Of a stretch of 64,000 nt of DNA, positions 1-64,000 are shown one piece after another. How positions within the stretch are numbered: position 1 is the stretch's first letter; every line of letters begins with the position of its first letter. Source of the stretch: Geodermatophilus saharensis (GTDB lineage: Bacteria > Actinomycetota > Actinomycetes > Mycobacteriales > Geodermatophilaceae); assembly GCF_900188205.1 (NCBI RefSeq), contig NZ_FZOH01000009.1, positions 124,001-188,000 of the forward strand, given 5' to 3'. The notes under the pieces are model-generated. The model had not been told where the DNA came from, did not search any database, and saw nothing but the letters and a program-made list of their open reading frames with translations. Position numbers and translations under genes: made by a program.

Positions 1-196
1 CGGCCGGCGAGCCGGTGGGGGCGGTGCCGCCGTGCGAGTGCGCGCCCGGGGCCGCCTGGCCGGCGGTGCCCGTGCCGGCCGCGGGGACGGCCGGCGGGCC
101 CGCCTGGGTGCCCACCCCCTCGCCGAACAGCTCGCCGGCGAGGGTGGCGGACTCGGTGGTCAGACCGGTGGTGCTGGGGGTGTTCTGCTCCGGCAT
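1..196 (-). CDS. sufD: SufD, Fe-S cluster assembly scaffold subunit (N-terminal 65 residues only)
   Basis: Only the start of the gene is in the window; the rest lies beyond base 1. The ATG at 196-194 overlaps the sufB stop codon (ATGA), so translation is likely coupled. The visible residues are low-complexity (Ala, Gly, Thr, Pro) and include A-H-S-H-G-G near residue 53; an N-terminal stretch ending in a His-Ser-His-Gly motif is common in actinobacterial SufD. In the family, SufD forms the SufBC2D scaffold with SufB and the ATPase SufC in the cytoplasm. The assignment rests mainly on position directly after sufB in a suf operon, because the conserved beta-helix core is not in the window. Confidence 0.75.
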   Translation of the reverse strand, partial: MPEQNTPSTTGLTTESATLAGELFGEGVGTQAGPPAVPAAGTGTAGQAAPGAHSHGGTAPTGSPA

Positions 197-1638
197 CAGC
201 CGACGGCACCTTCCATCTGCAGCTCGATGAGCCGGTTGAGCTCGAGGGCGTACTCCATGGGCAGCTCGCGGGCGATCGGCTCGACGAAGCCGCGCACCAC
301 CATCGCCATGGCCTCGTCCTCGGACAGGCCGCGGCTCATCAGGTAGAAGAGCTGGTCCTCGCTGACCCGGGAGACGGTCGCCTCGTGGCCCATGGCGACG
401 TCGTCCTCGCGGACGTCGACGTAGGGGTAGGTGTCCGACCGGCTGATCGTGTCGACCAGCAGCGCATCGCACTTGACCGTCGACCTCGACCCGTGCGCGC
501 CCTCGTCGATCTGGACCAGGCCGCGGTAGGACGTGCGGCCACCGCCGCGGGCCACCGACTTCGACACGATCGTCGAGGAGGTGTTCGGGGCGGCGTGCAC
601 CATCTTGGCGCCGGCGTCCTGGTGCTGGCCCTCGCCGGCGAAGGCGATGGACAGCACCTCGCCCTTGGCGTGCTCGCCGGTCATCCAGACCGCCGGGTAC
701 TTCATGGTGACCTTGGAGCCGAGGTTGCCGTCGATCCACTCCATGGTCGCGCCCTCGTGGGCGATCGCCCGCTTGGTGACCAGGTTGTAGACGTTGTTCG
801 ACCAGTTCTGGATGGTCGTGTACCGGCAGCGGGCGTTCTTCTTGACGATGATCTCCACGACCGCGGAGTGCAGCGAGTCCGACTTGTAGATCGGCGCGGT
901 GCAGCCCTCGACGTAGTGCACGTAGGCGCCCTCGTCGACGATGATCAGCGTCCGCTCGAACTGGCCCATGTTCTCGGTGTTGATCCGGAAGTAGGCCTGC
1001 AGCGGGATCTCGACGTGCACGCCCTTCGGCACGTAGATGAACGAGCCACCCGACCACACCGCGGTGTTCAGCGCGGCGAACTTGTTGTCGCCGGAGGGGA
1101 TGACCGAGCCGAAGTACTCGCGGAACAGGTCCGGGTGCTCCTTGAGGGCGGTGTCGGTGTCGAGGAAGACGACACCCTGCTCCTCGAGGTCCTCGCGGAT
1201 CTTGTGGTAGACGACCTCGGACTCGTACTGGGCCGCGACACCGGCGATCAGCCGCTGCTTCTCGGCCTCGGGGATGCCCAGCTTGTCGTAGGTGTTCTTG
1301 ATGTCCTCGGGCAGCTCGTCCCACGAGGTGGCCTGCGCCTCGGTGGAGCGCACGAAGTACTTGATGTTCTGGAAGTCGATCCCGGACAGGTCCGAGCCCC
1401 AGTCGGGCATAGGCTTGCGGTCGAAGAGCTTGAGGGCCTTGAGGCGGCGCTCGAGCATCCACTCGGGCTCGTTCTTGCGCGCCGAGATGTCCCGGACGAC
1501 GTCCTCGTCCAGGCCGCGGCGGGCGGAGGCCCCGGCGACGTCGGCGTCGGCCCAGCCGTACTGGTAGCGGCCGAGCTGCTCGATCTGCTCGTCCTGCGTC
1601 AGCGGCGTGCCGGTCACCGGCTGCTGGGTGCTGGTCAT
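196..1638 (-). CDS. sufB: Fe-S cluster assembly protein SufB
   Basis: SufB is the core scaffold of the SUF system, on which [4Fe-4S] clusters are built from SufS-derived sulfur together with SufC and SufD. The 480-residue length is normal. Conserved blocks are easy to recognise: the [19 protein letters not shown] stretch near 202-220, the E-G-C-T-A-P motif with Cys246, and a second conserved Cys390 in S-T-V-K-C-D, which corresponds to the Cys known to be essential in E. coli SufB. The ATG at 1638 overlaps the upstream sufR stop (ATGA), and the stop overlaps the sufD start, so sufR-sufB-sufD form a translationally coupled operon. Iron or redox control through SufR is expected. Confidence 0.97.
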
Positions 1639-2468
1639 GCGGGCGTCCTCTCCCGGTCGTTCGTGGGGGTGGTGCTGGTGGACGGTGCGGGGCCTGCCTG
1701 GCGTGGGACGGCCCGCGCTGCCCTCTCACCGGGTACAGGGCCTGCGAGGGTGCTTCTGTTCCCCCCGCGGGTGTGGTCCCGGACGCGGTCACCGGTGTGC
1801 GCCGGCCCGGGGATGTGCGTGGTGCAGACGCCGTCGCCGTGGGCGATCGTGGCCAGCCGCTGCACGTGGGTGCCCACCAGCCGGCCGATCACCGCCGTCT
1901 CGACCTCGCACAGCTGCGGGAACTCCGCCGCGACGTGCGCCACGGGGCAGTGGTGCTGGCACAGCTGCCCGCCGCTGGCGATCGCCGACGCCGAGGCAGC
2001 GTAGCCCTCGGCGGTCAGCGCCTCGGCCAGCGCCCGGGCCCGCTCGACCGGCGCACCGTCGGCGCGGGCGACCGCGTCGGAGGCCCGCTGCTCGAGGCCG
2101 GCCAGCTGGGCCTGGGCGACGGCGCGGACGGCGTCGGGACCCCCCGAGGCGGCCACGTACCGCAGCGCGGTGAGCGCGAGGTCGTCGTAGGCGTGCGCGA
2201 AGCCGGAGCGGCCGGCGTCGGTGAGGTGGAAGTGCCGGGCGGGCCGGCCCCTCCCCCGGTGACCGCCGGGGGTCGCGCGCTCCTCCACCCGCCCCTGGGC
2301 GGCGAGGCCGTCGAGGTGGCGCCGGACGGCGGCCGGGCTCACCCCCAGCCGGCCGGCGAGCTCGCTGGCGGTCTGCGGGCCGTGCTCGAGCAGCAGAGCG
2401 GTCACCCGGTCACGGGTGCGGACGTCGTCGGCGCGCGCCGTCCCGCCCTGCACCGTGCTGGTTTCCAC
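1635..2468 (-). CDS. sufR: SufR-type HTH transcriptional regulator of the suf operon
   Basis: A 277-residue regulator. Residues about 20-65 form a winged helix-turn-helix of ArsR/MarR-like type ([12 protein letters not shown] core). The C-terminal half carries Cys170, Cys174, Cys187 and Cys215 with nearby histidines, matching the SufR pattern in which three cysteines hold an Fe-S cluster that switches DNA binding. Members of this family (Synechocystis SufR, M. tuberculosis Rv1460) repress the suf operon when clusters are plentiful. It is the first gene of the operon and overlaps sufB by 4 nt. The start is GTG at 2468 with no Shine-Dalgarno, but a CACAAT hexamer lies 6 nt upstream, suggesting a leaderless mRNA. 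The tail after residue 222 is an unconserved, Pro/Thr/Arg-rich extension. Confidence 0.9.
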
Positions 2469-2480
2469 AACACGATTGTG
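2466..2480 (-). promoter_or_regulatory. Candidate sufR promoter and operator (CACAA-N5-TTGTG palindrome)
   Basis: A perfect 5-bp inverted repeat (CACAA at 2466-2470, TTGTG at 2476-2480, 5-bp spacer) overlaps both the sufR GTG start codon and a CACAAT -10-like hexamer (minus strand, 2480-2475). An operator placed over the -10 box and start of an autoregulated repressor gene fits the SufR mode of action. The palindrome is short, so chance occurrence cannot be excluded. Confidence 0.4.
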
Positions 2481-2517
2481 ACCTATTTCGGAGGCCTCGC
2501 AAGCAAGGTCGCCCTAA

Positions 2518-2558
2518 CCCACCCGGCCCCCGACCGCGCAGGTCAGGAGCCGGGTGGG
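2518..2558 (-). terminator. Hairpin downstream of the clp gene
   Basis: CCCACCCGGC at 2518-2527 and GCCGGGTGGG at 2549-2558 are a perfect 10-bp inverted repeat with a 21-nt loop. It lies 5 nt after the stop codon of the clp gene and before the sufR promoter. There is no U-tract, only a short TT, as is usual for actinobacterial hairpin terminators. Confidence 0.6.
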
Positions 2559-2563
2559 ACAGG

Positions 2564-5116
<2,553 letters not shown>

Positions 5117-5314
5117 GCCTCACGTCCAGGTCGGTCGGGTGGGGTCGGGAGGTGGTCGCCGGAGGGCTCGCGTAGGGGGAGCCCGTACCCGGGATGGCAC
5201 ACCGTCACCGAGAGCGGCGCATCAGCCATTCGCCTCTCTCCAGCGCGGCCGGGCACGCCGCGCTTCCCCGGTGTGATCTGCCCTGAGCGAACCGGGAGGG
5301 GCCCCGCCCGCGGC

Positions 5315-5326
5315 TAGCATCGGGCC
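5315..5326 (+). promoter_or_regulatory. Leaderless promoter -10 of ctaA
   Basis: TAGCAT at 5315-5320 lies exactly 6 nt before the GTG start at 5327, and no Shine-Dalgarno precedes that codon, so transcription probably starts at the start codon itself. No convincing -35 was seen. The 210-nt intergenic region also has to hold the promoter of the divergent clp gene; a small GGGCTC/GAGCCC inverted repeat (5164-5184) is present but has no assigned role. Confidence 0.55.
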
Positions 5327-6256
5327 GTGCGGGTCTCCTCTGCCGTCGTCTCCCGGATCGCCCTGGTCAACCTCCTGGCCAACGGCGCGATCGTCGTCAC
5401 CGGCGGCGCGGTGCGGCTGACCGGCTCCGGGCTGGGCTGCCCCACCTGGCCGCGGTGCACCGACGCGAGCTTCGTGGCCACGCCGGAGCTGGCCGGCCAC
5501 GGCGCGATCGAGTTCGGCAACCGGCTGCTGACCTTCGTGCTGGCCGCGGTCGCGATCGCCACCGTCGTCGCCGTCTTCCGCTCCGGCCGCCGCGACCTGC
5601 GGCGGCTGGCCGTCGTCGCGTTCCTGGGCATCCCCGCGCAGGCGCTGCTCGGCGGGGTGACCGTGCTGACCGGCCTGAACCCGTGGACGGTGGCCGCGCA
5701 CTTCCTGCTGTCGTCGGTGCTGGTCGCGGTGTCCACGGTGCTGTGGCTGCGCTCGCGGGAGCCCGGGGTCGGGCAGCCGCTGGTCCGCCGGCCGATCGCG
5801 CTGCTGGTCGGCGGGATCGCCGCGGTGACCGCGGCGGTCCTGGTGCTGGGCACCGTGGTCACCGGGTCGGGCCCGCACAGCGGCGACCTCGACGAGACCG
5901 GCGCCCCCTCCGGCGGGCGGATGGGCTTCGACCCGGAGACGGTCAGCCAGCTGCACGCCGACGTCGTCTTCCTGCTCGTCGGGCTGACCGTCGCGCTGCT
6001 GGTGGCGCTGTACGCCATGGACTCCCCCGGCCGGGTGCGCCGGGCCGCGCGCGACCTGCTGGTCGTGCAGCTGCTGCAGGGCGTGGTCGGCTTCGTGCAG
6101 TACTTCACCCACCTGCCCGTGGTGCTGGTGCTGCTGCACATGCTCGGCGCGGTGCTGGTGACCGCCTACACCGCGCGGCTGGCGTGGTCGGTCCGCGGCC
6201 CGGCGACCGAGCAGCCGCTGGACACCCCCGCCGTCCCCACCGCCGCCGCCCGCTGA
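5327..6256 (+). CDS. ctaA: Heme A synthase (COX15/CtaA family)
   Basis: This membrane enzyme oxidises the methyl group of heme O to the formyl group of heme A for the aa3-type cytochrome c oxidase. The 309-residue product shows eight hydrophobic segments. Family markers are visible: the extracytoplasmic cysteine pair C-P-T-W-P-R-C (Cys38 and Cys44), His58 with the following E-F-G-N-R, and later heme-ligand candidates in A-A-H-F-L-L, S-Q-L-H-A-D and L-L-H-M-L-G. It faces its pathway partner ctaB across a terminator (convergent genes). The GTG start is chosen because it is directly preceded by a TAGCAT box and gives a complete first membrane segment. Confidence 0.95.
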   Translation: MRVSSAVVSRIALVNLLANGAIVVTGGAVRLTGSGLGCPTWPRCTDASFVATPELAGHGAIEFGNRLLTFVLAAVAIATVVAVFRSGRRDLRRLAVVAFLGIPAQALLGGVTVLTGLNPWTVAAHFLLSSVLVAVSTVLWLRSREPGVGQPLVRRPIALLVGGIAAVTAAVLVLGTVVTGSGPHSGDLDETGAPSGGRMGFDPETVSQLHADVVFLLVGLTVALLVALYAMDSPGRVRRAARDLLVVQLLQGVVGFVQYFTHLPVVLVLLHMLGAVLVTAYTARLAWSVRGPATEQPLDTPAVPTAAAR

Positions 6257-6310
6257 GCCGCTCGACCGGCGCCTCCGGCGGCGGGCCCACCGCACGGGCC
6301 CCACCGCACG

Positions 6311-6346
6311 GTGCCCGACCTCGCCCTGCGGGGTGAGGTCGGGCAC
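6311..6346. terminator. Strong hairpin between convergent ctaA and ctaB
   Basis: GTGCCCGACCTCGCCC (6311-6326) pairs with GGGTGAGGTCGGGCAC (6331-6346) over 16 pairs, one of them G-U, with a 4-nt TGCG loop. The position 55 nt after the ctaA stop makes it the ctaA terminator; it can also act on the opposite strand. Confidence 0.75.
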
Positions 6347-6505
6347 TGCGGGCCGAGGCCCGGGGCGACGTCGCCGGGCTGCCCTCGGTCGCGCCGGCGG
6401 ACGCACCTGAGCCCGCGAGATCGCCGCGTGTCGACCTGGCGCGGTCTCGTCGCCGCCGAGGTCGCAACGGGTCGACACCGGGCGCGCCGGCGCAAACCCC
6501 CGACG

Positions 6506-6527
6506 GTCGAGATCACGGGATCTCGAC
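6506..6527 (-). terminator. Hairpin downstream of ctaB
   Basis: GTCGAGATC (6506-6514) and GATCTCGAC (6519-6527) form a perfect 9-bp stem with a 4-nt loop, 25 nt beyond the ctaB stop. On the minus strand it is followed by a short GGGGGTTTG stretch. It is AT-richer than most hairpins in the window and is oriented to end ctaB transcripts. Confidence 0.55.
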
Positions 6528-6551
6528 GGAGGGGAGCGGGAGCCGAGCGGC

Positions 6552-7466
6552 TCAGACGAGGACGTCGACGGCGATGGCGATCGACAGCAGCGTCATGTGC
6601 GTGATCGACACCGAGAACAGCTTCATCGGCCGGTCGGGGACGCCGGCGCGGATCCGGTCCAGCCACTGGTGGGACTCGGCGACGTACCACGCGCCGAGCA
6701 GCCCCCCGCCGACGGCGAAGGCCCAGTTGAGGACCGGGGTGACCGAGCCCATGAGCAGGGTGGCGCCCAGGGTCGCCCACGCCCACACGACCGACTGCCG
6801 GCCGACGCTCTCGGGCCCGGCCACCACCGACAGCATGGGCACGTTCGCGCGGGCGTAGTCCTCGCGGAAGCGGCTGGCCAGCGCCCAGAAGTGCGGCATC
6901 TGCCAGCAGAAGACGACGGCGAAGAAGGCGAGCGCCGGCCAGTCGAGCGAGCCGGTCACCGCCGCCCAGCCGATGAGCACCGGCGCCGCCCCGGGGAAGG
7001 CCCCGAAGACCGTGTTGTGCCGGGTCCGGCGCTTGAGCACCATCGTGTAGACGACGGAGTAGGCCAGGATCGCCACCGCGGCGAGCGCCGTGGCCAGCGG
7101 CGTGGTGGCCACCCACAGCAGGGTCAGCGACGCCGCGGCGAGGACCAGCCCGAACACCAGCGCCGCCCGCGGCGACACCACCCCCGCCGGGATCGGGCGG
7201 TTCCGGGTGCGCGACATCAGCCGGTCGATGTCGCGGTCGTACCAGCAGTTGAAGACGTTGGCCGCGCCGGCGGCGAACGTCCCGCCCACCATCGTGGCGC
7301 CCACCAGCCGCCAGGACGGCCAGCCGTCGGCGGCCATCATCATCGCCGGCAGGGTGGTGACCAGCAGCAGCTCGACGAGCTTGGGCTTGGTCAGCGCCAC
7401 GTAGGCGCCCACCACCGCCGGCAGGCGGCGGGCGGGAACGACCGGGCGCTCGGTGAGCGCCGTCAC
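6552..7466 (-). CDS. ctaB: Protoheme IX farnesyltransferase (heme O synthase)
   Basis: CtaB attaches a farnesyl group to heme B, giving heme O, the substrate of CtaA. The 304-residue product is a UbiA-family membrane protein with about nine hydrophobic segments. The diagnostic prenyl-diphosphate-binding motif N-V-F-N-C-W-Y-D-R-D-I-D is followed by R-T-R-N-R-P-I-P-A-G, and a second motif lies in R-F-R-E-D-Y-A. An open frame continues upstream to 7556, but the GTG at 7466 is preferred because GGAGG sits 8-9 nt before it and the product then starts just ahead of the conserved A-Y-V-A-L-T-K-P-K. In several actinobacteria ctaB lies next to tkt, as here. Confidence 0.95.
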   Translation of the reverse strand: MTALTERPVVPARRLPAVVGAYVALTKPKLVELLLVTTLPAMMMAADGWPSWRLVGATMVGGTFAAGAANVFNCWYDRDIDRLMSRTRNRPIPAGVVSPRAALVFGLVLAAASLTLLWVATTPLATALAAVAILAYSVVYTMVLKRRTRHNTVFGAFPGAAPVLIGWAAVTGSLDWPALAFFAVVFCWQMPHFWALASRFREDYARANVPMLSVVAGPESVGRQSVVWAWATLGATLLMGSVTPVLNWAFAVGGGLLGAWYVAESHQWLDRIRAGVPDRPMKLFSVSITHMTLLSIAIAVDVLV

Positions 7467-7787
7467 CGCACGTCCTCCCCCGCGTGCTCGCAGGGCGCCA
7501 CCGGGCACGCAGACAGCACGGGGGTCCCTTCGAACCGGGGGATGAACGGTCCCCACTCTATCCCGCAGGAGCCGCGCCCACGGGTCGGGATGACTAGGGT
7601 CTGATCACGTTGACGCCGCGCGGACAGCGGGTAGGGCCGTCGCCGACGACGGAGCGTCCGGGCCAGTGATGGCCCGGGTGCACACCGGATCAGCTGCACA
7701 CCGCGCCCGCGTCGCCCGCCCGGGAGCACGGGACAACCGGTCCCCGGACGGCCCCGCACCGGCCGACCTCGAGGAGCACCGTCCGAC
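7467..7787. promoter_or_regulatory. Divergent promoter region between ctaB and tkt
   Basis: This 321-nt gene-free stretch holds the start signals for two divergent operons. On the minus strand, TAGAGT (7560-7555) is a good -10 for ctaB with a leader of about 80 nt. On the plus strand, TAGGGT (7595-7600) and the pair TTGACG (7610-7615) plus TAGGGC (7632-7637, 16-nt spacing) are candidates for the pentose-phosphate operon, leaving a leader of roughly 145-180 nt. I see no clear riboswitch, leader peptide or operator. Confidence 0.45.
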
Positions 7788-10022
<2,235 letters not shown>

Positions 10023-10109
10023 AGGACCCTGTCGCCCCCCGACCCCCGCGAGCTCGGGCCGGGACCCTGCGGCAGGGCCGTTCCAGCACCTCACCAGGAA
10101 GGCAGTGAC

Positions 10110-11213
10110 ATGGCACAGAACGAGAAGCTGGCGCAGCTGTCGTCGGCGGGGGTCGCCGTCTGGCTCGACGACCTGTCCCGCGACCGCATCCGCAGCGGCA
10201 ACCTGCAGTCGCTGGTCGACGAGTACTCCATCGTCGGCGTCACCACCAACCCGACGATCTTCGCCGCGGCGATCAGCGGGTCGGACTCCTACGACGACCA
10301 GGTGCACGCCCTCGCCGTGCGGAGGGTGAGCGTCGAGGAGGCGCTGCGCACGATCACCGCCGCCGACGTCCGGGACGCCTGCGACCTGCTCGCGCCGGTC
10401 GCGCAGCGCCAGCCCGGCGACGGCCGGGTGTCCCTGGAGGTCGCCCCCGGCCTGGCCCACGACACCGACGCCACGGCGGCCGAGGCCGCCCACCTGTGGT
10501 GGCTGGTCGACCGGCCGAACCTGTTCATCAAGATCCCCGCCACCGAGGAGGGGCTGGCGGCGATCACCACCTCGATCGCGCGCGGCATCAGCGTCAACGT
10601 CACCCTCATCTTCAGCCCCGAGCGGTACCGCGCCGTCATGGACGCCTACCTGGCCGGGCTGGAGCAGCGGCTGGCCGACGACGCCGACGCCGACCTGACC
10701 CAGATCGCGTCGGTGGCCTCGTTCTTCGTGTCCCGCGTGGACAGCGAGGTGGACAAGCGGCTGGAGAAGGTCGGCGCCGAGCAGCTCAAGGGCAAGGCGG
10801 CGCTGGCCAACGCGCAGCTGGCCTACCAGGCCTACGAGGAGGTCTTCTCCTCCGACCGCTGGAAGGCACTGGAGGCCAAGGGTGCGCGGCCGCAGCGCCC
10901 GCTGTGGGCCTCCACCGGCGTGAAGAACCCCGAGTACTCCGACACCCTCTACGTCAGCGAGCTCGTCGCCCCCGGCACGGTCAACACGATGCCGGAGAAG
11001 ACGCTCAGGGCCTACGCCGACCACGGCGAGGCCGGCACCCCGGTGCAGCAGACCTACGACGACGCGGCGGCCACGATGAAGGCCATCGCCGACGCCGGGG
11101 TCGACCTCGACGACGTCTTCCGCGTGCTCGAGGACGAGGGCGTGCAGAAGTTCGTCGACTCGTGGGACGAGCTCACCGACTCCGTCCGCAGCGAGCTCGA
11201 GGACAAGGCATGA
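10110..11213 (+). CDS. tal: Transaldolase
   Basis: Transaldolase transfers a dihydroxyacetone unit between sugar phosphates through a Schiff base, linking the pentose-phosphate pathway to glycolysis. The 367-residue product is the long class typical of actinobacteria. The catalytic lysine lies in L-F-I-K-I-P-A-T near residue 140, and the V-T-T-N-P-T-I-F motif is near residue 45. The ATG is preceded by AGGAAGG at suitable distance. Its stop codon overlaps the pgi start (ATGA), so the two are translated together; tal and pgi are fused into one protein in some bacteria, which fits this close coupling. Confidence 0.97.
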
Positions 11214-12817
11214 CCCTGCAGTTCAGCTGCAGCGGTCTCGACGTCCCCGAGAACGTCCGCACCCAGCTCGCCGACGACGACGTCGCCGCGCGGCTGGTCG
11301 CCAAGGACGCGACGCTGTGGGGGCCGGAGGCCGAGAGCGAGGCCTCGATCCGGCTGGGCTGGCTGGACCTGCCCGCCTCCTCCCGGGAGCTGGTGCCGCG
11401 GCTGGCGGCGCTGCGCGCGGAGCTCGCCGGCGAGGGCCTCGACCGGGTCGTCCTCGCCGGCATGGGCGGGTCCTCGCTGGCGCCGGAGGTCATCTGCCGC
11501 ACCGCCGGTGTGCCGCTGGTCGTGCTGGACACCACCGACCCCGGCCAGGTCGCCGCGGCCATGACCGACCTCGACCGCACCGTGGTGGTGGTCAGCTCCA
11601 AGTCCGGCGGCACCATCGAGACCGACAGCCATCGGCGCGCCTTCCTCGCCGCCTTCGCCGAGGCCGGCCTCGACGAGGAGCAGGCCGGCCGCCGGTTCGT
11701 CGTCGTCACCGACCCCGGCTCGCCGCTGGCCGACACCGCGGCGGCGATGGGCGCCCGCGCCGTCTTCCTCGCCGACCCGAACGTCGGCGGCCGCTACAGC
11801 GCGCTGTCGGCGTTCGGGCTGGTGCCGGCCGCGCTGGCCGGGGTCGACGTCGAGCCGCTCCTCGACCGGGCCGCCGAGCTCGCCGAGCAGCTCGCCGAGC
11901 AGGGCAACCCGGCCCTGGAGCTCGGGATCGCGCTGGGCGCGGGCTTCCGCACCGGCCGCGACAAGGTGGCGCTCGCCGACGGCGGCACCGGCAGCGGCCG
12001 CATCGAGGGCTTCGGCGACTGGGCCGAGCAGCTGATCGCCGAGTCCACCGGCAAGGAGGGCCGCGGGCTGCTGCCCGTCGTCCTGGAGTCGGTGGACGCC
12101 CCGGGCTCGGCCGCGCACGACGCGCTGCTGGCCGTCGTCGACGGCGACCCGGTCGAGGGCCGGCCCTCGGTGGGGGTCAGCGGCCCGCTGGGCGCCCAGT
12201 TCCTCGGGTGGGAGTACGCGACGGCGGTGGCCGGGCGGATCCTCGGCATCGACCCCTTCGACCAGCCCAACGTCACCGAGTCCAAGGAGAACACCGCCCG
12301 CATCCTCGACGCCGGCCTCCCCGACGAGCAGCCGGCCGCCACGATCGGCGCGGTCGAGGTGTACGGCTCGGGCGGGGTGCTCGACGGCGTCGACCTCTCC
12401 TCGCACGACGGGCTGCGGCTGGTGCTCGACGCGCTGCTGGCCGCGGTGCCCCCGCGCGGCTACCTCGCCGTCATGGCGTACCTCGACCGCCAGGCCGACG
12501 CCCGCGCCGGGGAGCTGCGCGCGGCGCTGGCCCGGCGCACCGAGCACGCGGTCACCTTCGGGTGGGGCCCGCGGTTCCTGCACTCGACCGGCCAGTACCA
12601 CAAGGGCGGGCCGCAGGTCGGCGCGTTCCTGCAGCTCACCGGGGCCACGGCGACGGACCTGCCGGTGCCCGACCGGCCGTTCTCCTTCGCCACGCTGCAG
12701 GCCGCCCAGGCCGCCGGCGACCGGCAGGCGCTGGCCGACCGGCAGCGGCCGCTGCTGCACCTGCACCTGACCGACCGCGCCGCCGGGATCGACCAGGTCC
12801 TCGGTGCCCTCGGCTGA
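11210..12817 (+). CDS. pgi: Glucose-6-phosphate isomerase
   Basis: This enzyme interconverts glucose 6-phosphate and fructose 6-phosphate, closing the loop between the oxidative and non-oxidative pentose-phosphate branches. The open frame extends far upstream inside tal, but the ATG at 11210, overlapping the tal stop by 4 nt, is the sensible start and gives 535 residues. SIS-domain features are visible: [10 protein letters not shown] near 85 and [10 protein letters not shown] near 128. The sequence resembles the isomerase half of tal-pgi bifunctional proteins more than E. coli Pgi; that comparison is from memory and was not computed. Confidence 0.92.
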
Positions 12818-12880
12818 CCGCCGGGGTAGCACCGGAGCCGCCGGCACGACCGTCGGCACGAGGAGCCCAGAGGAGGACTC

Positions 12881-14398
12881 GTGATCCCCAACCCGCTGCG
12901 CGATCCGCGGGACCGGCGGCTGCCGCGCGTCCCCGAGCCCTGCGCGCTCGTCGTCTTCGGCATCACCGGTGACCTCGCGCGCAAGAAGCTGCTCCCGGCG
13001 GTCTACGACCTGGCCAACCGGGGGCTGCTGCCGACCAACTTCGCGCTGCTGGGCTTCGCGCGGCGGGACTGGGGCGACCAGGACTTCGCCGAGCTGGCCC
13101 GTGACGCCGCCCGCAACGCCGCCCGCACCCCCTGGCGGGAGGAGGTGTGGGAGCGGCTGGCCAGCAGCGTGCGGTTCGTGCAGGGCTCCTTCGACGACGA
13201 CAACGCCTTCGACGAGCTCGCCAACGCGCTGGCCGACCTCGAGAGCAGCCACGGCATCGGCGGCAACGCCGCGTTCTACCTGTCCATCCCGCCGGCGATG
13301 TTCCCGGTCGTGCTCAAGCAGATGCAGCGCACCGGCATGGCCGAGAGCACGCCCGACCGGTGGCGGCGCGTCGTCGTCGAGAAGCCCTTCGGCACCGACC
13401 TGGCCTCCAGCCGGGAGCTCAACGAGCTGGTCGACTCGGTGTTCAGCGCCGAGGACGTCTTCCGCATCGACCACTACCTGGGCAAGGAGACCGTCCAGAA
13501 CCTGATGGCGCTGCGGTTCGCCAACACGCTGTTCGAGCCGATCTGGAACGGCCACCACGTCGACTCGGTGCAGATCACGATGGCCGAGGACGTCGGCATC
13601 GGCGGGCGGGCCGGGTTCTACGAGAAGACCGGCGCCGCCCGCGACGTGCTGCAGAACCACCTGCTGCAGCTGCTGGCGCTGACCGCGATGGAGGAGCCGG
13701 TCGAGTTCTCCGCCGACGAGATCCGCACCGAGAAGCTCAAGGTGCTGCGGGCGGTGTCGCTGCCCGAGGACGTGCGCACCTTCGCCGTCCGCGGCCAGTA
13801 CGAGCAGGGCTGGCTGGCCGGCCAGCGCGCCCGGGGCTACCGGCAGGAGGAGGGCGTCGACCCGGAGTCGACCACCGAGACCTTCGCCGCCGTCCGGCTC
13901 GGGGTGGAGACCCGCCGGTGGGCCGGCGTGCCGTTCTACCTGCGCACCGGCAAGCGGCTGCCGCGGCGGGTCACCGAGATCGCGCTGGTGTTCAAGCGGG
14001 CCCCGCACCTGCCCTTCGCCGACACCGACACCGAGGAGCTGGGCAACAACCAGCTCGTCGTGCGGGTGCAGCCCGACGAGGGCGTGACGCTGAAGTTCGG
14101 CTCGAAGGTGCCCGGCAGCGTCATGGAGGTCCGGGACGTGTCCATGGACTTCCTCTACGGCGAGCAGTTCACCGAGACCAGCCCCGAGGCCTACGAGCGG
14201 CTGCTGCTCGACGTGCTGCTGGGCGACGCCACGCTGTTCCCGCGCAACGCCGAGGTGGAGGCCTCCTGGGCGGTGATCGACCCGCTCGAGGAGTTCTGGG
14301 CGGGCGGCACACCGGAGCCCTACCGGGCCGGGGAGTGGGGCCCGCGGGCCGCCGACGAGATGCTCGCCGCCGAGGGCCGCCGGTGGCGGCGGCCGTGA
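12881..14398 (+). CDS. zwf: Glucose-6-phosphate 1-dehydrogenase
   Basis: Zwf oxidises glucose 6-phosphate to 6-phosphogluconolactone and reduces NADP (or F420-independent NAD in some strains), the first step of the oxidative branch. The product has 505 residues. The Rossmann motif is F-G-I-T-G-D-L-A-R-K-K-L, and the active-site R-I-D-H-Y-L-G-K-E lies near 196-204. The GTG start is preceded by AGGAGGA with a short spacer. It is followed after 25 nt by opcA, whose product is needed for Zwf activity or assembly in actinobacteria. The order zwf-opcA-pgl is conserved in Streptomyces, Corynebacterium and Mycobacterium. Confidence 0.97.
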   Translation: MIPNPLRDPRDRRLPRVPEPCALVVFGITGDLARKKLLPAVYDLANRGLLPTNFALLGFARRDWGDQDFAELARDAARNAARTPWREEVWERLASSVRFVQGSFDDDNAFDELANALADLESSHGIGGNAAFYLSIPPAMFPVVLKQMQRTGMAESTPDRWRRVVVEKPFGTDLASSRELNELVDSVFSAEDVFRIDHYLGKETVQNLMALRFANTLFEPIWNGHHVDSVQITMAEDVGIGGRAGFYEKTGAARDVLQNHLLQLLALTAMEEPVEFSADEIRTEKLKVLRAVSLPEDVRTFAVRGQYEQGWLAGQRARGYRQEEGVDPESTTETFAAVRLGVETRRWAGVPFYLRTGKRLPRRVTEIALVFKRAPHLPFADTDTEELGNNQLVVRVQPDEGVTLKFGSKVPGSVMEVRDVSMDFLYGEQFTETSPEAYERLLLDVLLGDATLFPRNAEVEASWAVIDPLEEFWAGGTPEPYRAGEWGPRAADEMLAAEGRRWRRP

Positions 14399-14423
14399 GC
14401 GCGAGCCGACGGGAGGAGAACCC

Positions 14424-15587
14424 GTGACGACGCTGTGGGACACCACCGGATCCGCGGTGGTCAAGGAGCTGGCCGCCCAGCGACGGACCGGCGGCGCGGT
14501 GCTCTCCGGCGTCGCGCTGACGCTGGTCGTCGTCGCCGACGAGGGCCGGGTCACCGAGGCCGAGGACGCCGCGACCACCGCCGCCGAGCAGCACCCCTGC
14601 CGGATCCTGGTGGTGGTGCGCCGGCAGATCGACGCACCGGTCCCCCGCCTGGACGCCGAGGTGTCCATCGGCGGGCGGCTGGGTCCCGGCGAGGCGGTCG
14701 TCATGCGCATGTACGGGCGGCTGGCGCTGCACGCCGAGTCGGTGGTGCTGCCGCTGCTGGCCGCCGACGCCCCGGTGGTCACCTGGTGGCACAGCGACCC
14801 GCCGAGCCGGCTGACCACCGACGCGCTCGCCGTCATCGCCGACCGGCGGATCACCGACAGCACCGTGGCCGCCGACCAGATGCGCGCGCTGCGCACCCGC
14901 GCGCAGGACTACGCGCCCGGTGACACCGACCTGGCCTGGACCCGCGCCACCGGCTGGCGCGCGACGCTGACCTCGGCGCTGGACTCCGTCTCCGGCCGCC
15001 GGGGCGACGCCGTGCAGGTCCTCGGCGGGCGGATCGAGGGCGACCCGGGCGCGGCCACCGCGCAGCTGCTGGCCGGCTGGATCCAGTCGCGCTCCGGCGC
15101 CCGGCTCGACGTCGTCCAGGCCACCCGGCACGCGGGTCCCAGCGGCATCGACTCGGTGGTCCTGCAGCTCGACCAGGACGAGGAGGTGCGCGTGCACGCC
15201 GACCGCCGCGGCGGTGCGGTCATCAGCCAGCCCTACCGGCCCGACGCCACCATGGCCCTGCCCGACCGCTCGCTGGGCGACCTGCTCGGCGAGGAGCTGC
15301 GCCGGCTGGACCCCGACGAGCCCTACGCCGAGGCGCTGGAGGTCACCACCGGGGTCTCCGGGCTGGCCGGCCGCACCGGCGTGCGCTCGCACGTCTGGGT
15401 CGACCCCGCCGAGCAGGACGGCGCCGGCTCCGGGGCGGTCGACGCCGAGCAGGTCGACGAGGGCAGCCCGCACGGCGCGGCACCCACCGTCCCCCCGACG
15501 TCCGAGGGCACCGACGAGGTGGCCCTGCACGGCGAGCACGACACCCCCGACCCGACGGCGCCCGAGACGTCCGAGGCGGTCCGGTGA
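14424..15587 (+). CDS. opcA: Glucose-6-phosphate dehydrogenase assembly protein OpcA
   Basis: OpcA is an allosteric or assembly partner of glucose-6-phosphate dehydrogenase. Family features are the N-terminal L-W-D-T-T-G-S-A-V-V-K-E-L block, the P-V-V-T-W-W-H-S-D-P-P segment around residue 115, and D-L-A-W-T-R-A-T-G-W-R near 170. The 387-residue length is longer than usual because the last 70 or so residues form an acidic Glu/Asp/Thr/Pro-rich tail with no recognised domain. The GTG start has GGGAGGAGA upstream, and the stop overlaps the pgl start (GTGA). Confidence 0.95.
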   Translation: MTTLWDTTGSAVVKELAAQRRTGGAVLSGVALTLVVVADEGRVTEAEDAATTAAEQHPCRILVVVRRQIDAPVPRLDAEVSIGGRLGPGEAVVMRMYGRLALHAESVVLPLLAADAPVVTWWHSDPPSRLTTDALAVIADRRITDSTVAADQMRALRTRAQDYAPGDTDLAWTRATGWRATLTSALDSVSGRRGDAVQVLGGRIEGDPGAATAQLLAGWIQSRSGARLDVVQATRHAGPSGIDSVVLQLDQDEEVRVHADRRGGAVISQPYRPDATMALPDRSLGDLLGEELRRLDPDEPYAEALEVTTGVSGLAGRTGVRSHVWVDPAEQDGAGSGAVDAEQVDEGSPHGAAPTVPPTSEGTDEVALHGEHDTPDPTAPETSEAVR

Positions 15588-16453
15588 CCCTCACCCCGGG
15601 GGACCGCATCGTCGAGGAGCTGTCCCGGCGCAGCGAGGGGCCGGTGCCCGACGTGATCGTCGAGCCCGACGCCGAGACGCTGGCCCGGGCGGTCGCCGCG
15701 GCGCTGGTGGCCCGGCTCGCCGCCGCGCAACTGGTGCACGGGACGGCGTCGGTGGTGCTCACCGGCGGCGGCGTGGGCACCGCGGTGCTGCGGCACGTCG
15801 CCGGACTGGCCGCCGAGCCGGCACCCGGCCAGGACGTCGACTGGACGGCGGTCGACGTGTGGTGGGGCGACGAGCGGTTCGTCCCGGCCGACGACGACGA
15901 GCGCAACGAGAAGGGCGCGCGCGAGGCGCTGCTGGACCGGGTCGGCGTGCCGCCGGAGCGGGTGCACCCGATGCCCGCCTCCGACGCCGGGTTCGCCGAG
16001 CCCGAGGAGGCCGCGGAGTGGTACGCCGGCGTCCTCTCCGACGCGGCTCGTGACTCCGGGGCCGACGGGCCGCTGCCGCGCTTCGACGTGCTGCTGCTGG
16101 GCATGGGCCCCGAGGGCCACGTGGCGTCGATCTTCCCGCACTCGCCGGCCGCCTCCGACGACCGCCCGGTGGTGGCGGTGCGCGACTGCCCCAAGCCGCC
16201 CCCGACCCGGGTCAGCCTCGGGTTCTCCGCGATCGGCAGCGCCGAGGAGGTGTGGCTGCTGGTGGCCGGGGAGGGCAAGGCCGAGGCGGTCGCCCGGGCG
16301 CTCGGCGGCGCCGACCCGCTCGACGTGCCGGCGGCCGGCGCGTGCGGCCGGCGGGCCACCCGCTGGCTGCTCGACGCCGCGGCCGCGAGCCGGCTGCCGG
16401 GAGCGGCCGACGCCGACGGAACGGGTGCCGGAGGCCCCGGCACCGACGGCTGA
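15584..16453 (+). CDS. pgl: 6-phosphogluconolactonase
   Basis: Pgl hydrolyses 6-phosphogluconolactone, the product of Zwf, to 6-phosphogluconate. The 289-residue protein has the DevB/SOL family markers: L-T-G-G-G-V-G-T near 58, W-W-G-D-E-R-F-V-P near 100, and L-L-L-G-M-G-P-E-G-H-V-A-S-I-F-P-H near 170. The GTG start overlaps the opcA stop by 4 nt. The last roughly 20 residues are Gly/Ala-rich and not conserved. The downstream regulator gene begins only 2 nt after this stop codon. Confidence 0.96.
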   Translation: MTLTPGDRIVEELSRRSEGPVPDVIVEPDAETLARAVAAALVARLAAAQLVHGTASVVLTGGGVGTAVLRHVAGLAAEPAPGQDVDWTAVDVWWGDERFVPADDDERNEKGAREALLDRVGVPPERVHPMPASDAGFAEPEEAAEWYAGVLSDAARDSGADGPLPRFDVLLLGMGPEGHVASIFPHSPAASDDRPVVAVRDCPKPPPTRVSLGFSAIGSAEEVWLLVAGEGKAEAVARALGGADPLDVPAAGACGRRATRWLLDAAAASRLPGAADADGTGAGGPGTDG

Positions 16454-16455
16454 CG

Positions 16456-19400
16456 GTGGCGCCGCCGGCTCCCGGGGGGTTGTGGATCGGGGTGCTCGGA
16501 CACCTCGAGCTGCGCCGCGACGGCGTGCCGGTGCCGATCGGCGCCCGGCTGCAGCGCGCGGCGCTGACGGTGCTCACGGTGGAGGCGGGCCGGCTGGTGC
16601 CCGTCGACCGGCTCGCCGACCTGCTGTGGAACGGCGCCCCGCCGCCCAAGGTCGCCGCGTCGGTGCACACCACCATCGCGCTGCTGCGCCGCACCCTCGA
16701 CCCCGGCCGGGCCCCCCGCTCCAGCGGTTCGGTGCTGCTCAGCGCGCCGCCGGGCTACCGGCTCGCCCGCGAGGCCGTCCAGATCGACGCCGACGTCTTC
16801 GAGCGGCTCCTGGTCGAGGCCGGGAGTGTGGCCGGCCGCGACGACGCCCGCGCCGTGGCGCTGCTCGACGACGCCCTCGCGCTGTGGCGCGGGCCGGCGC
16901 TGGCCGAGTTCGCCGACGAGCCGTTCGCCCGCGCCGCCGTCGACCGCTGGGAGGGGCTGCGGCTCGGCGCGGTCGAGCAGCGGGCCGCGGCGCTGCTCGG
17001 CCTCGGCGAGACCGGTCGCGCCGTCGCCGACCTGCAGGAGCACCTGACCCGCTCCCCCCTGCGCGAGCAGGCCCGGGCCACCCTCGCCCGCGCGCTGTAC
17101 CTCGCCGGCCGTGCCGCGGACGCGCTCGCGGTGCTCGCCGAGGGGCGACGGCTGCTCCGCGACGAGCTCGGGCTGGACCCCGGCCCGGCGCTGCGCGAGG
17201 TGGAGGAGCAGATCCTCCGCCACGACCCGGGGCTGCGGCCGGCCCCCGCGCCGACGTCCCCGGCCGCGTCCCGACCCGCGCCGGCGCCGCGGCCGGACCG
17301 GCCGCCCCCGTCGCTGCGCGGCCGCGAGGCCGAGTGCACCCTGCTGGCCGACGTCCTCGCCGGCGCCGCCGCCGGGTCCGGCGCCGTCGTGCTCGTCACC
17401 GGGGACGCCGGGATGGGCAAGTCGGCGCTGCTGCAGTGGCTCACCGCGGCGGCCGTCGCGGCGGGCGGCGGCGCGCACACCGGCACCTGCCGCGACGGGG
17501 TGGCCGGGCCGCCCTACTGGCCGGTGCTGCAGGCGCTGCGCGCCGCCGTCCCCGTCCTCGACGCCGCCGCCCGGGAGGAGGTGGCCCGCGCGCTCGGCCC
17601 GCTGCGGGCCGTCGTCCCCGGTCTCGGGGACCCGCCGCCGGGTGCCGGCGTCGACCCGGCCATGGTCCTGGTGCACCTGACCGACGCGCTCGGCGCCGTG
17701 CTCGGCGCCGCCGGCCGGCCCGCGGTCCTGGCCCTGGACGACCTGCAGGCCGCCGACCCCGCGACGCTGCGACTGGTCGCCGGCCTGGCCGCGGACGTCG
17801 CCGCCGCCCCGGCCGTCCTCGCCCTCGCGCTGCGCAGCGGCGAGGACGGCGGCCCGGCCCTGGTCGACGCGCTGGCGGCCCTCGGCCGGCTGCCACGGCT
17901 GGTGCGGCTGGACCTCGAACCCCTCCCCGCCGACGCCGTGGCCGACCTGGTGCGCGCCGCCGCCCCCGCCGGGCTGGGTGACGACGGCGTCCGGGAGACG
18001 GTCACCCGCGCCGGCGGCAACCCGTTCTTCGCCCTGGAGCTGGCGCGGGCGGCCCCCGCGCCGGGCGGCGCCGCGCCGACGGGCCGGGGCCGGGCGGTCG
18101 GCGGGGTGCCGGCGGCGGTCCACGACGTCCTGCGCCAGCGGGTCCTCCGCCTGCCGCCTCCCGGCCCCGAGCTGCTCACCGCCGCGGCCGTCGCCGGGTC
18201 CCCCCTGCCGGTGGAGGACCTCGCCGCGGTGGCCGGGGTGCCCGTCGGGACGGCGCTCGACGCCCTGGAGGCGGCGGTGGCCGCGCGCTTGGCCGTCGAC
18301 GGCGGGGAGGGCACCTTCGCCCCCGGGCACGCGCTCCTCGGGGAGGTGCTGCGCGCGCAGCTGTCCAGCGCCCGCGCCGCCCGGCTGCACCGCGCCGTCG
18401 GCGAGCGGCTGGCCGCGCGGGCCGGCGACGACGACGAGCAGGCCTCGCGCGTCGCCGCCCACCTGCTCGCCGCCCGCGTCCTCGACGGCGGCGCCGCCGC
18501 CGTGCCGTGGCTGGAACGGGCCACCGACCACGCGGTGCGGGTCTCGGCGCTCGACCAGCTGCGCGAGCTGGGCGGGCCGCTGCTCGCGGCGGCCGCGGCG
18601 CTGCCCGCCGGGCCGGACCGCCGGCGCCGGGAGCTGCGCGCGCTGAGCCGGACGGCGTACGCCGACGCGTGGGCGGCCGGCTACGACAGCCCCACGATCC
18701 GCGAGTACGGCCGGCTCGCCGCCGCCTGGGAGGTGCCCGACCCGCCGCTCCCCGGCGACGTCGAGCTGCTGTGGGCGGCCACCCTGTTCCAGTGCCAGGT
18801 CGGCCGGCTCGACGACGCCGACCGCACCGTGGCACGCATGGCCGGGCTGGCCGGGCGGCTCGACGACCCCACGGCCGGCTACCTGACCGAGGACATCACC
18901 GCCGTCGTGCGGTGGATGCAGGCCCGCCCCGCCGAGGCGCTCGAGCACGTGGACCGGGCCGCGGCGCACGTCGACGGCGGCCGGGTCGACCTGTCCCGCT
19001 CGCTGGCGTTCTCCCCGCCCACCCGCCTGGCCGTCGTCCGCGCCCTGTGCCTGTGGCTGCTCGGCCGGCGCGACGACGCCCGCGCGCAGGCCGACACCGC
19101 CCTCGCCGTCGCGCAGGAGGCGGGCCTGGGCGCGGCCGGCTTCGCCCGCCGCTGGGCGCTGGTCCTGGGACTGGTGGACGGCGACCCCGACCGGGTCCGT
19201 TCCCTGGTCGCGCTCCCGCTGCGCGAACCGGCCTGGGAGCGGTACCGCTACCCGTCGGCGGTGGTGGCCTTCGCCGAGGGGTGGCTGCTGGCCGGTCGCG
19301 ACCCGCGGGCCGGGCTGGCCGCGATGCGGGCGGCGCACGCGGCGCTGGCCGAGCAGGGCCTGGCCGCCGGCCGGTCGGTGTTCCTCGGCCTGCTGGCCGC

Positions 19401-19593
19401 CACCGCACTGGCCGCCGGGGACCCCGCCGCGGCCGCGGCGACGTGCGAGGCAGGGCTGGCCGTCGCCGAGCGCGGCGAGCGCTACTGGGTGCCGGAGCTG
19501 ACCCGGCTGCTCGCGGCCGCACGGGCCGCCGGCACCGGCGTCAGTGGACACCAAGACGCCGCCCAGTCCGGGCCGCCACCCTCGGCGCCATGA
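16456..19593 (+). CDS. SARP-family transcriptional regulator with AAA/STAND-type ATPase domain
   Basis: A 1045-residue AfsR/DnrI-like regulator. The order is: an OmpR-type winged helix (about 8-100), a BTAD helical domain (about 110-250), a Pro/Ala linker, an ATPase module (G-R-E-A-E-C near 292 and Walker A G-D-A-G-M-G-K-S near 315-322, with A-L-D-D-L-Q as Walker B near 430), and a long alpha-helical TPR-like C-terminus. No LuxR-type C-terminal HTH is seen. SARPs usually activate secondary-metabolite or stress genes, but no biosynthetic cluster lies nearby. The GTG at 16456, 2 nt after the pgl stop, is preferred over the much longer open frame because it starts right before the winged helix. 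The stop overlaps the next gene by ATGA, so it is probably co-transcribed with both neighbours. Confidence 0.85.
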   Translation: MAPPAPGGLWIGVLGHLELRRDGVPVPIGARLQRAALTVLTVEAGRLVPVDRLADLLWNGAPPPKVAASVHTTIALLRRTLDPGRAPRSSGSVLLSAPPGYRLAREAVQIDADVFERLLVEAGSVAGRDDARAVALLDDALALWRGPALAEFADEPFARAAVDRWEGLRLGAVEQRAAALLGLGETGRAVADLQEHLTRSPLREQARATLARALYLAGRAADALAVLAEGRRLLRDELGLDPGPALREVEEQILRHDPGLRPAPAPTSPAASRPAPAPRPDRPPPSLRGREAECTLLADVLAGAAAGSGAVVLVTGDAGMGKSALLQWLTAAAVAAGGGAHTGTCRDGVAGPPYWPVLQALRAAVPVLDAAAREEVARALGPLRAVVPGLGDPPPGAGVDPAMVLVHLTDALGAVLGAAGRPAVLALDDLQAADPATLRLVAGLAADVAAAPAVLALALRSGEDGGPALVDALAALGRLPRLVRLDLEPLPADAVADLVRAAAPAGLGDDGVRETVTRAGGNPFFALELARAAPAPGGAAPTGRGRAVGGVPAAVHDVLRQRVLRLPPPGPELLTAAAVAGSPLPVEDLAAVAGVPVGTALDALEAAVAARLAVDGGEGTFAPGHALLGEVLRAQLSSARAARLHRAVGERLAARAGDDDEQASRVAAHLLAARVLDGGAAAVPWLERATDHAVRVSALDQLRELGGPLLAAAAALPAGPDRRRRELRALSRTAYADAWAAGYDSPTIREYGRLAAAWEVPDPPLPGDVELLWAATLFQCQVGRLDDADRTVARMAGLAGRLDDPTAGYLTEDITAVVRWMQARPAEALEHVDRAAAHVDGGRVDLSRSLAFSPPTRLAVVRALCLWLLGRRDDARAQADTALAVAQEAGLGAAGFARRWALVLGLVDGDPDRVRSLVALPLREPAWERYRYPSAVVAFAEGWLLAGRDPRAGLAAMRAAHAALAEQGLAAGRSVFLGLLAATALAAGDPAAAAATCEAGLAVAERGERYWVPELTRLLAAARAAGTGVSGHQDAAQSGPPPSAP

Positions 19594-20462
19594 CCACCGC
19601 GACTCCCGTCCCGACCCCGTCCGCTCCCCCGCGCGACCCCGTCACCGACGTCCGGCCCGGGGACCGCTGGCTGGTCGTCGTCGCCCACCCCGACGACGAG
19701 GCCTTCGGCTGCGGCTCGACCATCGCCCGCGCCGCGGCGGCCGGTGCCCGGGTGACGCTCGCCTGCGCCACCCGCGGCGAGGCGGGCGAGCCCGCGCCCG
19801 GACTGGCCGACTGCGCCGACCTCGGCGCGGTGCGGGAGGCCGAGCTCTACCGGTCGGCCGCCGCGCTCGGCATCGGCTCGGTGGAACTGCTGGGGTACCG
19901 CGACTCGGGGTTCGACGGGGAGCCGCCCCGCGGGTCGCTGTGCGCGGCCGCGCCGGACGACGTCGCCGGTGTGCTGGCGCGGCTGGTGACCGAGGTGCGG
20001 CCCGACGTCGTGCTCGTGCTCGACGGCAGCGACGGGCACCGCGACCACCGGCGGATCCGGACCGCCACGGCCGCCGCGGTGCGCGACGCCGCCGGGGCGG
20101 CCACCGTGCTCGTCGAGCACTGCCTGCCGCACTCGCTCATGTGCCGCTGGCTGGAGGAGATGCGCACGCTGCGGCCGGACACCGCCTACCACGCGATCGA
20201 CCCCGCCGACCTCGGCCGGCCCGACGCCGAGGTGACCGACGTCCTCGACGTGCGGGCCGTCCTCGACCGGCGGGAGGTGGCGATCGCCGAGCACCGCTCG
20301 CAGGCCTCGCCGTTCGACGGGCTCAGCCCGCAGCTGCGGCGGGCGTTCCTGGGCACCGACCACCTGGCGCGCGTGCCGTGGCGGCCCCGCGGCCGGCAGC
20401 GGTGGTGGGACCCCGCCCGGGCCGGCTGGGTGCCGTGCCCGGCCCGGGCCTCGAGGCCCTAG
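19590..20462 (+). CDS. PIG-L family N-deacetylase
   Basis: A 290-residue LmbE/PIG-L zinc deacetylase; relatives include MshB (mycothiol synthesis), Mca (mycothiol S-conjugate amidase) and many antibiotic-pathway enzymes. The metal-binding and catalytic motif A-H-P-D-D-E-A-F-G lies near 31-39, and the second zinc motif D-G-H-R-D-H-R-R near 148. The substrate cannot be told from sequence; MshB and Mca are close in motif but their full patterns were not compared. The ATG overlaps the SARP regulator stop (ATGA), so the two are co-translated. It is convergent with rbpA, with only 13 nt between the stops. Confidence 0.85.
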   Translation: MTTATPVPTPSAPPRDPVTDVRPGDRWLVVVAHPDDEAFGCGSTIARAAAAGARVTLACATRGEAGEPAPGLADCADLGAVREAELYRSAAALGIGSVELLGYRDSGFDGEPPRGSLCAAAPDDVAGVLARLVTEVRPDVVLVLDGSDGHRDHRRIRTATAAAVRDAAGAATVLVEHCLPHSLMCRWLEEMRTLRPDTAYHAIDPADLGRPDAEVTDVLDVRAVLDRREVAIAEHRSQASPFDGLSPQLRRAFLGTDHLARVPWRPRGRQRWWDPARAGWVPCPARASRP

Positions 20463-20468
20463 GCCTCG
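20452..20468. terminator. Small hairpin between convergent deacetylase gene and rbpA
   Basis: CGAGGCC (20452-20458) and GGCCTCG (20462-20468) form a 7-bp stem with a CTA loop that spans the stop codon of the deacetylase gene. It could end transcripts from both sides, but it is short. Confidence 0.35.
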
Positions 20469-20475
20469 CGGCGGA

Positions 20476-20817
20476 TCAGGCGCCGCGGCGGGCCCGCAGC
20501 TTGGCCAGGGCCTCCTCGAGCAGGGCGTCGCCGTCGGCGTCGCTGCGCCGCTCCCGGACGTAGGCGAGGTGGGTCTTGTAGGGCTCGGTGCGCGGCGCCG
20601 GGGGCGGCGACTGCGCGTCCTGGCCGGCCGGCTGGCCGCAACGGGGGCAGTCCCAGAACTCGGGCACCTCGGCGTCGGTGGCGAACGCCACCCGGGTCTC
20701 GTGGCCCTGGCTGCACCAGTAGCCGATCCTGTGCCGCGGTGCGGCCTCGCCGCGCTCCGCCTCTCCCATCGGACCCGCTCCGACCCGGGTCCCCCGGATC
20801 GCGTTGCCACCAGCCAC
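20476..20817 (-). CDS. rbpA: RNA polymerase-binding protein RbpA
   Basis: RbpA is an actinobacterial RNA polymerase partner that stabilises the open complex with principal sigma factors. The 113-residue product shows the family layout: an N-terminal tail starting A-I-R-G-T-R-V-G-A, a central zinc-ribbon-like domain (Y-W-C-S-Q-G-H near 33 and C-P-R-C-G near 57), a basic linker with P-Y-K-T-H-L-A-Y-V-R-E-R-R, and a C-terminal helix that in known structures contacts sigma. The GTG start has GAGGGGG five nt upstream. It lies downstream of secG on the same strand but has its own promoter. Confidence 0.93.
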   Translation of the reverse strand: MAGGNAIRGTRVGAGPMGEAERGEAAPRHRIGYWCSQGHETRVAFATDAEVPEFWDCPRCGQPAGQDAQSPPPAPRTEPYKTHLAYVRERRSDADGDALLEEALAKLRARRGA

Positions 20818-20866
20818 GAGCGCCCCCTCAGACCGACCTGCCCGGCGCGGACCACGCCGTTCGCGC

Positions 20867-20872
20867 AGTCTA
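20867..20872 (-). promoter_or_regulatory. Candidate -10 of rbpA
   Basis: TAGACT on the minus strand (20872-20867) fits the actinobacterial TANNNT -10 and would give a leader of about 40 nt that includes the GAGGGGG ribosome-binding site of rbpA. No clear -35 is visible. Confidence 0.45.
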
Positions 20873-20945
20873 GGGCCTCGGGGACGTTCTCTCGATCACG
20901 TTTTCGCCGCGGGCGCAGCGATGCCCGGTCGACCGGCGCGAGTGA

Positions 20946-21179
20946 CTAGACCTTGAGCAGTATGCCCAGCGTCACGATGCAGATCGCCCAGACGAAGCCG
21001 GTGAAGACCGTGAGCCGGTTGAGGTTCTTCTCCACGACGGAGGACCCGGACAGCTGCGAGGAGACCGCACCGCCGAACATCGAGGACAGGCCGCCGCCCT
21101 TGCCCCGGTGCAGCAGGATCAGCACCACCAGCAGGACGCTGGCGAGGACCAGCAGCACGTTGAGGACGAGCTCGACCAT
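20946..21179 (-). CDS. secG: Preprotein translocase subunit SecG
   Basis: SecG is the small accessory subunit of the SecYEG channel in the cytoplasmic membrane. The product has two membrane segments (about 5-23 and 55-73) separated by the conserved H-R-G-K-G-G-G-L-S-S-M-F-G-G loop. A GTG two codons further upstream (21185) is possible, but the ATG at 21179 is preferred: a TACCCT -10 box ends 7 nt before it and no Shine-Dalgarno is present, indicating a leaderless start that yields 77 residues. The position next to tpiA-pgk-gap is conserved among actinobacteria. Confidence 0.95.
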   Translation of the reverse strand: MVELVLNVLLVLASVLLVVLILLHRGKGGGLSSMFGGAVSSQLSGSSVVEKNLNRLTVFTGFVWAICIVTLGILLKV

Positions 21180-21186
21180 GCGCACC

Positions 21187-21192
21187 AGGGTA
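21187..21192 (-). promoter_or_regulatory. Leaderless promoter -10 of secG
   Basis: TACCCT on the minus strand (21192-21187), 7 nt before the ATG at 21179. It decides the start codon choice for secG. Confidence 0.5.
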
Positions 21193-21200
21193 ACCGGTGC

Positions 21201-21215
21201 CCGGAGCCGCTCCGG
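21201..21215 (-). terminator. Short hairpin after the binding-protein gene
   Basis: CCGGAG (21201-21206) and CTCCGG (21210-21215) form a 6-bp stem with a 3-nt loop directly after the stop codon of the solute-binding lipoprotein gene. It separates that transcript from the secG promoter. Confidence 0.4.
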
Positions 21216-23021
21216 TCAGCGCACGCCCGCGGTGGCCAGGTCGTAGCCGGCGTAGGGCCGCAGCACCACCGCGTTGTGCAGCCGCTGACCGGCCAGCAGC
21301 TGCACGCGGGTCTCCACCAGCGGCACGTAGGCGCCGGTGTCGAGGGCGGCGGCGGCCACCTCCCCCCAGGCCGTGGTGGCGGCGCCGGGGTCGGGCGCGG
21401 CGCGGGCGGTGTCGACCGCCGCCGACAGGGCCGGGTCGGTCAGCCGCGCGAAGTTGGTGTTGGCGACCGGGCTGACCGAGCGGCCGTCGACCAGCGGCAC
21501 GAGGAACGAGCCGGGGGTCGGGAGGTCGGCCGTCCGGGTGGCCAGCACGATGCCGAAGCCGTTGCGGGTGACGTTGTCGGGGCTGCCGACGTCGGTGGCG
21601 TAGAAGCTGGCCGCCGGCAGGGGACGGACCTCGGCGGTGATGCCGACCTCGGCGAGCTGGGCGGCGACGGCGTCGGCCACGTCGAGGCTGGCCTGCGCGT
21701 CGGGCACGGCCATCACCGTGCTGAAGCCCTCGGGCCGGCCGCACGCGGTCAGCGCCGCGCGGGCGGCGTCGGGGTCGGGCCCGCGGTCGGCCTCGTCGGG
21801 ACCTCCCGGGAGCGCGGCCGGCCACAGCCGCGCGGTGCGCACGGCCCGGTCGCCGCCGAGCACGTCCTGGACGGCGCGGCGGTCGATCGCGGCGGCCACC
21901 GCGGCGCGGCAGTCGGGCTGGTCCATCGGGGCGACGTCGGTGGGCAGCGCCAGCAGCCGCACCGCGCCGGTCGTCATGTCGTCGACCCGGTCGGGCAGGG
22001 GCACCACTCCCCCGGTGTCCCCCGTCAGCCGAGCGGCGGTGGCCGGGTGCACCCCGGTGCCGGAGACGTCGACGTCGGCGGAGCCGGCGAGCAGCGCCTG
22101 GTCGCGCTCGAGGTTGGACAGCCCGGTGCGGACGACGACCCGGTCGGGCAGCGCCGTGCGCACCCCGTCGGCGGCCGCGTCCCAGGCGGGGTTGCGGTCG
22201 AGCACGATGCCGGTGACCGGGTCGACGGAGGTGACCGCGTAGGGACCGGAGGAGACCGGGTCGGCGCCGTAGGCGGCGCCGGTGTCGCTCTCCACCGGCA
22301 CCGGGCTGCTGGAGGGCAGCGCCAGGACGTAGGGGAAGTCCGGCTGCGCCGAGCGGAGCCGGAAGACGATCGTGGCGTCGTCGGGGGTCTCGATGGCGGC
22401 GAGCCCCAGCTTGGCCGGGTCCTCGTCCTGGTAGGGCCCGGCGTAGGGGTTCTCGGGGTCGTCGAGCAGCTCCACCACGTGGGTGGGGCCGCCGACGATG
22501 ACGTCGGAGGCGAAGGACCGCTCGATGCCGTACTTGACGTCGCGCGAGGTGATCGGCCGGCCGGTCTCGAACCGCGCGCCCGCGCGCAGGGTGAACGTCC
22601 AGCTCAGCCCGCCGTCGGGGGTGGTGCCGAGGTCGGTGGCGAGGTCGGCGACGAGGTTGCCGGTGGCGCCGGGCTCGGAGGAGTAGGTGACCAGCGTGCG
22701 GGCGTAGAGCCGCATGAGGTTCCACACGCCGGGCTGGTAGGAGCGCTGCGGGTCGAGGCTGTCGACCTCGCCGGTGACCACCCGCAGCGTGCCGCCGGCC
22801 TCGTCGGAGGGTGCGCGCACGCCCTCGACGCCGGCGTCGGGGCCGTCGCCGAGGACCGGCACGCCGCTGCCGCCGTCGCCCCCGTCGCGGCAGCTGACCG
22901 CGACCGCGACCACCAGCACGACGACGACCGCCAGGCCGAGCACGCGGGCGGCCGTGCCGCGCAGCAGCCCGGCCGCCCGGGAGGAGCGGGAGCGGGGAGG
23001 TCGCTGCAGCGCGCTGCTCAC
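21216..23021 (-). CDS. Peptide/nickel-type (family 5) ABC transporter substrate-binding lipoprotein
   Basis: A 601-residue extracytoplasmic binding protein of the SBP_bac_5 class (dipeptides, oligopeptides, nickel). After a cytoplasmic Arg/Ser-rich arm of about 30 residues comes a hydrophobic segment ending A-V-S-C, a plausible lipobox with Cys as the lipid anchor, then a Gly/Asp-rich spacer. The mature part has the family signatures G-G-T-L-R-V-V, D-S-L-D-P-Q-R-S-Y and the R-P-I-T-S-R-D-V-K-Y-G-I-E-R-S-F block. No permease or ATPase gene is adjacent, so it is an orphan that must share a transporter or act otherwise. The GTG at 23021 follows GGGGGTGG and lies 35 nt after the tpiA stop, consistent with co-transcription. 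Confidence 0.85.
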   Translation of the reverse strand: MSSALQRPPRSRSSRAAGLLRGTAARVLGLAVVVVLVVAVAVSCRDGGDGGSGVPVLGDGPDAGVEGVRAPSDEAGGTLRVVTGEVDSLDPQRSYQPGVWNLMRLYARTLVTYSSEPGATGNLVADLATDLGTTPDGGLSWTFTLRAGARFETGRPITSRDVKYGIERSFASDVIVGGPTHVVELLDDPENPYAGPYQDEDPAKLGLAAIETPDDATIVFRLRSAQPDFPYVLALPSSSPVPVESDTGAAYGADPVSSGPYAVTSVDPVTGIVLDRNPAWDAAADGVRTALPDRVVVRTGLSNLERDQALLAGSADVDVSGTGVHPATAARLTGDTGGVVPLPDRVDDMTTGAVRLLALPTDVAPMDQPDCRAAVAAAIDRRAVQDVLGGDRAVRTARLWPAALPGGPDEADRGPDPDAARAALTACGRPEGFSTVMAVPDAQASLDVADAVAAQLAEVGITAEVRPLPAASFYATDVGSPDNVTRNGFGIVLATRTADLPTPGSFLVPLVDGRSVSPVANTNFARLTDPALSAAVDTARAAPDPGAATTAWGEVAAAALDTGAYVPLVETRVQLLAGQRLHNAVVLRPYAGYDLATAGVR

Positions 23022-23056
23022 CCACCCACCCCCGCTCGGCTGCCGGGGGAGCGTGC

Positions 23057-23869
23057 TCAGCTGCCCCCGGCGGCGATCCGACAGATCCGCGCGAACTCGT
23101 CGCCGTCGAGGCTCGCGCCCCCGACGAGTGCACCGTCGACGTCCGGCCCGGCCAGGATCCCGGCCGTGTTGCCGGCCTTCACCGACCCGCCGTAGAGGAT
23201 ACGGACGACGGCGGCGGTCTCCGGGCCGAAACGCTCGGCGAGCCGCGACCGGAGTGCGCCGCACACCTCCTGGGCGTCCTCGGGGGTGGCCACCTCGCCG
23301 GTGCCGATGGCCCAGACCGGCTCGTAGGCCAGCACGACGCGGGCCGCCTGCTCGGCGTCGAGGCCGGCGAGGGAGGCGTCGAGCTGGTCGGTGCAGTGCA
23401 CCACCTGACCGTTGGCCTGCCGGACCTCCAGCCCCTCCCCCATGCACACGATGGGGGTGAGGCCGTGCCGCAGCGCGGCCCGGGTCTTGGTGGCCACCAC
23501 CGCGTCGTCCTCGCCGTGCAGCTCGCGCCGCTCGGAGTGGCCGACGACGACGAAGCCGCACGCCAGCGCCGCCAGCATCGCGCCGCTGACCTCGCCGGTG
23601 TAGGCGCCGGAGTCGTGCGCGGAGAGGTCCTGCGCGCCGTACCCGACCGCCAGCTGGTCACCGGTCACCAGCGTCTGCACGCTGCGCAGCGCCGTGAACG
23701 GCGGCAGGACGACGACCTCGACGTCGTCGAGCTCCTTCTCGCTGAGGCTGAAGACCAGCTTCTGCACCAGGCCGATGGCCTCCAGGTGCGTCAGGTTCAT
23801 CTTCCAGTTGCCCGCGATCAGCGGGCGGCGGCCCTCCCGGCGGGCGGGGGCCGGCTGCCTGCGTGCCAC
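23057..23869 (-). CDS. tpiA: Triose-phosphate isomerase
   Basis: TpiA interconverts dihydroxyacetone phosphate and glyceraldehyde 3-phosphate. Catalytic positions are in place: Lys23 in G-N-W-K-M-N, His in V-V-G-H-S-E-R-R-E near 109, and Glu in [11 protein letters not shown] near 183; the phosphate loop is Y-G-G-S-V-K. The 270-residue length includes an N-terminal extension of about 14 basic residues. The GTG start (23869) has GAGGGGG upstream and lies 9 nt after the pgk stop. It is the third gene of the gap-pgk-tpiA operon. Confidence 0.97.
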
Positions 23870-23878
23870 CGCGCCCCC

Positions 23879-25068
23879 TCAGTCCTCGAGCACCGCGAGG
23901 CCCGGGAGCTCCCGGCCCTCGAGGAACTCCAGCGACGCGCCGCCGCCGGTGCTGATGTGGCCGTAGGCCGCTTCGTCGAGCCCGAGCTGCCGGACCGCGG
24001 CCGCGGAGTCCCCGCCGCCGACCACCGACAGCCCGTCGACGGCGGCCACGGCCTCGGCCACGCCGCGCGTGCCGGCCTGGAACGGCGCGAGCTCGAACAC
24101 GCCCATCGGCCCGTTCCAGAACACCGTGCGGGCGCCGCCCAGCTCGCGGCCGAAGAGCTCGACCGTGCGCGGCCCGACGTCCAGACCCATCTGGTCGCCG
24201 GGGATGGCGTCCACGCCGACCGTGGTGGTCGGGGCGTCGGCGCTGAACTCCGGCGCGACCACGACGTCGACCGGCAGCACGATGCGGTCGCCGGCCTCGG
24301 CGAGCAGCCGCCGGCAGGTGTCGACCTGGTCGGCCTCCAGCAGCGACGTGCCCACCCCGTGCCCCTGGGCGGCGAGGAAGGTGAAGCACATGCCGCCGCC
24401 GACCAGCAGCCGGTCGACCCTCGGCAGCAGCGCCTCGATGACGCCGAGCTTGTCGCTGACCTTCGAGCCGCCCAGGACGACGACGTAGGGCCGCGCGGGG
24501 TCGGTGGTGAGCCGGGTGAGCACGTCGCGCTCGGCGGCGACGAGCCGCCCGGCCGCGTGCGGCAGCCGCCGGGCGACGTCGTACACGGAGGCGTGCCTGC
24601 GGTGCACCGCGCCGAACGCGTCGTCGACGTAGACGTCGGCCAGCGCGGCCAGCCGGTCGGCCAGCTCGCCGCGCTCGGCGTCGTCCTTGCTGGTCTCGGC
24701 GGCCTCGAAGCGCACGTTCTCCAGCAGCAGGACGTCGCCGTCGCCGAGGGCCGCGGCCCGCGCCCGGGCGTCGTCGCCGGCGACGTCGGCGGCCAGCGGC
24801 ACCTCCGCGTCGAGCAGCTCGCCGAGCCGGGCGGCCACCGGCGCCAGGGAGTACCGCGGGTCGGGCGCGCCCTTCGGCCGGCCCAGGTGCGCCGCGACGA
24901 GGACCCGGGCGCCGGCCTCCCGCAGCGCCTGCAGCGTGGGGAGGCTGGCCCGGATGCGCCCGTCGTCGGTGATCGTCTGCCCGTCGAGGGGGACGTTGAG
25001 GTCGGCGCGCAGGAGCACGCGCCGGCCGGTCACCCCCTCGGCGAGCAGGTCGTCGAGGGAGCGGGCCA

Positions 25069-25069
<1 letters not shown>
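23879..25069 (-). CDS. pgk: Phosphoglycerate kinase
   Basis: Pgk transfers phosphate from 1,3-bisphosphoglycerate to ADP. The 396-residue product shows [13 protein letters not shown] near residue 18, A-H-L-G-R-P-K-G near 58, the nucleotide-binding [11 protein letters not shown], and G-G-G-D-S-A-A-A-V near the C-terminus. The open frame runs far upstream within gap, but the ATG at 25069 that overlaps the gap stop codon (ATGA) gives the normal length. It is translationally coupled to gap. Confidence 0.97.
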
Positions 25070-26193
<1,124 letters not shown>

Positions 26194-27876
26194 TCAGCCG
26201 CCGGGGACCAGCTCGGCGACGTCGTCGGCCGCGGGGGCCGGGGCGGGGACGTCGGCGGCCGGTACGGGGGCGGCGGGGTCGGCGACGACGCGGTCGCGGC
26301 CGGTGGCCTTGGCGGTGTAGAGCGCGCGGTCGGCGGCCTCCAGCAGCGCCGGGGCGGAGGCGCCGTCGGCCGGGCAGACGGCCACGCCGATGCTGACGGT
26401 GACGCCGACGTCCTCGCCGTCGAGGGACTGCCGCTGCCCGGCGATCGCCCGGCGGACCTGCTCGGCCCGCTCGAGGGCCTGCTCGCGGCCCGCGCCCGGC
26501 AGCACCAGCACGAACTCCTCACCGCCGAGGCGCGCGGCGGTGTCGCCCTCGCGGACGGCGCCGGCGAGGGTCCGCGCGACCGCGGTGAGGACCCGGTCCC
26601 CCGCGGCGTGGCCGAGGCGGTCGTTGACGGACTTGAAGTGGTCGACGTCGACGAGCAGCACCGACAGCCGGCCGGTGCGCGGCCGCGAGGCCAGGTCGGC
26701 GCCGAGCGCGCGGTCGAGGTGGCGCCGGTTGTGCAGGCCGGTCAGCGGGTCGCGCACGGCCTCCTCGGCGAGCTCGGCGCGCAGCCGCTCGATGACCTCC
26801 ACCTGCTCGGCGAGGCGGGCGTTGAGCGCCTCGATGGCGGCCTGCCGCTCCTGCTGCTCGGAGACGTCGCGGACGACGAGGATGCGCCCCAGCGGCCGGC
26901 CCCGCGGGTCGCTGACCGCCGAGTCGCGCACGTCGAGCCACAGGCCCGGCCGCACCTGCGCGACGCGGTGCCCGTCGCGGCGCTCGGTGCCGTCGAGGAC
27001 GGCGACCGCCCGGGGGCCGGCGACGTCGGTCAGGGCCCGGCCCACGAGGTCGCCGCCGAGCTCGGGGCGCAGCCGCCGCAGCATCCGGGTCGCGGCGGGG
27101 TTGCAGTCGATGAGGACACCGCCGGGGTCGACGACGAGCACCGCGTCGGGGACGGTCTCGACCACCTGCTCCCGGGCGACCGGCACCATCCGCAGCAGGC
27201 CCACGCGGAAGATCGCCCAGCAGTCGACCAGCCCGGTGACCAGGAAGAACAGGGGGGTGACGTCGATGCCGCTGCCGTCGAGCTGGCTGCCGACCGACAC
27301 GACGTTGCCGACGCTGGACACCAGCGCCGACGAGAGCAGGACCGCGATCTGCCGGCGGAAGACGCCCGCCGCGTGCCGGTACCGGCGGACCAGGTGGGCG
27401 TAGGCGACCACGACGAGGGCGTAGGAGTAGGCGGTGTGGGCCAGGAACAGCGGCCCGAAGGTCACCCGGCCCTCGCCCGCGCCGTCGGCCGGGGTCAGGC
27501 CGGACATCACCAGGTCACGCGTCGCCGGGAGCGTGGCGGTGACCACGAGCAGGACCGGCTCGACCGCCAGCAGCAGGGCCGCCCGGCGGCCGAGCCGCCA
27601 GGAGGGGTCGGACACGGTGCGGGCGAGGACGTAGGTGCCCACGACCACCAGCCCGACGGAGGCCAGCAGCAGCGGCGGGTAGGCCTCGACCACCCCGTCG
27701 GACCCGACGCCGTGGAGCAGCACGTCGGCGGCCGACCAGACGGCGACACCGGACATGGTGACCGCCAGCGCGGTGGCGGCGGGGGTGCGGGAGCGCCGGC
27801 TCCAGGCCAGCGCCGCCGTGCACGAGGCGACCAGCGCCGCGCACGCGAACACCAGCGCCCACTGCGCCGCGCTCAT
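26194..27876 (-). CDS. Membrane diguanylate cyclase (7TM sensor - PAS - GGDEF)
   Basis: A predicted cyclic-di-GMP synthase of 560 residues. The N-terminal half (about 1-215) has seven hydrophobic segments resembling the histidine-kinase-type 7TM sensor, followed by a PAS-like domain (about 225-340), a short coiled coil, and a GGDEF domain. The active-site motif is G-G-E-E-F near 451 and an allosteric I-site R-E-G-D lies five residues before it, so the enzyme should be active and product-inhibited. The C-terminal 25 residues are Ala/Pro-rich. The ATG at 27876, with GAGGGG upstream, is preferred over an in-frame ATG at 27930. It sits between gap and whiA, a spot that in relatives does not usually hold a cyclase. 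Confidence 0.87.
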   Translation of the reverse strand: MSAAQWALVFACAALVASCTAALAWSRRSRTPAATALAVTMSGVAVWSAADVLLHGVGSDGVVEAYPPLLLASVGLVVVGTYVLARTVSDPSWRLGRRAALLLAVEPVLLVVTATLPATRDLVMSGLTPADGAGEGRVTFGPLFLAHTAYSYALVVVAYAHLVRRYRHAAGVFRRQIAVLLSSALVSSVGNVVSVGSQLDGSGIDVTPLFFLVTGLVDCWAIFRVGLLRMVPVAREQVVETVPDAVLVVDPGGVLIDCNPAATRMLRRLRPELGGDLVGRALTDVAGPRAVAVLDGTERRDGHRVAQVRPGLWLDVRDSAVSDPRGRPLGRILVVRDVSEQQERQAAIEALNARLAEQVEVIERLRAELAEEAVRDPLTGLHNRRHLDRALGADLASRPRTGRLSVLLVDVDHFKSVNDRLGHAAGDRVLTAVARTLAGAVREGDTAARLGGEEFVLVLPGAGREQALERAEQVRRAIAGQRQSLDGEDVGVTVSIGVAVCPADGASAPALLEAADRALYTAKATGRDRVVADPAAPVPAADVPAPAPAADDVAELVPGG

Positions 27877-27982
27877 CCCGGGCCCCTCGCTGCGAGGGCG
27901 CGACCGACTGCGCGCCACTGGTGCGTGCATCGACGGCCGCCGCGCCCCCCTGGAGCCGGCCTCACCCGGCCGGGTGAACGCA

Positions 27983-28018
27983 CCGGGGCGCCCTCCGCGA
28001 CGGCGGAGGGCGCCCCGG
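27983..28018 (-). terminator. Strong hairpin after whiA
   Basis: A perfect 16-bp stem (27983-27998 with 28003-28018, core GGGGCGCCCTCCGC) and a 4-nt loop, about 75 nt beyond the whiA stop. Next to it is the 14-bp palindrome CACCCGGCCGGGTG (27963-27976). It separates the whiA transcript from the cyclase gene. Confidence 0.7.
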
Positions 28019-28093
28019 GTGAGCGGATGGAACGGCCCCTCTGCAGGGTCCCGCCGCGAGCCTGCGAGCGGTGGGGGCGGAGGGGTCCTTCTG

Positions 28094-29074
28094 CTACTGG
28101 GCCAGCATGTCCTCGGTGACCACCGACTCGGTGTCGGGGATGCCGAGGTCCTTGGCCCGCTTGTCGGCCATGGCCAGCAGCCGCCTGATGCGGCCGGCGA
28201 CGGCGTCCTTGGTCATCGGCGGGTCGGCGCGCTGGCCGAGCTCCTCCAGCGAGGCCTGCCCGTGCTCGAGGCGCAGCCGCCCGGCGACCAGCAGGTGCTC
28301 GGGGGCGTCGTCGGCGAGGATCTCCAGCGCCCGCTCGACCCGGGCCGAGGCGGCCACGGCCGCGCGTGCCGAGCGCCGCAGGTTGGCGTCGTCGAAGTTG
28401 GCCAGCCGGTTGGCGGTGGCGCGGACCTCGCGGCGCATCCGCCGCTCCTCCCAGGCCAGCACCGCGTCGTGGGCGCCCATCCGGGTGAGCAGTGCGCTGA
28501 TCGCGTCGCCGTCGCGGACGACGACCCGGTCGGCGCCGCGCACCTCGCGGGCCTTGGCCGCGATGCCCAGCCGGCGGGCCGCGCCGACCAGCGCCATGGC
28601 CGCCTCGGGCCCGGGGCAGGTCACCTCGAGCGAGGACGAGCGGCCCGGCTCGGTGAGCGAGCCGTGGGCGAGGAAGGCGCCCCGCCACGCGGCCTCGGCG
28701 TCGTTGATGCTGCCGGACACGACCGACGGCGGCAGGCCGCGCACCGGGCGGCCGCGCTGGTCGACCAGGCCGGTCTGGCGGGCCAGGCCCTCGCCGTGCT
28801 TGGCGATCCGGACGAGGTAGCGCACGCCGCGGCGGATGTTGCCGCCGGCGAGCACGCTGACCCCGCTGGTGTAGCCGTAGACCTCGCTGATGTCCCGCCG
28901 CAGCCGGCGGGCGACCGAGCCGGTGTCCAGCTCGGCCTCGATCACCACGCGGCCGCCCACGATGTGCAGCCCCCCGGAGAAGCGGAGCAGCGCGGTGACC
29001 TCGGCCTTGCGCTCGGAGGTCCGCGTGCACTCCACCCGGGACAACTCGTCCTTGACCATGGCCGTCATCGCCAC
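28094..29074 (-). CDS. whiA: Sporulation/cell-division regulator WhiA
   Basis: WhiA is a DNA-binding protein with a degenerate LAGLIDADG homing-endonuclease fold plus a C-terminal helix-turn-helix; in Streptomyces it works with WhiB to control sporulation genes. Recognisable blocks include V-K-D-E-L-S-R near the start, [23 protein letters not shown], and [17 protein letters not shown] in the HTH. The frame stays open up to 29365, but the GTG at 29074 with GGAAGGAG 8 nt upstream gives 326 residues starting [11 protein letters not shown], as in Streptomyces. It closes the conserved uvrC-rapZ-yvcK-whiA series. Confidence 0.96.
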
Positions 29075-29111
29075 GACGACCACTCCTTCCGCTGCGGCGC
29101 CCTCATCGGCG

Positions 29112-30155
29112 TCACCTCTCCCCCTCGAACCGTCCGGGCACCACCGGTCCTGGTGCACCGGTTGCGACGTGTGTGCCCTCCCCCTGCCCGACCTCCGGCC
29201 GGCCCGCCGTCGGCGCCCCGGCCACCGGGGCCAGCGCCGCGGCCAGCCGGCCGGGGTCGTGCCGCGGGGACCCGCCGGACTCGGCCACCGGAGCGAGCAC
29301 GAGCTCGGCGCCGCACTCGCGCACCGCTGACAGGAGACCACAGCGGTCAACCACCGAGTCCACATCCGCGATCACGGTGTGCAGCGCCACTCCGCCCAGA
29401 TGGGCCTGCAGCACCCGCAGGTGCTCCTCCGGGGAGAACCCGTCGGTCTCCCCGGGCTGGGGCTCCAGGTTGAGCACGACGACCACGCGGGCACGGCTGG
29501 CGGCCAGCGCCTCCCGCAGGCGCGGCACCAGCAGGTGCGGCAGCACCGAGGTGTACCACGAGCCGGGACCGAGCGAGACGACGTCGGCGGCGGCGATGGC
29601 CTCGAGCACGTCGGGGTGCACCGGCGGGTCCGGCGGCGACACCAGGATCTCCCGGACCCGGCCGGGGGTGGAGGCGATGGCCACCTGCCCGCGGATGGTG
29701 CGGGTGCGCGCGGGGTCGTCGGGGTCGACGGTCTCCACGCGCGCGACGAGGTCGAGCGGGACGTCGGCCATCGGCAGCACCCGGCCGCGGGTGCGCAGCA
29801 GCGCGCAGACGGCGTCGAGCGCGCGCACGGTGTCCCCGCCGTGCAGCTCGACCAGCCCGGTGAGGACGAGGTTGCCCACCGGGTGGCCGGCGAGCGCGCC
29901 GGAGCCGCCGAGCCGGTGCTGCAGCAGCCGGGCCATCTCCTGGCGGCCGCCCTCGTCGTCGGCGAGGGCGGCCAGCGCCATGCGCAGGTCGCCGGGCGGC
30001 AGCACCGGCATCTCCCGGCGGATGCGGCCGGAGGAGCCGCCGTCGTCGGCCACGGTGACCACGGCGGTGAGGTCGGGGGTGATCCGGCGCCAGGCGGCCA
30101 GCGCGGCGGCCAGGCCGTGGCCCCCGCCGAACGCGACGACCTTCGGGCCGCCCAC
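29112..30155 (-). CDS. yvcK: YvcK/CofD-like gluconeogenesis factor
   Basis: A 347-residue member of the YvcK (CuvA/MgfK) family, which binds UDP-sugars and affects cell-wall precursor allocation and growth on gluconeogenic carbon. Seen here: the N-terminal nucleotide loop [27 protein letters not shown], and [11 protein letters not shown]. The GTG start overlaps the rapZ stop (TAGTG), implying coupled translation. The last 30 residues are variable and Gly/Pro-rich. The product is cytoplasmic; its exact biochemical role is unresolved in the family. Confidence 0.94.
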
Positions 30156-31123
30156 TACTCGCGGCCCAGGTCGCGGTGGCGCGCGACCGCGTCGATGCCG
30201 TCGGCGGCCAGCCGGCGGGCGAACTCCTCGGCGATGGCGACGCTGCGGTGCTTGCCGCCGGTGCAGCCGACCGCCAGCGTCAGGTAGCGCTTGCCCTCGC
30301 GCCGGTAGCCGGGGATGAGCAGCCGCAGCACCTCGGTGTAGCGGTCGAGGAAGGGCCCGGCGTCGTGCTGGCCGAGGACGTAGTCGCGCACGTCGGGGTC
30401 CTGCCCGGTGTGCGGCCGCAGCTCGGGCAGCCAGTGCGGGTTGGGCAGGAAGCGGGCGTCGACGACGAGGTCGGCGTCCAGCGGCAGGCCGTACTTGAAG
30501 CCGAAGCTGAGCACGGTCGCCGTCAGCGGCGGGGTGCGGCCCTCGCGGGCGAAGGCGTTCTCCAGGGTGGCGCGCAGCTGGTGGACGTTGAGGTCGCTGG
30601 TGTCCACCCACAGGTCGGCCTCGCCGGCGATGCCGGTGAGCAGCGCCCGCTCGGCGGTGATGCCGTCGATGAGCCGCCCGGAGCCCTGCAGCGGGTGCTC
30701 GCGCCGGTTGGACTCGTAGCGGCGCACCAGCACCTCGTCGCGGGCGTGCACGTACACCACCCGCGGGCGGTGCCCGGCCTCGGCGAGCACCCGGATGGCC
30801 TCCTGCAGGTCGCTGGAGAAGGCCCGGCTGCGGACGTCGACGACGGCGGCGAAGCGGCGCACGTCGCCGCGGGCGCCGAGCTCGACCATCGGCAGCAGCA
30901 GCGCCGGCGGCAGGTTCTCCACGACGTACCAGCCGAGGTCCTCCATCACCCGCCCGGCGCTGTTCTTGCCCGCGCCCGACAGGCCGGTGACGACGACGAC
31001 CTCGACCGGCGGCGTCTCGGTGCTCGTGCCGTCGAGCCCGGCGGGGACGTCGGCCTGCGGGCCGGCCTGCCCCTCGCGCGCGGCCGACCCGGCGGTCGGG
31101 GCGTCGGGGCCGGTGCCGGTCAT
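30155..31123 (-). CDS. rapZ: RNase adapter / nucleotide-binding protein RapZ
   Basis: RapZ-family protein (YvcJ in Bacillus), an ATPase-like adapter; in E. coli it guides RNase E to a small RNA that controls glucosamine-6-phosphate synthase. The 322-residue product has a 40-residue Ala/Gly/Pro N-terminal extension, a P-loop at 47-54 reading G-L-S-G-A-G-K-N, E-D-L-G-W-Y-V-V-E-N-L-P-P, and the C-terminal V-G-C-T-G-G-K-H-R-S-V block. The final P-loop residue is Asn where Ser or Thr normally contacts magnesium. The ATG at 31123 follows a GGGGA site; a GTG at 31138 overlapping the uvrC stop is an alternative start. Confidence 0.93.
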   Translation of the reverse strand: MTGTGPDAPTAGSAAREGQAGPQADVPAGLDGTSTETPPVEVVVVTGLSGAGKNSAGRVMEDLGWYVVENLPPALLLPMVELGARGDVRRFAAVVDVRSRAFSSDLQEAIRVLAEAGHRPRVVYVHARDEVLVRRYESNRREHPLQGSGRLIDGITAERALLTGIAGEADLWVDTSDLNVHQLRATLENAFAREGRTPPLTATVLSFGFKYGLPLDADLVVDARFLPNPHWLPELRPHTGQDPDVRDYVLGQHDAGPFLDRYTEVLRLLIPGYRREGKRYLTLAVGCTGGKHRSVAIAEEFARRLAADGIDAVARHRDLGRE

Positions 31124-31134
31124 CCGGTCCCCGC

Positions 31135-33186
31135 TCACGAGGCGACCCGGCCGACCTCGGCGGTGGCGCCGGCGCCGGGGGTGGGCGTGCCCCGCTGCGC
31201 CGGGCCGGCCGGCGCCGTGGTGCTCTCCACGACCTGCTCGGCGGGACCCTCCCCCGCCGGCCCGGTGGGGGCCTCCGCGGGCTCGGCGACGGCGGCCAGC
31301 ACCGCCTCGGCCGTGCGCCGGCCGATGCCGGGCACCGCCACGAGTTCCTCGACCGTGGCCGCGCGCAGCCGCTTGAGCGACCCGAACTGCTTCATCAGCG
31401 CCTTCCGCCGCGTCTCCCCGAGACCGGGGACGTCGTCCAGGAGAGAGACCAGCATGCTCACCGACCGCTTCTGCCGGTGGTAGGTGATCGCGAACCGGTG
31501 GGCCTCGTCGCGCACCCGCTGCAGCAGGTACAGCGCCTCGGAGGTGCGCGGCAGGACCACCGGGTCGGACTCGCCGGGCAGCCACACCTCCTCCATGCGC
31601 TTGGCCAGCCCGCAGACGGCGACGTCGACGACGCCGAGCTCGTCGAGGGAGCGCGCCGCCGCGGCCACCTGCGGGGCGCCGCCGTCGACGACGAGCAGGT
31701 TCGGCGGGTAGGCGAACCGGCGCGGCCGGCCCTCCTCCGCGGCGACCCCCTGCTCGTCGCGGCGGTCGGCCTCCTCCTTGAGGTGGCGGGCGAATCGGCG
31801 GCGCACCACCTCGGCCATGGCCGCGGTGTCGTCGGTGCCGTGCTGGACGGAGAAGCGCCGGTAGTCGGACTTCTTGGGCAGCCCGTCCTCGAAGACGACC
31901 ATCGAGGCGACGACGTCGGTCTGCTGCACGTGCGAGACGTCGATGCACTCGATGCGCAGCGGCGCCTCGGGCAGCTCGAGGGCCTCCTGCAGCTCCGACA
32001 GCGCGAGCGAGCGGGCGGTGAGGTCGCTGGAGCGCTTGACCCGGTGGCGGGCGAAGGCCTCCTTGGCGTTGCGCTCGACGGTCTCCATGAGGCTGCGCTT
32101 GTCACCGCGCTGCGGCACCCGCAGCGACACCCGGGAGCCGCGCAGCTCGCCGAGCAGCTCCTCGTAGACGTCGGCGTCGTCGGGGAGCTCGGGGACGAGC
32201 ACCTCCTTGGGCACCGCCTCGCCGCCCTCGGTGACGCCGGTGGCCTCGTCGACGCCGCCGTAGACCTGCAGCAGGAACTGCTCGACCAGCTCGCCGGTGG
32301 TGACCTCCTCGACCTTGTCGATGATCCAGCCGCGCTGGCCGCGGACCCGCCCGCCGCGGACGTGGAAGACCTGGACGGCGGCCTCGAGCTCGTCCTGGGC
32401 GAAGGCGACGACGTCGGCGTCGGTGCCGTCGCCGAGGACGACGGCCTGCTTCTCCATCGCGCGCTTGAGCGCGCCGAGGTCGTCGCGCAGCCGGGCGGCC
32501 TTCTCGTACTCCATGGCCTCGGCGGCCTCGGTCATCTCCCGCTCCAGCCGCTTGACCATGAGGTCGGTGCGGCCGGCCATGAAGTCGCAGAAGTCGTCGA
32601 CGATCTGCCGGTGCTCCTCGGCGCTGACCCGGCCCACGCACGGCGCGGCGCACTTGCCGATGTAGCCGAGCAGGCAGGGCCGGCCGATCTGCCCGGCGCG
32701 CTTGAAGACGCCGTTGGAGCAGGTGCGGGCGGGGAAGACGCGGGTGAGGGTGTCGAGCGTCTCGCGGATGGCCCAGGCGTGGGCGTAGGGGCCGAAGTAG
32801 CGGACGCCCTTCTTCTTGGGCCCGCGCATGACCTGCAGCCGCGGGTACTCCTCGTTGAGCGTCACGGCCAGCGACGGGTAGCTCTTGTCGTCGCGGTACC
32901 GGACGTTGAACCGGGGGTCGAACTCCTTGATCCAGTTGTACTCGAGCTGGAGGGCCTCGACCTCGGTGCCGACGACGGTCCACTCGACGGCGGCCGCCGT
33001 CGTCACCATCTGGCGGGTGCGCGGGTGCAGGCCGGCGACGTCGGCGAAGTAGCTGTTCAGCCGCTGGCGGAGGTTTTTGGCCTTGCCGACGTAGACGACG
33101 CGGCCGTTGGGGTCGCGGAACTTGTAGACCCCCGGCGACTCGGGGATGGAGCCGACCGCCGGTCGGTACGTGGACGGGTCGGGCAC
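31135..33186 (-). CDS. uvrC: Excinuclease ABC subunit C
   Basis: UvrC makes both incisions around bulky DNA lesions after UvrAB recognition. The 683-residue product shows an N-terminal GIY-YIG nuclease (about 14-95, G-V-Y-K-F-R and V-V-Y-V-G-K-A), four cysteines near 155-180 in the spacing known for the UvrC Fe-S cluster (C-x11-C-x7-C-x3-C), a UVR motif, the RNase H-like second nuclease (I-E-C-I-D-V-S-H and [10 protein letters not shown]), and tandem helix-hairpin-helix motifs ending in V-P-G-I-G-R-R-T. About 40 extra Pro/Gly/Ala residues close the protein. The GTG start is leaderless-looking. It heads uvrC-rapZ-yvcK-whiA. Confidence 0.97.
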
Positions 33187-33192
33187 GCATCC

Positions 33193-33198
33193 ACACTA
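33193..33198 (-). promoter_or_regulatory. Leaderless promoter -10 of uvrC
   Basis: TAGTGT on the minus strand (33198-33193) ends 6 nt before the GTG at 33186, with no Shine-Dalgarno. No LexA-type box is present nearby. Confidence 0.5.
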
Positions 33199-33357
33199 GG
33201 TGGGGAGGACGACGGTCCGCCCGTCTCCCGTCCCGGGAACCACACCGGTGGCATTCCGGCGGCCTCCACGGGCCCCCGGGGACCTCCGGCCCTGTCCCAC
33301 GGGTCCGGGCACCGTCCTCGGCCGCGCGGGGGGCGGCCACCCGGGAGGAGCGCGGCC

Positions 33358-33469
33358 ATGGGCACCCACGTCCGCACCGGCGGCCTCGACGTCCGGACCG
33401 AGCGGGTGGGCGGCGGCCCCGACGTCCTGCTGCTCGGGGGCGCCGCCGACACCGTCGGGTTGCCGGGGG
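33358..33469 (+). pseudogene. Remnant of an alpha/beta-hydrolase gene (N-terminal about 37 codons)
   Basis: An ATG at 33358 with a good GGAGGAG ribosome-binding site starts a frame whose codons all end in G or C for about 37 codons, apart from nothing that breaks the pattern. The peptide begins T-H-V-R-T-G-G-L-D-V-R-T-E-R-V-G and continues G-G-P-D-V-L-L-L-G-G-A-A-D-T-V, which is the first beta-strand and loop of alpha/beta hydrolases. The frame then runs antisense into the VOC gene (open to 33627) and loses any resemblance. I read it as a gene cut off by insertion or deletion at about 33465. It may still be translated. Confidence 0.55.
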
Positions 33470-33886
33470 TCAGCCGGCCGGCGTCATCTGGGCGATGCGC
33501 ACCGAGTTGCCGAACGGGTCGCGCAGGCCGAAGTCGATGCCGTACGGCTGCACGACCGGCTCCTCGGGCAGCTCGACGCCCTTCGCCTTCAGCTCGGCGT
33601 GGGCCTTGTGCGCGTCGTCGGTGGTGAGGAACAGGTGCCCACCGCCGGCGCCCTTGGTGACCAGGTCGCGCACCGTGTCGGCGACCTCCGCGCTCACCGA
33701 CGGCGGGGCGGGCCGCTCGAGCAGCACGGCGTGCCCGGGGTCGCTCGGCAGGGCGACGGTGAGGAAGCGCATCGGCCCGAACTGCTGGTCGGTCTGGACC
33801 TCGAAGCCCAGCTTGCCGACGTAGAAGTCCAGCGCCTGGTCCTGGTCCAGCACGTAGAGGGAGGTGATCGAGATCGAGGTCAGCAT
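33470..33886 (-). CDS. VOC (glyoxalase/bleomycin resistance-like) family protein
   Basis: A 138-residue single-unit vicinal-oxygen-chelate protein with the beta-alpha-beta-beta-beta fold. Seen: S-L-Y-V-L-D-Q-D-Q-A-L-D-F-Y-V-G-K-L-G-F-E-V near the start, an E-R-P motif, G-G-H-L-F-L-T-T-D-D, and the closing D-F-G-L-R-D-P-F-G-N-S-V-R-I. Metal ligands cannot be fixed from sequence alone; the substrate is unknown. It lies 10 nt after an AraC-type regulator, an arrangement common for such pairs. The ATG at 33886 lacks a Shine-Dalgarno; a TAGCGT box overlapping the regulator stop codon lies 7 nt upstream and may give a separate leaderless transcript. Confidence 0.88.
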   Translation of the reverse strand: MLTSISITSLYVLDQDQALDFYVGKLGFEVQTDQQFGPMRFLTVALPSDPGHAVLLERPAPPSVSAEVADTVRDLVTKGAGGGHLFLTTDDAHKAHAELKAKGVELPEEPVVQPYGIDFGLRDPFGNSVRIAQMTPAG

Positions 33887-33896
33887 GCGCAGGACG

Positions 33897-34331
33897 CTAG
33901 GGGCCGCCACCGTCGGCGGGCTTCTCCGGAACTGCTGTCTTCTCGCTGGGCCGCAGCCAGCGCATCCCGAAGCACGAGGGCACCGGCGCCAGCGGCCCGC
34001 GCCGCCGGTAGGCGCTCGGCGGCTCGCCGACGATCTCGGTGAACACCCGGCTGAACGTGCCCAGGCTGGAGAAGCCGACCGCCAGGCAGACGTCGGTGAC
34101 CGAGCGGTCGGTGCTGCGCAGCAGGAACATGGCCCGCTCCACCCGCCGTCGCCGCAGGTAGCTGTTGGGCGTCTCCCCGAAGGTGGCCCGGAAGGTGCGG
34201 CTGAAGTGCGCCGGCGAGACGTGCGCGATCCGGGCCAGCGCGGCGACGTCGAGCGGCTCGCCGTAGCTGCGGTCCATGGCGTCCCGGGCGCGCAGCATCC
34301 GCCGGTTGGAGTCCTCGCCGGCCCTGCTCAC
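33897..34331 (-). CDS. AraC-family transcriptional regulator (DNA-binding domain only)
   Basis: A 144-residue protein consisting almost only of the double helix-turn-helix AraC/XylS domain (about 15-110), with A-A-L-A-R-I-A-H-V-S-P-A-H-F-S-R-T-F and V-G-F-S-S-L-G-T-F-S-R-V-F as the two recognition units. There is no N-terminal effector domain, so ligand sensing, if any, must come from the short C-terminal tail or a partner. The GTG start has AGGGGGA upstream. It is followed directly by the VOC gene, its most likely target. Confidence 0.9.
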   Translation of the reverse strand: MSRAGEDSNRRMLRARDAMDRSYGEPLDVAALARIAHVSPAHFSRTFRATFGETPNSYLRRRRVERAMFLLRSTDRSVTDVCLAVGFSSLGTFSRVFTEIVGEPPSAYRRRGPLAPVPSCFGMRWLRPSEKTAVPEKPADGGGP

Positions 34332-34359
34332 GGTGTCGTCCCCCTGGGACCCGGCGCCG

Positions 34360-35283
34360 TCAGGGCAGGTGGTCCTCGAGCCAGGAGAGCAGGTCGGTGG
34401 TCACCTCGTCGCGGTTGGTCTCGTTGAAGACCTCGTGCCGCGCGTCGGGGTAGACGTGCTGTTCGACCGGCAGGCCGCGCTCGCGCAGCAGCCCGGCGAG
34501 CGCGGTGACCTGGGCGGCGTCGTCCCCGCCGACCGGGTCGCGCTGTCCCGACAGGACCAGCACGGGCAGCCCGGCCGGCAGGCCGGCCACCGCCTCGGGA
34601 CTCGCCACCCGGGCGGCGAGGGCGAACATCGCGGCGCCGTAGCCGTGGGTGGGCGGCACGTCGTCGCCGCAGAGCGGGTCGGCGAGGTAGGCGTCGACCT
34701 CGGCCGGGTCACGGCTGAGCCAGTCGTACGGCGTGCGGGCGGGCTCGAAGGCCGCGTTGAACCCGCTGAGGGCGTCCATCGGCTGCTCCCCCATGCCGCC
34801 CGCGACCGCGGCCGCCAGCTGCTCGGCCGCGGCGGCGAAGTGCGGGGCGACGCCGATGGGACCGGAGAGCACCAGCCCGTCGAGGTGGCCGCCGTCGCGC
34901 TCGGCCGAGGCCAGCGCCACGACCGAGCCCAGGGAGTGGCCGAGCAGGAACCGCGGGACGTCGGGGTGGTCGGCGGCCAGCCGGTCCCCGAGGTCGCGGA
35001 CGTCGTCGAGGACGGCGTCGCTGGTGGCCGCGTGCCCGGCCGCGGGGTCGCCGAAGCGGCCGGGCCCGGTGGACCGCGCGGTGAGCCCGTGCCCGCGCTG
35101 GTCGAGCGCGGCGACGGCGAAGCCCCGGGCGGTGAGCGCGGACGCCAGCCGGCCGTAGCGGCCGGCGTGCTCGGAGAGCCCGTGCACGACCTGGACGGTG
35201 GCGCGGACCTCGCCGTCGGGCGTCCAGCGGCGCTCGGCCAGCCGCGCGCCGTCGGCGGCGGGGACGAAGGTGGGTTCGGTCAT
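34360..35283 (-). CDS. Alpha/beta hydrolase, monoacylglycerol lipase-like
   Basis: A 307-residue serine hydrolase of the lysophospholipase/monoglyceride-lipase group. The oxyanion motif is V-V-H-G-L-S-E-H, the strand-loop signature is D-Q-R-G-H-G, the nucleophile elbow is G-H-S-L-G-S (Ser near 118), the acid is in S-G-Q-R-D-P-V-G-G and the catalytic His in A-R-H-E-V-F-N-E near 284. No signal peptide is seen, so it is cytoplasmic. The ATG start follows GAGGAGG. It could hydrolyse monoacylglycerols or related esters. Confidence 0.9.
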   Translation of the reverse strand: MTEPTFVPAADGARLAERRWTPDGEVRATVQVVHGLSEHAGRYGRLASALTARGFAVAALDQRGHGLTARSTGPGRFGDPAAGHAATSDAVLDDVRDLGDRLAADHPDVPRFLLGHSLGSVVALASAERDGGHLDGLVLSGPIGVAPHFAAAAEQLAAAVAGGMGEQPMDALSGFNAAFEPARTPYDWLSRDPAEVDAYLADPLCGDDVPPTHGYGAAMFALAARVASPEAVAGLPAGLPVLVLSGQRDPVGGDDAAQVTALAGLLRERGLPVEQHVYPDARHEVFNETNRDEVTTDLLSWLEDHLP

Positions 35284-35334
35284 GGAGCAGGCCTCCTCGG
35301 ACTCGTCGTCGGAGGTCAGCCTGCCCCACCCGGG

Positions 35335-35616
35335 TCAGCCGGTGGCGCGGGACCGGCTCAGCGCCGGAAGCGTCACCGCTGCGGCGGCCCGCTGGGCGAG
35401 CCGGACGACGCGGGCACCGAGCACGAGCGCCGCGACCAGCCCCACCCCGCCGGCCAGGACGGCGACGGTTCCGGGGACGGCGTCGCCCGTGACCGCCAGC
35501 GCGGCGACGGTCACCAGCGCGAGGAGGACGAGGGTGGAGCGCACGCCCCCGGACCTGTGCGCGGGCTTGCCGCAGTGGGACAGGTCGGGATCGCAGTCGG
35601 GCGTGAGCGCGCTCAT
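35335..35616 (-). CDS. Small two-helix membrane protein of unknown function
   Basis: A 93-residue protein with a Cys/His/Asp/Pro N-terminal part (about 1-25, containing two Cys), two hydrophobic helices (about 27-45 and 48-68) and a basic C-terminal tail. I do not recognise a family. The ATG at 35616 is chosen because GGAGGAG lies 6 nt upstream; an in-frame ATG at 35631 overlaps that site. Base composition is normal for the region. It is 51 nt upstream of the lipase-like gene on the same strand and may be co-transcribed with it. Confidence 0.65.
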   Translation of the reverse strand: MSALTPDCDPDLSHCGKPAHRSGGVRSTLVLLALVTVAALAVTGDAVPGTVAVLAGGVGLVAALVLGARVVRLAQRAAAAVTLPALSRSRATG

Positions 35617-35804
35617 CGGCGTCTCCTCCATCGCAGGACCCCGTCACGCCCGATCGACGGCGTGACGCCGGTCACAGCGACGATACGGGCCGGGGCCGGT
35701 TCTGCTCAAGGGGTGATCACCGGGCGGCTCGGACTCGCGGACGACACCGCTGTTCGCCTCTGAGCAGCGGTTTCCCTCCGCACACAGCATGATCGACCGC
35801 TTGT

Positions 35805-35820
35805 TAGAACATATGATCGA
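35805..35820. promoter_or_regulatory. LexA-type SOS box over the promoter of the DUF222-HNH gene
   Basis: TAGAACATATGATCGA matches the mycobacterial/actinobacterial LexA consensus (TCGAAC-N4-GTTCGA, commonly with an ATAT centre) at 14 of 16 positions of TCGAACATATGTTCGA. It overlaps a TATGAT -10 box (35812-35817) that ends 6 nt before the GTG start at 35824, an arrangement suited to repression. The hexamer ATGATCGA is also repeated at 35789-35796. The local sequence is clearly AT-richer than its surroundings. Confidence 0.7.
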
Positions 35821-35823
35821 TCC

Positions 35824-37609
35824 GTGACGGAGGTCCTGGCGGTCGCCCAGCCCCCGGTGGGCTGGGCGTCGGGGCCGCTGGGCGCGGTGCAGGCCGCCGA
35901 CCGGGAGATCGGCCGGCAGACGGCGCTGCGGGCGCGGGCGATCGCTGCCTTTGCCGCGTCGCGGCCGGCGTCGGCCGATCGGCAGCCCGGTGAGGCGGGT
36001 GCGATGGCGGCGGAGCGGTGGGCTTCTCGGGCGGAGGTGCTGCGCCCGGTGAGCGAGTGGGCGACCTCCGAGCTGGCGATCGCGCTGAACGTGAGCACCC
36101 AGCGGGCGGAGGAGGAGCTGGTCCGCTCCCTCACGCTGGTGCACCGGCTGCCGCGGGTGCTGGCCGCGCTGCAGGCCGGGGGTGCTGCACGTCGGGCACC
36201 TGTGGTGCCTGCTCGAGCACGTGGCGCCGATCGCGGAGGACGCGCTGCGCGCCCGGGTGGAATCGGAGCTGCTCTCGTGGCTGGCCGGCCGGTCGGTGAC
36301 CACCCCGGCGCAGCTGGGCGACAAGGTGCGCCGGATGGTGCTCGCCCACGCCGCCCGCGACGCCGCCCGCGACCTGGCCCGCGCCGTCCGCCGGCGCGGC
36401 GTGTCCGCCCGCCCGGACCGGGTGGACGGCATGTCGGTGGTGTCGGCGCTGCTGACCACGCCGGAGGCCGCCACGCTGCTCGCGGCGCTGGGCGCCTACG
36501 CCGACGCGCTGCCCGCCGACCCGGCCGATGGGCGCACCAGGGGGCAGGAGATGGCCGACTGCCTGCTGGAGCTGGTGCTGCGCCCCGGCGAGTGCGGGCT
36601 GCCGCCGGTGCAGGTGGCTCTCACCGTGGTCGCCCCGGCCGGGGCGCTGCTCGGCGGAGACGCCGCGTGCGAGATCGACGGGCAGGTGGTCCCCGCCGAG
36701 GTGGTCCGCGCGCTGCTCGCCGCCCTCACCGGCCACCGGATCGACGCCGCCACCGACACCGAGCCCACCGATCCGGGGCCCACCGGCACGGCGTCGACCG
36801 GCACGGCGCCGACCGGCACGGCGTGCACGTCCGCGGTTGTGTCCGAGGAGGAGGACTTCGCACGCTGGATGGAGGAGATGGAGCGCCGCATCCTGGCCGG
36901 GAAGTTCGACGCCGAACCGGCCCCCTGCTACCTCGACGAGGACGGACCACCACCCGACACCGGGCCCGACGACCCACCCCCGGACCGCCCTGTCTCGCCC
37001 GTCCCGGACGGGTGGTGGGCGCGCGCCGACCGCGCCGTCGACGACGCGAGCACCGCCCTGCTCACCCTCGACCGCGCCCTCGGCCACGCCCGCCGCCTGG
37101 TGGCCACCGCCGAGCGCGCCGACACCGCCGAGGAGACCACCTGGGCAGCCGGCCCCGCCGGCCGCGTCTCGGCCGCGCCCGACGCGCTGACCGCACTGGC
37201 CGCAGCCACCGATCAGGCCCGTGCCGACCTCGCCGGCCTGCTCGGCCGCACCGCCGGCGGCGGGTTGGCCGACCGGCCCCGCCTCGCCCTCACCGACACC
37301 CTCACCGGCGCCCTGCTGGCCCTCACCGACCTGCCCGCCCTGCGGCAGGCCGCCCGCGCCGGCACCGGCCTCGTCGCCCCCGGCGCCAGCCCCGGCTACC
37401 GGCCCGCCGCAGGCCTGGACCGGTACGTGCGCGCCCGCGACCGCTGCTGCCGCTTCATCGGCTGCCGCCACCCCGTCCCCCGCCGCGGCGAACTCGACCA
37501 CCACACCCTCCGGCCCGCCGGGCCGACCACCGCGGCCAACCTGGCCGGCTACTGCACCGGCCACCACCGCCCCACCGCCCTACTGAGCGACGACGCCACC
37601 GGACCTTGA
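35824..37609 (+). pseudogene. DUF222 / 13E12-repeat HNH endonuclease-like protein, frameshifted
   Basis: Two adjacent reading frames together give one DUF222 protein with a C-terminal HNH domain. The first frame (from GTG 35824) ends its homology at L-P-R-V-L-A-A-L-Q-A-G; the second picks up at V-L-H-V-G-H-L-W-C-L-L-E-H-V. The switch falls on a run of five G at 36178-36182; removing one G restores a single frame of about 595 residues. The HNH core is intact (C-R-F-I-G-C-R-H-P, L-D-H-H-T, C-T-G-H-H-R), though the protein stops soon after it, earlier than usual. A short Thr/Gly/Ala repeat lies near 36775-36830. Such genes are often multicopy and SOS-controlled; a LexA-like box precedes this one. 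A sequencing error in the homopolymer is the main alternative. Confidence 0.8.
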
Positions 37610-37681
37610 GAGGGACCAGCGGGAACCGCACGGCCTCCGGCGACGACCATGCACGTGAACACCCGTGCCCCTGGAGGTCCC

Positions 37682-38329
37682 GTGTCGCCGGCCGTCGCTC
37701 GCTCCCCCGCCCCACCGGCGCGCCTCCTGGCGACGGTGGTGCTCGTCCTGGGCCTCCTCCTGGCCGCGCCCGGCACCGCATCGGCGCACACCGCCTTGCG
37801 GGCCACCGAGCCGACGGCCGACACGAGCGTCACCACCGCCCCGCAGGCGGTGACGCTCACCTTCAGCGCCTCCGTGCTCGGCGGTGAGGTCACGGTGGCC
37901 GGGCCCGACGGCACGTCCGTGGGGTCCGGGCCGGTGGCGCACGACGGCGCCGTCCTCACCGCGCCGGTCACGCTGACCGCAGCGGGCCGGCACACCGTCA
38001 CCTGGTCGGCGGTGTCCGACGACGGTCACACCCTGGAGGGCACCTTCGGGTTCGAGTTCGCCCCGGCCGCACCGATCCCGAGCAGCGCCGCACCGACCAC
38101 CACCCCGCCGACCACCGCCCCGCCGACCACCGCCCCGCCGACCACCGCCCCGCCGACCACCGCCCCGCCGACACCCACGCCCGACGAGGCAGCCCCGGCC
38201 ACCGGGACCGACACCGCGTCCGCGTCGTCCGACGACGGGGGCCTCCCCGGCTGGGTGCTCCCTGCCGTCGCGGTGGCCCTGCTCGCCGTCGGCGCGGTGG
38301 TCGTCCTCCGGCTCCGCCGCCGCGGCTGA
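37682..38329 (+). CDS. copC: CopC-domain copper-binding protein with C-terminal membrane anchor
   Basis: An exported copper-resistance-type protein of 215 residues. It has a signal peptide (about 10-36) ending A-S-A before H-T-A-L-R; in CopC the N-terminal His after cleavage is a copper ligand. The CopC beta-sandwich (about 37-130) ends with S-D-D-G-H-T-L-E-G-T-F-G-F, carrying another conserved Asp/His pair. A Pro/Thr-rich stalk made of P-P-T-T-A repeats follows, then a C-terminal transmembrane helix and R-R-R-G. The GTG at 37682, with GGAGG just upstream, is preferred over the ATG at 37649, which has none. No copD or copper ATPase gene is adjacent. Confidence 0.87.
   Translation: MSPAVARSPAPPARLLATVVLVLGLLLAAPGTASAHTALRATEPTADTSVTTAPQAVTLTFSASVLGGEVTVAGPDGTSVGSGPVAHDGAVLTAPVTLTAAGRHTVTWSAVSDDGHTLEGTFGFEFAPAAPIPSSAAPTTTPPTTAPPTTAPPTTAPPTTAPPTPTPDEAAPATGTDTASASSDDGGLPGWVLPAVAVALLAVGAVVVLRLRRRG
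38105..38173 (+). repeat. 15-bp tandem repeat coding for the P-P-T-T-A stalk of CopC
   Basis: About 4.5 copies of the 15-bp unit CCGCCGACCACCGCC, with starts at 38105, 38120, 38135, 38150 and 38165. The copies are nearly identical, so length changes by slippage are likely between strains. The repeat keeps the reading frame. Confidence 0.85.
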
Positions 38330-38360
38330 GCCGCCGCAGCGCAGCCGAGGCCCGAGACGC

Positions 38361-38401
38361 GACGGCGCCGGCTCCGGGCACGTCCCGGGACCGGCGCCGT
38401 C
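38361..38401. terminator. Bidirectional terminator between copC and uvrA
   Basis: GACGGCGCCGG (38361-38371) and CCGGCGCCGTC (38391-38401) pair perfectly over 11 bp, with an inner CCGGG/CCCGG stem after a 2-nt mismatch. It lies between the convergent copC and uvrA stops. Confidence 0.75.
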
Positions 38402-38413
38402 GTGCAGGAGGCG

Positions 38414-41311
<2,898 letters not shown>

Positions 41312-41395
41312 TGTGATCCCTGTCGGTCAGCCGGGCCGGCCGGTCTCGCCGGGCCCTGCATGGTGATGTGGTGGCAGTGTCGAGATGTCGATACG

Positions 41396-41445
41396 GGCAA
41401 CGCCGTCACTGCCCGGGCGCAATCCGTGACGACGGCGACGTTGCC
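41396..41445 (-). terminator. Imperfect hairpin between the amidase gene and uvrA
   Basis: GGCAACG (41396-41402) pairs with CGTTGCC (41439-41445), and inside it GTCAC (41405-41409) pairs with GTGAC (41426-41430). It lies about 18 nt beyond the amidase stop and probably ends that transcript. The same 150-nt gap must hold the uvrA promoter, for which I see no clear boxes. Confidence 0.45.
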
Positions 41446-41462
41446 GTCTGCTGCGGGTGTGC

Positions 41463-42875
41463 TCAGACGGGAGCCGGCGACGGCGCTCCGGCGGGGTCGA
41501 AGACCGGCGCGTGCCGCCGCCAGGGCTGCCGGCGCTCCAGCTCTCCGGCCAGCCAGAGTAGTCGCGTCTCGCTGCCCGGGGGGCCGACCAGCTGGACGGC
41601 CACCGGCACCCCCTCGGGCCGGGTCCCCACCGGCACGACGGCGGCGGGGAACCCGGCCAGGTTCCACGGCGAGGCCCACGGGCCCCAGCGGGCGCCGGCC
41701 GTGACGTTGGCCCACACACCGCGCTCGTGCCAGGGCCGCGCCGGCAGCGGCGGGCCGTTGGTGATGGGGCTGAGCAGCACGTCGAGGTCGTGCTCGGCGA
41801 AGAACGCCGCCGTCCGCGCCCGGAACCGCTCGGCCGTGGCCGGCCGGACCAGGCCGGCGCGCCGGGCCAGCCGGCCGAGGCGGGCGTGACCACGGCTGCG
41901 CGGCTGCAGCGCCGCGTGGTCGAGCCCGAGCGCGGCGGCGTCGTCGTGCGCACCGGCGAACCAGCGGGCGAGGCCGCCGACCGCCGCGTCGAGCGGCACC
42001 ACCGGCTCGCGCTCGACCACGACGTGACCGGCGCCGCGCAGCAGCCGCGCCGTCCGCTCCACCGCGGCGCGGGCCGGGCCGTCGGGGCGGGCGCCGGGGA
42101 CCGGAGACCGGCGGGCGACGGCGACGCGCAGCGGCCGGCCCGGGTCGGGCGGGGCGGCCGGCAACTGCCCAGCGAGCACGGCGGTGCCGAGCGCGAGGTC
42201 GGCGACGGTGGTGGCCAGCACGCCGTTCTCGACCATGCCGTCCCAGTCGAGCGGCAGGGTGGGCACCAGCCCGCGGCCGGGCTTGAGCGTGACCAGCCCG
42301 CAGGCGGCGGCCGGCAGCCGCAGGGAGCCCATCCCGTCGTTGCCCAGGGCCAGCGGCACGACGCCGGCGGCGACGGCGGCCGCGCTGCCGCCGGAGCTCC
42401 CGGCGGGCGACAGGGCGGTGTCCCACGGGTTGCGGGTGACGGTGCCCGGCCCGTCGGTGGCGGCGTAGAGGCACAGCTCGGGCACCCGGGTGACGCCGAC
42501 GACGACGGCCCCGGCGGCGCGCAGCCGGGCGACGACCTCGTGGTCGGCCACGGCCTCCACCCCGGGGTGGTCGGCGCAGCCGTCGGTGACCGTCTCGCCG
42601 GCGACGGCCAGGTTGTCCTTCACCGCCACCGGGACGCCGGCCAGCGAGAGGGACGCGCGGTCGGGCCGGGCGTCGACCGCCGCCGCCTCGGCCAGGGCCG
42701 CCTGCTCGCGGACCACGCGGAACGCGCCGATCCGCGGCTCGACGTCGGCGAGGTGGGCCAGGTGCGCGCGGACCACCTCGACGGCGGAGACCTCGCCGGA
42801 GCGGACCCGCGCGGCGATCTCGGTGGCGGGCAGACCGACGACCCGGCCGCCGCCGGGACCTCCGCTAGCGTCCAT
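41463..42875 (-). CDS. Amidase (amidase-signature family)
   Basis: A 470-residue amidase-signature hydrolase that cleaves carboxamides; the substrate is unknown. The Ser-cisSer-Lys triad is in place: Lys86 in V-A-V-K-D-N, cis-Ser161 in G-S-S-G-G-S, and nucleophile Ser184 in N-D-G-M-G-S-L-R-L-P-A. It could resemble GatA, but a stand-alone amidase is more likely because no gatB or gatC is near. The ATG at 42875 lacks a Shine-Dalgarno; a TACGGT box (42888-42883) 7 nt upstream suggests a leaderless mRNA. It is divergent from the MBL hydrolase gene. Confidence 0.9.
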   Translation of the reverse strand: MDASGGPGGGRVVGLPATEIAARVRSGEVSAVEVVRAHLAHLADVEPRIGAFRVVREQAALAEAAAVDARPDRASLSLAGVPVAVKDNLAVAGETVTDGCADHPGVEAVADHEVVARLRAAGAVVVGVTRVPELCLYAATDGPGTVTRNPWDTALSPAGSSGGSAAAVAAGVVPLALGNDGMGSLRLPAAACGLVTLKPGRGLVPTLPLDWDGMVENGVLATTVADLALGTAVLAGQLPAAPPDPGRPLRVAVARRSPVPGARPDGPARAAVERTARLLRGAGHVVVEREPVVPLDAAVGGLARWFAGAHDDAAALGLDHAALQPRSRGHARLGRLARRAGLVRPATAERFRARTAAFFAEHDLDVLLSPITNGPPLPARPWHERGVWANVTAGARWGPWASPWNLAGFPAAVVPVGTRPEGVPVAVQLVGPPGSETRLLWLAGELERRQPWRRHAPVFDPAGAPSPAPV

Positions 42876-42923
42876 GGGCGCGACCGTAACCGCGATCGCC
42901 GACACTTCTCGAACGGAGGCCCG

Positions 42924-43580
42924 ATGACCTACACCGGCGACGTCGAGGTGGGTGGCCCGGCCGACGTGCGGGAGCTGCCCGGCCTCGTGATCAGCAAGGT
43001 CGCGGTCAGCGAGATGGCCAACAACGCCTACCTGCTGCGCTGCACCGCCACCGGGCAGGCGCTGCTCGTCGACGCCGCGGCCGAGCCGGAGACGCTGCGC
43101 GCGCTGATCGGCGACGCCGACCTGCGCACCGTCGTCACCACGCACGGGCACTGGGACCACCACCGCGCGCTGCCCGACGTCGTCGCGGCCACCGGGGCGC
43201 GGACGGTGGCGCACGCCGCCGACGCCGGCGACCTCCCGGTGCCGGTCGACCGCACCGTGGCCCACGGCGACACCGTCGAGGTCGGTGAGCAGGCGCTCGA
43301 GGTGGTGCACCTGCGCGGGCACACGCCCGGCAGCATCACGCTGGTCTGGCGCGGCCCGGGCGACGCCGGCACGCACGCCTTCACCGGCGACAGCCTCTTC
43401 CCCGGCGGGGTCGGGAAGACCTGGTCGCCGGAGGACTTCAGCAGCCTGATCGACGACGTCGAGCAGCGGCTCTTCGGCGCCCTGCCCGACGACACCTGGG
43501 TCTATCCCGGCCACGGGAAGGACACGACGCTGGGCGCCGAGCGCCCGTCGCTGCCGGAGTGGCGCGCCCGGGGCTGGTGA
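42924..43580 (+). CDS. MBL-fold metallo-hydrolase
   Basis: A 218-residue metallo-beta-lactamase-fold hydrolase of the glyoxalase II-like group. The metal-binding motif T-H-G-H-W-D-H-H lies near residue 73, followed by L-R-G-H-T-P-G-S-I near 133, T-G-D-S-L-F-P-G near 155, and Y-P-G-H-G near 195. Two zinc sites can be formed. The substrate is not clear from the sequence; thioester or hydroperoxide-linked substrates are typical for relatives. The ATG at 42924 has GGAGG upstream. It shares a short divergent promoter region with the amidase. Confidence 0.9.
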   Translation: MTYTGDVEVGGPADVRELPGLVISKVAVSEMANNAYLLRCTATGQALLVDAAAEPETLRALIGDADLRTVVTTHGHWDHHRALPDVVAATGARTVAHAADAGDLPVPVDRTVAHGDTVEVGEQALEVVHLRGHTPGSITLVWRGPGDAGTHAFTGDSLFPGGVGKTWSPEDFSSLIDDVEQRLFGALPDDTWVYPGHGKDTTLGAERPSLPEWRARGW

Positions 43581-43583
43581 GCG

Positions 43584-43670
43584 CTACCGCGTCCGCACCC
43601 GGTACTCCAGGCACCACGACTGCGCCAGTCCCACGCCCGGCGTCCGGTGGCCCTCGACCTCGACGCCGGA
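43584..43670 (-). pseudogene. Possible gene-end remnant (28 codons)
   Basis: On the minus strand a frame ending in TAG at 43586-43584 has 23 of its last 24 codons ending in G or C, with far lower GC at codon position 2, the pattern of real coding sequence here. The peptide ends G-V-G-L-A-Q-S-W-C-L-E-Y-R-V-R-T-R. No start codon gives a plausible gene, and the pattern fades upstream. It may be the 3' end of a deleted gene. I do not recognise the family. Confidence 0.3.
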
Positions 43671-43714
43671 TGTGTCCTCAGTGGCCTCGGCACCGGCAGG
43701 AGGTGGCGTGACCG

Positions 43715-43903
43715 CTACTTCCGGCGGTTCGGGTCGATCTTCCGCAGCCCGCCCATGATCTCCAGCTGTCCCCGCGTGACCGGCCCGTCGTCAGGCTCTC
43801 GCCACACCGTGTACCGATCCACCAGGTCCCAGTAGACCCGGATCTCCTCGGCCGCGTCGCGCATGGCCTGCCGGTCGGCGTCGGTGAAGTAGTGGAACGG
43901 CAT
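43715..43903 (-). CDS. Small hypothetical protein (62 residues)
   Basis: A short, soluble, charged protein beginning M-P-F-H-Y-F-T-D-A-D-R-Q-A-M and ending K-I-D-P-N-R-R-K. It has a balanced amino-acid composition and codon third positions typical of real genes here, and GAGGAG lies 9 nt upstream of the ATG. It is probably mostly helical. No known domain is recognised. It sits between the MBL gene and the SDR gene, in a patch that also contains a possible gene remnant. Confidence 0.6.
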   Translation of the reverse strand: MPFHYFTDADRQAMRDAAEEIRVYWDLVDRYTVWREPDDGPVTRGQLEIMGGLRKIDPNRRK

Positions 43904-43993
43904 GCGCCGAGGCTCCTCGGCCCGGTGACCGGGCGCAACGGAGCCCGGGAGGGCGCGGTGGACCCGGGAGCGGTCCAGCCGCCGACCCGACGC

Positions 43994-44755
43994 TCAGAGC
44001 TGGATGCCGCGGGTGAGGGCGCCGTCGACGACGAGGTTGGTGCCGGTCGTGAAGCTCGACGCCGGGCTGGACAGGAAGACCACGGCGCGGGCCATCTCCT
44101 CCGCCGTCCCCATGCGGCCGGTGGGGTTGAGCGCCAGCGACGAGGCGAACAGCTCCGGGTTCCCGTTCTCGATGCCCTGCCAGAAGCCGCCCTCGAAGTA
44201 CGTGTTGCCCGGCGAGACGACGTTGGCGCGCACCCCCCGCCCGGCCAGCTGGAACGCCAGCCCGGAGACGTAGCCGACGATCGCCGTCTTCATCGTCCCG
44301 TAGGGGCCGGCGGCGAAGTCGGCCTCGCGCCCGGAGACGCTGGAGACCGCGACGATCGACCCGTTCGGGCTGGCCTCCAGGTGCGGCAGCGCGGCGGTGG
44401 CCAGCCGGACGGTGTGCATGAGGTCGACCTCGAAGGAGGCGTACCAGTTCTCCTCCCCCGGCCCGGCCGCCAGCGCGCTGACGTTGGCGACGACGGCGTC
44501 GAGCCCGCCGAGCCGGCCGGCGGCGGCCTCGACCCAGCCGGTCAGGGCCGGCCCGTCCCGGACGTCGAGCCGCACGCCGGTCGCCCGGCCGCCGCGCTCG
44601 GCGACCGCCTTCTGCGTCGCCTCGATCTCCGCGGCGTCGCGGGCGCAGAACTCCACGACGGCGCCCTCGTCGACGAAGCTGTCAACGATCGCGCGGCCGA
44701 TCCCGCGGGTGCCGCCGGTGACGAGCACGCGGGAGCCGGTGAGCTGCAGGTCCAT
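43994..44755 (-). CDS. SDR-family NAD(P)-dependent oxidoreductase
   Basis: A 253-residue classical short-chain dehydrogenase. The cofactor motif T-G-G-T-R-G-I-G is near the start, the catalytic Ser lies in A-V-S-S-V-S-G and the Tyr/Lys pair in P-Y-G-T-M-K; the usual N-N-A-G motif is replaced by A-N-V-S. The C-terminus ends D-G-A-L-T-R-G-I-Q-L as in 3-oxoacyl-reductase-like members. The substrate is unknown. GGAGG precedes the ATG. It lies 13 nt after the acetamidase-family gene and is probably co-transcribed with it. Confidence 0.92.
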   Translation of the reverse strand: MDLQLTGSRVLVTGGTRGIGRAIVDSFVDEGAVVEFCARDAAEIEATQKAVAERGGRATGVRLDVRDGPALTGWVEAAAGRLGGLDAVVANVSALAAGPGEENWYASFEVDLMHTVRLATAALPHLEASPNGSIVAVSSVSGREADFAAGPYGTMKTAIVGYVSGLAFQLAGRGVRANVVSPGNTYFEGGFWQGIENGNPELFASSLALNPTGRMGTAEEMARAVVFLSSPASSFTTGTNLVVDGALTRGIQL

Positions 44756-44768
44756 GGGGTCCTCCCGG

Positions 44769-45770
44769 TCAGAGCAGGGACGCCGCGCGGCGGCGGAGGT
44801 CGTCGTGCAGCCCGTCGTAGGCGGCGGCGCGGGGCAGCAGCGACTTGCGGGCCTTCACCACGGTGCTGTAGTTCGCGTCGACCACGTTCGCGATCGGCAC
44901 CTCGGTGATCTGGGACAGCAGCTGGTAGGCGTCCATCGGGTGCAGCCCGTACAGCTCGCCGAACCACCGCACCAGCTCGACCTGCCCGATCCGCCAGGCG
45001 TCCTCGAGCGGCCGGCTCGACCCGACGGTCATCCAGTGCGTGTCGTCCTCCAGGCGCGGCCACAGCGGCGCCCCGCCCTTCACCAGCTCCACGACCAGCG
45101 TGGTGGTCATCGCGCCCTCGACGGCGGTGCCGCACGCCTCGCCCTCGCCCTGGCGGTAGTGCCCGTCGCCGATCGAGAACAGCGCCCCCTCGACGTTGAC
45201 GCCGAGGAAGCAGGTGGTGCCGGGCCGCATCTGCGGGGAGTCCATGTTGCCGCCGAAGCGCTCGGGCACCAGCGAGCTGCGCACCTCGCCGCCCGGCGGG
45301 GCGACCCCGACCGTGCCCAGCATCGGCGCCACCGGCAGCGCCACCTGCAGCTCGCTGTGCCGCGCGGCGAAGGTCACCGTGTTCGCCGCCCGGTCGAGCT
45401 CGTAGATCCAGGTCGTGTCCGGCAGCGGCTCCTGCAGGGTCGCCGTCCGGTCGGTGCTGGTGAGCCCGCCGAAGAACGGGATCGCCGCGGAGGCGCCCCA
45501 GTCGCGCGCCGGCTCCATCGCGACGAAGTGCAGCGCCAGGGTGTCCCCCGGCTCGGCGCCCTCGACGTGGAAGGGGCCGGTCTGCGGGTTCACGAACCGC
45601 AGGTCGACCTTCTCCGCGGACAGGTCGGTCGGCTTCTGCAGCGCGCCGCAGAACGCGTCGTCGGACCAGACCCGCAGCGCCGTGCCGGGCCTGATCCGCA
45701 TCAGGGGAGCGACGCCGCCGAAGGTGAACGCGTACTGCTCGAACCGGGGAACGACCTCGACGACGTCCAT
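44769..45770 (-). CDS. Acetamidase/formamidase family protein
   Basis: A 333-residue FmdA/AmdA-type amidohydrolase. Family signs include P-G-T-A-L-R-V-W-S-D-D-A-F near the start, N-P-Q-T-G-P-F-H-V-E-G-A-E-P-G-D-T-L, G-G-N-M-D near 175, and F-S-I-G-D-G-H-Y-R-Q-G-E-G-E near 198, which carries metal-binding residues. It should release ammonia from small amides; the exact substrate is uncertain. The ATG at 45770 is directly preceded by a TAGGGT box. Its neighbours are an SDR enzyme and an FMN hydroxy-acid oxidase, which suggests a small catabolic unit. Confidence 0.9.
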   Translation of the reverse strand: MDVVEVVPRFEQYAFTFGGVAPLMRIRPGTALRVWSDDAFCGALQKPTDLSAEKVDLRFVNPQTGPFHVEGAEPGDTLALHFVAMEPARDWGASAAIPFFGGLTSTDRTATLQEPLPDTTWIYELDRAANTVTFAARHSELQVALPVAPMLGTVGVAPPGGEVRSSLVPERFGGNMDSPQMRPGTTCFLGVNVEGALFSIGDGHYRQGEGEACGTAVEGAMTTTLVVELVKGGAPLWPRLEDDTHWMTVGSSRPLEDAWRIGQVELVRWFGELYGLHPMDAYQLLSQITEVPIANVVDANYSTVVKARKSLLPRAAAYDGLHDDLRRRAASLL

Positions 45771-45776
45771 CGCCGC

Positions 45777-45782
45777 ACCCTA
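45777..45782 (-). promoter_or_regulatory. Leaderless promoter -10 of the acetamidase gene
   Basis: TAGGGT on the minus strand (45782-45777) ends 6 nt before the ATG at 45770; no Shine-Dalgarno is present. Confidence 0.5.
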
Positions 45783-45816
45783 GGAACTCGCAGGTGGGCA
45801 GGGCAACCGGCGCCGG

Positions 45817-47031
45817 TCAGTCGCGCAGCCGCACCCGGTCCGGCGTCAGCTCGGCGATCGAGGTCACGCCGAGCAGCCGCAGGGTCCGGGTGACGTCCCC
45901 GGCCAGGATGTCCGCGGCCCGCTGCACCCCGCGCTCGCCGCCGGCCATGAGCCCGTACAGGTAGGCCCGGCCCACCAGGCAGCCGCGGGCCCCGAGGGCG
46001 ACGGCGGCCACCACGTCCGCGCCGTCCAGGATGCCGCCGTCGAGGTAGACCTCGGCACGGTCGCCGACCGCGGCCACCACCGCGGGCAGCTCCTCCAGCG
46101 GGGTGGGCGCGCGGTCCAGCTGGCGTCCGCCGTGGTTGGAGACGACGACCGCGTCGGCCCCGGCGTCCACGACCACCCGCGCGTCCTCCGCCGTCTGCAC
46201 CCCCTTCACCACCAGCGCGCCGGACCAGGTCTGCCGCAGCGCGCGGACGTCGTCCGGCGTGGCGGCCGGCTCGAAGACGCGGTCGGCGAGCTCGGCGACC
46301 GTGCCGCCCCAGGAGCGCAGCGAGGCGAACTCCAGCGGCTCGGTGGTGAGCAGGTCGATCCACCAGCGGGGGTGGACGGCGGCGTCGGCGACGGTCCGCA
46401 GGGTCAGCGCGGGCGGGATGGTCAGGCCGTTGCGCACGTCACGCAGCCGTGGGCCGGCCACCGGGGTGTCCACGGTCAGGACGAGCGCCTCGTACCCGGC
46501 CGCGGCGGCCCGCTCGACCAGCGCGGCGCTGGCCGCGCGGTCCCGCCACAGGTAGAGCTGGAACCAGCGGCGCACGGCGGGTGCGGCGGCCGCCAGCTCC
46601 TCGATCGTCGTGGTCCCCATGGTCGACAGGGCGTGCGGGATGCCGACCCGCTCGGCCACCCGGCCCACCGCCGTCTCGCCCTCGGTGTGCATGAGCCGGG
46701 TGAAACCGGTCGGCGCGAACGCCAGCGGCAGCGCCGACGGCCGGCCGAGGAGCACCGTCGAGGGGTCGACGACGGAGACGTCGCGCAGCACGCTGGGCCG
46801 GAACTCGACCCGCCGGAACGCCTCGCGGGCGCGCCGCAGCGCGATCTCCGCCCCGGCGGCGCCGTCGGTGTAGTCGAAGACGGCGCGCGGTGCCCGCCGG
46901 CGGGCGAGCTCGCGCAGGTCGCCGATGCTCGCCGCGCGGGCGAGCCGCCGGTCGGTGGCGTCGCCGGGCGGCCGGCGCGGGCGGACCAGCTCGCCCACCT
47001 CGGACCAGCGGGGCAGCCTGCGCTCCACCAC
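45817..47031 (-). CDS. FMN-dependent alpha-hydroxy-acid oxidizing protein (LldD-like)
   Basis: A 404-residue TIM-barrel flavoprotein that oxidises 2-hydroxy acids such as lactate or glycolate. It shows F-D-Y-T-D-G-A-A-G near 50, the FMN-site A-P-T-G-F-T-R-L near 100, V-L-T-V-D-T-P near 180, and the active-site S-N-H-G-G-R-Q-L-D near 285 with the catalytic His. The active-site length fits lactate dehydrogenase LldD or mandelate dehydrogenase; I cannot separate these from sequence alone. The GTG start follows GGAAGGGGA. It is 46 nt upstream of the acetamidase gene. Confidence 0.88.
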   Translation of the reverse strand: MVERRLPRWSEVGELVRPRRPPGDATDRRLARAASIGDLRELARRRAPRAVFDYTDGAAGAEIALRRAREAFRRVEFRPSVLRDVSVVDPSTVLLGRPSALPLAFAPTGFTRLMHTEGETAVGRVAERVGIPHALSTMGTTTIEELAAAAPAVRRWFQLYLWRDRAASAALVERAAAAGYEALVLTVDTPVAGPRLRDVRNGLTIPPALTLRTVADAAVHPRWWIDLLTTEPLEFASLRSWGGTVAELADRVFEPAATPDDVRALRQTWSGALVVKGVQTAEDARVVVDAGADAVVVSNHGGRQLDRAPTPLEELPAVVAAVGDRAEVYLDGGILDGADVVAAVALGARGCLVGRAYLYGLMAGGERGVQRAADILAGDVTRTLRLLGVTSIAELTPDRVRLRD

Positions 47032-47087
47032 GGGGGATCCCCTTCCGTCGTCGTGCAGGTGCCCCGCCGGCCCGGCGGTTCAGCGGC

Positions 47088-47909
47088 TCACTTGCGGCCG
47101 GGGGTCCAGTCCATGCCCCAGCCGTAGGTGCGGTCGAGCACGTCCTGGCCGCCGTGCACGTAGCGCACCTCGCGGTTGACGACGAGCTGACCGCCCTGGT
47201 TCTGGATCATCGCGATGGCGCAGATGCGGGCCCGCGGGTCGTGCTCGTCGAGCCGCACCTCGATCTGCGGCCCGGACGCCGGGTACATCGTGACGACGGC
47301 GTCGGCCTGACCCCAGTTCGGCACGCCCTCGTAGATCAACGCGAACACGAGGATCCGCCGGATCAGCTGCGTGTGCTGCAGGTCGATGAGCAGGTTCTCC
47401 CCGCCGGCGGTCGACCCCGAGCGGTCGTCGCCGTCCAGCCACGCGATCGACTGCCCGTTGCCCAGGTTGTGCTGCCCGCGGAAGGCGTTGCCGAGGGCCT
47501 GGATGACGCCCTTGGAGCCGTCGGCGTACTCGTACAGGCACCCGAGGTCGAGGTCGATGGCGCCGCCGCCGGCCGCCCCGGCGAGCCGCTTGAGGAACCC
47601 GCCACCGCCGCCGGCGCCGCCGGGCCTGGAGTTCCAGTTGAGGTTGACCCTCAGGATCCCGGTGGTGCCGGCTGTCTTGGTGAGCGAGACCGACGGCGCC
47701 GACTTGGTCAGCGACACCTTGCTCATGCTGACGCCGCCGGCCGGCGGGGGCTGCTGCCCGTACTGCTGCTGCCCGTACTGCTGCTGTCCGTACGGCGGCT
47801 GGGCCGGGGGTGCCCCGTACGGCTGTCCCGGCGGCGGCTGCTGGGCCGGCGGCTGCGGGGGCGGCGGCTGCGGCGGCGGGGACTTCGGACGCTTCGTGTA
47901 GTCGACCAA
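47088..47909 (-). CDS. TerD-domain protein with Pro/Gln/Tyr-rich N-terminal tail
   Basis: A 273-residue protein of the TerD (calcium-binding stress protein) family. The first 60 residues are a low-complexity tail, Pro-rich then three Y-G-Q-Q units. The TerD-like beta-sandwich follows from about 65, starting S-K-V-S-L-T-K; acidic residues in A-I-D-L-D-L-G and D-G-D-D-R-S-G correspond to the calcium-binding positions of TerD. The start TTG at 47909 is chosen for its GGAGGG site 6 nt upstream and gives M-V-D-Y-T-K-R-P-K; ATG 47726 would yield a tailless form. It is downstream of an S9-like gene and belongs to the Ter island. Confidence 0.83.
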   Translation of the reverse strand: MVDYTKRPKSPPPQPPPPQPPAQQPPPGQPYGAPPAQPPYGQQQYGQQQYGQQPPPAGGVSMSKVSLTKSAPSVSLTKTAGTTGILRVNLNWNSRPGGAGGGGGFLKRLAGAAGGGAIDLDLGCLYEYADGSKGVIQALGNAFRGQHNLGNGQSIAWLDGDDRSGSTAGGENLLIDLQHTQLIRRILVFALIYEGVPNWGQADAVVTMYPASGPQIEVRLDEHDPRARICAIAMIQNQGGQLVVNREVRYVHGGQDVLDRTYGWGMDWTPGRK

Positions 47910-47988
47910 GGGGAGCCCTCCCGCAGGTCCCCGGCGCACGGGGCCCTGCTCGCTGAGCGGCGGGTACGTGCCCTGACCCTAGGGGCCC

Positions 47989-49752
47989 TCACGGCCCGCG
48001 GTCCGCGCCGCCCTCCTGCGGCCCGTGCACCACGTCGTCGTCCTCGGGATCGCCGGTGCCCGGCGGCGCGACGGGCAGCCAGCGGTCCCACCAGTCGAGC
48101 AGGTGCTCGAACCGGGCCGGGCGGTGCCGGGTGCCGTCACCGGGGACGAGCAGCAGCGCGCCGGGCACCCGGCGCCGCTGGAGCGCGGCGAACAGCCGCC
48201 GGCCCTCCCCTGCCGGGCAGCGCTCGTCCTGCACCCCCAGCGTGGGCGTGACGACGGCGCCCGTGTCGAGGGGGACGTCGTCCGGGTCCGCGTCGGGCGC
48301 TGCGTCGGTCCAGTCGACGACGGCGGCGGCGAACCGGTCGGTGCGGGTCAGCAGCGCCGCGGCGCCCGGCCCGCCGGTGAGCCCGACCCGGCCGGCGTCG
48401 AGGGCCGGGTCGGCGAGGGCGGCGTCGAGCAGGGGGAGCACGTCGCCGTCGCAGCGCAGCGCCGCGTATCCGGCCGAGGCGAGCACCTGCACGTCGTCCG
48501 CCAGCGACCAGCCGGGCGCCCGCCCGCCGGTCACGGCCACCAGCACCGGGTGGGGACCCGGCCCCGGGGGCACGGTCACCCACAGCCGGCGCTCGGTGCC
48601 GTCCGGCGCGACGACGGCGCGCTGCTCGGTGCGGTGCAGCCGGCCCGTGGCACCGAGCGCGGAGCCGAAGCCGGTGAGCAGCCGGCGCCGGCCGGGCGTG
48701 ATCGCCACCAGCTCCCCCGCGGAGCGGTCGTGGGCGACGGTCGCCACGACCACCCCCGCCGCGGCGGCGCAGCCGCGCACGGTGAACGGGCCGTCGACCA
48801 GCGCCGCGGGCGGGCCGCCGTCGAGCGGCACCCGCACGAGCTCCACCGCGCCCTGCCGCGCGACGCCGACCAGCACCGCCCCGCCGTCCGGGGCGAGCGC
48901 CGGCGCGCCGTCGTGGACGACGCCGTCGAGCAGTGGCTCGAGCTCGCCCCCGGACACCCGCACCCGGCACAGCGCCGGGGACGACGCGGCGAGGTCGAGG
49001 CCGTCGGGGCCCAGGTCGGGGCGCGCGGTGACGCAGAGGGTGGTGCCGGAGGCGTCGAACACCGGCTGCCGGCACTCGCCGCTGCTGCGGGTGACCCGCC
49101 GCGGCCGGCCGCCGGTGAGCGGGACCAGGTACACGTCGCGGACGCGGTCGCGGTCGGCACCGGGGTGCCGGGCGGAGACGAAGGCGAGGGCGGCGCCGTC
49201 GGGCGACCAGGCGACGTCGGCGTCGGAGGCGGTGCCGTCGGTGAGCTGCCGCGGCGCGGGCGGCGCGGTGTCGTCGAGCGGGTCCGGGGGCAGGTCGAGG
49301 ACGACCACGCAGGTCCGCGGGACGCCGGCGCGGGTGCTCGGCCCGGTGACCAGCCGCGGCCCGTCGTCGGGGTCGGGCACGGGGGCGACCCAGGCCAGCC
49401 GCCGGGAGTCCGGGGACCACACCGGCGCGCCGGCGCCCAGCGGGGCGTCGGTGAGCCGGCGGGGCGCGCCGCCGGCGGTGGGCAGCAGGTGCACCTGCGG
49501 CGGGTCACCGGGGACGGCGGACAGGTAGGCCAGCCAGCGGCCGTCGGGCGAGAAGGCCGGCGCGGAGTCGGTGGCGCCGGAGGTGAGCGCGCGGGGCGGT
49601 GCGGAGCCGTCGGTGGGCACCGCCCACAGCTGCCCGAGGGGAGCGCCGGTGCGGGGATCGGGCCGGTCGACGGCGACCACCGCCATCCGCCCGTCCGGTG
49701 ACACGGTGGGCGCGCCCGGCGTGCGCACGAGGGCGAGGTCGGCGGGCCGCAT
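47989..49752 (-). CDS. S9 prolyl-oligopeptidase-like protein with degenerate active site
   Basis: A 587-residue protein with a WD40/TolB-like beta-propeller (repeated S-P-D-G-R, F-S-P-D-G-R-W-L-A-Y, W-S-P-D-S-R-R-L-A-W) in residues 1-360 and an alpha/beta hydrolase domain after it. In active family members the nucleophile loop reads G-G-S-Y-G-G; here it is T-G-G-P-G-A-A near 455, so the serine is missing. The usual His-bearing loop before the C-terminal helix is also shortened (G-D-G-T-R-H-R-P). The acid-bearing Q-D-E-R-C-P segment remains. It is therefore probably a non-catalytic binding protein. A TACGCT box lies 9 nt before the ATG. Confidence 0.8.
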   Translation of the reverse strand: MRPADLALVRTPGAPTVSPDGRMAVVAVDRPDPRTGAPLGQLWAVPTDGSAPPRALTSGATDSAPAFSPDGRWLAYLSAVPGDPPQVHLLPTAGGAPRRLTDAPLGAGAPVWSPDSRRLAWVAPVPDPDDGPRLVTGPSTRAGVPRTCVVVLDLPPDPLDDTAPPAPRQLTDGTASDADVAWSPDGAALAFVSARHPGADRDRVRDVYLVPLTGGRPRRVTRSSGECRQPVFDASGTTLCVTARPDLGPDGLDLAASSPALCRVRVSGGELEPLLDGVVHDGAPALAPDGGAVLVGVARQGAVELVRVPLDGGPPAALVDGPFTVRGCAAAAGVVVATVAHDRSAGELVAITPGRRRLLTGFGSALGATGRLHRTEQRAVVAPDGTERRLWVTVPPGPGPHPVLVAVTGGRAPGWSLADDVQVLASAGYAALRCDGDVLPLLDAALADPALDAGRVGLTGGPGAAALLTRTDRFAAAVVDWTDAAPDADPDDVPLDTGAVVTPTLGVQDERCPAGEGRRLFAALQRRRVPGALLLVPGDGTRHRPARFEHLLDWWDRWLPVAPPGTGDPEDDDVVHGPQEGGADRGP

Positions 49753-49779
49753 GGCGCACCGAGCGTAGTGCAGCGGTCA

Positions 49780-49816
49780 CCCGCGGCCCGGGTCCCCGCG
49801 GGACCCGGGCCGCGGG
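49780..49816 (-). terminator. Strong hairpin after the AIM24 gene cluster
   Basis: A perfect 17-bp stem (49780-49796 with 49800-49816, core CCGCGGCCCGGGTCCC) and a 3-nt loop, 8 nt beyond the last AIM24 gene. No U-tract. Confidence 0.75.
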
Positions 49817-49824
49817 AAACCGGC

Positions 49825-50811
49825 CTACTGCTGCTGGGCCCGGGCGATCAGCCGCTGGCCGAGCGAGCCGGCCTGGCTGTTGGTGAGCAGCTGCGTCTGC
49901 GACTCGACCAGCCGCAGCACCGCCGGGTCCTCGCGGGCGACCTCGGAGGACTGCAGCAGGATCGTGCCCTGCCCGGTGAAGTCGTACTGCCGCTCCTCAC
50001 CGGAGGCCCGGCCGAGCGCGCCGGAGATCATCCCGCGCAGGTTCTGCGTCATCCACTGCGCGTCGTGGTGCACCGACGGCGACGGGCAGTCGGCCCAGCC
50101 GAGCAGCGCGTCGGGGTCGGCCCGGAACGGCGGCTCGACGAAGATCACCGGCCCGTTGGACGAGGCGATGAACTTGCCCGTGCCGATGAGGGTGACGAAG
50201 CCGGGCACGATCGACTGCTTGAGCTCCAGCTGCTTGGAGAACGCGCAGAGGTTGCTCGCCTTGATCGTGAGGTTGCCGTCGTCGAGGTCGTAGGAGTTCA
50301 GGTCGAACCCGCGGTCGCCGATGAGCAGCTTGCCGTGGCCCTGCGCGACCACCCAGTCGGAGATGTAGACGGGGCTGGAGAACCGGGAGGCGACCCAGGC
50401 CTGCACCGAGGAGTACTCGGTGACGGCGTCGAACCGGACGTCGCCGTAGTAGGCCAGCATCGCGCCCTTGCTCATGAACCACTCACCGCCGGTGAGGGCG
50501 ATGCAGAACACGTAGGGGTTGACGTTGTCGTCGTCGGGCAGCGTGTGCGGGTTGAGCGTGCTCGGCTGCCAGCTCGGCTGACCGCCGGGCGCCGGCTGGC
50601 CGGAGTACGGCGGCGGCTGGCCGTACCCGGGCGGCGGCTGGCCGTACCCGGGCTGGGGCTGGCCGTACGGGGGCTGCGGCTGCCCGTAGGGCTGGGGCTG
50701 CCCGCCGTGGGGCTGCGGCTGGCCGTAGGGCTGGCCGTAGGGGTTGCCCTGCTGCCCGCCGTAGGGGTTGCCCTGCGGCTGGCCGTAGGGGTTGCCGGGT
50801 GGGTAGGTCAT
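49825..50811 (-). CDS. AIM24-family protein with Gly/Pro/Tyr/Gln-rich N-terminal tail
   Basis: A 328-residue protein. Residues 1-80 are a tail of repeated P-Y-G-Q-P-Q and G-Y-G-Q-P-P units; the AIM24 beta-sandwich follows (F-M-S-K-G-A-M-L-A-Y-Y-G-D-V-R-F near 115 and Q-G-H-G-K-L-L-I-G-D-R-G near 165). AIM24 proteins (named from yeast mitochondrial Aim24) have unknown biochemical function in bacteria. It is the last of three tandem paralogues, 10 nt after the second. The start ATG has only a weak ribosome-binding site, consistent with coupled translation. Confidence 0.82.
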   Translation of the reverse strand: MTYPPGNPYGQPQGNPYGGQQGNPYGQPYGQPQPHGGQPQPYGQPQPPYGQPQPGYGQPPPGYGQPPPYSGQPAPGGQPSWQPSTLNPHTLPDDDNVNPYVFCIALTGGEWFMSKGAMLAYYGDVRFDAVTEYSSVQAWVASRFSSPVYISDWVVAQGHGKLLIGDRGFDLNSYDLDDGNLTIKASNLCAFSKQLELKQSIVPGFVTLIGTGKFIASSNGPVIFVEPPFRADPDALLGWADCPSPSVHHDAQWMTQNLRGMISGALGRASGEERQYDFTGQGTILLQSSEVAREDPAVLRLVESQTQLLTNSQAGSLGQRLIARAQQQ

Positions 50812-50821
50812 CTCGTCGCCC

Positions 50822-51466
50822 TCAGAACTTCTTCTCGCTGGCCTGCACGTACACGGTGCCGTGACCGCCGATCCGCAACTGGAACGCCTCGCCGGACCCG
50901 CGGCCCACGACGTCGCGGAAGCCGACCTTGGCCGCGAGGTCCACGGTGAGCTGCCCGACGTGCCCGACGTAGGCCTGCGGGTCGACGCCGATCTGCTGCC
51001 CCTGCAGCTGCAGCGGGAAGGCGCCGCCGTGCGAGAGCAGCGCGACTGCGCCGCGACCGTGGACGTTGGTGGTGAACAGGCCCTGCCCGGTCATCGCGCC
51101 GCTGATCGCGGACTTCAGGCCTCCGGAGCCGAGGAACTGCACGCTGGTCTGCAGCGTCGCGTCGTGCGCCAGCAGCCGGTCGGCCTCGCACACCAGCGGC
51201 GCGCCGCCGTCGAGCTCGAGGACGGTGACGTGCAGGCCCTTGTGGCCGTAGAGCACCTGGCCGGTGCCCTCGGTGGCCATCATCGGGTTGGACTCGCCCG
51301 ACATCGCCGCGCCGACCATGCCGCCGATGCCGCGGCCCTGCCCGTGGACGGGGCGGAAGGCGACCTGCCCGGAGTAGCCGAGCATCGAGCCGCGGCGGGC
51401 GAGCACCGGGGTGCCGGGGCTGACGTGCGCGCGCACGACCTTGCTGTTGACGGTCTCGAAGGGCAT
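50822..51466 (-). CDS. AIM24-family protein
   Basis: A 214-residue tailless AIM24-domain protein. Seen are P-V-L-A-R-R-G-S-M-L-G-Y-S-G-Q-V-A-F near residue 20, G-T-G-Q-V-L-Y-G-H-K-G-L-H near 67, and G-G-H-G-T-V-Y-V-Q-A-S close to the end, the repeated G-x-G-x-V strand motif of the family. It starts 3 nt after the first AIM24 gene and ends 10 nt before the third. The ATG has a GGAG site within the upstream gene. The function is unknown; a membrane-associated or complex-forming role in the stress island is inference. Confidence 0.8.
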   Translation of the reverse strand: MPFETVNSKVVRAHVSPGTPVLARRGSMLGYSGQVAFRPVHGQGRGIGGMVGAAMSGESNPMMATEGTGQVLYGHKGLHVTVLELDGGAPLVCEADRLLAHDATLQTSVQFLGSGGLKSAISGAMTGQGLFTTNVHGRGAVALLSHGGAFPLQLQGQQIGVDPQAYVGHVGQLTVDLAAKVGFRDVVGRGSGEAFQLRIGGHGTVYVQASEKKF

Positions 51467-51469
51467 GGC

Positions 51470-52087
51470 TCAGCGCTCCGCGGACTGGACGAGCACCAGG
51501 CCGGAGCCGGTGAACCGGAGGGAGAACGGCTCGCCGGCGTCCTCGCCGACGAGCGACTTCCACGAGACGCCCGACACCAGGTTCATCGACAGCTGGCCGC
51601 GGGAGCCGACGTAGGCGTCGGGGTCGACGACGAGGTCGGCGCCGGGTGCGACCTCCAGCGCCATGACCGGGCCCTCGGAGACGATCGCGACCTGCCCGTG
51701 CCCGGTGACCGTCGTCGTCGCCAGGCCGTGGCCGCTGGTCATCCCGCGCAGGCCGGCGAACTGGACGTCGAGGCGCAGCTGCTCGGTGTGGGCCAGGATG
51801 TGCTCGCTCTCCACGGTGAGGGTGTCGCCGGCGAGGTCGACGACGAGGACGTCCATCGCGTCGAGCGCGAGGTAGACCCGGCCGTGGCCGGCGCAGTCCA
51901 TGAGGGAGAGGCTCTCCCCGGCGACGGCGCGCTTGAGCGCCGCCCGCATGCCGCCGCCCCCGCCCATGCCGGAGCTCTTGAAGTCGACGTTGCCCTCGAA
52001 GGCGACCATCGAGCCGCTGGCGGCCCGGATGCGGTCGCCCTGCAGGTCGGCGTGCAGGACGCGTTTGTGGGCGGTGAGCAGTGCCAC
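51470..52087 (-). CDS. AIM24-family protein, first of three
   Basis: A 205-residue AIM24-domain protein. It shows the characteristic G-S-M-V-A-F-E-G-N-V-D-F near 26, C-A-G-H-G-R-V-Y-L-A near 65, V-T-G-H-G-Q-V-A-I-V near 127, and F-T-G-S-G-L-V-L-V-Q near the end. The GTG start follows GAGAGG. It heads a three-gene operon of diverged paralogues (51470, 50822, 49825), clearly related by the same strand motifs but low in overall identity by eye. No signal peptide or membrane helix is seen. Confidence 0.8.
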   Translation of the reverse strand: MALLTAHKRVLHADLQGDRIRAASGSMVAFEGNVDFKSSGMGGGGGMRAALKRAVAGESLSLMDCAGHGRVYLALDAMDVLVVDLAGDTLTVESEHILAHTEQLRLDVQFAGLRGMTSGHGLATTTVTGHGQVAIVSEGPVMALEVAPGADLVVDPDAYVGSRGQLSMNLVSGVSWKSLVGEDAGEPFSLRFTGSGLVLVQSAER

Positions 52088-52179
52088 GGATGCCTCTCGG
52101 GACGGGGGTCGGGACCGGCGGGACCGTATCCGGCGACCTCCCCGCGCGGTAGGTGCTGCGTCCCGGCGCGTCCCGGACG

Positions 52180-52217
52180 CACCAGCGGCCCCGGGGCGGT
52201 GCCCGGGGCCGCTGGTG
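52180..52217 (-). terminator. Strong hairpin after the DUF475 gene
   Basis: CACCAGCGGCCCCGGG (52180-52195) and CCCGGGGCCGCTGGTG (52202-52217) form a perfect 16-bp stem with a 6-nt loop, starting 12 nt beyond the stop. It isolates the DUF475 gene from the AIM24 operon promoter. Confidence 0.75.
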
Positions 52218-52228
52218 TGCCGGCCGTG

Positions 52229-53335
52229 TCAGCGCCGGCCGGCGGCGATCTCCTCGTCCCGGTGCTCCGCGGCGGGGACGGGCTCGGCGGCCCGCTCCCG
52301 ACGGGACTCCACGACGCTGCTGATGACCGCGGCGACGATGAACAGCAGCCCGGTCAGGCCGGTCACGTACTCGCTGATGTGGAACCGCAGCTCGAGGATC
52401 ATGATCGCGGCGAGGAAGCCGATGGCCCACATGGCGCCGTGCTCCAGGTAGCGGTACTCGTCGAGCGTGCCCTTGTCGACCATGTAGATGGTCAGCGACC
52501 GCACCCAGAAGGCGCCGATACCCAGGCCCAGCGCGATGATGAAGATGTCGCTGCTGATGGCGAAGGCGCCGATGACGCCGTCGAAGGAGAAGGACGCGTC
52601 GAGCACCTCCAGGTAGAGGAACGCCGCGGCGCCCGCGCCGGCGACGGCCTTGGTGGCGGTGCCGGTGGTCGACCCGCCGGTCGCGGTGACGTCGTCGGCG
52701 TCGTCCTCCTCCGGGGCCTCCATGAGCTCGTTGAGGCCGCCGATGAGCAGGTAGGTGAACAGGCCGGCGATGCCGGAGACCAGCACGGTGGCGTACTTGT
52801 CGTCGTCGGCGATCTGCGACCCGACGTAGATGACCGCCAGCGCGATCACGATGGCTAGGTAGGGCAGCTTGCCGGCCTTGGCCAGCGGCCGCTCCAGCCA
52901 CGACAGCCAGTGGATCTCCCGCTCCTCGTCGAAGAGGAAGTTGAGGAAGATCATCAGCAGGAAGATGCCACCGAAGGTGTAGATCGCCTCGGCCGCGGCC
53001 TCGACGTTCTCGCCGTAGGCCTGCTGGTCGGTCAGCGCGAGGTCCCAGACCTCGGGGATCGACAGGCCCGCGGTGACCGACACCAGCACGATCGGCAGCA
53101 GCAGCCGCATGCCGAACACGGCGATGAAGATGCCGACGTAGAGGAACAGCTTGCGCCACAGCGGGCTCATCCGGCGCAGCACCTTGGCGTTGACCACGGC
53201 GTTGTCGAACGACAGGCACACCTCGAGCACGCCGAGGACGGCGACGGCGAGGAGTGCGGCCGGTCCGCCGAAGAACACGGCGGTGACGAGCGCGGCCACC
53301 GTCAGACCGACGGAGAAGCCGAAGTAGCGGAGCAT
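52229..53335 (-). CDS. DUF475 / TerC-like integral membrane protein
   Basis: A 368-residue membrane protein with about nine hydrophobic helices. Two acidic membrane motifs are typical of the TerC superfamily: E-V-C-L-S-F-D-N-A-V near 38 and D-A-S-F-S-F-D-G-V-I near 245; the Asp residues are believed to bind or carry metal ions. The loop near 205-220 is acidic (E-E-D-D-A-D-D). The frame is open to 53557, but the ATG at 53335 with AAAGGAA upstream gives the expected N-terminus. It is divergent from the coiled-coil gene (237-nt region without recognisable boxes) and forms one flank of the Ter island. Confidence 0.9.
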   Translation of the reverse strand: MLRYFGFSVGLTVAALVTAVFFGGPAALLAVAVLGVLEVCLSFDNAVVNAKVLRRMSPLWRKLFLYVGIFIAVFGMRLLLPIVLVSVTAGLSIPEVWDLALTDQQAYGENVEAAAEAIYTFGGIFLLMIFLNFLFDEEREIHWLSWLERPLAKAGKLPYLAIVIALAVIYVGSQIADDDKYATVLVSGIAGLFTYLLIGGLNELMEAPEEDDADDVTATGGSTTGTATKAVAGAGAAAFLYLEVLDASFSFDGVIGAFAISSDIFIIALGLGIGAFWVRSLTIYMVDKGTLDEYRYLEHGAMWAIGFLAAIMILELRFHISEYVTGLTGLLFIVAAVISSVVESRRERAAEPVPAAEHRDEEIAAGRR

Positions 53336-53571
53336 CAGGTTCCTTTCCGACGCCTGACGGGCGAGGCGGCGACGAGTGCGGCGCGGAGAGCACCGGGCCG
53401 GGTCGGCCGGCAGACGAGTCCGAGGGTGTCCAACGTCCCCGCACCGGCGGACGTTCCCGCCCCGGCGCGCCGGACGGGTGAGCGGTGCCACGCCCGCGGG
53501 AGAGCCCGGCCCCGACGTGGTAGGCACGACGCCGGGGCGCGGGCGCGCCGGCGGCACGGAGGGAGACGGTC

Positions 53572-54843
53572 GTGGGCGGGCTCGGTGGGAACCCCGCTCC
53601 CCGCTGGTGGCGGCGCGACCGGGAGGCGGGGCGGCGCGAGGCGGTCGCGGCGCGCGAGGCCGCCGCCGCGGCGATGCTCGAGCTGGACGCGGCGCTGGCC
53701 GACCTGCCCGACGCGATGGCCGCCGCCGAGGAGGCCGGCGCCACCGCCGGTGGCCCGCGGGGCCGGCGTGCGGTCGCCGTCCCGCCGGAGCTGGCGCGCG
53801 ACTGGCACGCCCTGTCGACGCACGCCGACGCCGTCATCGGCTCCTACCTGCAGGCCGTCGCCCGGCACGACGACGTCGACGAGCCGGCCCGCGCCCACGC
53901 CGCGACGCGGGAGCTGGGCGCCGCCGCGACCGCGCTGCGCGGCGTCCTCGACCAGGTGCGGCGCTTCCGGGAGCAGTACGGCGAGGTGCTCGCCGCCGCC
54001 GCCCGCGTGCGCGCCACCGCCCGGACGGCGGTGTCCGCCGCCTCCGCCGCGCTCGCCGACGCCCGGACCGCGCTGGCCGCCGCCTCCTCCGCCGAGCTCA
54101 CCGACCCCGGGGTGCCGGCCCTGCTCGACGACGCCGCTGCCGCGCTGGCCGGCGCCGAGACCGCCCTGGCGCAGCGCCGGGCCGCCGACGCCGTCGCCGC
54201 GGCCGAGCGGGCCCGCCGGGGGGCCGACGCCGCCGCCGACCGGCTCCGGAGGCTCCCCGAGCGGGCCGCCGAGGTGCGCCGGGGCGCGGCGTCGGTGCGC
54301 ACCCGCCGGGAGGCGCTGGGCACGCGGCACGAGCGGCTGGCGCCGGTGATGAGCGAACTGCGGCGGCGCTATCCGCTGTCGGCGTGGGCCGACGTCGAAC
54401 GGGCTCCGCAGCGGGCGGCCGAGGCGCTCGCTGCGGCCGACGCGGCGCTCGGCGCGCTGGAGGCGGCGCTGGCCGCGCCCGTCCTCGACGTGCCGGAGGC
54501 CGCCGCGCAGCTGGCGCGGGTCCGCGCGGCGGCCGGCCGGGTCGACGACGAGGTGCGCGCGGCGACCGGGCGGCTGGCGCGGCTCGACGCCGTCCGGGCC
54601 GATCCGGGGTCGCTGCTGGCCGGGGTGCAGCGCGGCGTCGTCGACGCGCGGCGGTTCCTCGCCGGGCTGCCCGAGGAGCGGGGCCGCCGCTACCGCCGGA
54701 CCTTCGAGGACCTCGCCCGGCGGCTGCCCGCGCTGGAGGCGGCGGCCCGGGGCGACCGGCCGGACTGGGGCGCGGTGCTGCGCGAGGCGGAGTCGATCGA
54801 GCAGGGCCTGGCCGGGCTGGTGCGCACCGCCCGGGCGGAGTAG
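53572..54843 (+). CDS. Alanine-rich coiled-coil protein
   Basis: A 423-residue protein, very rich in Ala, Arg and Glu, that is nearly all helix with predicted coiled coils over most of residues 20-400. No enzyme motif, signal peptide or membrane helix is seen. It is the only plus-strand gene of the island, divergent from the DUF475 gene and ending 8 nt from the proline dehydrogenase stop. The GTG start has GGAGGGAGA upstream. Coiled-coil proteins accompany Ter systems in other bacteria, where they may act as scaffolds; that role is inference here. Composition bias makes homology statements risky. Confidence 0.75.
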   Translation: MGGLGGNPAPRWWRRDREAGRREAVAAREAAAAAMLELDAALADLPDAMAAAEEAGATAGGPRGRRAVAVPPELARDWHALSTHADAVIGSYLQAVARHDDVDEPARAHAATRELGAAATALRGVLDQVRRFREQYGEVLAAAARVRATARTAVSAASAALADARTALAAASSAELTDPGVPALLDDAAAALAGAETALAQRRAADAVAAAERARRGADAAADRLRRLPERAAEVRRGAASVRTRREALGTRHERLAPVMSELRRRYPLSAWADVERAPQRAAEALAAADAALGALEAALAAPVLDVPEAAAQLARVRAAAGRVDDEVRAATGRLARLDAVRADPGSLLAGVQRGVVDARRFLAGLPEERGRRYRRTFEDLARRLPALEAAARGDRPDWGAVLREAESIEQGLAGLVRTARAE

Positions 54844-54851
54844 CGGCCGTC

Positions 54852-55727
54852 TCACGCGCCGCGGGACTCGGCCAGCCGCCGCATCCAGTAGCGGAACCAG
54901 TCCTCGCCGTAGGGCACGTACACCCGGGTCGGGACGCCGCGGCGCCGGAGGTCGGCGAGGACGTCGGGCCGCACGCCCAGCAGCTGCTCGACGGTCCCCG
55001 CCCCGCCGAGCAGGAGCAGCGCCTCGCGCAGCCGCCCGTCGTGGGTGGCCATCGACCACTGCGCCCGCCGTCCGGCCAGGTGCGCGCCCAGCCGCAGGTA
55101 GGCGACGTCGGTGGGCTCGCCGTAGGGGTGCGCCCCGGACCGCTCGACGTAGGCGCCCTTGACCAGCCGCACGTGGACGCCGGCGTCGACGAGCGCGTCG
55201 ACGTCGCCGGGCGAGCGCAGCAGGTTGGCCTGCACGGTGGCGCCCAGCCGGTCGGCGAGCCCGCGGCCGGCGACGTCGAGGACGCAGCCCCACACCGCGC
55301 CGGTCCGGGCGGCGTCCTCGGCGCCCACCTGCACCCGCCGGCCCGGGGGCAGCGCGCCCGCGACGGCGGCGAGCCGGTCGGCGGTGCCGGCCGGGTCGAC
55401 GTCGAGCGCCAGGTGGGTCAGGTCGACCGACAGCCAGGCGTCGGCCGGGGGCGGGGGCAGCGCGGCGGCCAGGGAGCGGTACCGCTCGGCGACGCCGGCC
55501 GCGGTGCCGACGTCGGACACCCCCTCGCCGAAGAGGTCGACGCTGACGCCGTGCCCGGCGGCGAGCAGCCGGCCGGCGACGGTCAGCGCCTCGCCGCTGC
55601 CCTGGCCGGCCACGTAGCGGGAGGCCGCCCGCCGGCTGAGCTCCTCCCCGCCCGGCACGGCGCGGACGGCGCGCTCGAACCGCTCGCTCGTCGCCAGCCG
55701 GAAAAGCACCGCGCGGTCGAGACCCAC
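54852..55727 (-). CDS. Proline dehydrogenase family protein
   Basis: A 291-residue FAD-dependent TIM-barrel enzyme that oxidises proline to pyrroline-5-carboxylate. Motifs of the family are present: V-D-L-F-G-E-G-V-S-D near 63, V-R-L-V-K-G-A-Y-V-E near 190, S-M-A-T-H-D-G near 223, and the FAD/proline-binding Y-V-P-Y-G-E-D-W-F-R-Y-W-M-R-R-L near 275. The GTG start lies 21 nt after the HAD phosphatase stop, so it is the final gene of the Ter metabolite operon rather than part of a proline pathway; no P5C dehydrogenase is near. It could act on proline or a related imino acid. Confidence 0.85.
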   Translation of the reverse strand: MGLDRAVLFRLATSERFERAVRAVPGGEELSRRAASRYVAGQGSGEALTVAGRLLAAGHGVSVDLFGEGVSDVGTAAGVAERYRSLAAALPPPPADAWLSVDLTHLALDVDPAGTADRLAAVAGALPPGRRVQVGAEDAARTGAVWGCVLDVAGRGLADRLGATVQANLLRSPGDVDALVDAGVHVRLVKGAYVERSGAHPYGEPTDVAYLRLGAHLAGRRAQWSMATHDGRLREALLLLGGAGTVEQLLGVRPDVLADLRRRGVPTRVYVPYGEDWFRYWMRRLAESRGA

Positions 55728-55748
55728 GCGGTCACCCTGCCAGAGGCC

Positions 55749-56555
55749 TCAGGCCCGCTCGAGCAGCCAGCGGACGATCTCCTCCCCCGCCGCCGCGCCG
55801 GTGGCCGCGGTGACGGCCACCCGGCTGCCGGTCCAGCCCTGCTCGTGCAGCTCGCCGTGCGCGGGCCGGACGGCGGCGTCGGCGGCGAGCAGCATCGGCG
55901 CGTCGAGCAGGCTGTCGCCGGCGCACAGCAGCCGCGGCGCGGGCCCCTCCCCCGCCAGCAGCCGGCGCAGCCGCAGCAGCCCGCCGGCCTTCGACAGCCC
56001 GGCGGGGACGACGTAGACCTTGCGGCCCTGCACGCTCAGCGTGGCGCCCGCGGCGCTCGCGGCGGCGGTGGTGGCAACCAGCCAGTCCGCCGGGATGCCC
56101 TCGCGGGTGTGCGCCACGAGGTAGCCGAACAGGCCCTCGGCCGGGCGCACGGTGCGCACCCACGGCTCGCCGGCCACCGCCTCCAGCGGGGCGAGCAGCT
56201 CGGCCAGCGGCGCCGCCTGCGCCGCGGTGGCCGCCGCCCAGGCGTCCCAGTCGGGGTCGCGGACGCCGTCGACGAGGAGGACGCCGCCGTTGCCGCACAG
56301 CGCGTAGCGGGGCACCAGCGGCAGCCGCACCCGCTCGTACTGGGCGGCGGTGCGGGTGGTCACCGGGACGACGAGGGCGCGGCGGCCGAGCTCGGCCAGC
56401 AGCTCCCAGGAGACCGGCGTGGCGTGGCTCAGCGGGGCGCCGTCGAGGTGCTCGACGACTGCCAGCCCGTCGGTGCCCCCGGCCGCGGACGCGGAGTAGA
56501 TCAGCGTCCGGTCGAGGTCGACGGCGGCGAGGGTGGCGGGGAGGACCGCGGTCAC
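55749..56555 (-). CDS. HAD-superfamily phosphatase (Cof/SPP-like)
   Basis: A 268-residue HAD hydrolase. The catalytic D-L-D-R-T (Asp13, Asp15, Thr17), the T-T-R-T motif near 65, Lys in L-S-K-A-G-G near 195, and G-D-S-L-L-D near 222 are all present, so it should be an active phosphatase. In Ter clusters such HADs are thought to remove phosphate from an intermediate made by the neighbouring phosphoribosyltransferases. The GTG at 56555 overlaps the StiP gene stop (GTGA); the longer open frame upstream is not used. Confidence 0.87.
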   Translation of the reverse strand: MTAVLPATLAAVDLDRTLIYSASAAGGTDGLAVVEHLDGAPLSHATPVSWELLAELGRRALVVPVTTRTAAQYERVRLPLVPRYALCGNGGVLLVDGVRDPDWDAWAAATAAQAAPLAELLAPLEAVAGEPWVRTVRPAEGLFGYLVAHTREGIPADWLVATTAAASAAGATLSVQGRKVYVVPAGLSKAGGLLRLRRLLAGEGPAPRLLCAGDSLLDAPMLLAADAAVRPAHGELHEQGWTGSRVAVTAATGAAAGEEIVRWLLERA

Positions 56556-57679
56556 CGGGTCACCGGCCGGATCAGCCCGACGCAGGAGTAGGGCAGGCCG
56601 GGCACCTCCACCAGCGGCACCCCGCGGGCCTGCGCGAGGGCGACGACGTGCCGCAGGTCGGCGGCGCGGTCGGGCCGGACCAGCACCTGCCAGGGCACGC
56701 GGCGCAGCAGCACCCGGGTGGTCTCCCCCACGCCGGGCTTGACCAGGTTGACGTCGGCGACGCCGTGGTCGGCCGCGATCCGCTCCACCGCCGCCCACCC
56801 GGCCCAGGTCGGCCGGCGCCGCGCGGCGGGGACGTCGTCGGCCGGGGGCCGGGTGGGGAAGGCGGCGGCGACGGTGTCGACGAACAGCTCCGACACGTCG
56901 GAGCCGGCGAGCTCGGCGTAGTACTTCGCGCCGTGGAACATGCCGGGGCCGATGAGGTCCTCGCGCAGCACCGTCCGCGACACCAGCCCGGACACCGTGC
57001 TGTTGAGGCAGGCGCTGGGGATGAGGAAGTCGTCGCGGGTGCCGTACAGCTCGGTGCAGACGCCGGGGTCGGCGAGCACGGCGAGCCGGTCGTCGAGGGC
57101 GGCGTCCTCCGGGTGCGCGGCGACCCAGCCGGCGACGGCCTCGGTCAGCTGCCGCTGGATGGCGCCCTTGCCGGTCCAGCCGTCGACGAACCGCAGCGCG
57201 CCGGCCGGGTGGCGGGCGAGCACGTGCGCCATCGCCACCTCGTCGATGCCCCGGCCGCGGATGATCGAGATCGTGTAGTGCGGCACGTCGACGCCGCGCG
57301 AGGCCCGGTACCAGCGGCGCAGCAGCACCCCGATCGGGGTGCCGGCGCGGGCCAGCGAGACCAGCACCGGCCGGTGCCCGGCCGCGGCCGCGGCGTCCCA
57401 CACCAGCTCCCCGACCCGGGCGACGGCGTCGGCGAGCCGGCCGGCCGACTGCTCCAGCGCGGTCGTGAACAGCGCGAGGTAGGCGTCGTCGGGCTGGTAC
57501 TCGACCGGCAGCATCTCCGAGTAGTGGGTGCCCGACTGGATGGCCTCCTCGCGGTCCTCGGTGCCGCGCTCGAGCGCCACGCCGGACAGGTCGGTGAGCA
57601 GCCAGGTGACGTCCTCGGCCGGGTAGGAGCCGAACCGGCCGGGGACGGCGGCCGTGAGCGGGGGCTGCAGCGCGGTCAC
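56552..57679 (-). CDS. StiP/PRTase-like protein with C-terminal PELOTA RNA-binding domain
   Basis: A 375-residue Ter-cluster protein. The N-terminal part matches the StiP family (also described as a phosphoribosyltransferase-like or cysteine-protease domain): G-T-H-Y-S-E-M-L-P-V-E near 52, L-A-R-A-G-T-P-I-G near 105, and F-V-D-G-W-T-G-K-G near 164, a plausible PRPP loop. The C-terminal 70 residues (about 305-375, A-D-V-N-L-V-K-P-G-V-G-E-T-T-R-V-L-L) match the PELOTA RNA-binding domain. It is found almost only in Ter metabolite operons. The GTG at 57679 overlaps the PRTase-TRSP stop (GTGA). Confidence 0.85.
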   Translation of the reverse strand: MTALQPPLTAAVPGRFGSYPAEDVTWLLTDLSGVALERGTEDREEAIQSGTHYSEMLPVEYQPDDAYLALFTTALEQSAGRLADAVARVGELVWDAAAAAGHRPVLVSLARAGTPIGVLLRRWYRASRGVDVPHYTISIIRGRGIDEVAMAHVLARHPAGALRFVDGWTGKGAIQRQLTEAVAGWVAAHPEDAALDDRLAVLADPGVCTELYGTRDDFLIPSACLNSTVSGLVSRTVLREDLIGPGMFHGAKYYAELAGSDVSELFVDTVAAAFPTRPPADDVPAARRRPTWAGWAAVERIAADHGVADVNLVKPGVGETTRVLLRRVPWQVLVRPDRAADLRHVVALAQARGVPLVEVPGLPYSCVGLIRPVTR

Positions 57680-58947
57680 GGTGCGGGCTCCCAGAGCGGC
57701 ACCGGGACCACGTGGACGGCGCGGGCGGCGAAGGGGCGCAGCGCCTGCGCCAGCGGGGCAGCGTCGGCGGCCGGGGCGTCGACGACGACCACGACGTCGT
57801 CGGCGCGCAGGTCCGACCAGGGACCGTGCGCCGGGACGGCGGCGGGATCGGCGAGGTTGTGCACCCGCGAGGTGCGGGACGGGTCGTCCGGCGCGGGGAA
57901 GGACAGGCTGCGGCGCAGGGCGTAGCCGGGGTCGTCGGCGGCGTGCACGGGGCTCCGGGTGGTCGACTGGGTGGTGACGGGGACGCCCGCCAGCCGCCCG
58001 GCGAGGGCGGCGGCGAGCACGGTGGGCGCGTACACGAACTCCTCGGTGCCGAGCACGAGGACCCCGCGGCTGCCGGCCAGCGCCGGCGCGAGCGCGGCGG
58101 CCGCGGTGCCGGCGGCCGCGTGCAGCCGGGCGGTCCCGGCGGCGGTCAGCCCGTGGCGGGCCGTGGTCGGCGCGCCCGCCGGCCACAGTCCCTCGTGCAC
58201 CCGCACCGCGCCGGGAGCGCCGGCCGGGATCGGCGCCGGGGCGGGCAGCGCGGCTCGGGCGGCCGCGGCGCGCGCCAGGACGTCGTCGGGGAGGGTGAGC
58301 GCGGTGGTGAGGACGGCGGCGACGTCGACCCGCACGCCCAGCGCGGCGGCGCGCTCGGCGAAGGCGGCCCGCGCCGCGGGCGGGCGGGCGTCGAGCAGGG
58401 TGCCGACGACGTAGCGCTCCCGCGGCCAGCGGGCGTGCAGCTCGGCGACGGTGTTGAGCGCGGTGCGCCCGCTGGTCAGCTCGTCGTCGACGAGCACCAG
58501 CGGGCCGGGCGCGTCGAGGCCCACGGGGCCGGCCGGCTGCAGGGCGTGGGCGACGGCGTGGGAGTGCTCCTCCTCGAACGCGGCCGCCACCGGCACGCCC
58601 GGGTGGACCCGTCGCGTGGTCGACAGCGCGGCCGCACCGAGCCGTGCGGCGGCGGCGTGCCCGAGTCCGGTGGCGGTCTCGCAGTAGCCGATCACCAGGC
58701 CGGGCACCTCCCCGCCCAGGACGGCGGCCACGGCGTCACCGACGGCGTGCGCGGCAGCCAGGACCTCGGCGGGGGCGACCGGCACGTGCTTGCCGAGGAC
58801 GCGGGAGACGACGAGGTGGGCCCGGCGCGGGTTGTCCCGCAGCGCCAGGCCGCACAGCCGCGCGAAGCGGCCGGGGTCGGACACCCCGACGTCGAGCAGC
58901 GCGGAGACGGTGCCGGCGAGACCCGCCGGGACGATCGTGGCGGTCAC
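57676..58947 (-). CDS. Phosphoribosyltransferase with C-terminal TRSP domain
   Basis: A 423-residue protein. The phosphoribosyltransferase domain spans about 20-220, with the PRPP-binding loop L-V-L-V-D-D-E-L-T-S-G-R-T near 146-158 and the E-E-E-H-S-H-A segment before it. The C-terminal part carries the eponymous T-T-R-S-P motif near 330 of the TRSP domain, always linked to this PRTase type. It presumably makes a ribosylated or nucleoside-like product from PRPP. GTG overlaps join it to the CitE gene upstream (58947) and the StiP gene downstream (57676), so the three are translated as a block. Confidence 0.87.
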   Translation of the reverse strand: MTATIVPAGLAGTVSALLDVGVSDPGRFARLCGLALRDNPRRAHLVVSRVLGKHVPVAPAEVLAAAHAVGDAVAAVLGGEVPGLVIGYCETATGLGHAAAARLGAAALSTTRRVHPGVPVAAAFEEEHSHAVAHALQPAGPVGLDAPGPLVLVDDELTSGRTALNTVAELHARWPRERYVVGTLLDARPPAARAAFAERAAALGVRVDVAAVLTTALTLPDDVLARAAAARAALPAPAPIPAGAPGAVRVHEGLWPAGAPTTARHGLTAAGTARLHAAAGTAAAALAPALAGSRGVLVLGTEEFVYAPTVLAAALAGRLAGVPVTTQSTTRSPVHAADDPGYALRRSLSFPAPDDPSRTSRVHNLADPAAVPAHGPWSDLRADDVVVVVDAPAADAAPLAQALRPFAARAVHVVPVPLWEPAP

Positions 58948-60146
58948 GCGCGGCGGACCTCGCCGCCGGCGAAGACCTCCGCCACCCGGCGCTCCCCGGC
59001 CGACAGCAGGTCGACCAGCGCCGCCTCGTCGGCGACCACGCCGTAGACGGCGGCGCGGCGGCTGATCAGCTCCGCCCACAGCGCGTGCGGTCCGATCTCG
59101 TTCATCCGGCCGTTGCCGGAGACCGCGATGCCGCCCTGGCCGCGTGCGGTGAGGATCTCGAGGGCGTCGTCGTACTCGGTGCGCGAGACGGTCAGCAGCG
59201 CGTTGACCACCGAGACGTGCGCCGGGTGGATCACGGTCTTGCCGAGCACCCCGTTGGCCTTGTCGAGGGCGACCTCGCGCACCAGGCCGTCGAGGTCGCC
59301 GGCGATCATCCGCTGCCGCAGCCGGCCCTCGTGCTGCTCGGTGAACGGGGACTGGCGCAGCTGCGGCTTGAACAGCCGGGGGCCGGGGATGTGCTCCCAC
59401 ACCGCGCCGGTGACCACGTGCTCGCCGCCGCGGGTGAACCGGTTGACCACGTCGGCCAGGCAGTCCCGCACGACGGCGACGTCCCAGATCGTGGTGTCGC
59501 GGTCGCGGCGCAGGCCGAACAGCCCCGACAGGTCGGTGCCGCCCACGCGCAGGCACAGCACCTGCTCGCGGTGGGCGTCGACGACCGCGGCGAGGGCGGC
59601 CAGCGCCTCGGCGCGGGTCTCCCGCCACGCGAGGTCGGGCGTCTCGAGGATCGGCATGCCGTAGAGCGGGTGCCCGGTGTCGGCGGTGACCTCGGCGATC
59701 GCCTCGAGCATCGGCCCGAGGGTCGCGCCGGTGGCCTTGGGCAGGCTGAACCCGGTCAGCCGGGCCAGCGCCGGTCCCGCCCCGACGGCGATCGAGCGGA
59801 TCTGCTCCGGCGTGCGCACCCGCACGAACACCAGCGGCAGCGGCGCCGGGTCGCCCTCGGTGACCCGCCGGTCGATCCGCTGCAGCGCGGCGACGACGTT
59901 GGCCTCGGCCTCCCCCACGGCGGCGTGCGGGATGGCGTCCTCCAGGCACCACACGGTGCTCGTGGCGCCCGCGGCGGCGGCCCGGGCGGCGTCGGCGTCC
60001 AGGGACGGCCGGGTGCCGGGGCTGTAGAGGGTCGCGCCGAGGGCCAGGGCGAGCATGGCGCGCGGCGTGGCGGGGCCGATCTCCCCCGGCGGGACGGCGA
60101 AGAGCCGCTCGCGCTCGTCGTCGGTCAGGTAGGCGAAGTGGCGCAC
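58944..60146 (-). CDS. HpcH/HpaI aldolase / CitE-like lyase
   Basis: A 400-residue TIM-barrel aldolase of the CitE-like type found in Ter clusters. Visible motifs are W-C-L-E-D-A-I-P near 68 (acidic metal ligand), V-F-V-R-V-R-T-P, F-S-L-P-K-A-T-G near 130, M-P-I-L-E-T-P-D near 165, and K-T-V-I-H-P-A-H near 308. It probably forms or breaks a C-C bond in the metabolite pathway. The GTG start follows GAGAGGGA. About 70 nt separate it from the TerD-VWA gene upstream; the stop overlaps the PRTase gene (GTGA). Confidence 0.87.
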   Translation of the reverse strand: MRHFAYLTDDERERLFAVPPGEIGPATPRAMLALALGATLYSPGTRPSLDADAARAAAAGATSTVWCLEDAIPHAAVGEAEANVVAALQRIDRRVTEGDPAPLPLVFVRVRTPEQIRSIAVGAGPALARLTGFSLPKATGATLGPMLEAIAEVTADTGHPLYGMPILETPDLAWRETRAEALAALAAVVDAHREQVLCLRVGGTDLSGLFGLRRDRDTTIWDVAVVRDCLADVVNRFTRGGEHVVTGAVWEHIPGPRLFKPQLRQSPFTEQHEGRLRQRMIAGDLDGLVREVALDKANGVLGKTVIHPAHVSVVNALLTVSRTEYDDALEILTARGQGGIAVSGNGRMNEIGPHALWAELISRRAAVYGVVADEAALVDLLSAGERRVAEVFAGGEVRRA

Positions 60147-60217
60147 GGTCGATCCCTCTCACCCTCTGCTGGATGTGGGCTGGATGCGGCCTGGACGGCC
60201 GGTGTGGTCTCGGGGGG

Positions 60218-61600
60218 TCAGGGACGCAGCAGGCCCTGGGCCCGCGCCCGCTGCAGCCAGCCGGGGTACTCGGTCATCAGCCGGTCGAACAGCGCGTCGT
60301 CGCCGATCGGCCGGCGGCCCATGAGGTCGTCCTGGTCGACGGCGAAGAAGTCGGCGTTGTCGGTGAACCGGCCCTCGAGGTCGTCGAGCCGCTGCAGGTA
60401 GGAGAACTGCCGCTCCGGGCCGATGCCCATGAACTGCCAGAACACCGGCTCGTAGGACGCCGCACGGATCTGCCGGGTGGCCACCGCCTTGTCACTGGGC
60501 GCCCCGTCGGTCAGGAACATGACGTAGACGGGCACCTGCGCCGGCTGGGGCTCGGCGCGCTCGCGGCTGTCGCCGAAGTAGGCCTGGCGGACGGCGGCCA
60601 TCGCGGCGCCGTAGCGGGTGTCGTACTCCAGCGGGTACCGGTGGGTGAGCTCGGCGATGTACTGCTGGTGGCCCTCCAGTCGCAGCCCCGGCTCGGGCCG
60701 GTGCACGTCCTTGCCGAAGAGGAAGACGTCCACGACGCCGTCGTCGTCGAAGCGCAGTCCCAGCGCGAGCACCCGCTCGGCCAGCCGCTGCACGGCGCCG
60801 GCGCGGTACAGCGCGGCCATCGAGCCGGAGATGTCGAGCACCAGCGCGACGCGGGCGGTGTGCTCGCCCAGGCCCCGCTTCTGCAGGCTGACGCCGGCGG
60901 TCTTGACCAGGCTGAGCATCTGCGGCGCCTGCGCCGACAGCTTCTTCTCCAGGTCGACCAGCCGGCGCTTCTCCATGCTGACCGGCGGTGCCGCCGGCGG
61001 GGGCGGGGCGGACGGTGCGGCGGCGGGGGCCGGTGCGGCGGCGGGGGCAGCGGCAGGCTCGTCGTCGACGCTGACGCCGACGTCGGTGGCCATGGCCGCC
61101 AGGCCGCCGGTGTAGCCCTGCCCGACCGCGCGGACCTTCCACTCGCCGCCGCGGCGGTAGACCTCGGCGAAGACCAGGGCGGTCTCCGGCCCGGCGGCCA
61201 GCTCGCAGCGCACCGCGGCCGGGGCGCCGCCGTCGGGGGCCACCTCGACGGCGAGGCCGGTGAGCGCGCCGAAGGTGCCCGCGCCGTCGAGGGAGGCGCC
61301 GATGACGACCTTCTCCACGTCGGCGGGCAGCGCGGCGGGGTCGATGCGGACCTGGTCGACGGTCCCGCCGCCGCGGGTGGACTTGCCGAGGTGGCGCACC
61401 GCGCCGCCGGCGCCGGCGGGCTGGTTGTAGAAGACGAAGTCGTCGTCGCTGCGGACCCGGCCGGCGCCGGTGGTGAGGAACGCCGAGAGGTCGGCGTCGA
61501 CGCCGGGCGCCGGGTTCCAGGTGAGGGTGACGACGACGGGACCGGTCAGGCCGGCCTGGGCCAGGCCGACGTTGCCGCCGCGGGTGAGGACGTGGACCAC
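60218..61600 (-). CDS. terF: TerD-VWA protein (TerF-like)
   Basis: A 460-residue two-domain protein. Residues 1-165 are a TerD-like domain (G-N-V-G-L near 10, D-A-D-L-S-A-F-L and D-D-D-F-V-F-Y-N near 55). A Pro/Ala-rich linker (about 170-200) and a conserved helical stretch follow, then a von Willebrand A domain (about 240-430) with the MIDAS motif D-I-S-G-S-M near 252 and T-D-G-A-P-S-D near 365. In Ter systems such proteins are proposed to bind metal and protein partners. It is preceded by terD on the same strand with a terminator between, so it has its own promoter, though no clear box was found. Confidence 0.88.
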
Positions 61601-61759
61601 GCTGCTGCCGCTCAGCCGGAGGAGCGGGCGGTGCGCGGGTGGACGGCGGGCACGTCAGCGGGCATGGCGGGGTCGGACCTCCGGTCTCGGGCGGGTGCGG
61701 AAGCGCGCGGACAGTACGTCGGGCGGGCCCGGAACGGGAGGGATCGGCGCGCGGGGCGG

Positions 61760-61794
61760 CACCGGGCCCGGACGGGTGCCGTCCGGGCCCGGTG
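61760..61794 (-). terminator. Strong hairpin after terD
   Basis: A perfect 16-bp stem (61760-61775 with 61779-61794, core CCGGGCCCGGACGG) and a GTG loop, starting only 6 nt beyond the terD stop. Confidence 0.75.
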
Positions 61795-61799
61795 GTGGG

Positions 61800-62381
61800 T
61801 CAGCCGACGTTGACGCCGAAGTCCTGGGCGATGCCGCGCAGGCCCGAGGCGTAGCCCTGGCCGACGGCGCGGAACTTCCAGTCGGCGCCGTTGCGGTAGA
61901 GCTCACCGAAGACCATGGCGGTCTCGACCGAGGCGTCCTCGGTGAGGTCGTAGCGGGCGATCTCCTGGCCGTTGGCCTGGTTGACGATGCGGATGAACGC
62001 GTTGCGCACCGCGCCGAAGTTCTGCTTGCGGTTGTCCGCGTCGTAGATCGACACCGGGAAGACGATCTTGTCGACCGTCGGCGGCACGCCGGCCAGGTTC
62101 ACCTGGATGACCTCGTCGTCGCCCTCGCCCTGGCCGGTGAGGTTGTCACCGACGTGGACGACCGAGCCGTCGGGGCTGCGGAGGTTGTTGAAGAAGACGA
62201 AGCCCGAGTCGTCGGGGGTGACCCTGCCGCCGGCGTCGAGCATGATCGCCGACGCGTCGAGGTCGAAGTCGCCCCCGGAGAACGTGTTGACGTCCCAGCC
62301 GAGGCCCACGTTCACCGCGGTCAGGCCCGGCGCCTCCTTGGTCAGCGAGACGTTCCCGCCCTTGGAGAGGCTGACACCCAT
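61800..62381 (-). CDS. terD: Tellurium resistance / stress protein TerD
   Basis: A 193-residue classic TerD protein, a cytoplasmic calcium-binding beta-sandwich tied to tellurite, phage and oxidative stress. Diagnostic features: V-S-L-S-K-G-G-N-V-S-L-T-K at the N-terminus, L-G-W-D-V-N near 32, F-D-L-D-A-S-A near 43, G-E-G-D-D-E-V-I-Q-V-N-L near 88 with calcium ligands, and R-Y-D-L-T-E-D near 142. The ATG at 62381 with GGGAG upstream is preferred over an in-frame ATG at 62396. It sits between terC and terF-like genes. Confidence 0.95.
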   Translation of the reverse strand: MGVSLSKGGNVSLTKEAPGLTAVNVGLGWDVNTFSGGDFDLDASAIMLDAGGRVTPDDSGFVFFNNLRSPDGSVVHVGDNLTGQGEGDDEVIQVNLAGVPPTVDKIVFPVSIYDADNRKQNFGAVRNAFIRIVNQANGQEIARYDLTEDASVETAMVFGELYRNGADWKFRAVGQGYASGLRGIAQDFGVNVG

Positions 62382-62510
62382 CTGTTGGACTCCCATGTCT
62401 GTCGGGTCGCGCAGCGGCGGTCGCCGCTGGCGAGCACGCCGGACGGGCCGGCGTCACCGGCGGGTGCGCAGGCGCGGGCGCCCGGCGCTGTCCCCCGGTC
62501 CCGCTGCGCG

Positions 62511-62529
62511 GGGTGCCGGTCGGGCACCC
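62511..62529. other. Small inverted repeat between terC and terD
   Basis: GGGTGCC (62511-62517) and GGCACCC (62523-62529) form a 7-bp inverted repeat with a 5-nt spacer in the 247-nt gap between the terC stop and the terD start. It may be a terC terminator or an operator for terD; nothing else is recognisable in this gap. Confidence 0.3.
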
Positions 62530-62628
62530 AGCGGAGCGGAGGTGTCTCGGATACTGCCGCACGGTCACCGGGAGCAACAGGTGCCGTGACGCGGACGGGT
62601 CACCGCCGGCGCGGCCTGCCCGGCCCGG

Positions 62629-63726
62629 TCAGGCCGGGGGCGCGGGCCGCGCGGGACGCGGCTGCTCCTCGCCCTGCCGCTCCGCGGTCGGCACGCCGGT
62701 CTCGCCCGCCACCGCGGCCGCACCCCGGCCGACGGTGCCCTGCGCGGCCGCCTCCCGGGCGTCGCGGCGGCTGCGCGCGAGGCTCGCGACCGTGGTGATG
62801 AACAGCGTCACCACGATGACCGCGAGCGACAGCCAGGTGGGCACCTCGGGGATGGCGGTGACGTGCTCGCCGCCGTTGATGAACGGCAGCTCGTTCTCGT
62901 GCAGCGCGTGGATGAGCAGCTTGATCCCGATGAAGCCGAGGATGACCGCCAGGCCGTAGTGCAGGTAGACCAGCCGGTCGAGCAGGCCGTCGATGAGGAA
63001 GAACAGCTGGCGCAGGCCCAGCAGGCTGAAGGCGTTGGCGGTGAAGACGAGGAAGGTCTCCTGCGTCAGGCCGAAGATCGCCGGGATCGAGTCGACGGCG
63101 AAGAGGATGTCGGCGCTGCCGATGGCGACCAGCGCGATGGCCAGCGGGGTGATGAACCGCCGGCCGTCGATCTTCGTGGTCAGCCGGTCGGAGTGGTACT
63201 CCTGCGTCGTCGGCACGATCTTGCGGGTGAGCCGCAGGAACGCGTTCTCCTTGAACTCGTCGTCGTCGTGGCCGCTGGCCCGGGCCTGCGCGACGGCGGT
63301 GTAGATGAGGAACGCGCCGAACAGGTAGAAGACCCAGCTGAAGTTCTCGATGGCCGCGGCGCCGAGGAAGATGAACACCGTCCGCAGCACCAGGGCGAAG
63401 GCGATGCCGAACAGCAGCACCTTCTGCTGCAGCTCCCGCGGCACCGCGAAGCTGGCCATGATCAGGACGAAGACGAACAGGTTGTCCACCGAGAGGCTCT
63501 TCTCGGTGATGTAGCCGGCGAAGTACTCACCGCCGAACTGTCCGCCGGCGAAGACCCACACCAGGATCCCGAAGACGATGGCCAGCGCGACGTAGATCGC
63601 CGACCACGTCGCCGACTCGCGCAGCGTGGGGGCGTGCGGCGTGCGCACGTGGCCGACGAAGTCGAACGCGATCATCCCGACGATCGCGGCGACGGTGATC
63701 CCCCACACCCAGAGCGGGACGTCCAT
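62629..63726 (-). CDS. terC: TerC-family integral membrane protein
   Basis: A 365-residue membrane protein with about nine helices. The TerC signatures are present: S-L-S-V-D-N-L-F-V-F near 78 with the conserved Asp, and L-F-A-V-D-S-I-P-A-I-F-G near 200. TerC proteins are linked to tellurite resistance and, in better studied members, to manganese export or metal loading of exported enzymes. The C-terminal 50 residues are a Glu/Ala/Pro-rich cytoplasmic tail. The ATG at 63726 with GGAGGAA upstream is preferred over an upstream in-frame ATG at 63747. It is probably the promoter-proximal gene of the island. Confidence 0.94.
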   Translation of the reverse strand: MDVPLWVWGITVAAIVGMIAFDFVGHVRTPHAPTLRESATWSAIYVALAIVFGILVWVFAGGQFGGEYFAGYITEKSLSVDNLFVFVLIMASFAVPRELQQKVLLFGIAFALVLRTVFIFLGAAAIENFSWVFYLFGAFLIYTAVAQARASGHDDDEFKENAFLRLTRKIVPTTQEYHSDRLTTKIDGRRFITPLAIALVAIGSADILFAVDSIPAIFGLTQETFLVFTANAFSLLGLRQLFFLIDGLLDRLVYLHYGLAVILGFIGIKLLIHALHENELPFINGGEHVTAIPEVPTWLSLAVIVVTLFITTVASLARSRRDAREAAAQGTVGRGAAAVAGETGVPTAERQGEEQPRPARPAPPA

Positions 63727-63946
63727 CAGGCGGTTCCTCCGGTCCACTGGCAGCTGTCAGTACCGGAGGTCTCTCCCGCCGACCGCGAGCGGTCGACCGA
63801 TGGCGCCGGGGCGTTGCTGCCCGTGCTGACGACACCACCGCGTCGGGATACTCCCCTCCACGCCGGACCCGGGCCCGGACGGCCGCCAGCGCCGCACGAG
63901 GGGATCCACGACGGTCAACGGCCGGCGCACCGTCCCGGGTTCCCGG

Positions 63947-63974
63947 CCGGAGCGGACGGTCGCGTCCGCTCCGG
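63947..63974. terminator. Hairpin near the window end
   Basis: CCGGAGCGGAC (63947-63957) and GTCCGCTCCGG (63964-63974) form a perfect 11-bp stem with a 6-nt loop, in the 274-nt stretch upstream of terC. It probably ends a gene beyond the window. The rest of 63727-64000 contains no convincing gene; TATCCC on the minus strand near 63850 is a possible terC -10. Confidence 0.5.
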
Positions 63975-64000
63975 GCCCGGGTGGACCGGCCACCCTCCGG

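Follow-up and report, generated by a model that had tools for sequence, protein, structure and literature searches.

Ter systems are widespread, but as far as we know there is no agreement yet on what they produce or how they are built. A gene cluster in the soil and rock bacterium Geodermatophilus saharensis raises the question of which parts such a system needs and which of them can be exchanged. The cluster lies in a stretch of 64,000 nucleotides (the window; coordinates are positions in it, and genes are on the minus strand unless stated otherwise), for which a sequence-only reading had proposed a complete Ter-type stress island at 47088-63726. Our analysis supports the assignment of this cluster to the type of Ter island that Anantharaman, Iyer and Aravind (2012) described; their stress-response model is used here as relayed in parts of PMC7824862 and PMC5512222. 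The families listed for the island were placed by Pfam, and it shares with the Ter system the presence, in one neighborhood, of TerD, vWA/TerF and TerC-superfamily proteins, two phosphoribosyltransferases (PRTases), a CitE-like lyase, and a HAD protein. It differs in having no TelA, no convincing Ter-type ATP-grasp anywhere in the genome, and, in the island itself, a gene that we have named COIL and three AIM24 genes. Because TelA and the ATP-grasp are both absent, the word "complete" is not supported, and the locus is a variant of this known kind of Ter system with a function that we infer.

Gene content and limits of the island

The gene set within the proposed boundaries is real, but two of the genes inside them are core genes: the Alx-type TerC gene (62629-63747; Pfam TerC PF03741, E 3e-50; NCBIfam TerC/Alx) and a gene for an S9/TolB-propeller-like protein (47989-49752; Pfam PD40). 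Counterparts of both were present at all nine island-free Geodermatophilus sites that were fetched, with a second TerC gene in place of the island. The island would then comprise about 13 kb of accessory Ter genes between the core S9-like gene and the core Alx-type TerC gene; one further gene, the TerD-like terX, lies just beyond it. Three genes did not appear in the earlier list, namely, those at 53572-54843 (plus strand), 54852-55727 (Pro_dh-like), and 47989-49752 (S9/TolB-like).

The clustering is more than chance, as the identical gene order was found again in other Geodermatophilus loci. Synteny and co-occurrence in relatives had both been proposed as tests of the island, and the second was also borne out, TerD and StiP being present in the same 22 of the 61 nearest genomes. 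The Ter island of Blastococcus (loci L101, L105, and L107), from the same family, sits at the corresponding site, flanked by the S9-like and Alx-type TerC genes, and the right-flank DNA is 87-88% identical in L105 and L107 and was not seen in L101. In contrast, the Blastococcus island carries TelA and not COIL, its gene order and orientation differ, and its enzyme-module DNA is 65-68% identical.

Two of the three TerD-domain proteins claimed earlier were found by Pfam: a 198-residue TerD protein (61800-62396; PF02342, E 1e-82) and a 460-residue protein (60218-61600) that combines TerD (E 5e-40) with the TerF-like vWA domain expected of a Ter system (E 1e-55). The third, the divergent TerD-like protein TerX (47088-47939), had no match in a Pfam search up to E 1. 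At the sequence level it is homologous to the C-terminal part of two-domain TerD proteins of Bacillota: phmmer aligned it (E 1e-62) with residues 197-452 of a 452-residue protein whose TerD domain is in the N-terminal part. Both TerC-superfamily proteins were likewise confirmed as to family by Pfam, but the Alx-type TerC belongs to the core flank, and the superfamily member within the unit is a 368-residue DUF475 membrane protein (52229-53335; Pfam DUF475, E 1e-110), whose gene diverges from the COIL gene with 236 bp between them. All three AIM24 proteins were recovered by Pfam (51470-52087, E 2e-37; 50822-51466, E 7e-35; and 49825-50811, E 3e-11, the last with an N terminus rich in Pro, Gln, and Tyr in translation); AIM24 is present in StiP-negative genomes, too. 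The TerD, TerD-vWA, TerX, and AIM24 proteins may bind a ligand or metal and assemble beneath the membrane with the DUF475 protein. The label "metal-sensing" comes from family names only, and sensing is a presumed activity of the system. The link of Ter systems to phage defense comes from the literature; in a scan of PADLOC-DB at E 0.01 that covered 10 of the 15 genes (the AIM24, S9-like, and TerX proteins lay outside it), none of the 10 proteins matched.

Four enzymes without an ATP-grasp

The citE/PRTase-TRSP/StiP-PELOTA/HAD set was present as claimed, the first three members being identified by Pfam and the HAD protein by a subthreshold NCBIfam match, its motifs, and a PDB profile match, and the locus has the biosynthetic module of a Ter system (PRTases, CitE-like lyase, and HAD). 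Successive genes of the four overlap by 4 bp and are probably translationally coupled. The CitE-like C-C bond lyase (400 residues; 58944-60146; Pfam C-C_Bond_Lyase PF15617, E 3e-104) has E168, D205, and D295 among the residues invariant in an alignment of 37 sequences, and its profile matches citrate and acyl-CoA lyases in the PDB. The PRTase_2-TRSP protein (423 residues; 57676-58947; Pfam E 7e-56 and 4e-29) was modeled with AlphaFold2 at pLDDT 92, and the top Foldseek match of the model was APRT (E 4e-6). Comparison of TRSP with PRTase_2 gave an hhalign probability of 19 (P 0.0013, the best of seven comparisons), which is only suggestive of TRSP being a degenerate second PRTase domain. The HAD-IIB-like phosphatase (268 residues; 55749-56555) has no Pfam match, and its NCBIfam HAD-IIB match falls below the curated cutoff; its motif residues D13, D15, T17, K189, G213, D214, and D218 are invariant in 26 aligned sequences, and its profile matches trehalose phosphatases in the PDB (E 1e-21).

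The StiP-PELOTA_1 protein (375 residues; 56552-57679; Pfam E 5e-102 and 6e-34) carries a Pfam label of cysteine protease. Its AlphaFold2 model (pLDDT 90) found HGPRT/PyrR as best Foldseek matches (probability 0.99, with modest E values, the best being 1.7e-3) and also L7Ae-type proteins; no peptidase was among the best 50 of 932 matches, and the model does not support the protease reading. StiP models as a type I PRTase fold (HGPRT/PyrR-like) with an L7Ae-like domain. The modeled folds of PRTase_2 and StiP are both like those of type I PRTases (APRT and HGPRT/PyrR, respectively), but StiP differs in the added L7Ae-like domain and in its equivalent of the PRPP loop, D-G-W-T-G-K-G, which is invariant in 63 rows and has G at what we take to be the position of the second acidic residue in the usual consensus. 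Profile comparison of StiP with PRTase_2 gave nothing at the sequence level, and a search for sequence relatives of either protein in the PDB found none. In our proposal, the APRT-like PRTase_2-TRSP and the HGPRT/PyrR-like StiP-PELOTA, together with the lyase and the HAD phosphatase, would synthesize or modify a small molecule resembling a nucleoside, dispensing with the ATP-grasp present in many Bacillota loci.

The absence of the ATP-grasp had already been remarked on, and a genome search had been suggested. There was none in the island, and a profile search of the genome found none that was convincing: the best match to PF15632, in a 741-aa frame, scored 61 bits, above the Pfam cutoff, and matches with like scores occur in Geodermatophilus congeners without StiP, whereas three ATP-grasp genes near StiP scored at least 100 bits each. 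An ATP-grasp was seen in none of the nine named Geodermatophilus loci, compared with 40 of the 80 StiP loci overall. Since none was seen in the other 40, the Ter ATP-grasp is either optional or located further away from StiP. The StiP loci of Paenibacillus share the CitE-PRTase-StiP-HAD order, but most of them also have an ATP-grasp gene after that for HAD, as well as TelA and three TerD genes; no COIL gene was seen in the Bacillota loci that were read (flanks of about 10 kb).

A divergent proline-dehydrogenase-like gene (54852-55727; Pfam Pro_dh, E 8e-11) lies between the HAD and COIL genes. It was rejected as a replacement for the ATP-grasp: it occurs in none of the 80 StiP loci, its relatives (71-83% identical) lie elsewhere in four genomes, three of them StiP negative, and the G. 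nigrescens locus has, by eye, an alpha/beta-hydrolase-like frame between HAD and COIL instead. Nothing in the G. obscurus locus corresponds to the stretch 54840-55746. The gene is a private insertion and probably not part of the Ter system.

A coiled-coil protein as a proposed stand-in for TelA

COIL (53572-54843, plus strand; 423 residues) is a coiled-coil protein with no Pfam match of its own. The commonest Pfam match among members of its family is EzrA, which is weak and found in 7 of 21, and its PDB matches, among them a resemblance to EzrA (E 1.5e-4), seem to reflect coiled coils in general, for which profiles inflate weak matches. Term searches of the literature found no description of COIL, which is nameless and may be mentioned in the 2012 Ter paper, and searches of plasmids and phages found no member.

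COIL co-occurs with Ter genes. Among the 61 nearest genomes, COIL is present in 18 of the 22 with StiP and TerD and TelA in the other 4, none having both, and neither is present in the 39 StiP-negative genomes. Within Geodermatophilus, COIL accompanies StiP in 12 of the 13 StiP-positive genomes and is absent from all 13 StiP-negative ones; the exchange with TelA may have been a single event within the genus, and the genus counts are therefore not independent. Across 374 genomes of the class, COIL was found in 52 of 88 StiP-positive and 1 of 286 StiP-negative genomes, and in 51 of those 52 it lies on the StiP contig with starts no more than 12.5 kb apart. The class-level search scored 4 candidates per genome, compared with up to 30 in the search of 61 genomes, and may have missed some; its counts leave out weak COIL matches in G071, G093, G329, and G363 (E 2.9e-7 to 8.7e-4) and subthreshold matches to StiP in G177 and to TelA in G093. 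A Fisher test on the co-occurrence ignores kinship. Both COIL and TelA are present in 16 of the 88 StiP-positive genomes, of which 14 belong to a single family (f33); in these 16, by eye, TelA lies more than 200 kb from StiP or on another contig, although on draft contigs it may still be near. Neither gene is present in nine StiP-positive genomes, which all belong to family f32. As TelA is also carried by 29 StiP-negative genomes of the class, it must have other roles.

The same alternation is seen at the loci themselves. In the 93 loci read, some from places fetched twice, COIL was present in 28, TelA in 47, both in none, and neither in 18; because of these 18, TelA is treated as common but not obligatory for Ter systems. 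Parsimony requires four switches between the COIL and TelA labels on the StiP tree, at least two of which are forced by well-supported branches. COIL is not a divergent TelA (PF05816): the hhalign probability of 0.1 was equaled by shuffled columns, and TelA did not appear in the list of 25 Pfam families obtained for the 21 members. A search of the G. saharensis genome for TelA, the helical partner in other Ter systems, gave no match. We read COIL as a nonhomologous stand-in for TelA, which would supply the submembrane scaffold that TelA provides elsewhere.

Alternative explanations

COIL might instead be a passenger, kept in linkage with the Ter genes by shared ancestry while serving some unrelated purpose such as cell division or polarity. 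The weak likeness to EzrA would suit such a purpose, as would the COIL gene of G040, which is separated from StiP by about 0.9 Mb and has none of the other profiled Ter families within the 16 kb read around it. However, 52 of the 53 class genomes with a strong COIL match have StiP and come from several families, the split within Geodermatophilus follows StiP, and COIL and TelA alternate at the StiP loci of relatives, and we consider a passenger unlikely. A different objection concerns StiP-PELOTA, which could act on RNA rather than make a free metabolite, binding kink-turn-like RNA and exchanging or removing a base or controlling translation as PyrR does. Its best structural matches include PyrR, an RNA attenuator with a PRTase fold, and RNA-binding proteins of the L7Ae type, and part of PMC5571608 describes a PELOTA_1 domain modeled on L7Ae with kink-turn RNA. 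We hold this to be somewhat less likely still, as the StiP gene overlaps the second PRTase and HAD genes by 4 bp each, in series with the gene for a CitE-like lyase, an arrangement suggestive of small-molecule chemistry, and no Rfam family reached gathering score in seven loci. Riboswitch control was rejected as well, the three Rfam matches in the window being implausible and below gathering score.

The least probable of these readings is that the island simply serves resistance to metals or tellurite, its enzyme module being no more than a support for redox or nucleotide repair. The two TerC-superfamily proteins and the TerD family names would invite it, but the gene for the Alx-type TerC belongs to the core and lies outside the island, and island-free species hold a second TerC at the slot. 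In the species descriptions consulted, potassium tellurite is among the compounds scored positive for G. poikilotrophi and four Blastococcus species, so that the trait does not obviously track the island.

Conclusions

We give about even weight to the reading of the island as a Ter system in which four enzymes would synthesize a nucleoside-like compound, a submembrane assembly would be formed by the TerD, AIM24, and DUF475 proteins, and COIL would be the scaffold. Somewhat more tentatively, COIL may be a dedicated Ter subunit that has been exchanged more than once with the unrelated TelA, in which case the scaffold would be widely needed and exchangeable, and the synthesis arm of two PRTases, a lyase, and a phosphatase would work without an ATP-grasp. 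That the four-gene module is found with no ATP-grasp beside it narrows down the core chemistry, and StiP read as a phosphoribosyltransferase instead of a protease alters the choice of assay. Replacement of TelA by the unrelated COIL would tell which role is missing, that of the helical partner, and would provide another means of identifying what this partner contacts.

Gene content and conservation of the island

Pfam and NCBIfam searches of this stretch of the 4.9-Mb genome recovered the families of the sequence-only reading where it had placed them, although its list left out a proline-dehydrogenase-like gene (PRODH), the coiled-coil protein gene that we call COIL (53572-54843, + strand), and an S9-like gene. 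A third TerD had also been claimed: Pfam does not reach this divergent protein, TerX (47088-47939, - strand), but its residues 13-283 are homologous to a stretch (residues 197-452) of a Bacillota protein with an N-terminal TerD part, so that the claim stands as homology to part of a TerD protein. TerX shares a repetitive Pro/Gln/Tyr-rich N terminus with the third AIM24 protein (49825-50811). The usual catalytic serine motif of S9-type proteins is GxSxGG, and the S9-like propeller protein (47989-49752) has GLTGGPGAA at that site; seemingly without the motif, it is perhaps a pseudo-peptidase. Overlaps of 4 bp join the CitE-like, PRTase, StiP, and HAD genes in a row, which suggests that they are translationally coupled. 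GC content is 70-82% throughout the window (2-kb steps), so the island is not marked by composition.

The arrangement is kept in relatives. Among named StiP proteins, the nine closest to that of the window (79-91% identity) all come from Geodermatophilus, and in 12 loci of this genus (L032-L040, L113, L114, and L116), annotated with profiles made from the window proteins, the common order is TerC, TerD, TerD-vWA, CitE-PRTase-StiP-HAD, COIL (on the opposite strand), DUF475, AIM24, and S9-like. Single genes are missing from the annotation of some loci because overlapping frames were dropped (the COIL of L040, absent from the annotation, is present in alignment A3), and TerX and the FMN dehydrogenase lie outside the edges of some. 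Across 80 StiP loci (E < 1e-20), several of which end early at contig ends, we counted StiP and HAD in 80 each, PRTase in 77, CitE-like in 76, TerD in 75, ATP-grasp in 40, COIL in 20, AIM24 in 11, and PRODH in none. Three AIM24 genes occur in all 12 Geodermatophilus genomes with a COIL-type island and none in the 13 StiP-negative ones or in G020; G056 also has three matches next to StiP, G040 has three ~15 kb away from it, and G034 has three on a separate contig. StiP-negative genomes of other genera carry AIM24 too, mostly one gene each.

PRODH (54852-55727, - strand), a divergent gene, is inserted between HAD and COIL, and the G. obscurus locus has nothing that corresponds to positions 54840-55746. 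Relatives of PRODH (71-83% identical) are found at other positions in four genomes, of which three lack StiP. This gap seems to be a slot for extra genes. In G. nigrescens (L034, ~11900-12820) it holds, by eye, an alpha/beta-hydrolase-like frame instead.

Boundaries of the island

To the left of the island lies an FMN dehydrogenase gene, and most congeners that lack the island carry a close counterpart of it. At the nine sites fetched from the 13 StiP-negative Geodermatophilus genomes (all but G011, G015, G024, and G025), the order is FMN dehydrogenase, S9-like, second TerC, Alx-type TerC, and no TerD, StiP, COIL, AIM24, or TerX was found at E 1e-4. The right flank matches the window over ~7 kb at 85-92% DNA identity in eight of them, and the ninth (L220) shows no match within the ~1 kb left before its contig ends. 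Among the 26 genomes of the genus searched for TerC, our own included, all 13 without StiP have the tandem pair and all 12 with a COIL-type island have a single Alx-type TerC at the locus; the 26th is G020, whose StiP, TerD, and TelA lie elsewhere, on short contigs. The Ter island and the second TerC therefore replace each other at one slot. The second TerC (L212-L220) is 49-54% identical to the window TerC and lies at the island position. A single exchange may be compatible with the TerC tree, so the counts within the genus are not independent. In Blastococcus, of the same family, the slot holds a TelA-bearing Ter island in a different gene order, and the Blastococcus rows of the StiP tree fall inside a well-supported set without Geodermatophilus, the two genera occupying different parts. 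Layout and tree together point to a slot that was probably filled by Ter islands more than once.

The enzymes

The sequence-only reading had found no Ter-type ATP-grasp partner, and a genome search with PF15632 agrees. The matches score 61 and 28 bits; the better one, above the Pfam cutoff and within a 741-aa frame, is shared with congeners lacking StiP (57-63 bits in G003, G007, G008, and G011-G015), and some StiP-bearing congeners (G005 and G006) have nothing above 30 bits. Only 5 of the 61 nearest genomes reach at least 100 bits, three with StiP at most 12 kb away (G039, G052, and G054) and two without StiP (G036 and G060). From this pattern we conclude that the version here would work without a Ter-type ATP-grasp or with a borrowed, unrelated enzyme.

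AlphaFold2 models of StiP (pLDDT 90; 63-sequence alignment) and PRTase_2-TRSP (pLDDT 92; 56-sequence alignment) were compared by Foldseek. The latter matched adenine phosphoribosyltransferases (E 4e-6); StiP had its best matches in HGPRT and PyrR (probability 0.99, best E 1.7e-3, none at E <= 0.001) and also matched L7Ae-type proteins. We read the StiP model as that of a PRTase, contrary to the Pfam title "cysteine protease." This agrees with passages describing a Ter system with two PRTases (PMC5512222) and a Ter PRTase associated with PELOTA (PMC5571608), and with the annotation of one phage homologue as "phosphoribosyl transferase." A StiP homologue (45% identical) lies at 7244-8275 of MT836648.1, a 15-kb human faecal record named Bacteriophage sp. 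TRSP, whose alignment to PRTase_2 by hhalign is weak (P 0.0013, the best of seven comparisons), is perhaps a degenerate second PRTase domain. By eye, TRSP (the C-terminal part of 57676-58947) has the PRTase strand-helix order without the PRPP motif.

COIL and TelA

The window COIL has no Pfam match, and the members of its family give nothing beyond scattered coiled-coil matches; the protein looks all-helical from its sequence, with a Trp/Arg-rich, mostly conserved N terminus (by eye). StiP and TerD occur in the same 22 of the 61 nearest genomes, with COIL in 18 and TelA, the usual helical partner of Ter systems, in the other 4; the remaining 39 have none of the four. Across 374 genomes of the class, StiP is above the cutoff in 88 and COIL is strong in 53, of which 52 have StiP (Fisher P 1.6e-38, kinship ignored); the one without it, G074, is 78% complete. 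COIL and StiP share a contig in 51 of the 52, their starts 2.3-12.5 kb apart, and lie on different contigs in one draft.

TelA was found in 72 of the 374 genomes, 43 of them with StiP; of the 88 StiP genomes, 16 carry COIL as well as TelA and 9 carry neither. By eye, G127 and G132, both without COIL, are the only two of the 43 with TelA on the StiP contig and within 10 kb of StiP; many of the others are drafts with the two genes on different contigs. Direct reading of 93 loci (flanks of ~10 kb, some places fetched twice) gave COIL in 28, TelA in 47, neither in 18, and never both. On the StiP tree, in which G020 was entered as TelA-local despite its separate contigs, parsimony gives four changes of the COIL/TelA label, and well-supported branches force two or more of them. 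Profile comparison found no homology between the two. Shared partners, turn-taking at the locus, and unrelated sequences look like non-orthologous displacement. According to a passage of PMC7824862, TelA and TerF belong to sub-membrane structures, and by analogy COIL would have the same role. Two genomes of family f32 (G096 and G146; L206-L209) have StiP loci with neither COIL nor nearby TelA, and ~10-13 kb without a profiled gene separates the enzyme module there from TerX/DUF475/TerD; these loci are perhaps a third Ter type.

Overall, this is a real and conserved island, a variant of a type already known. Its boundary and the label of StiP are due for correction, and COIL, with its apparent exchange with TelA, is the part worth following.
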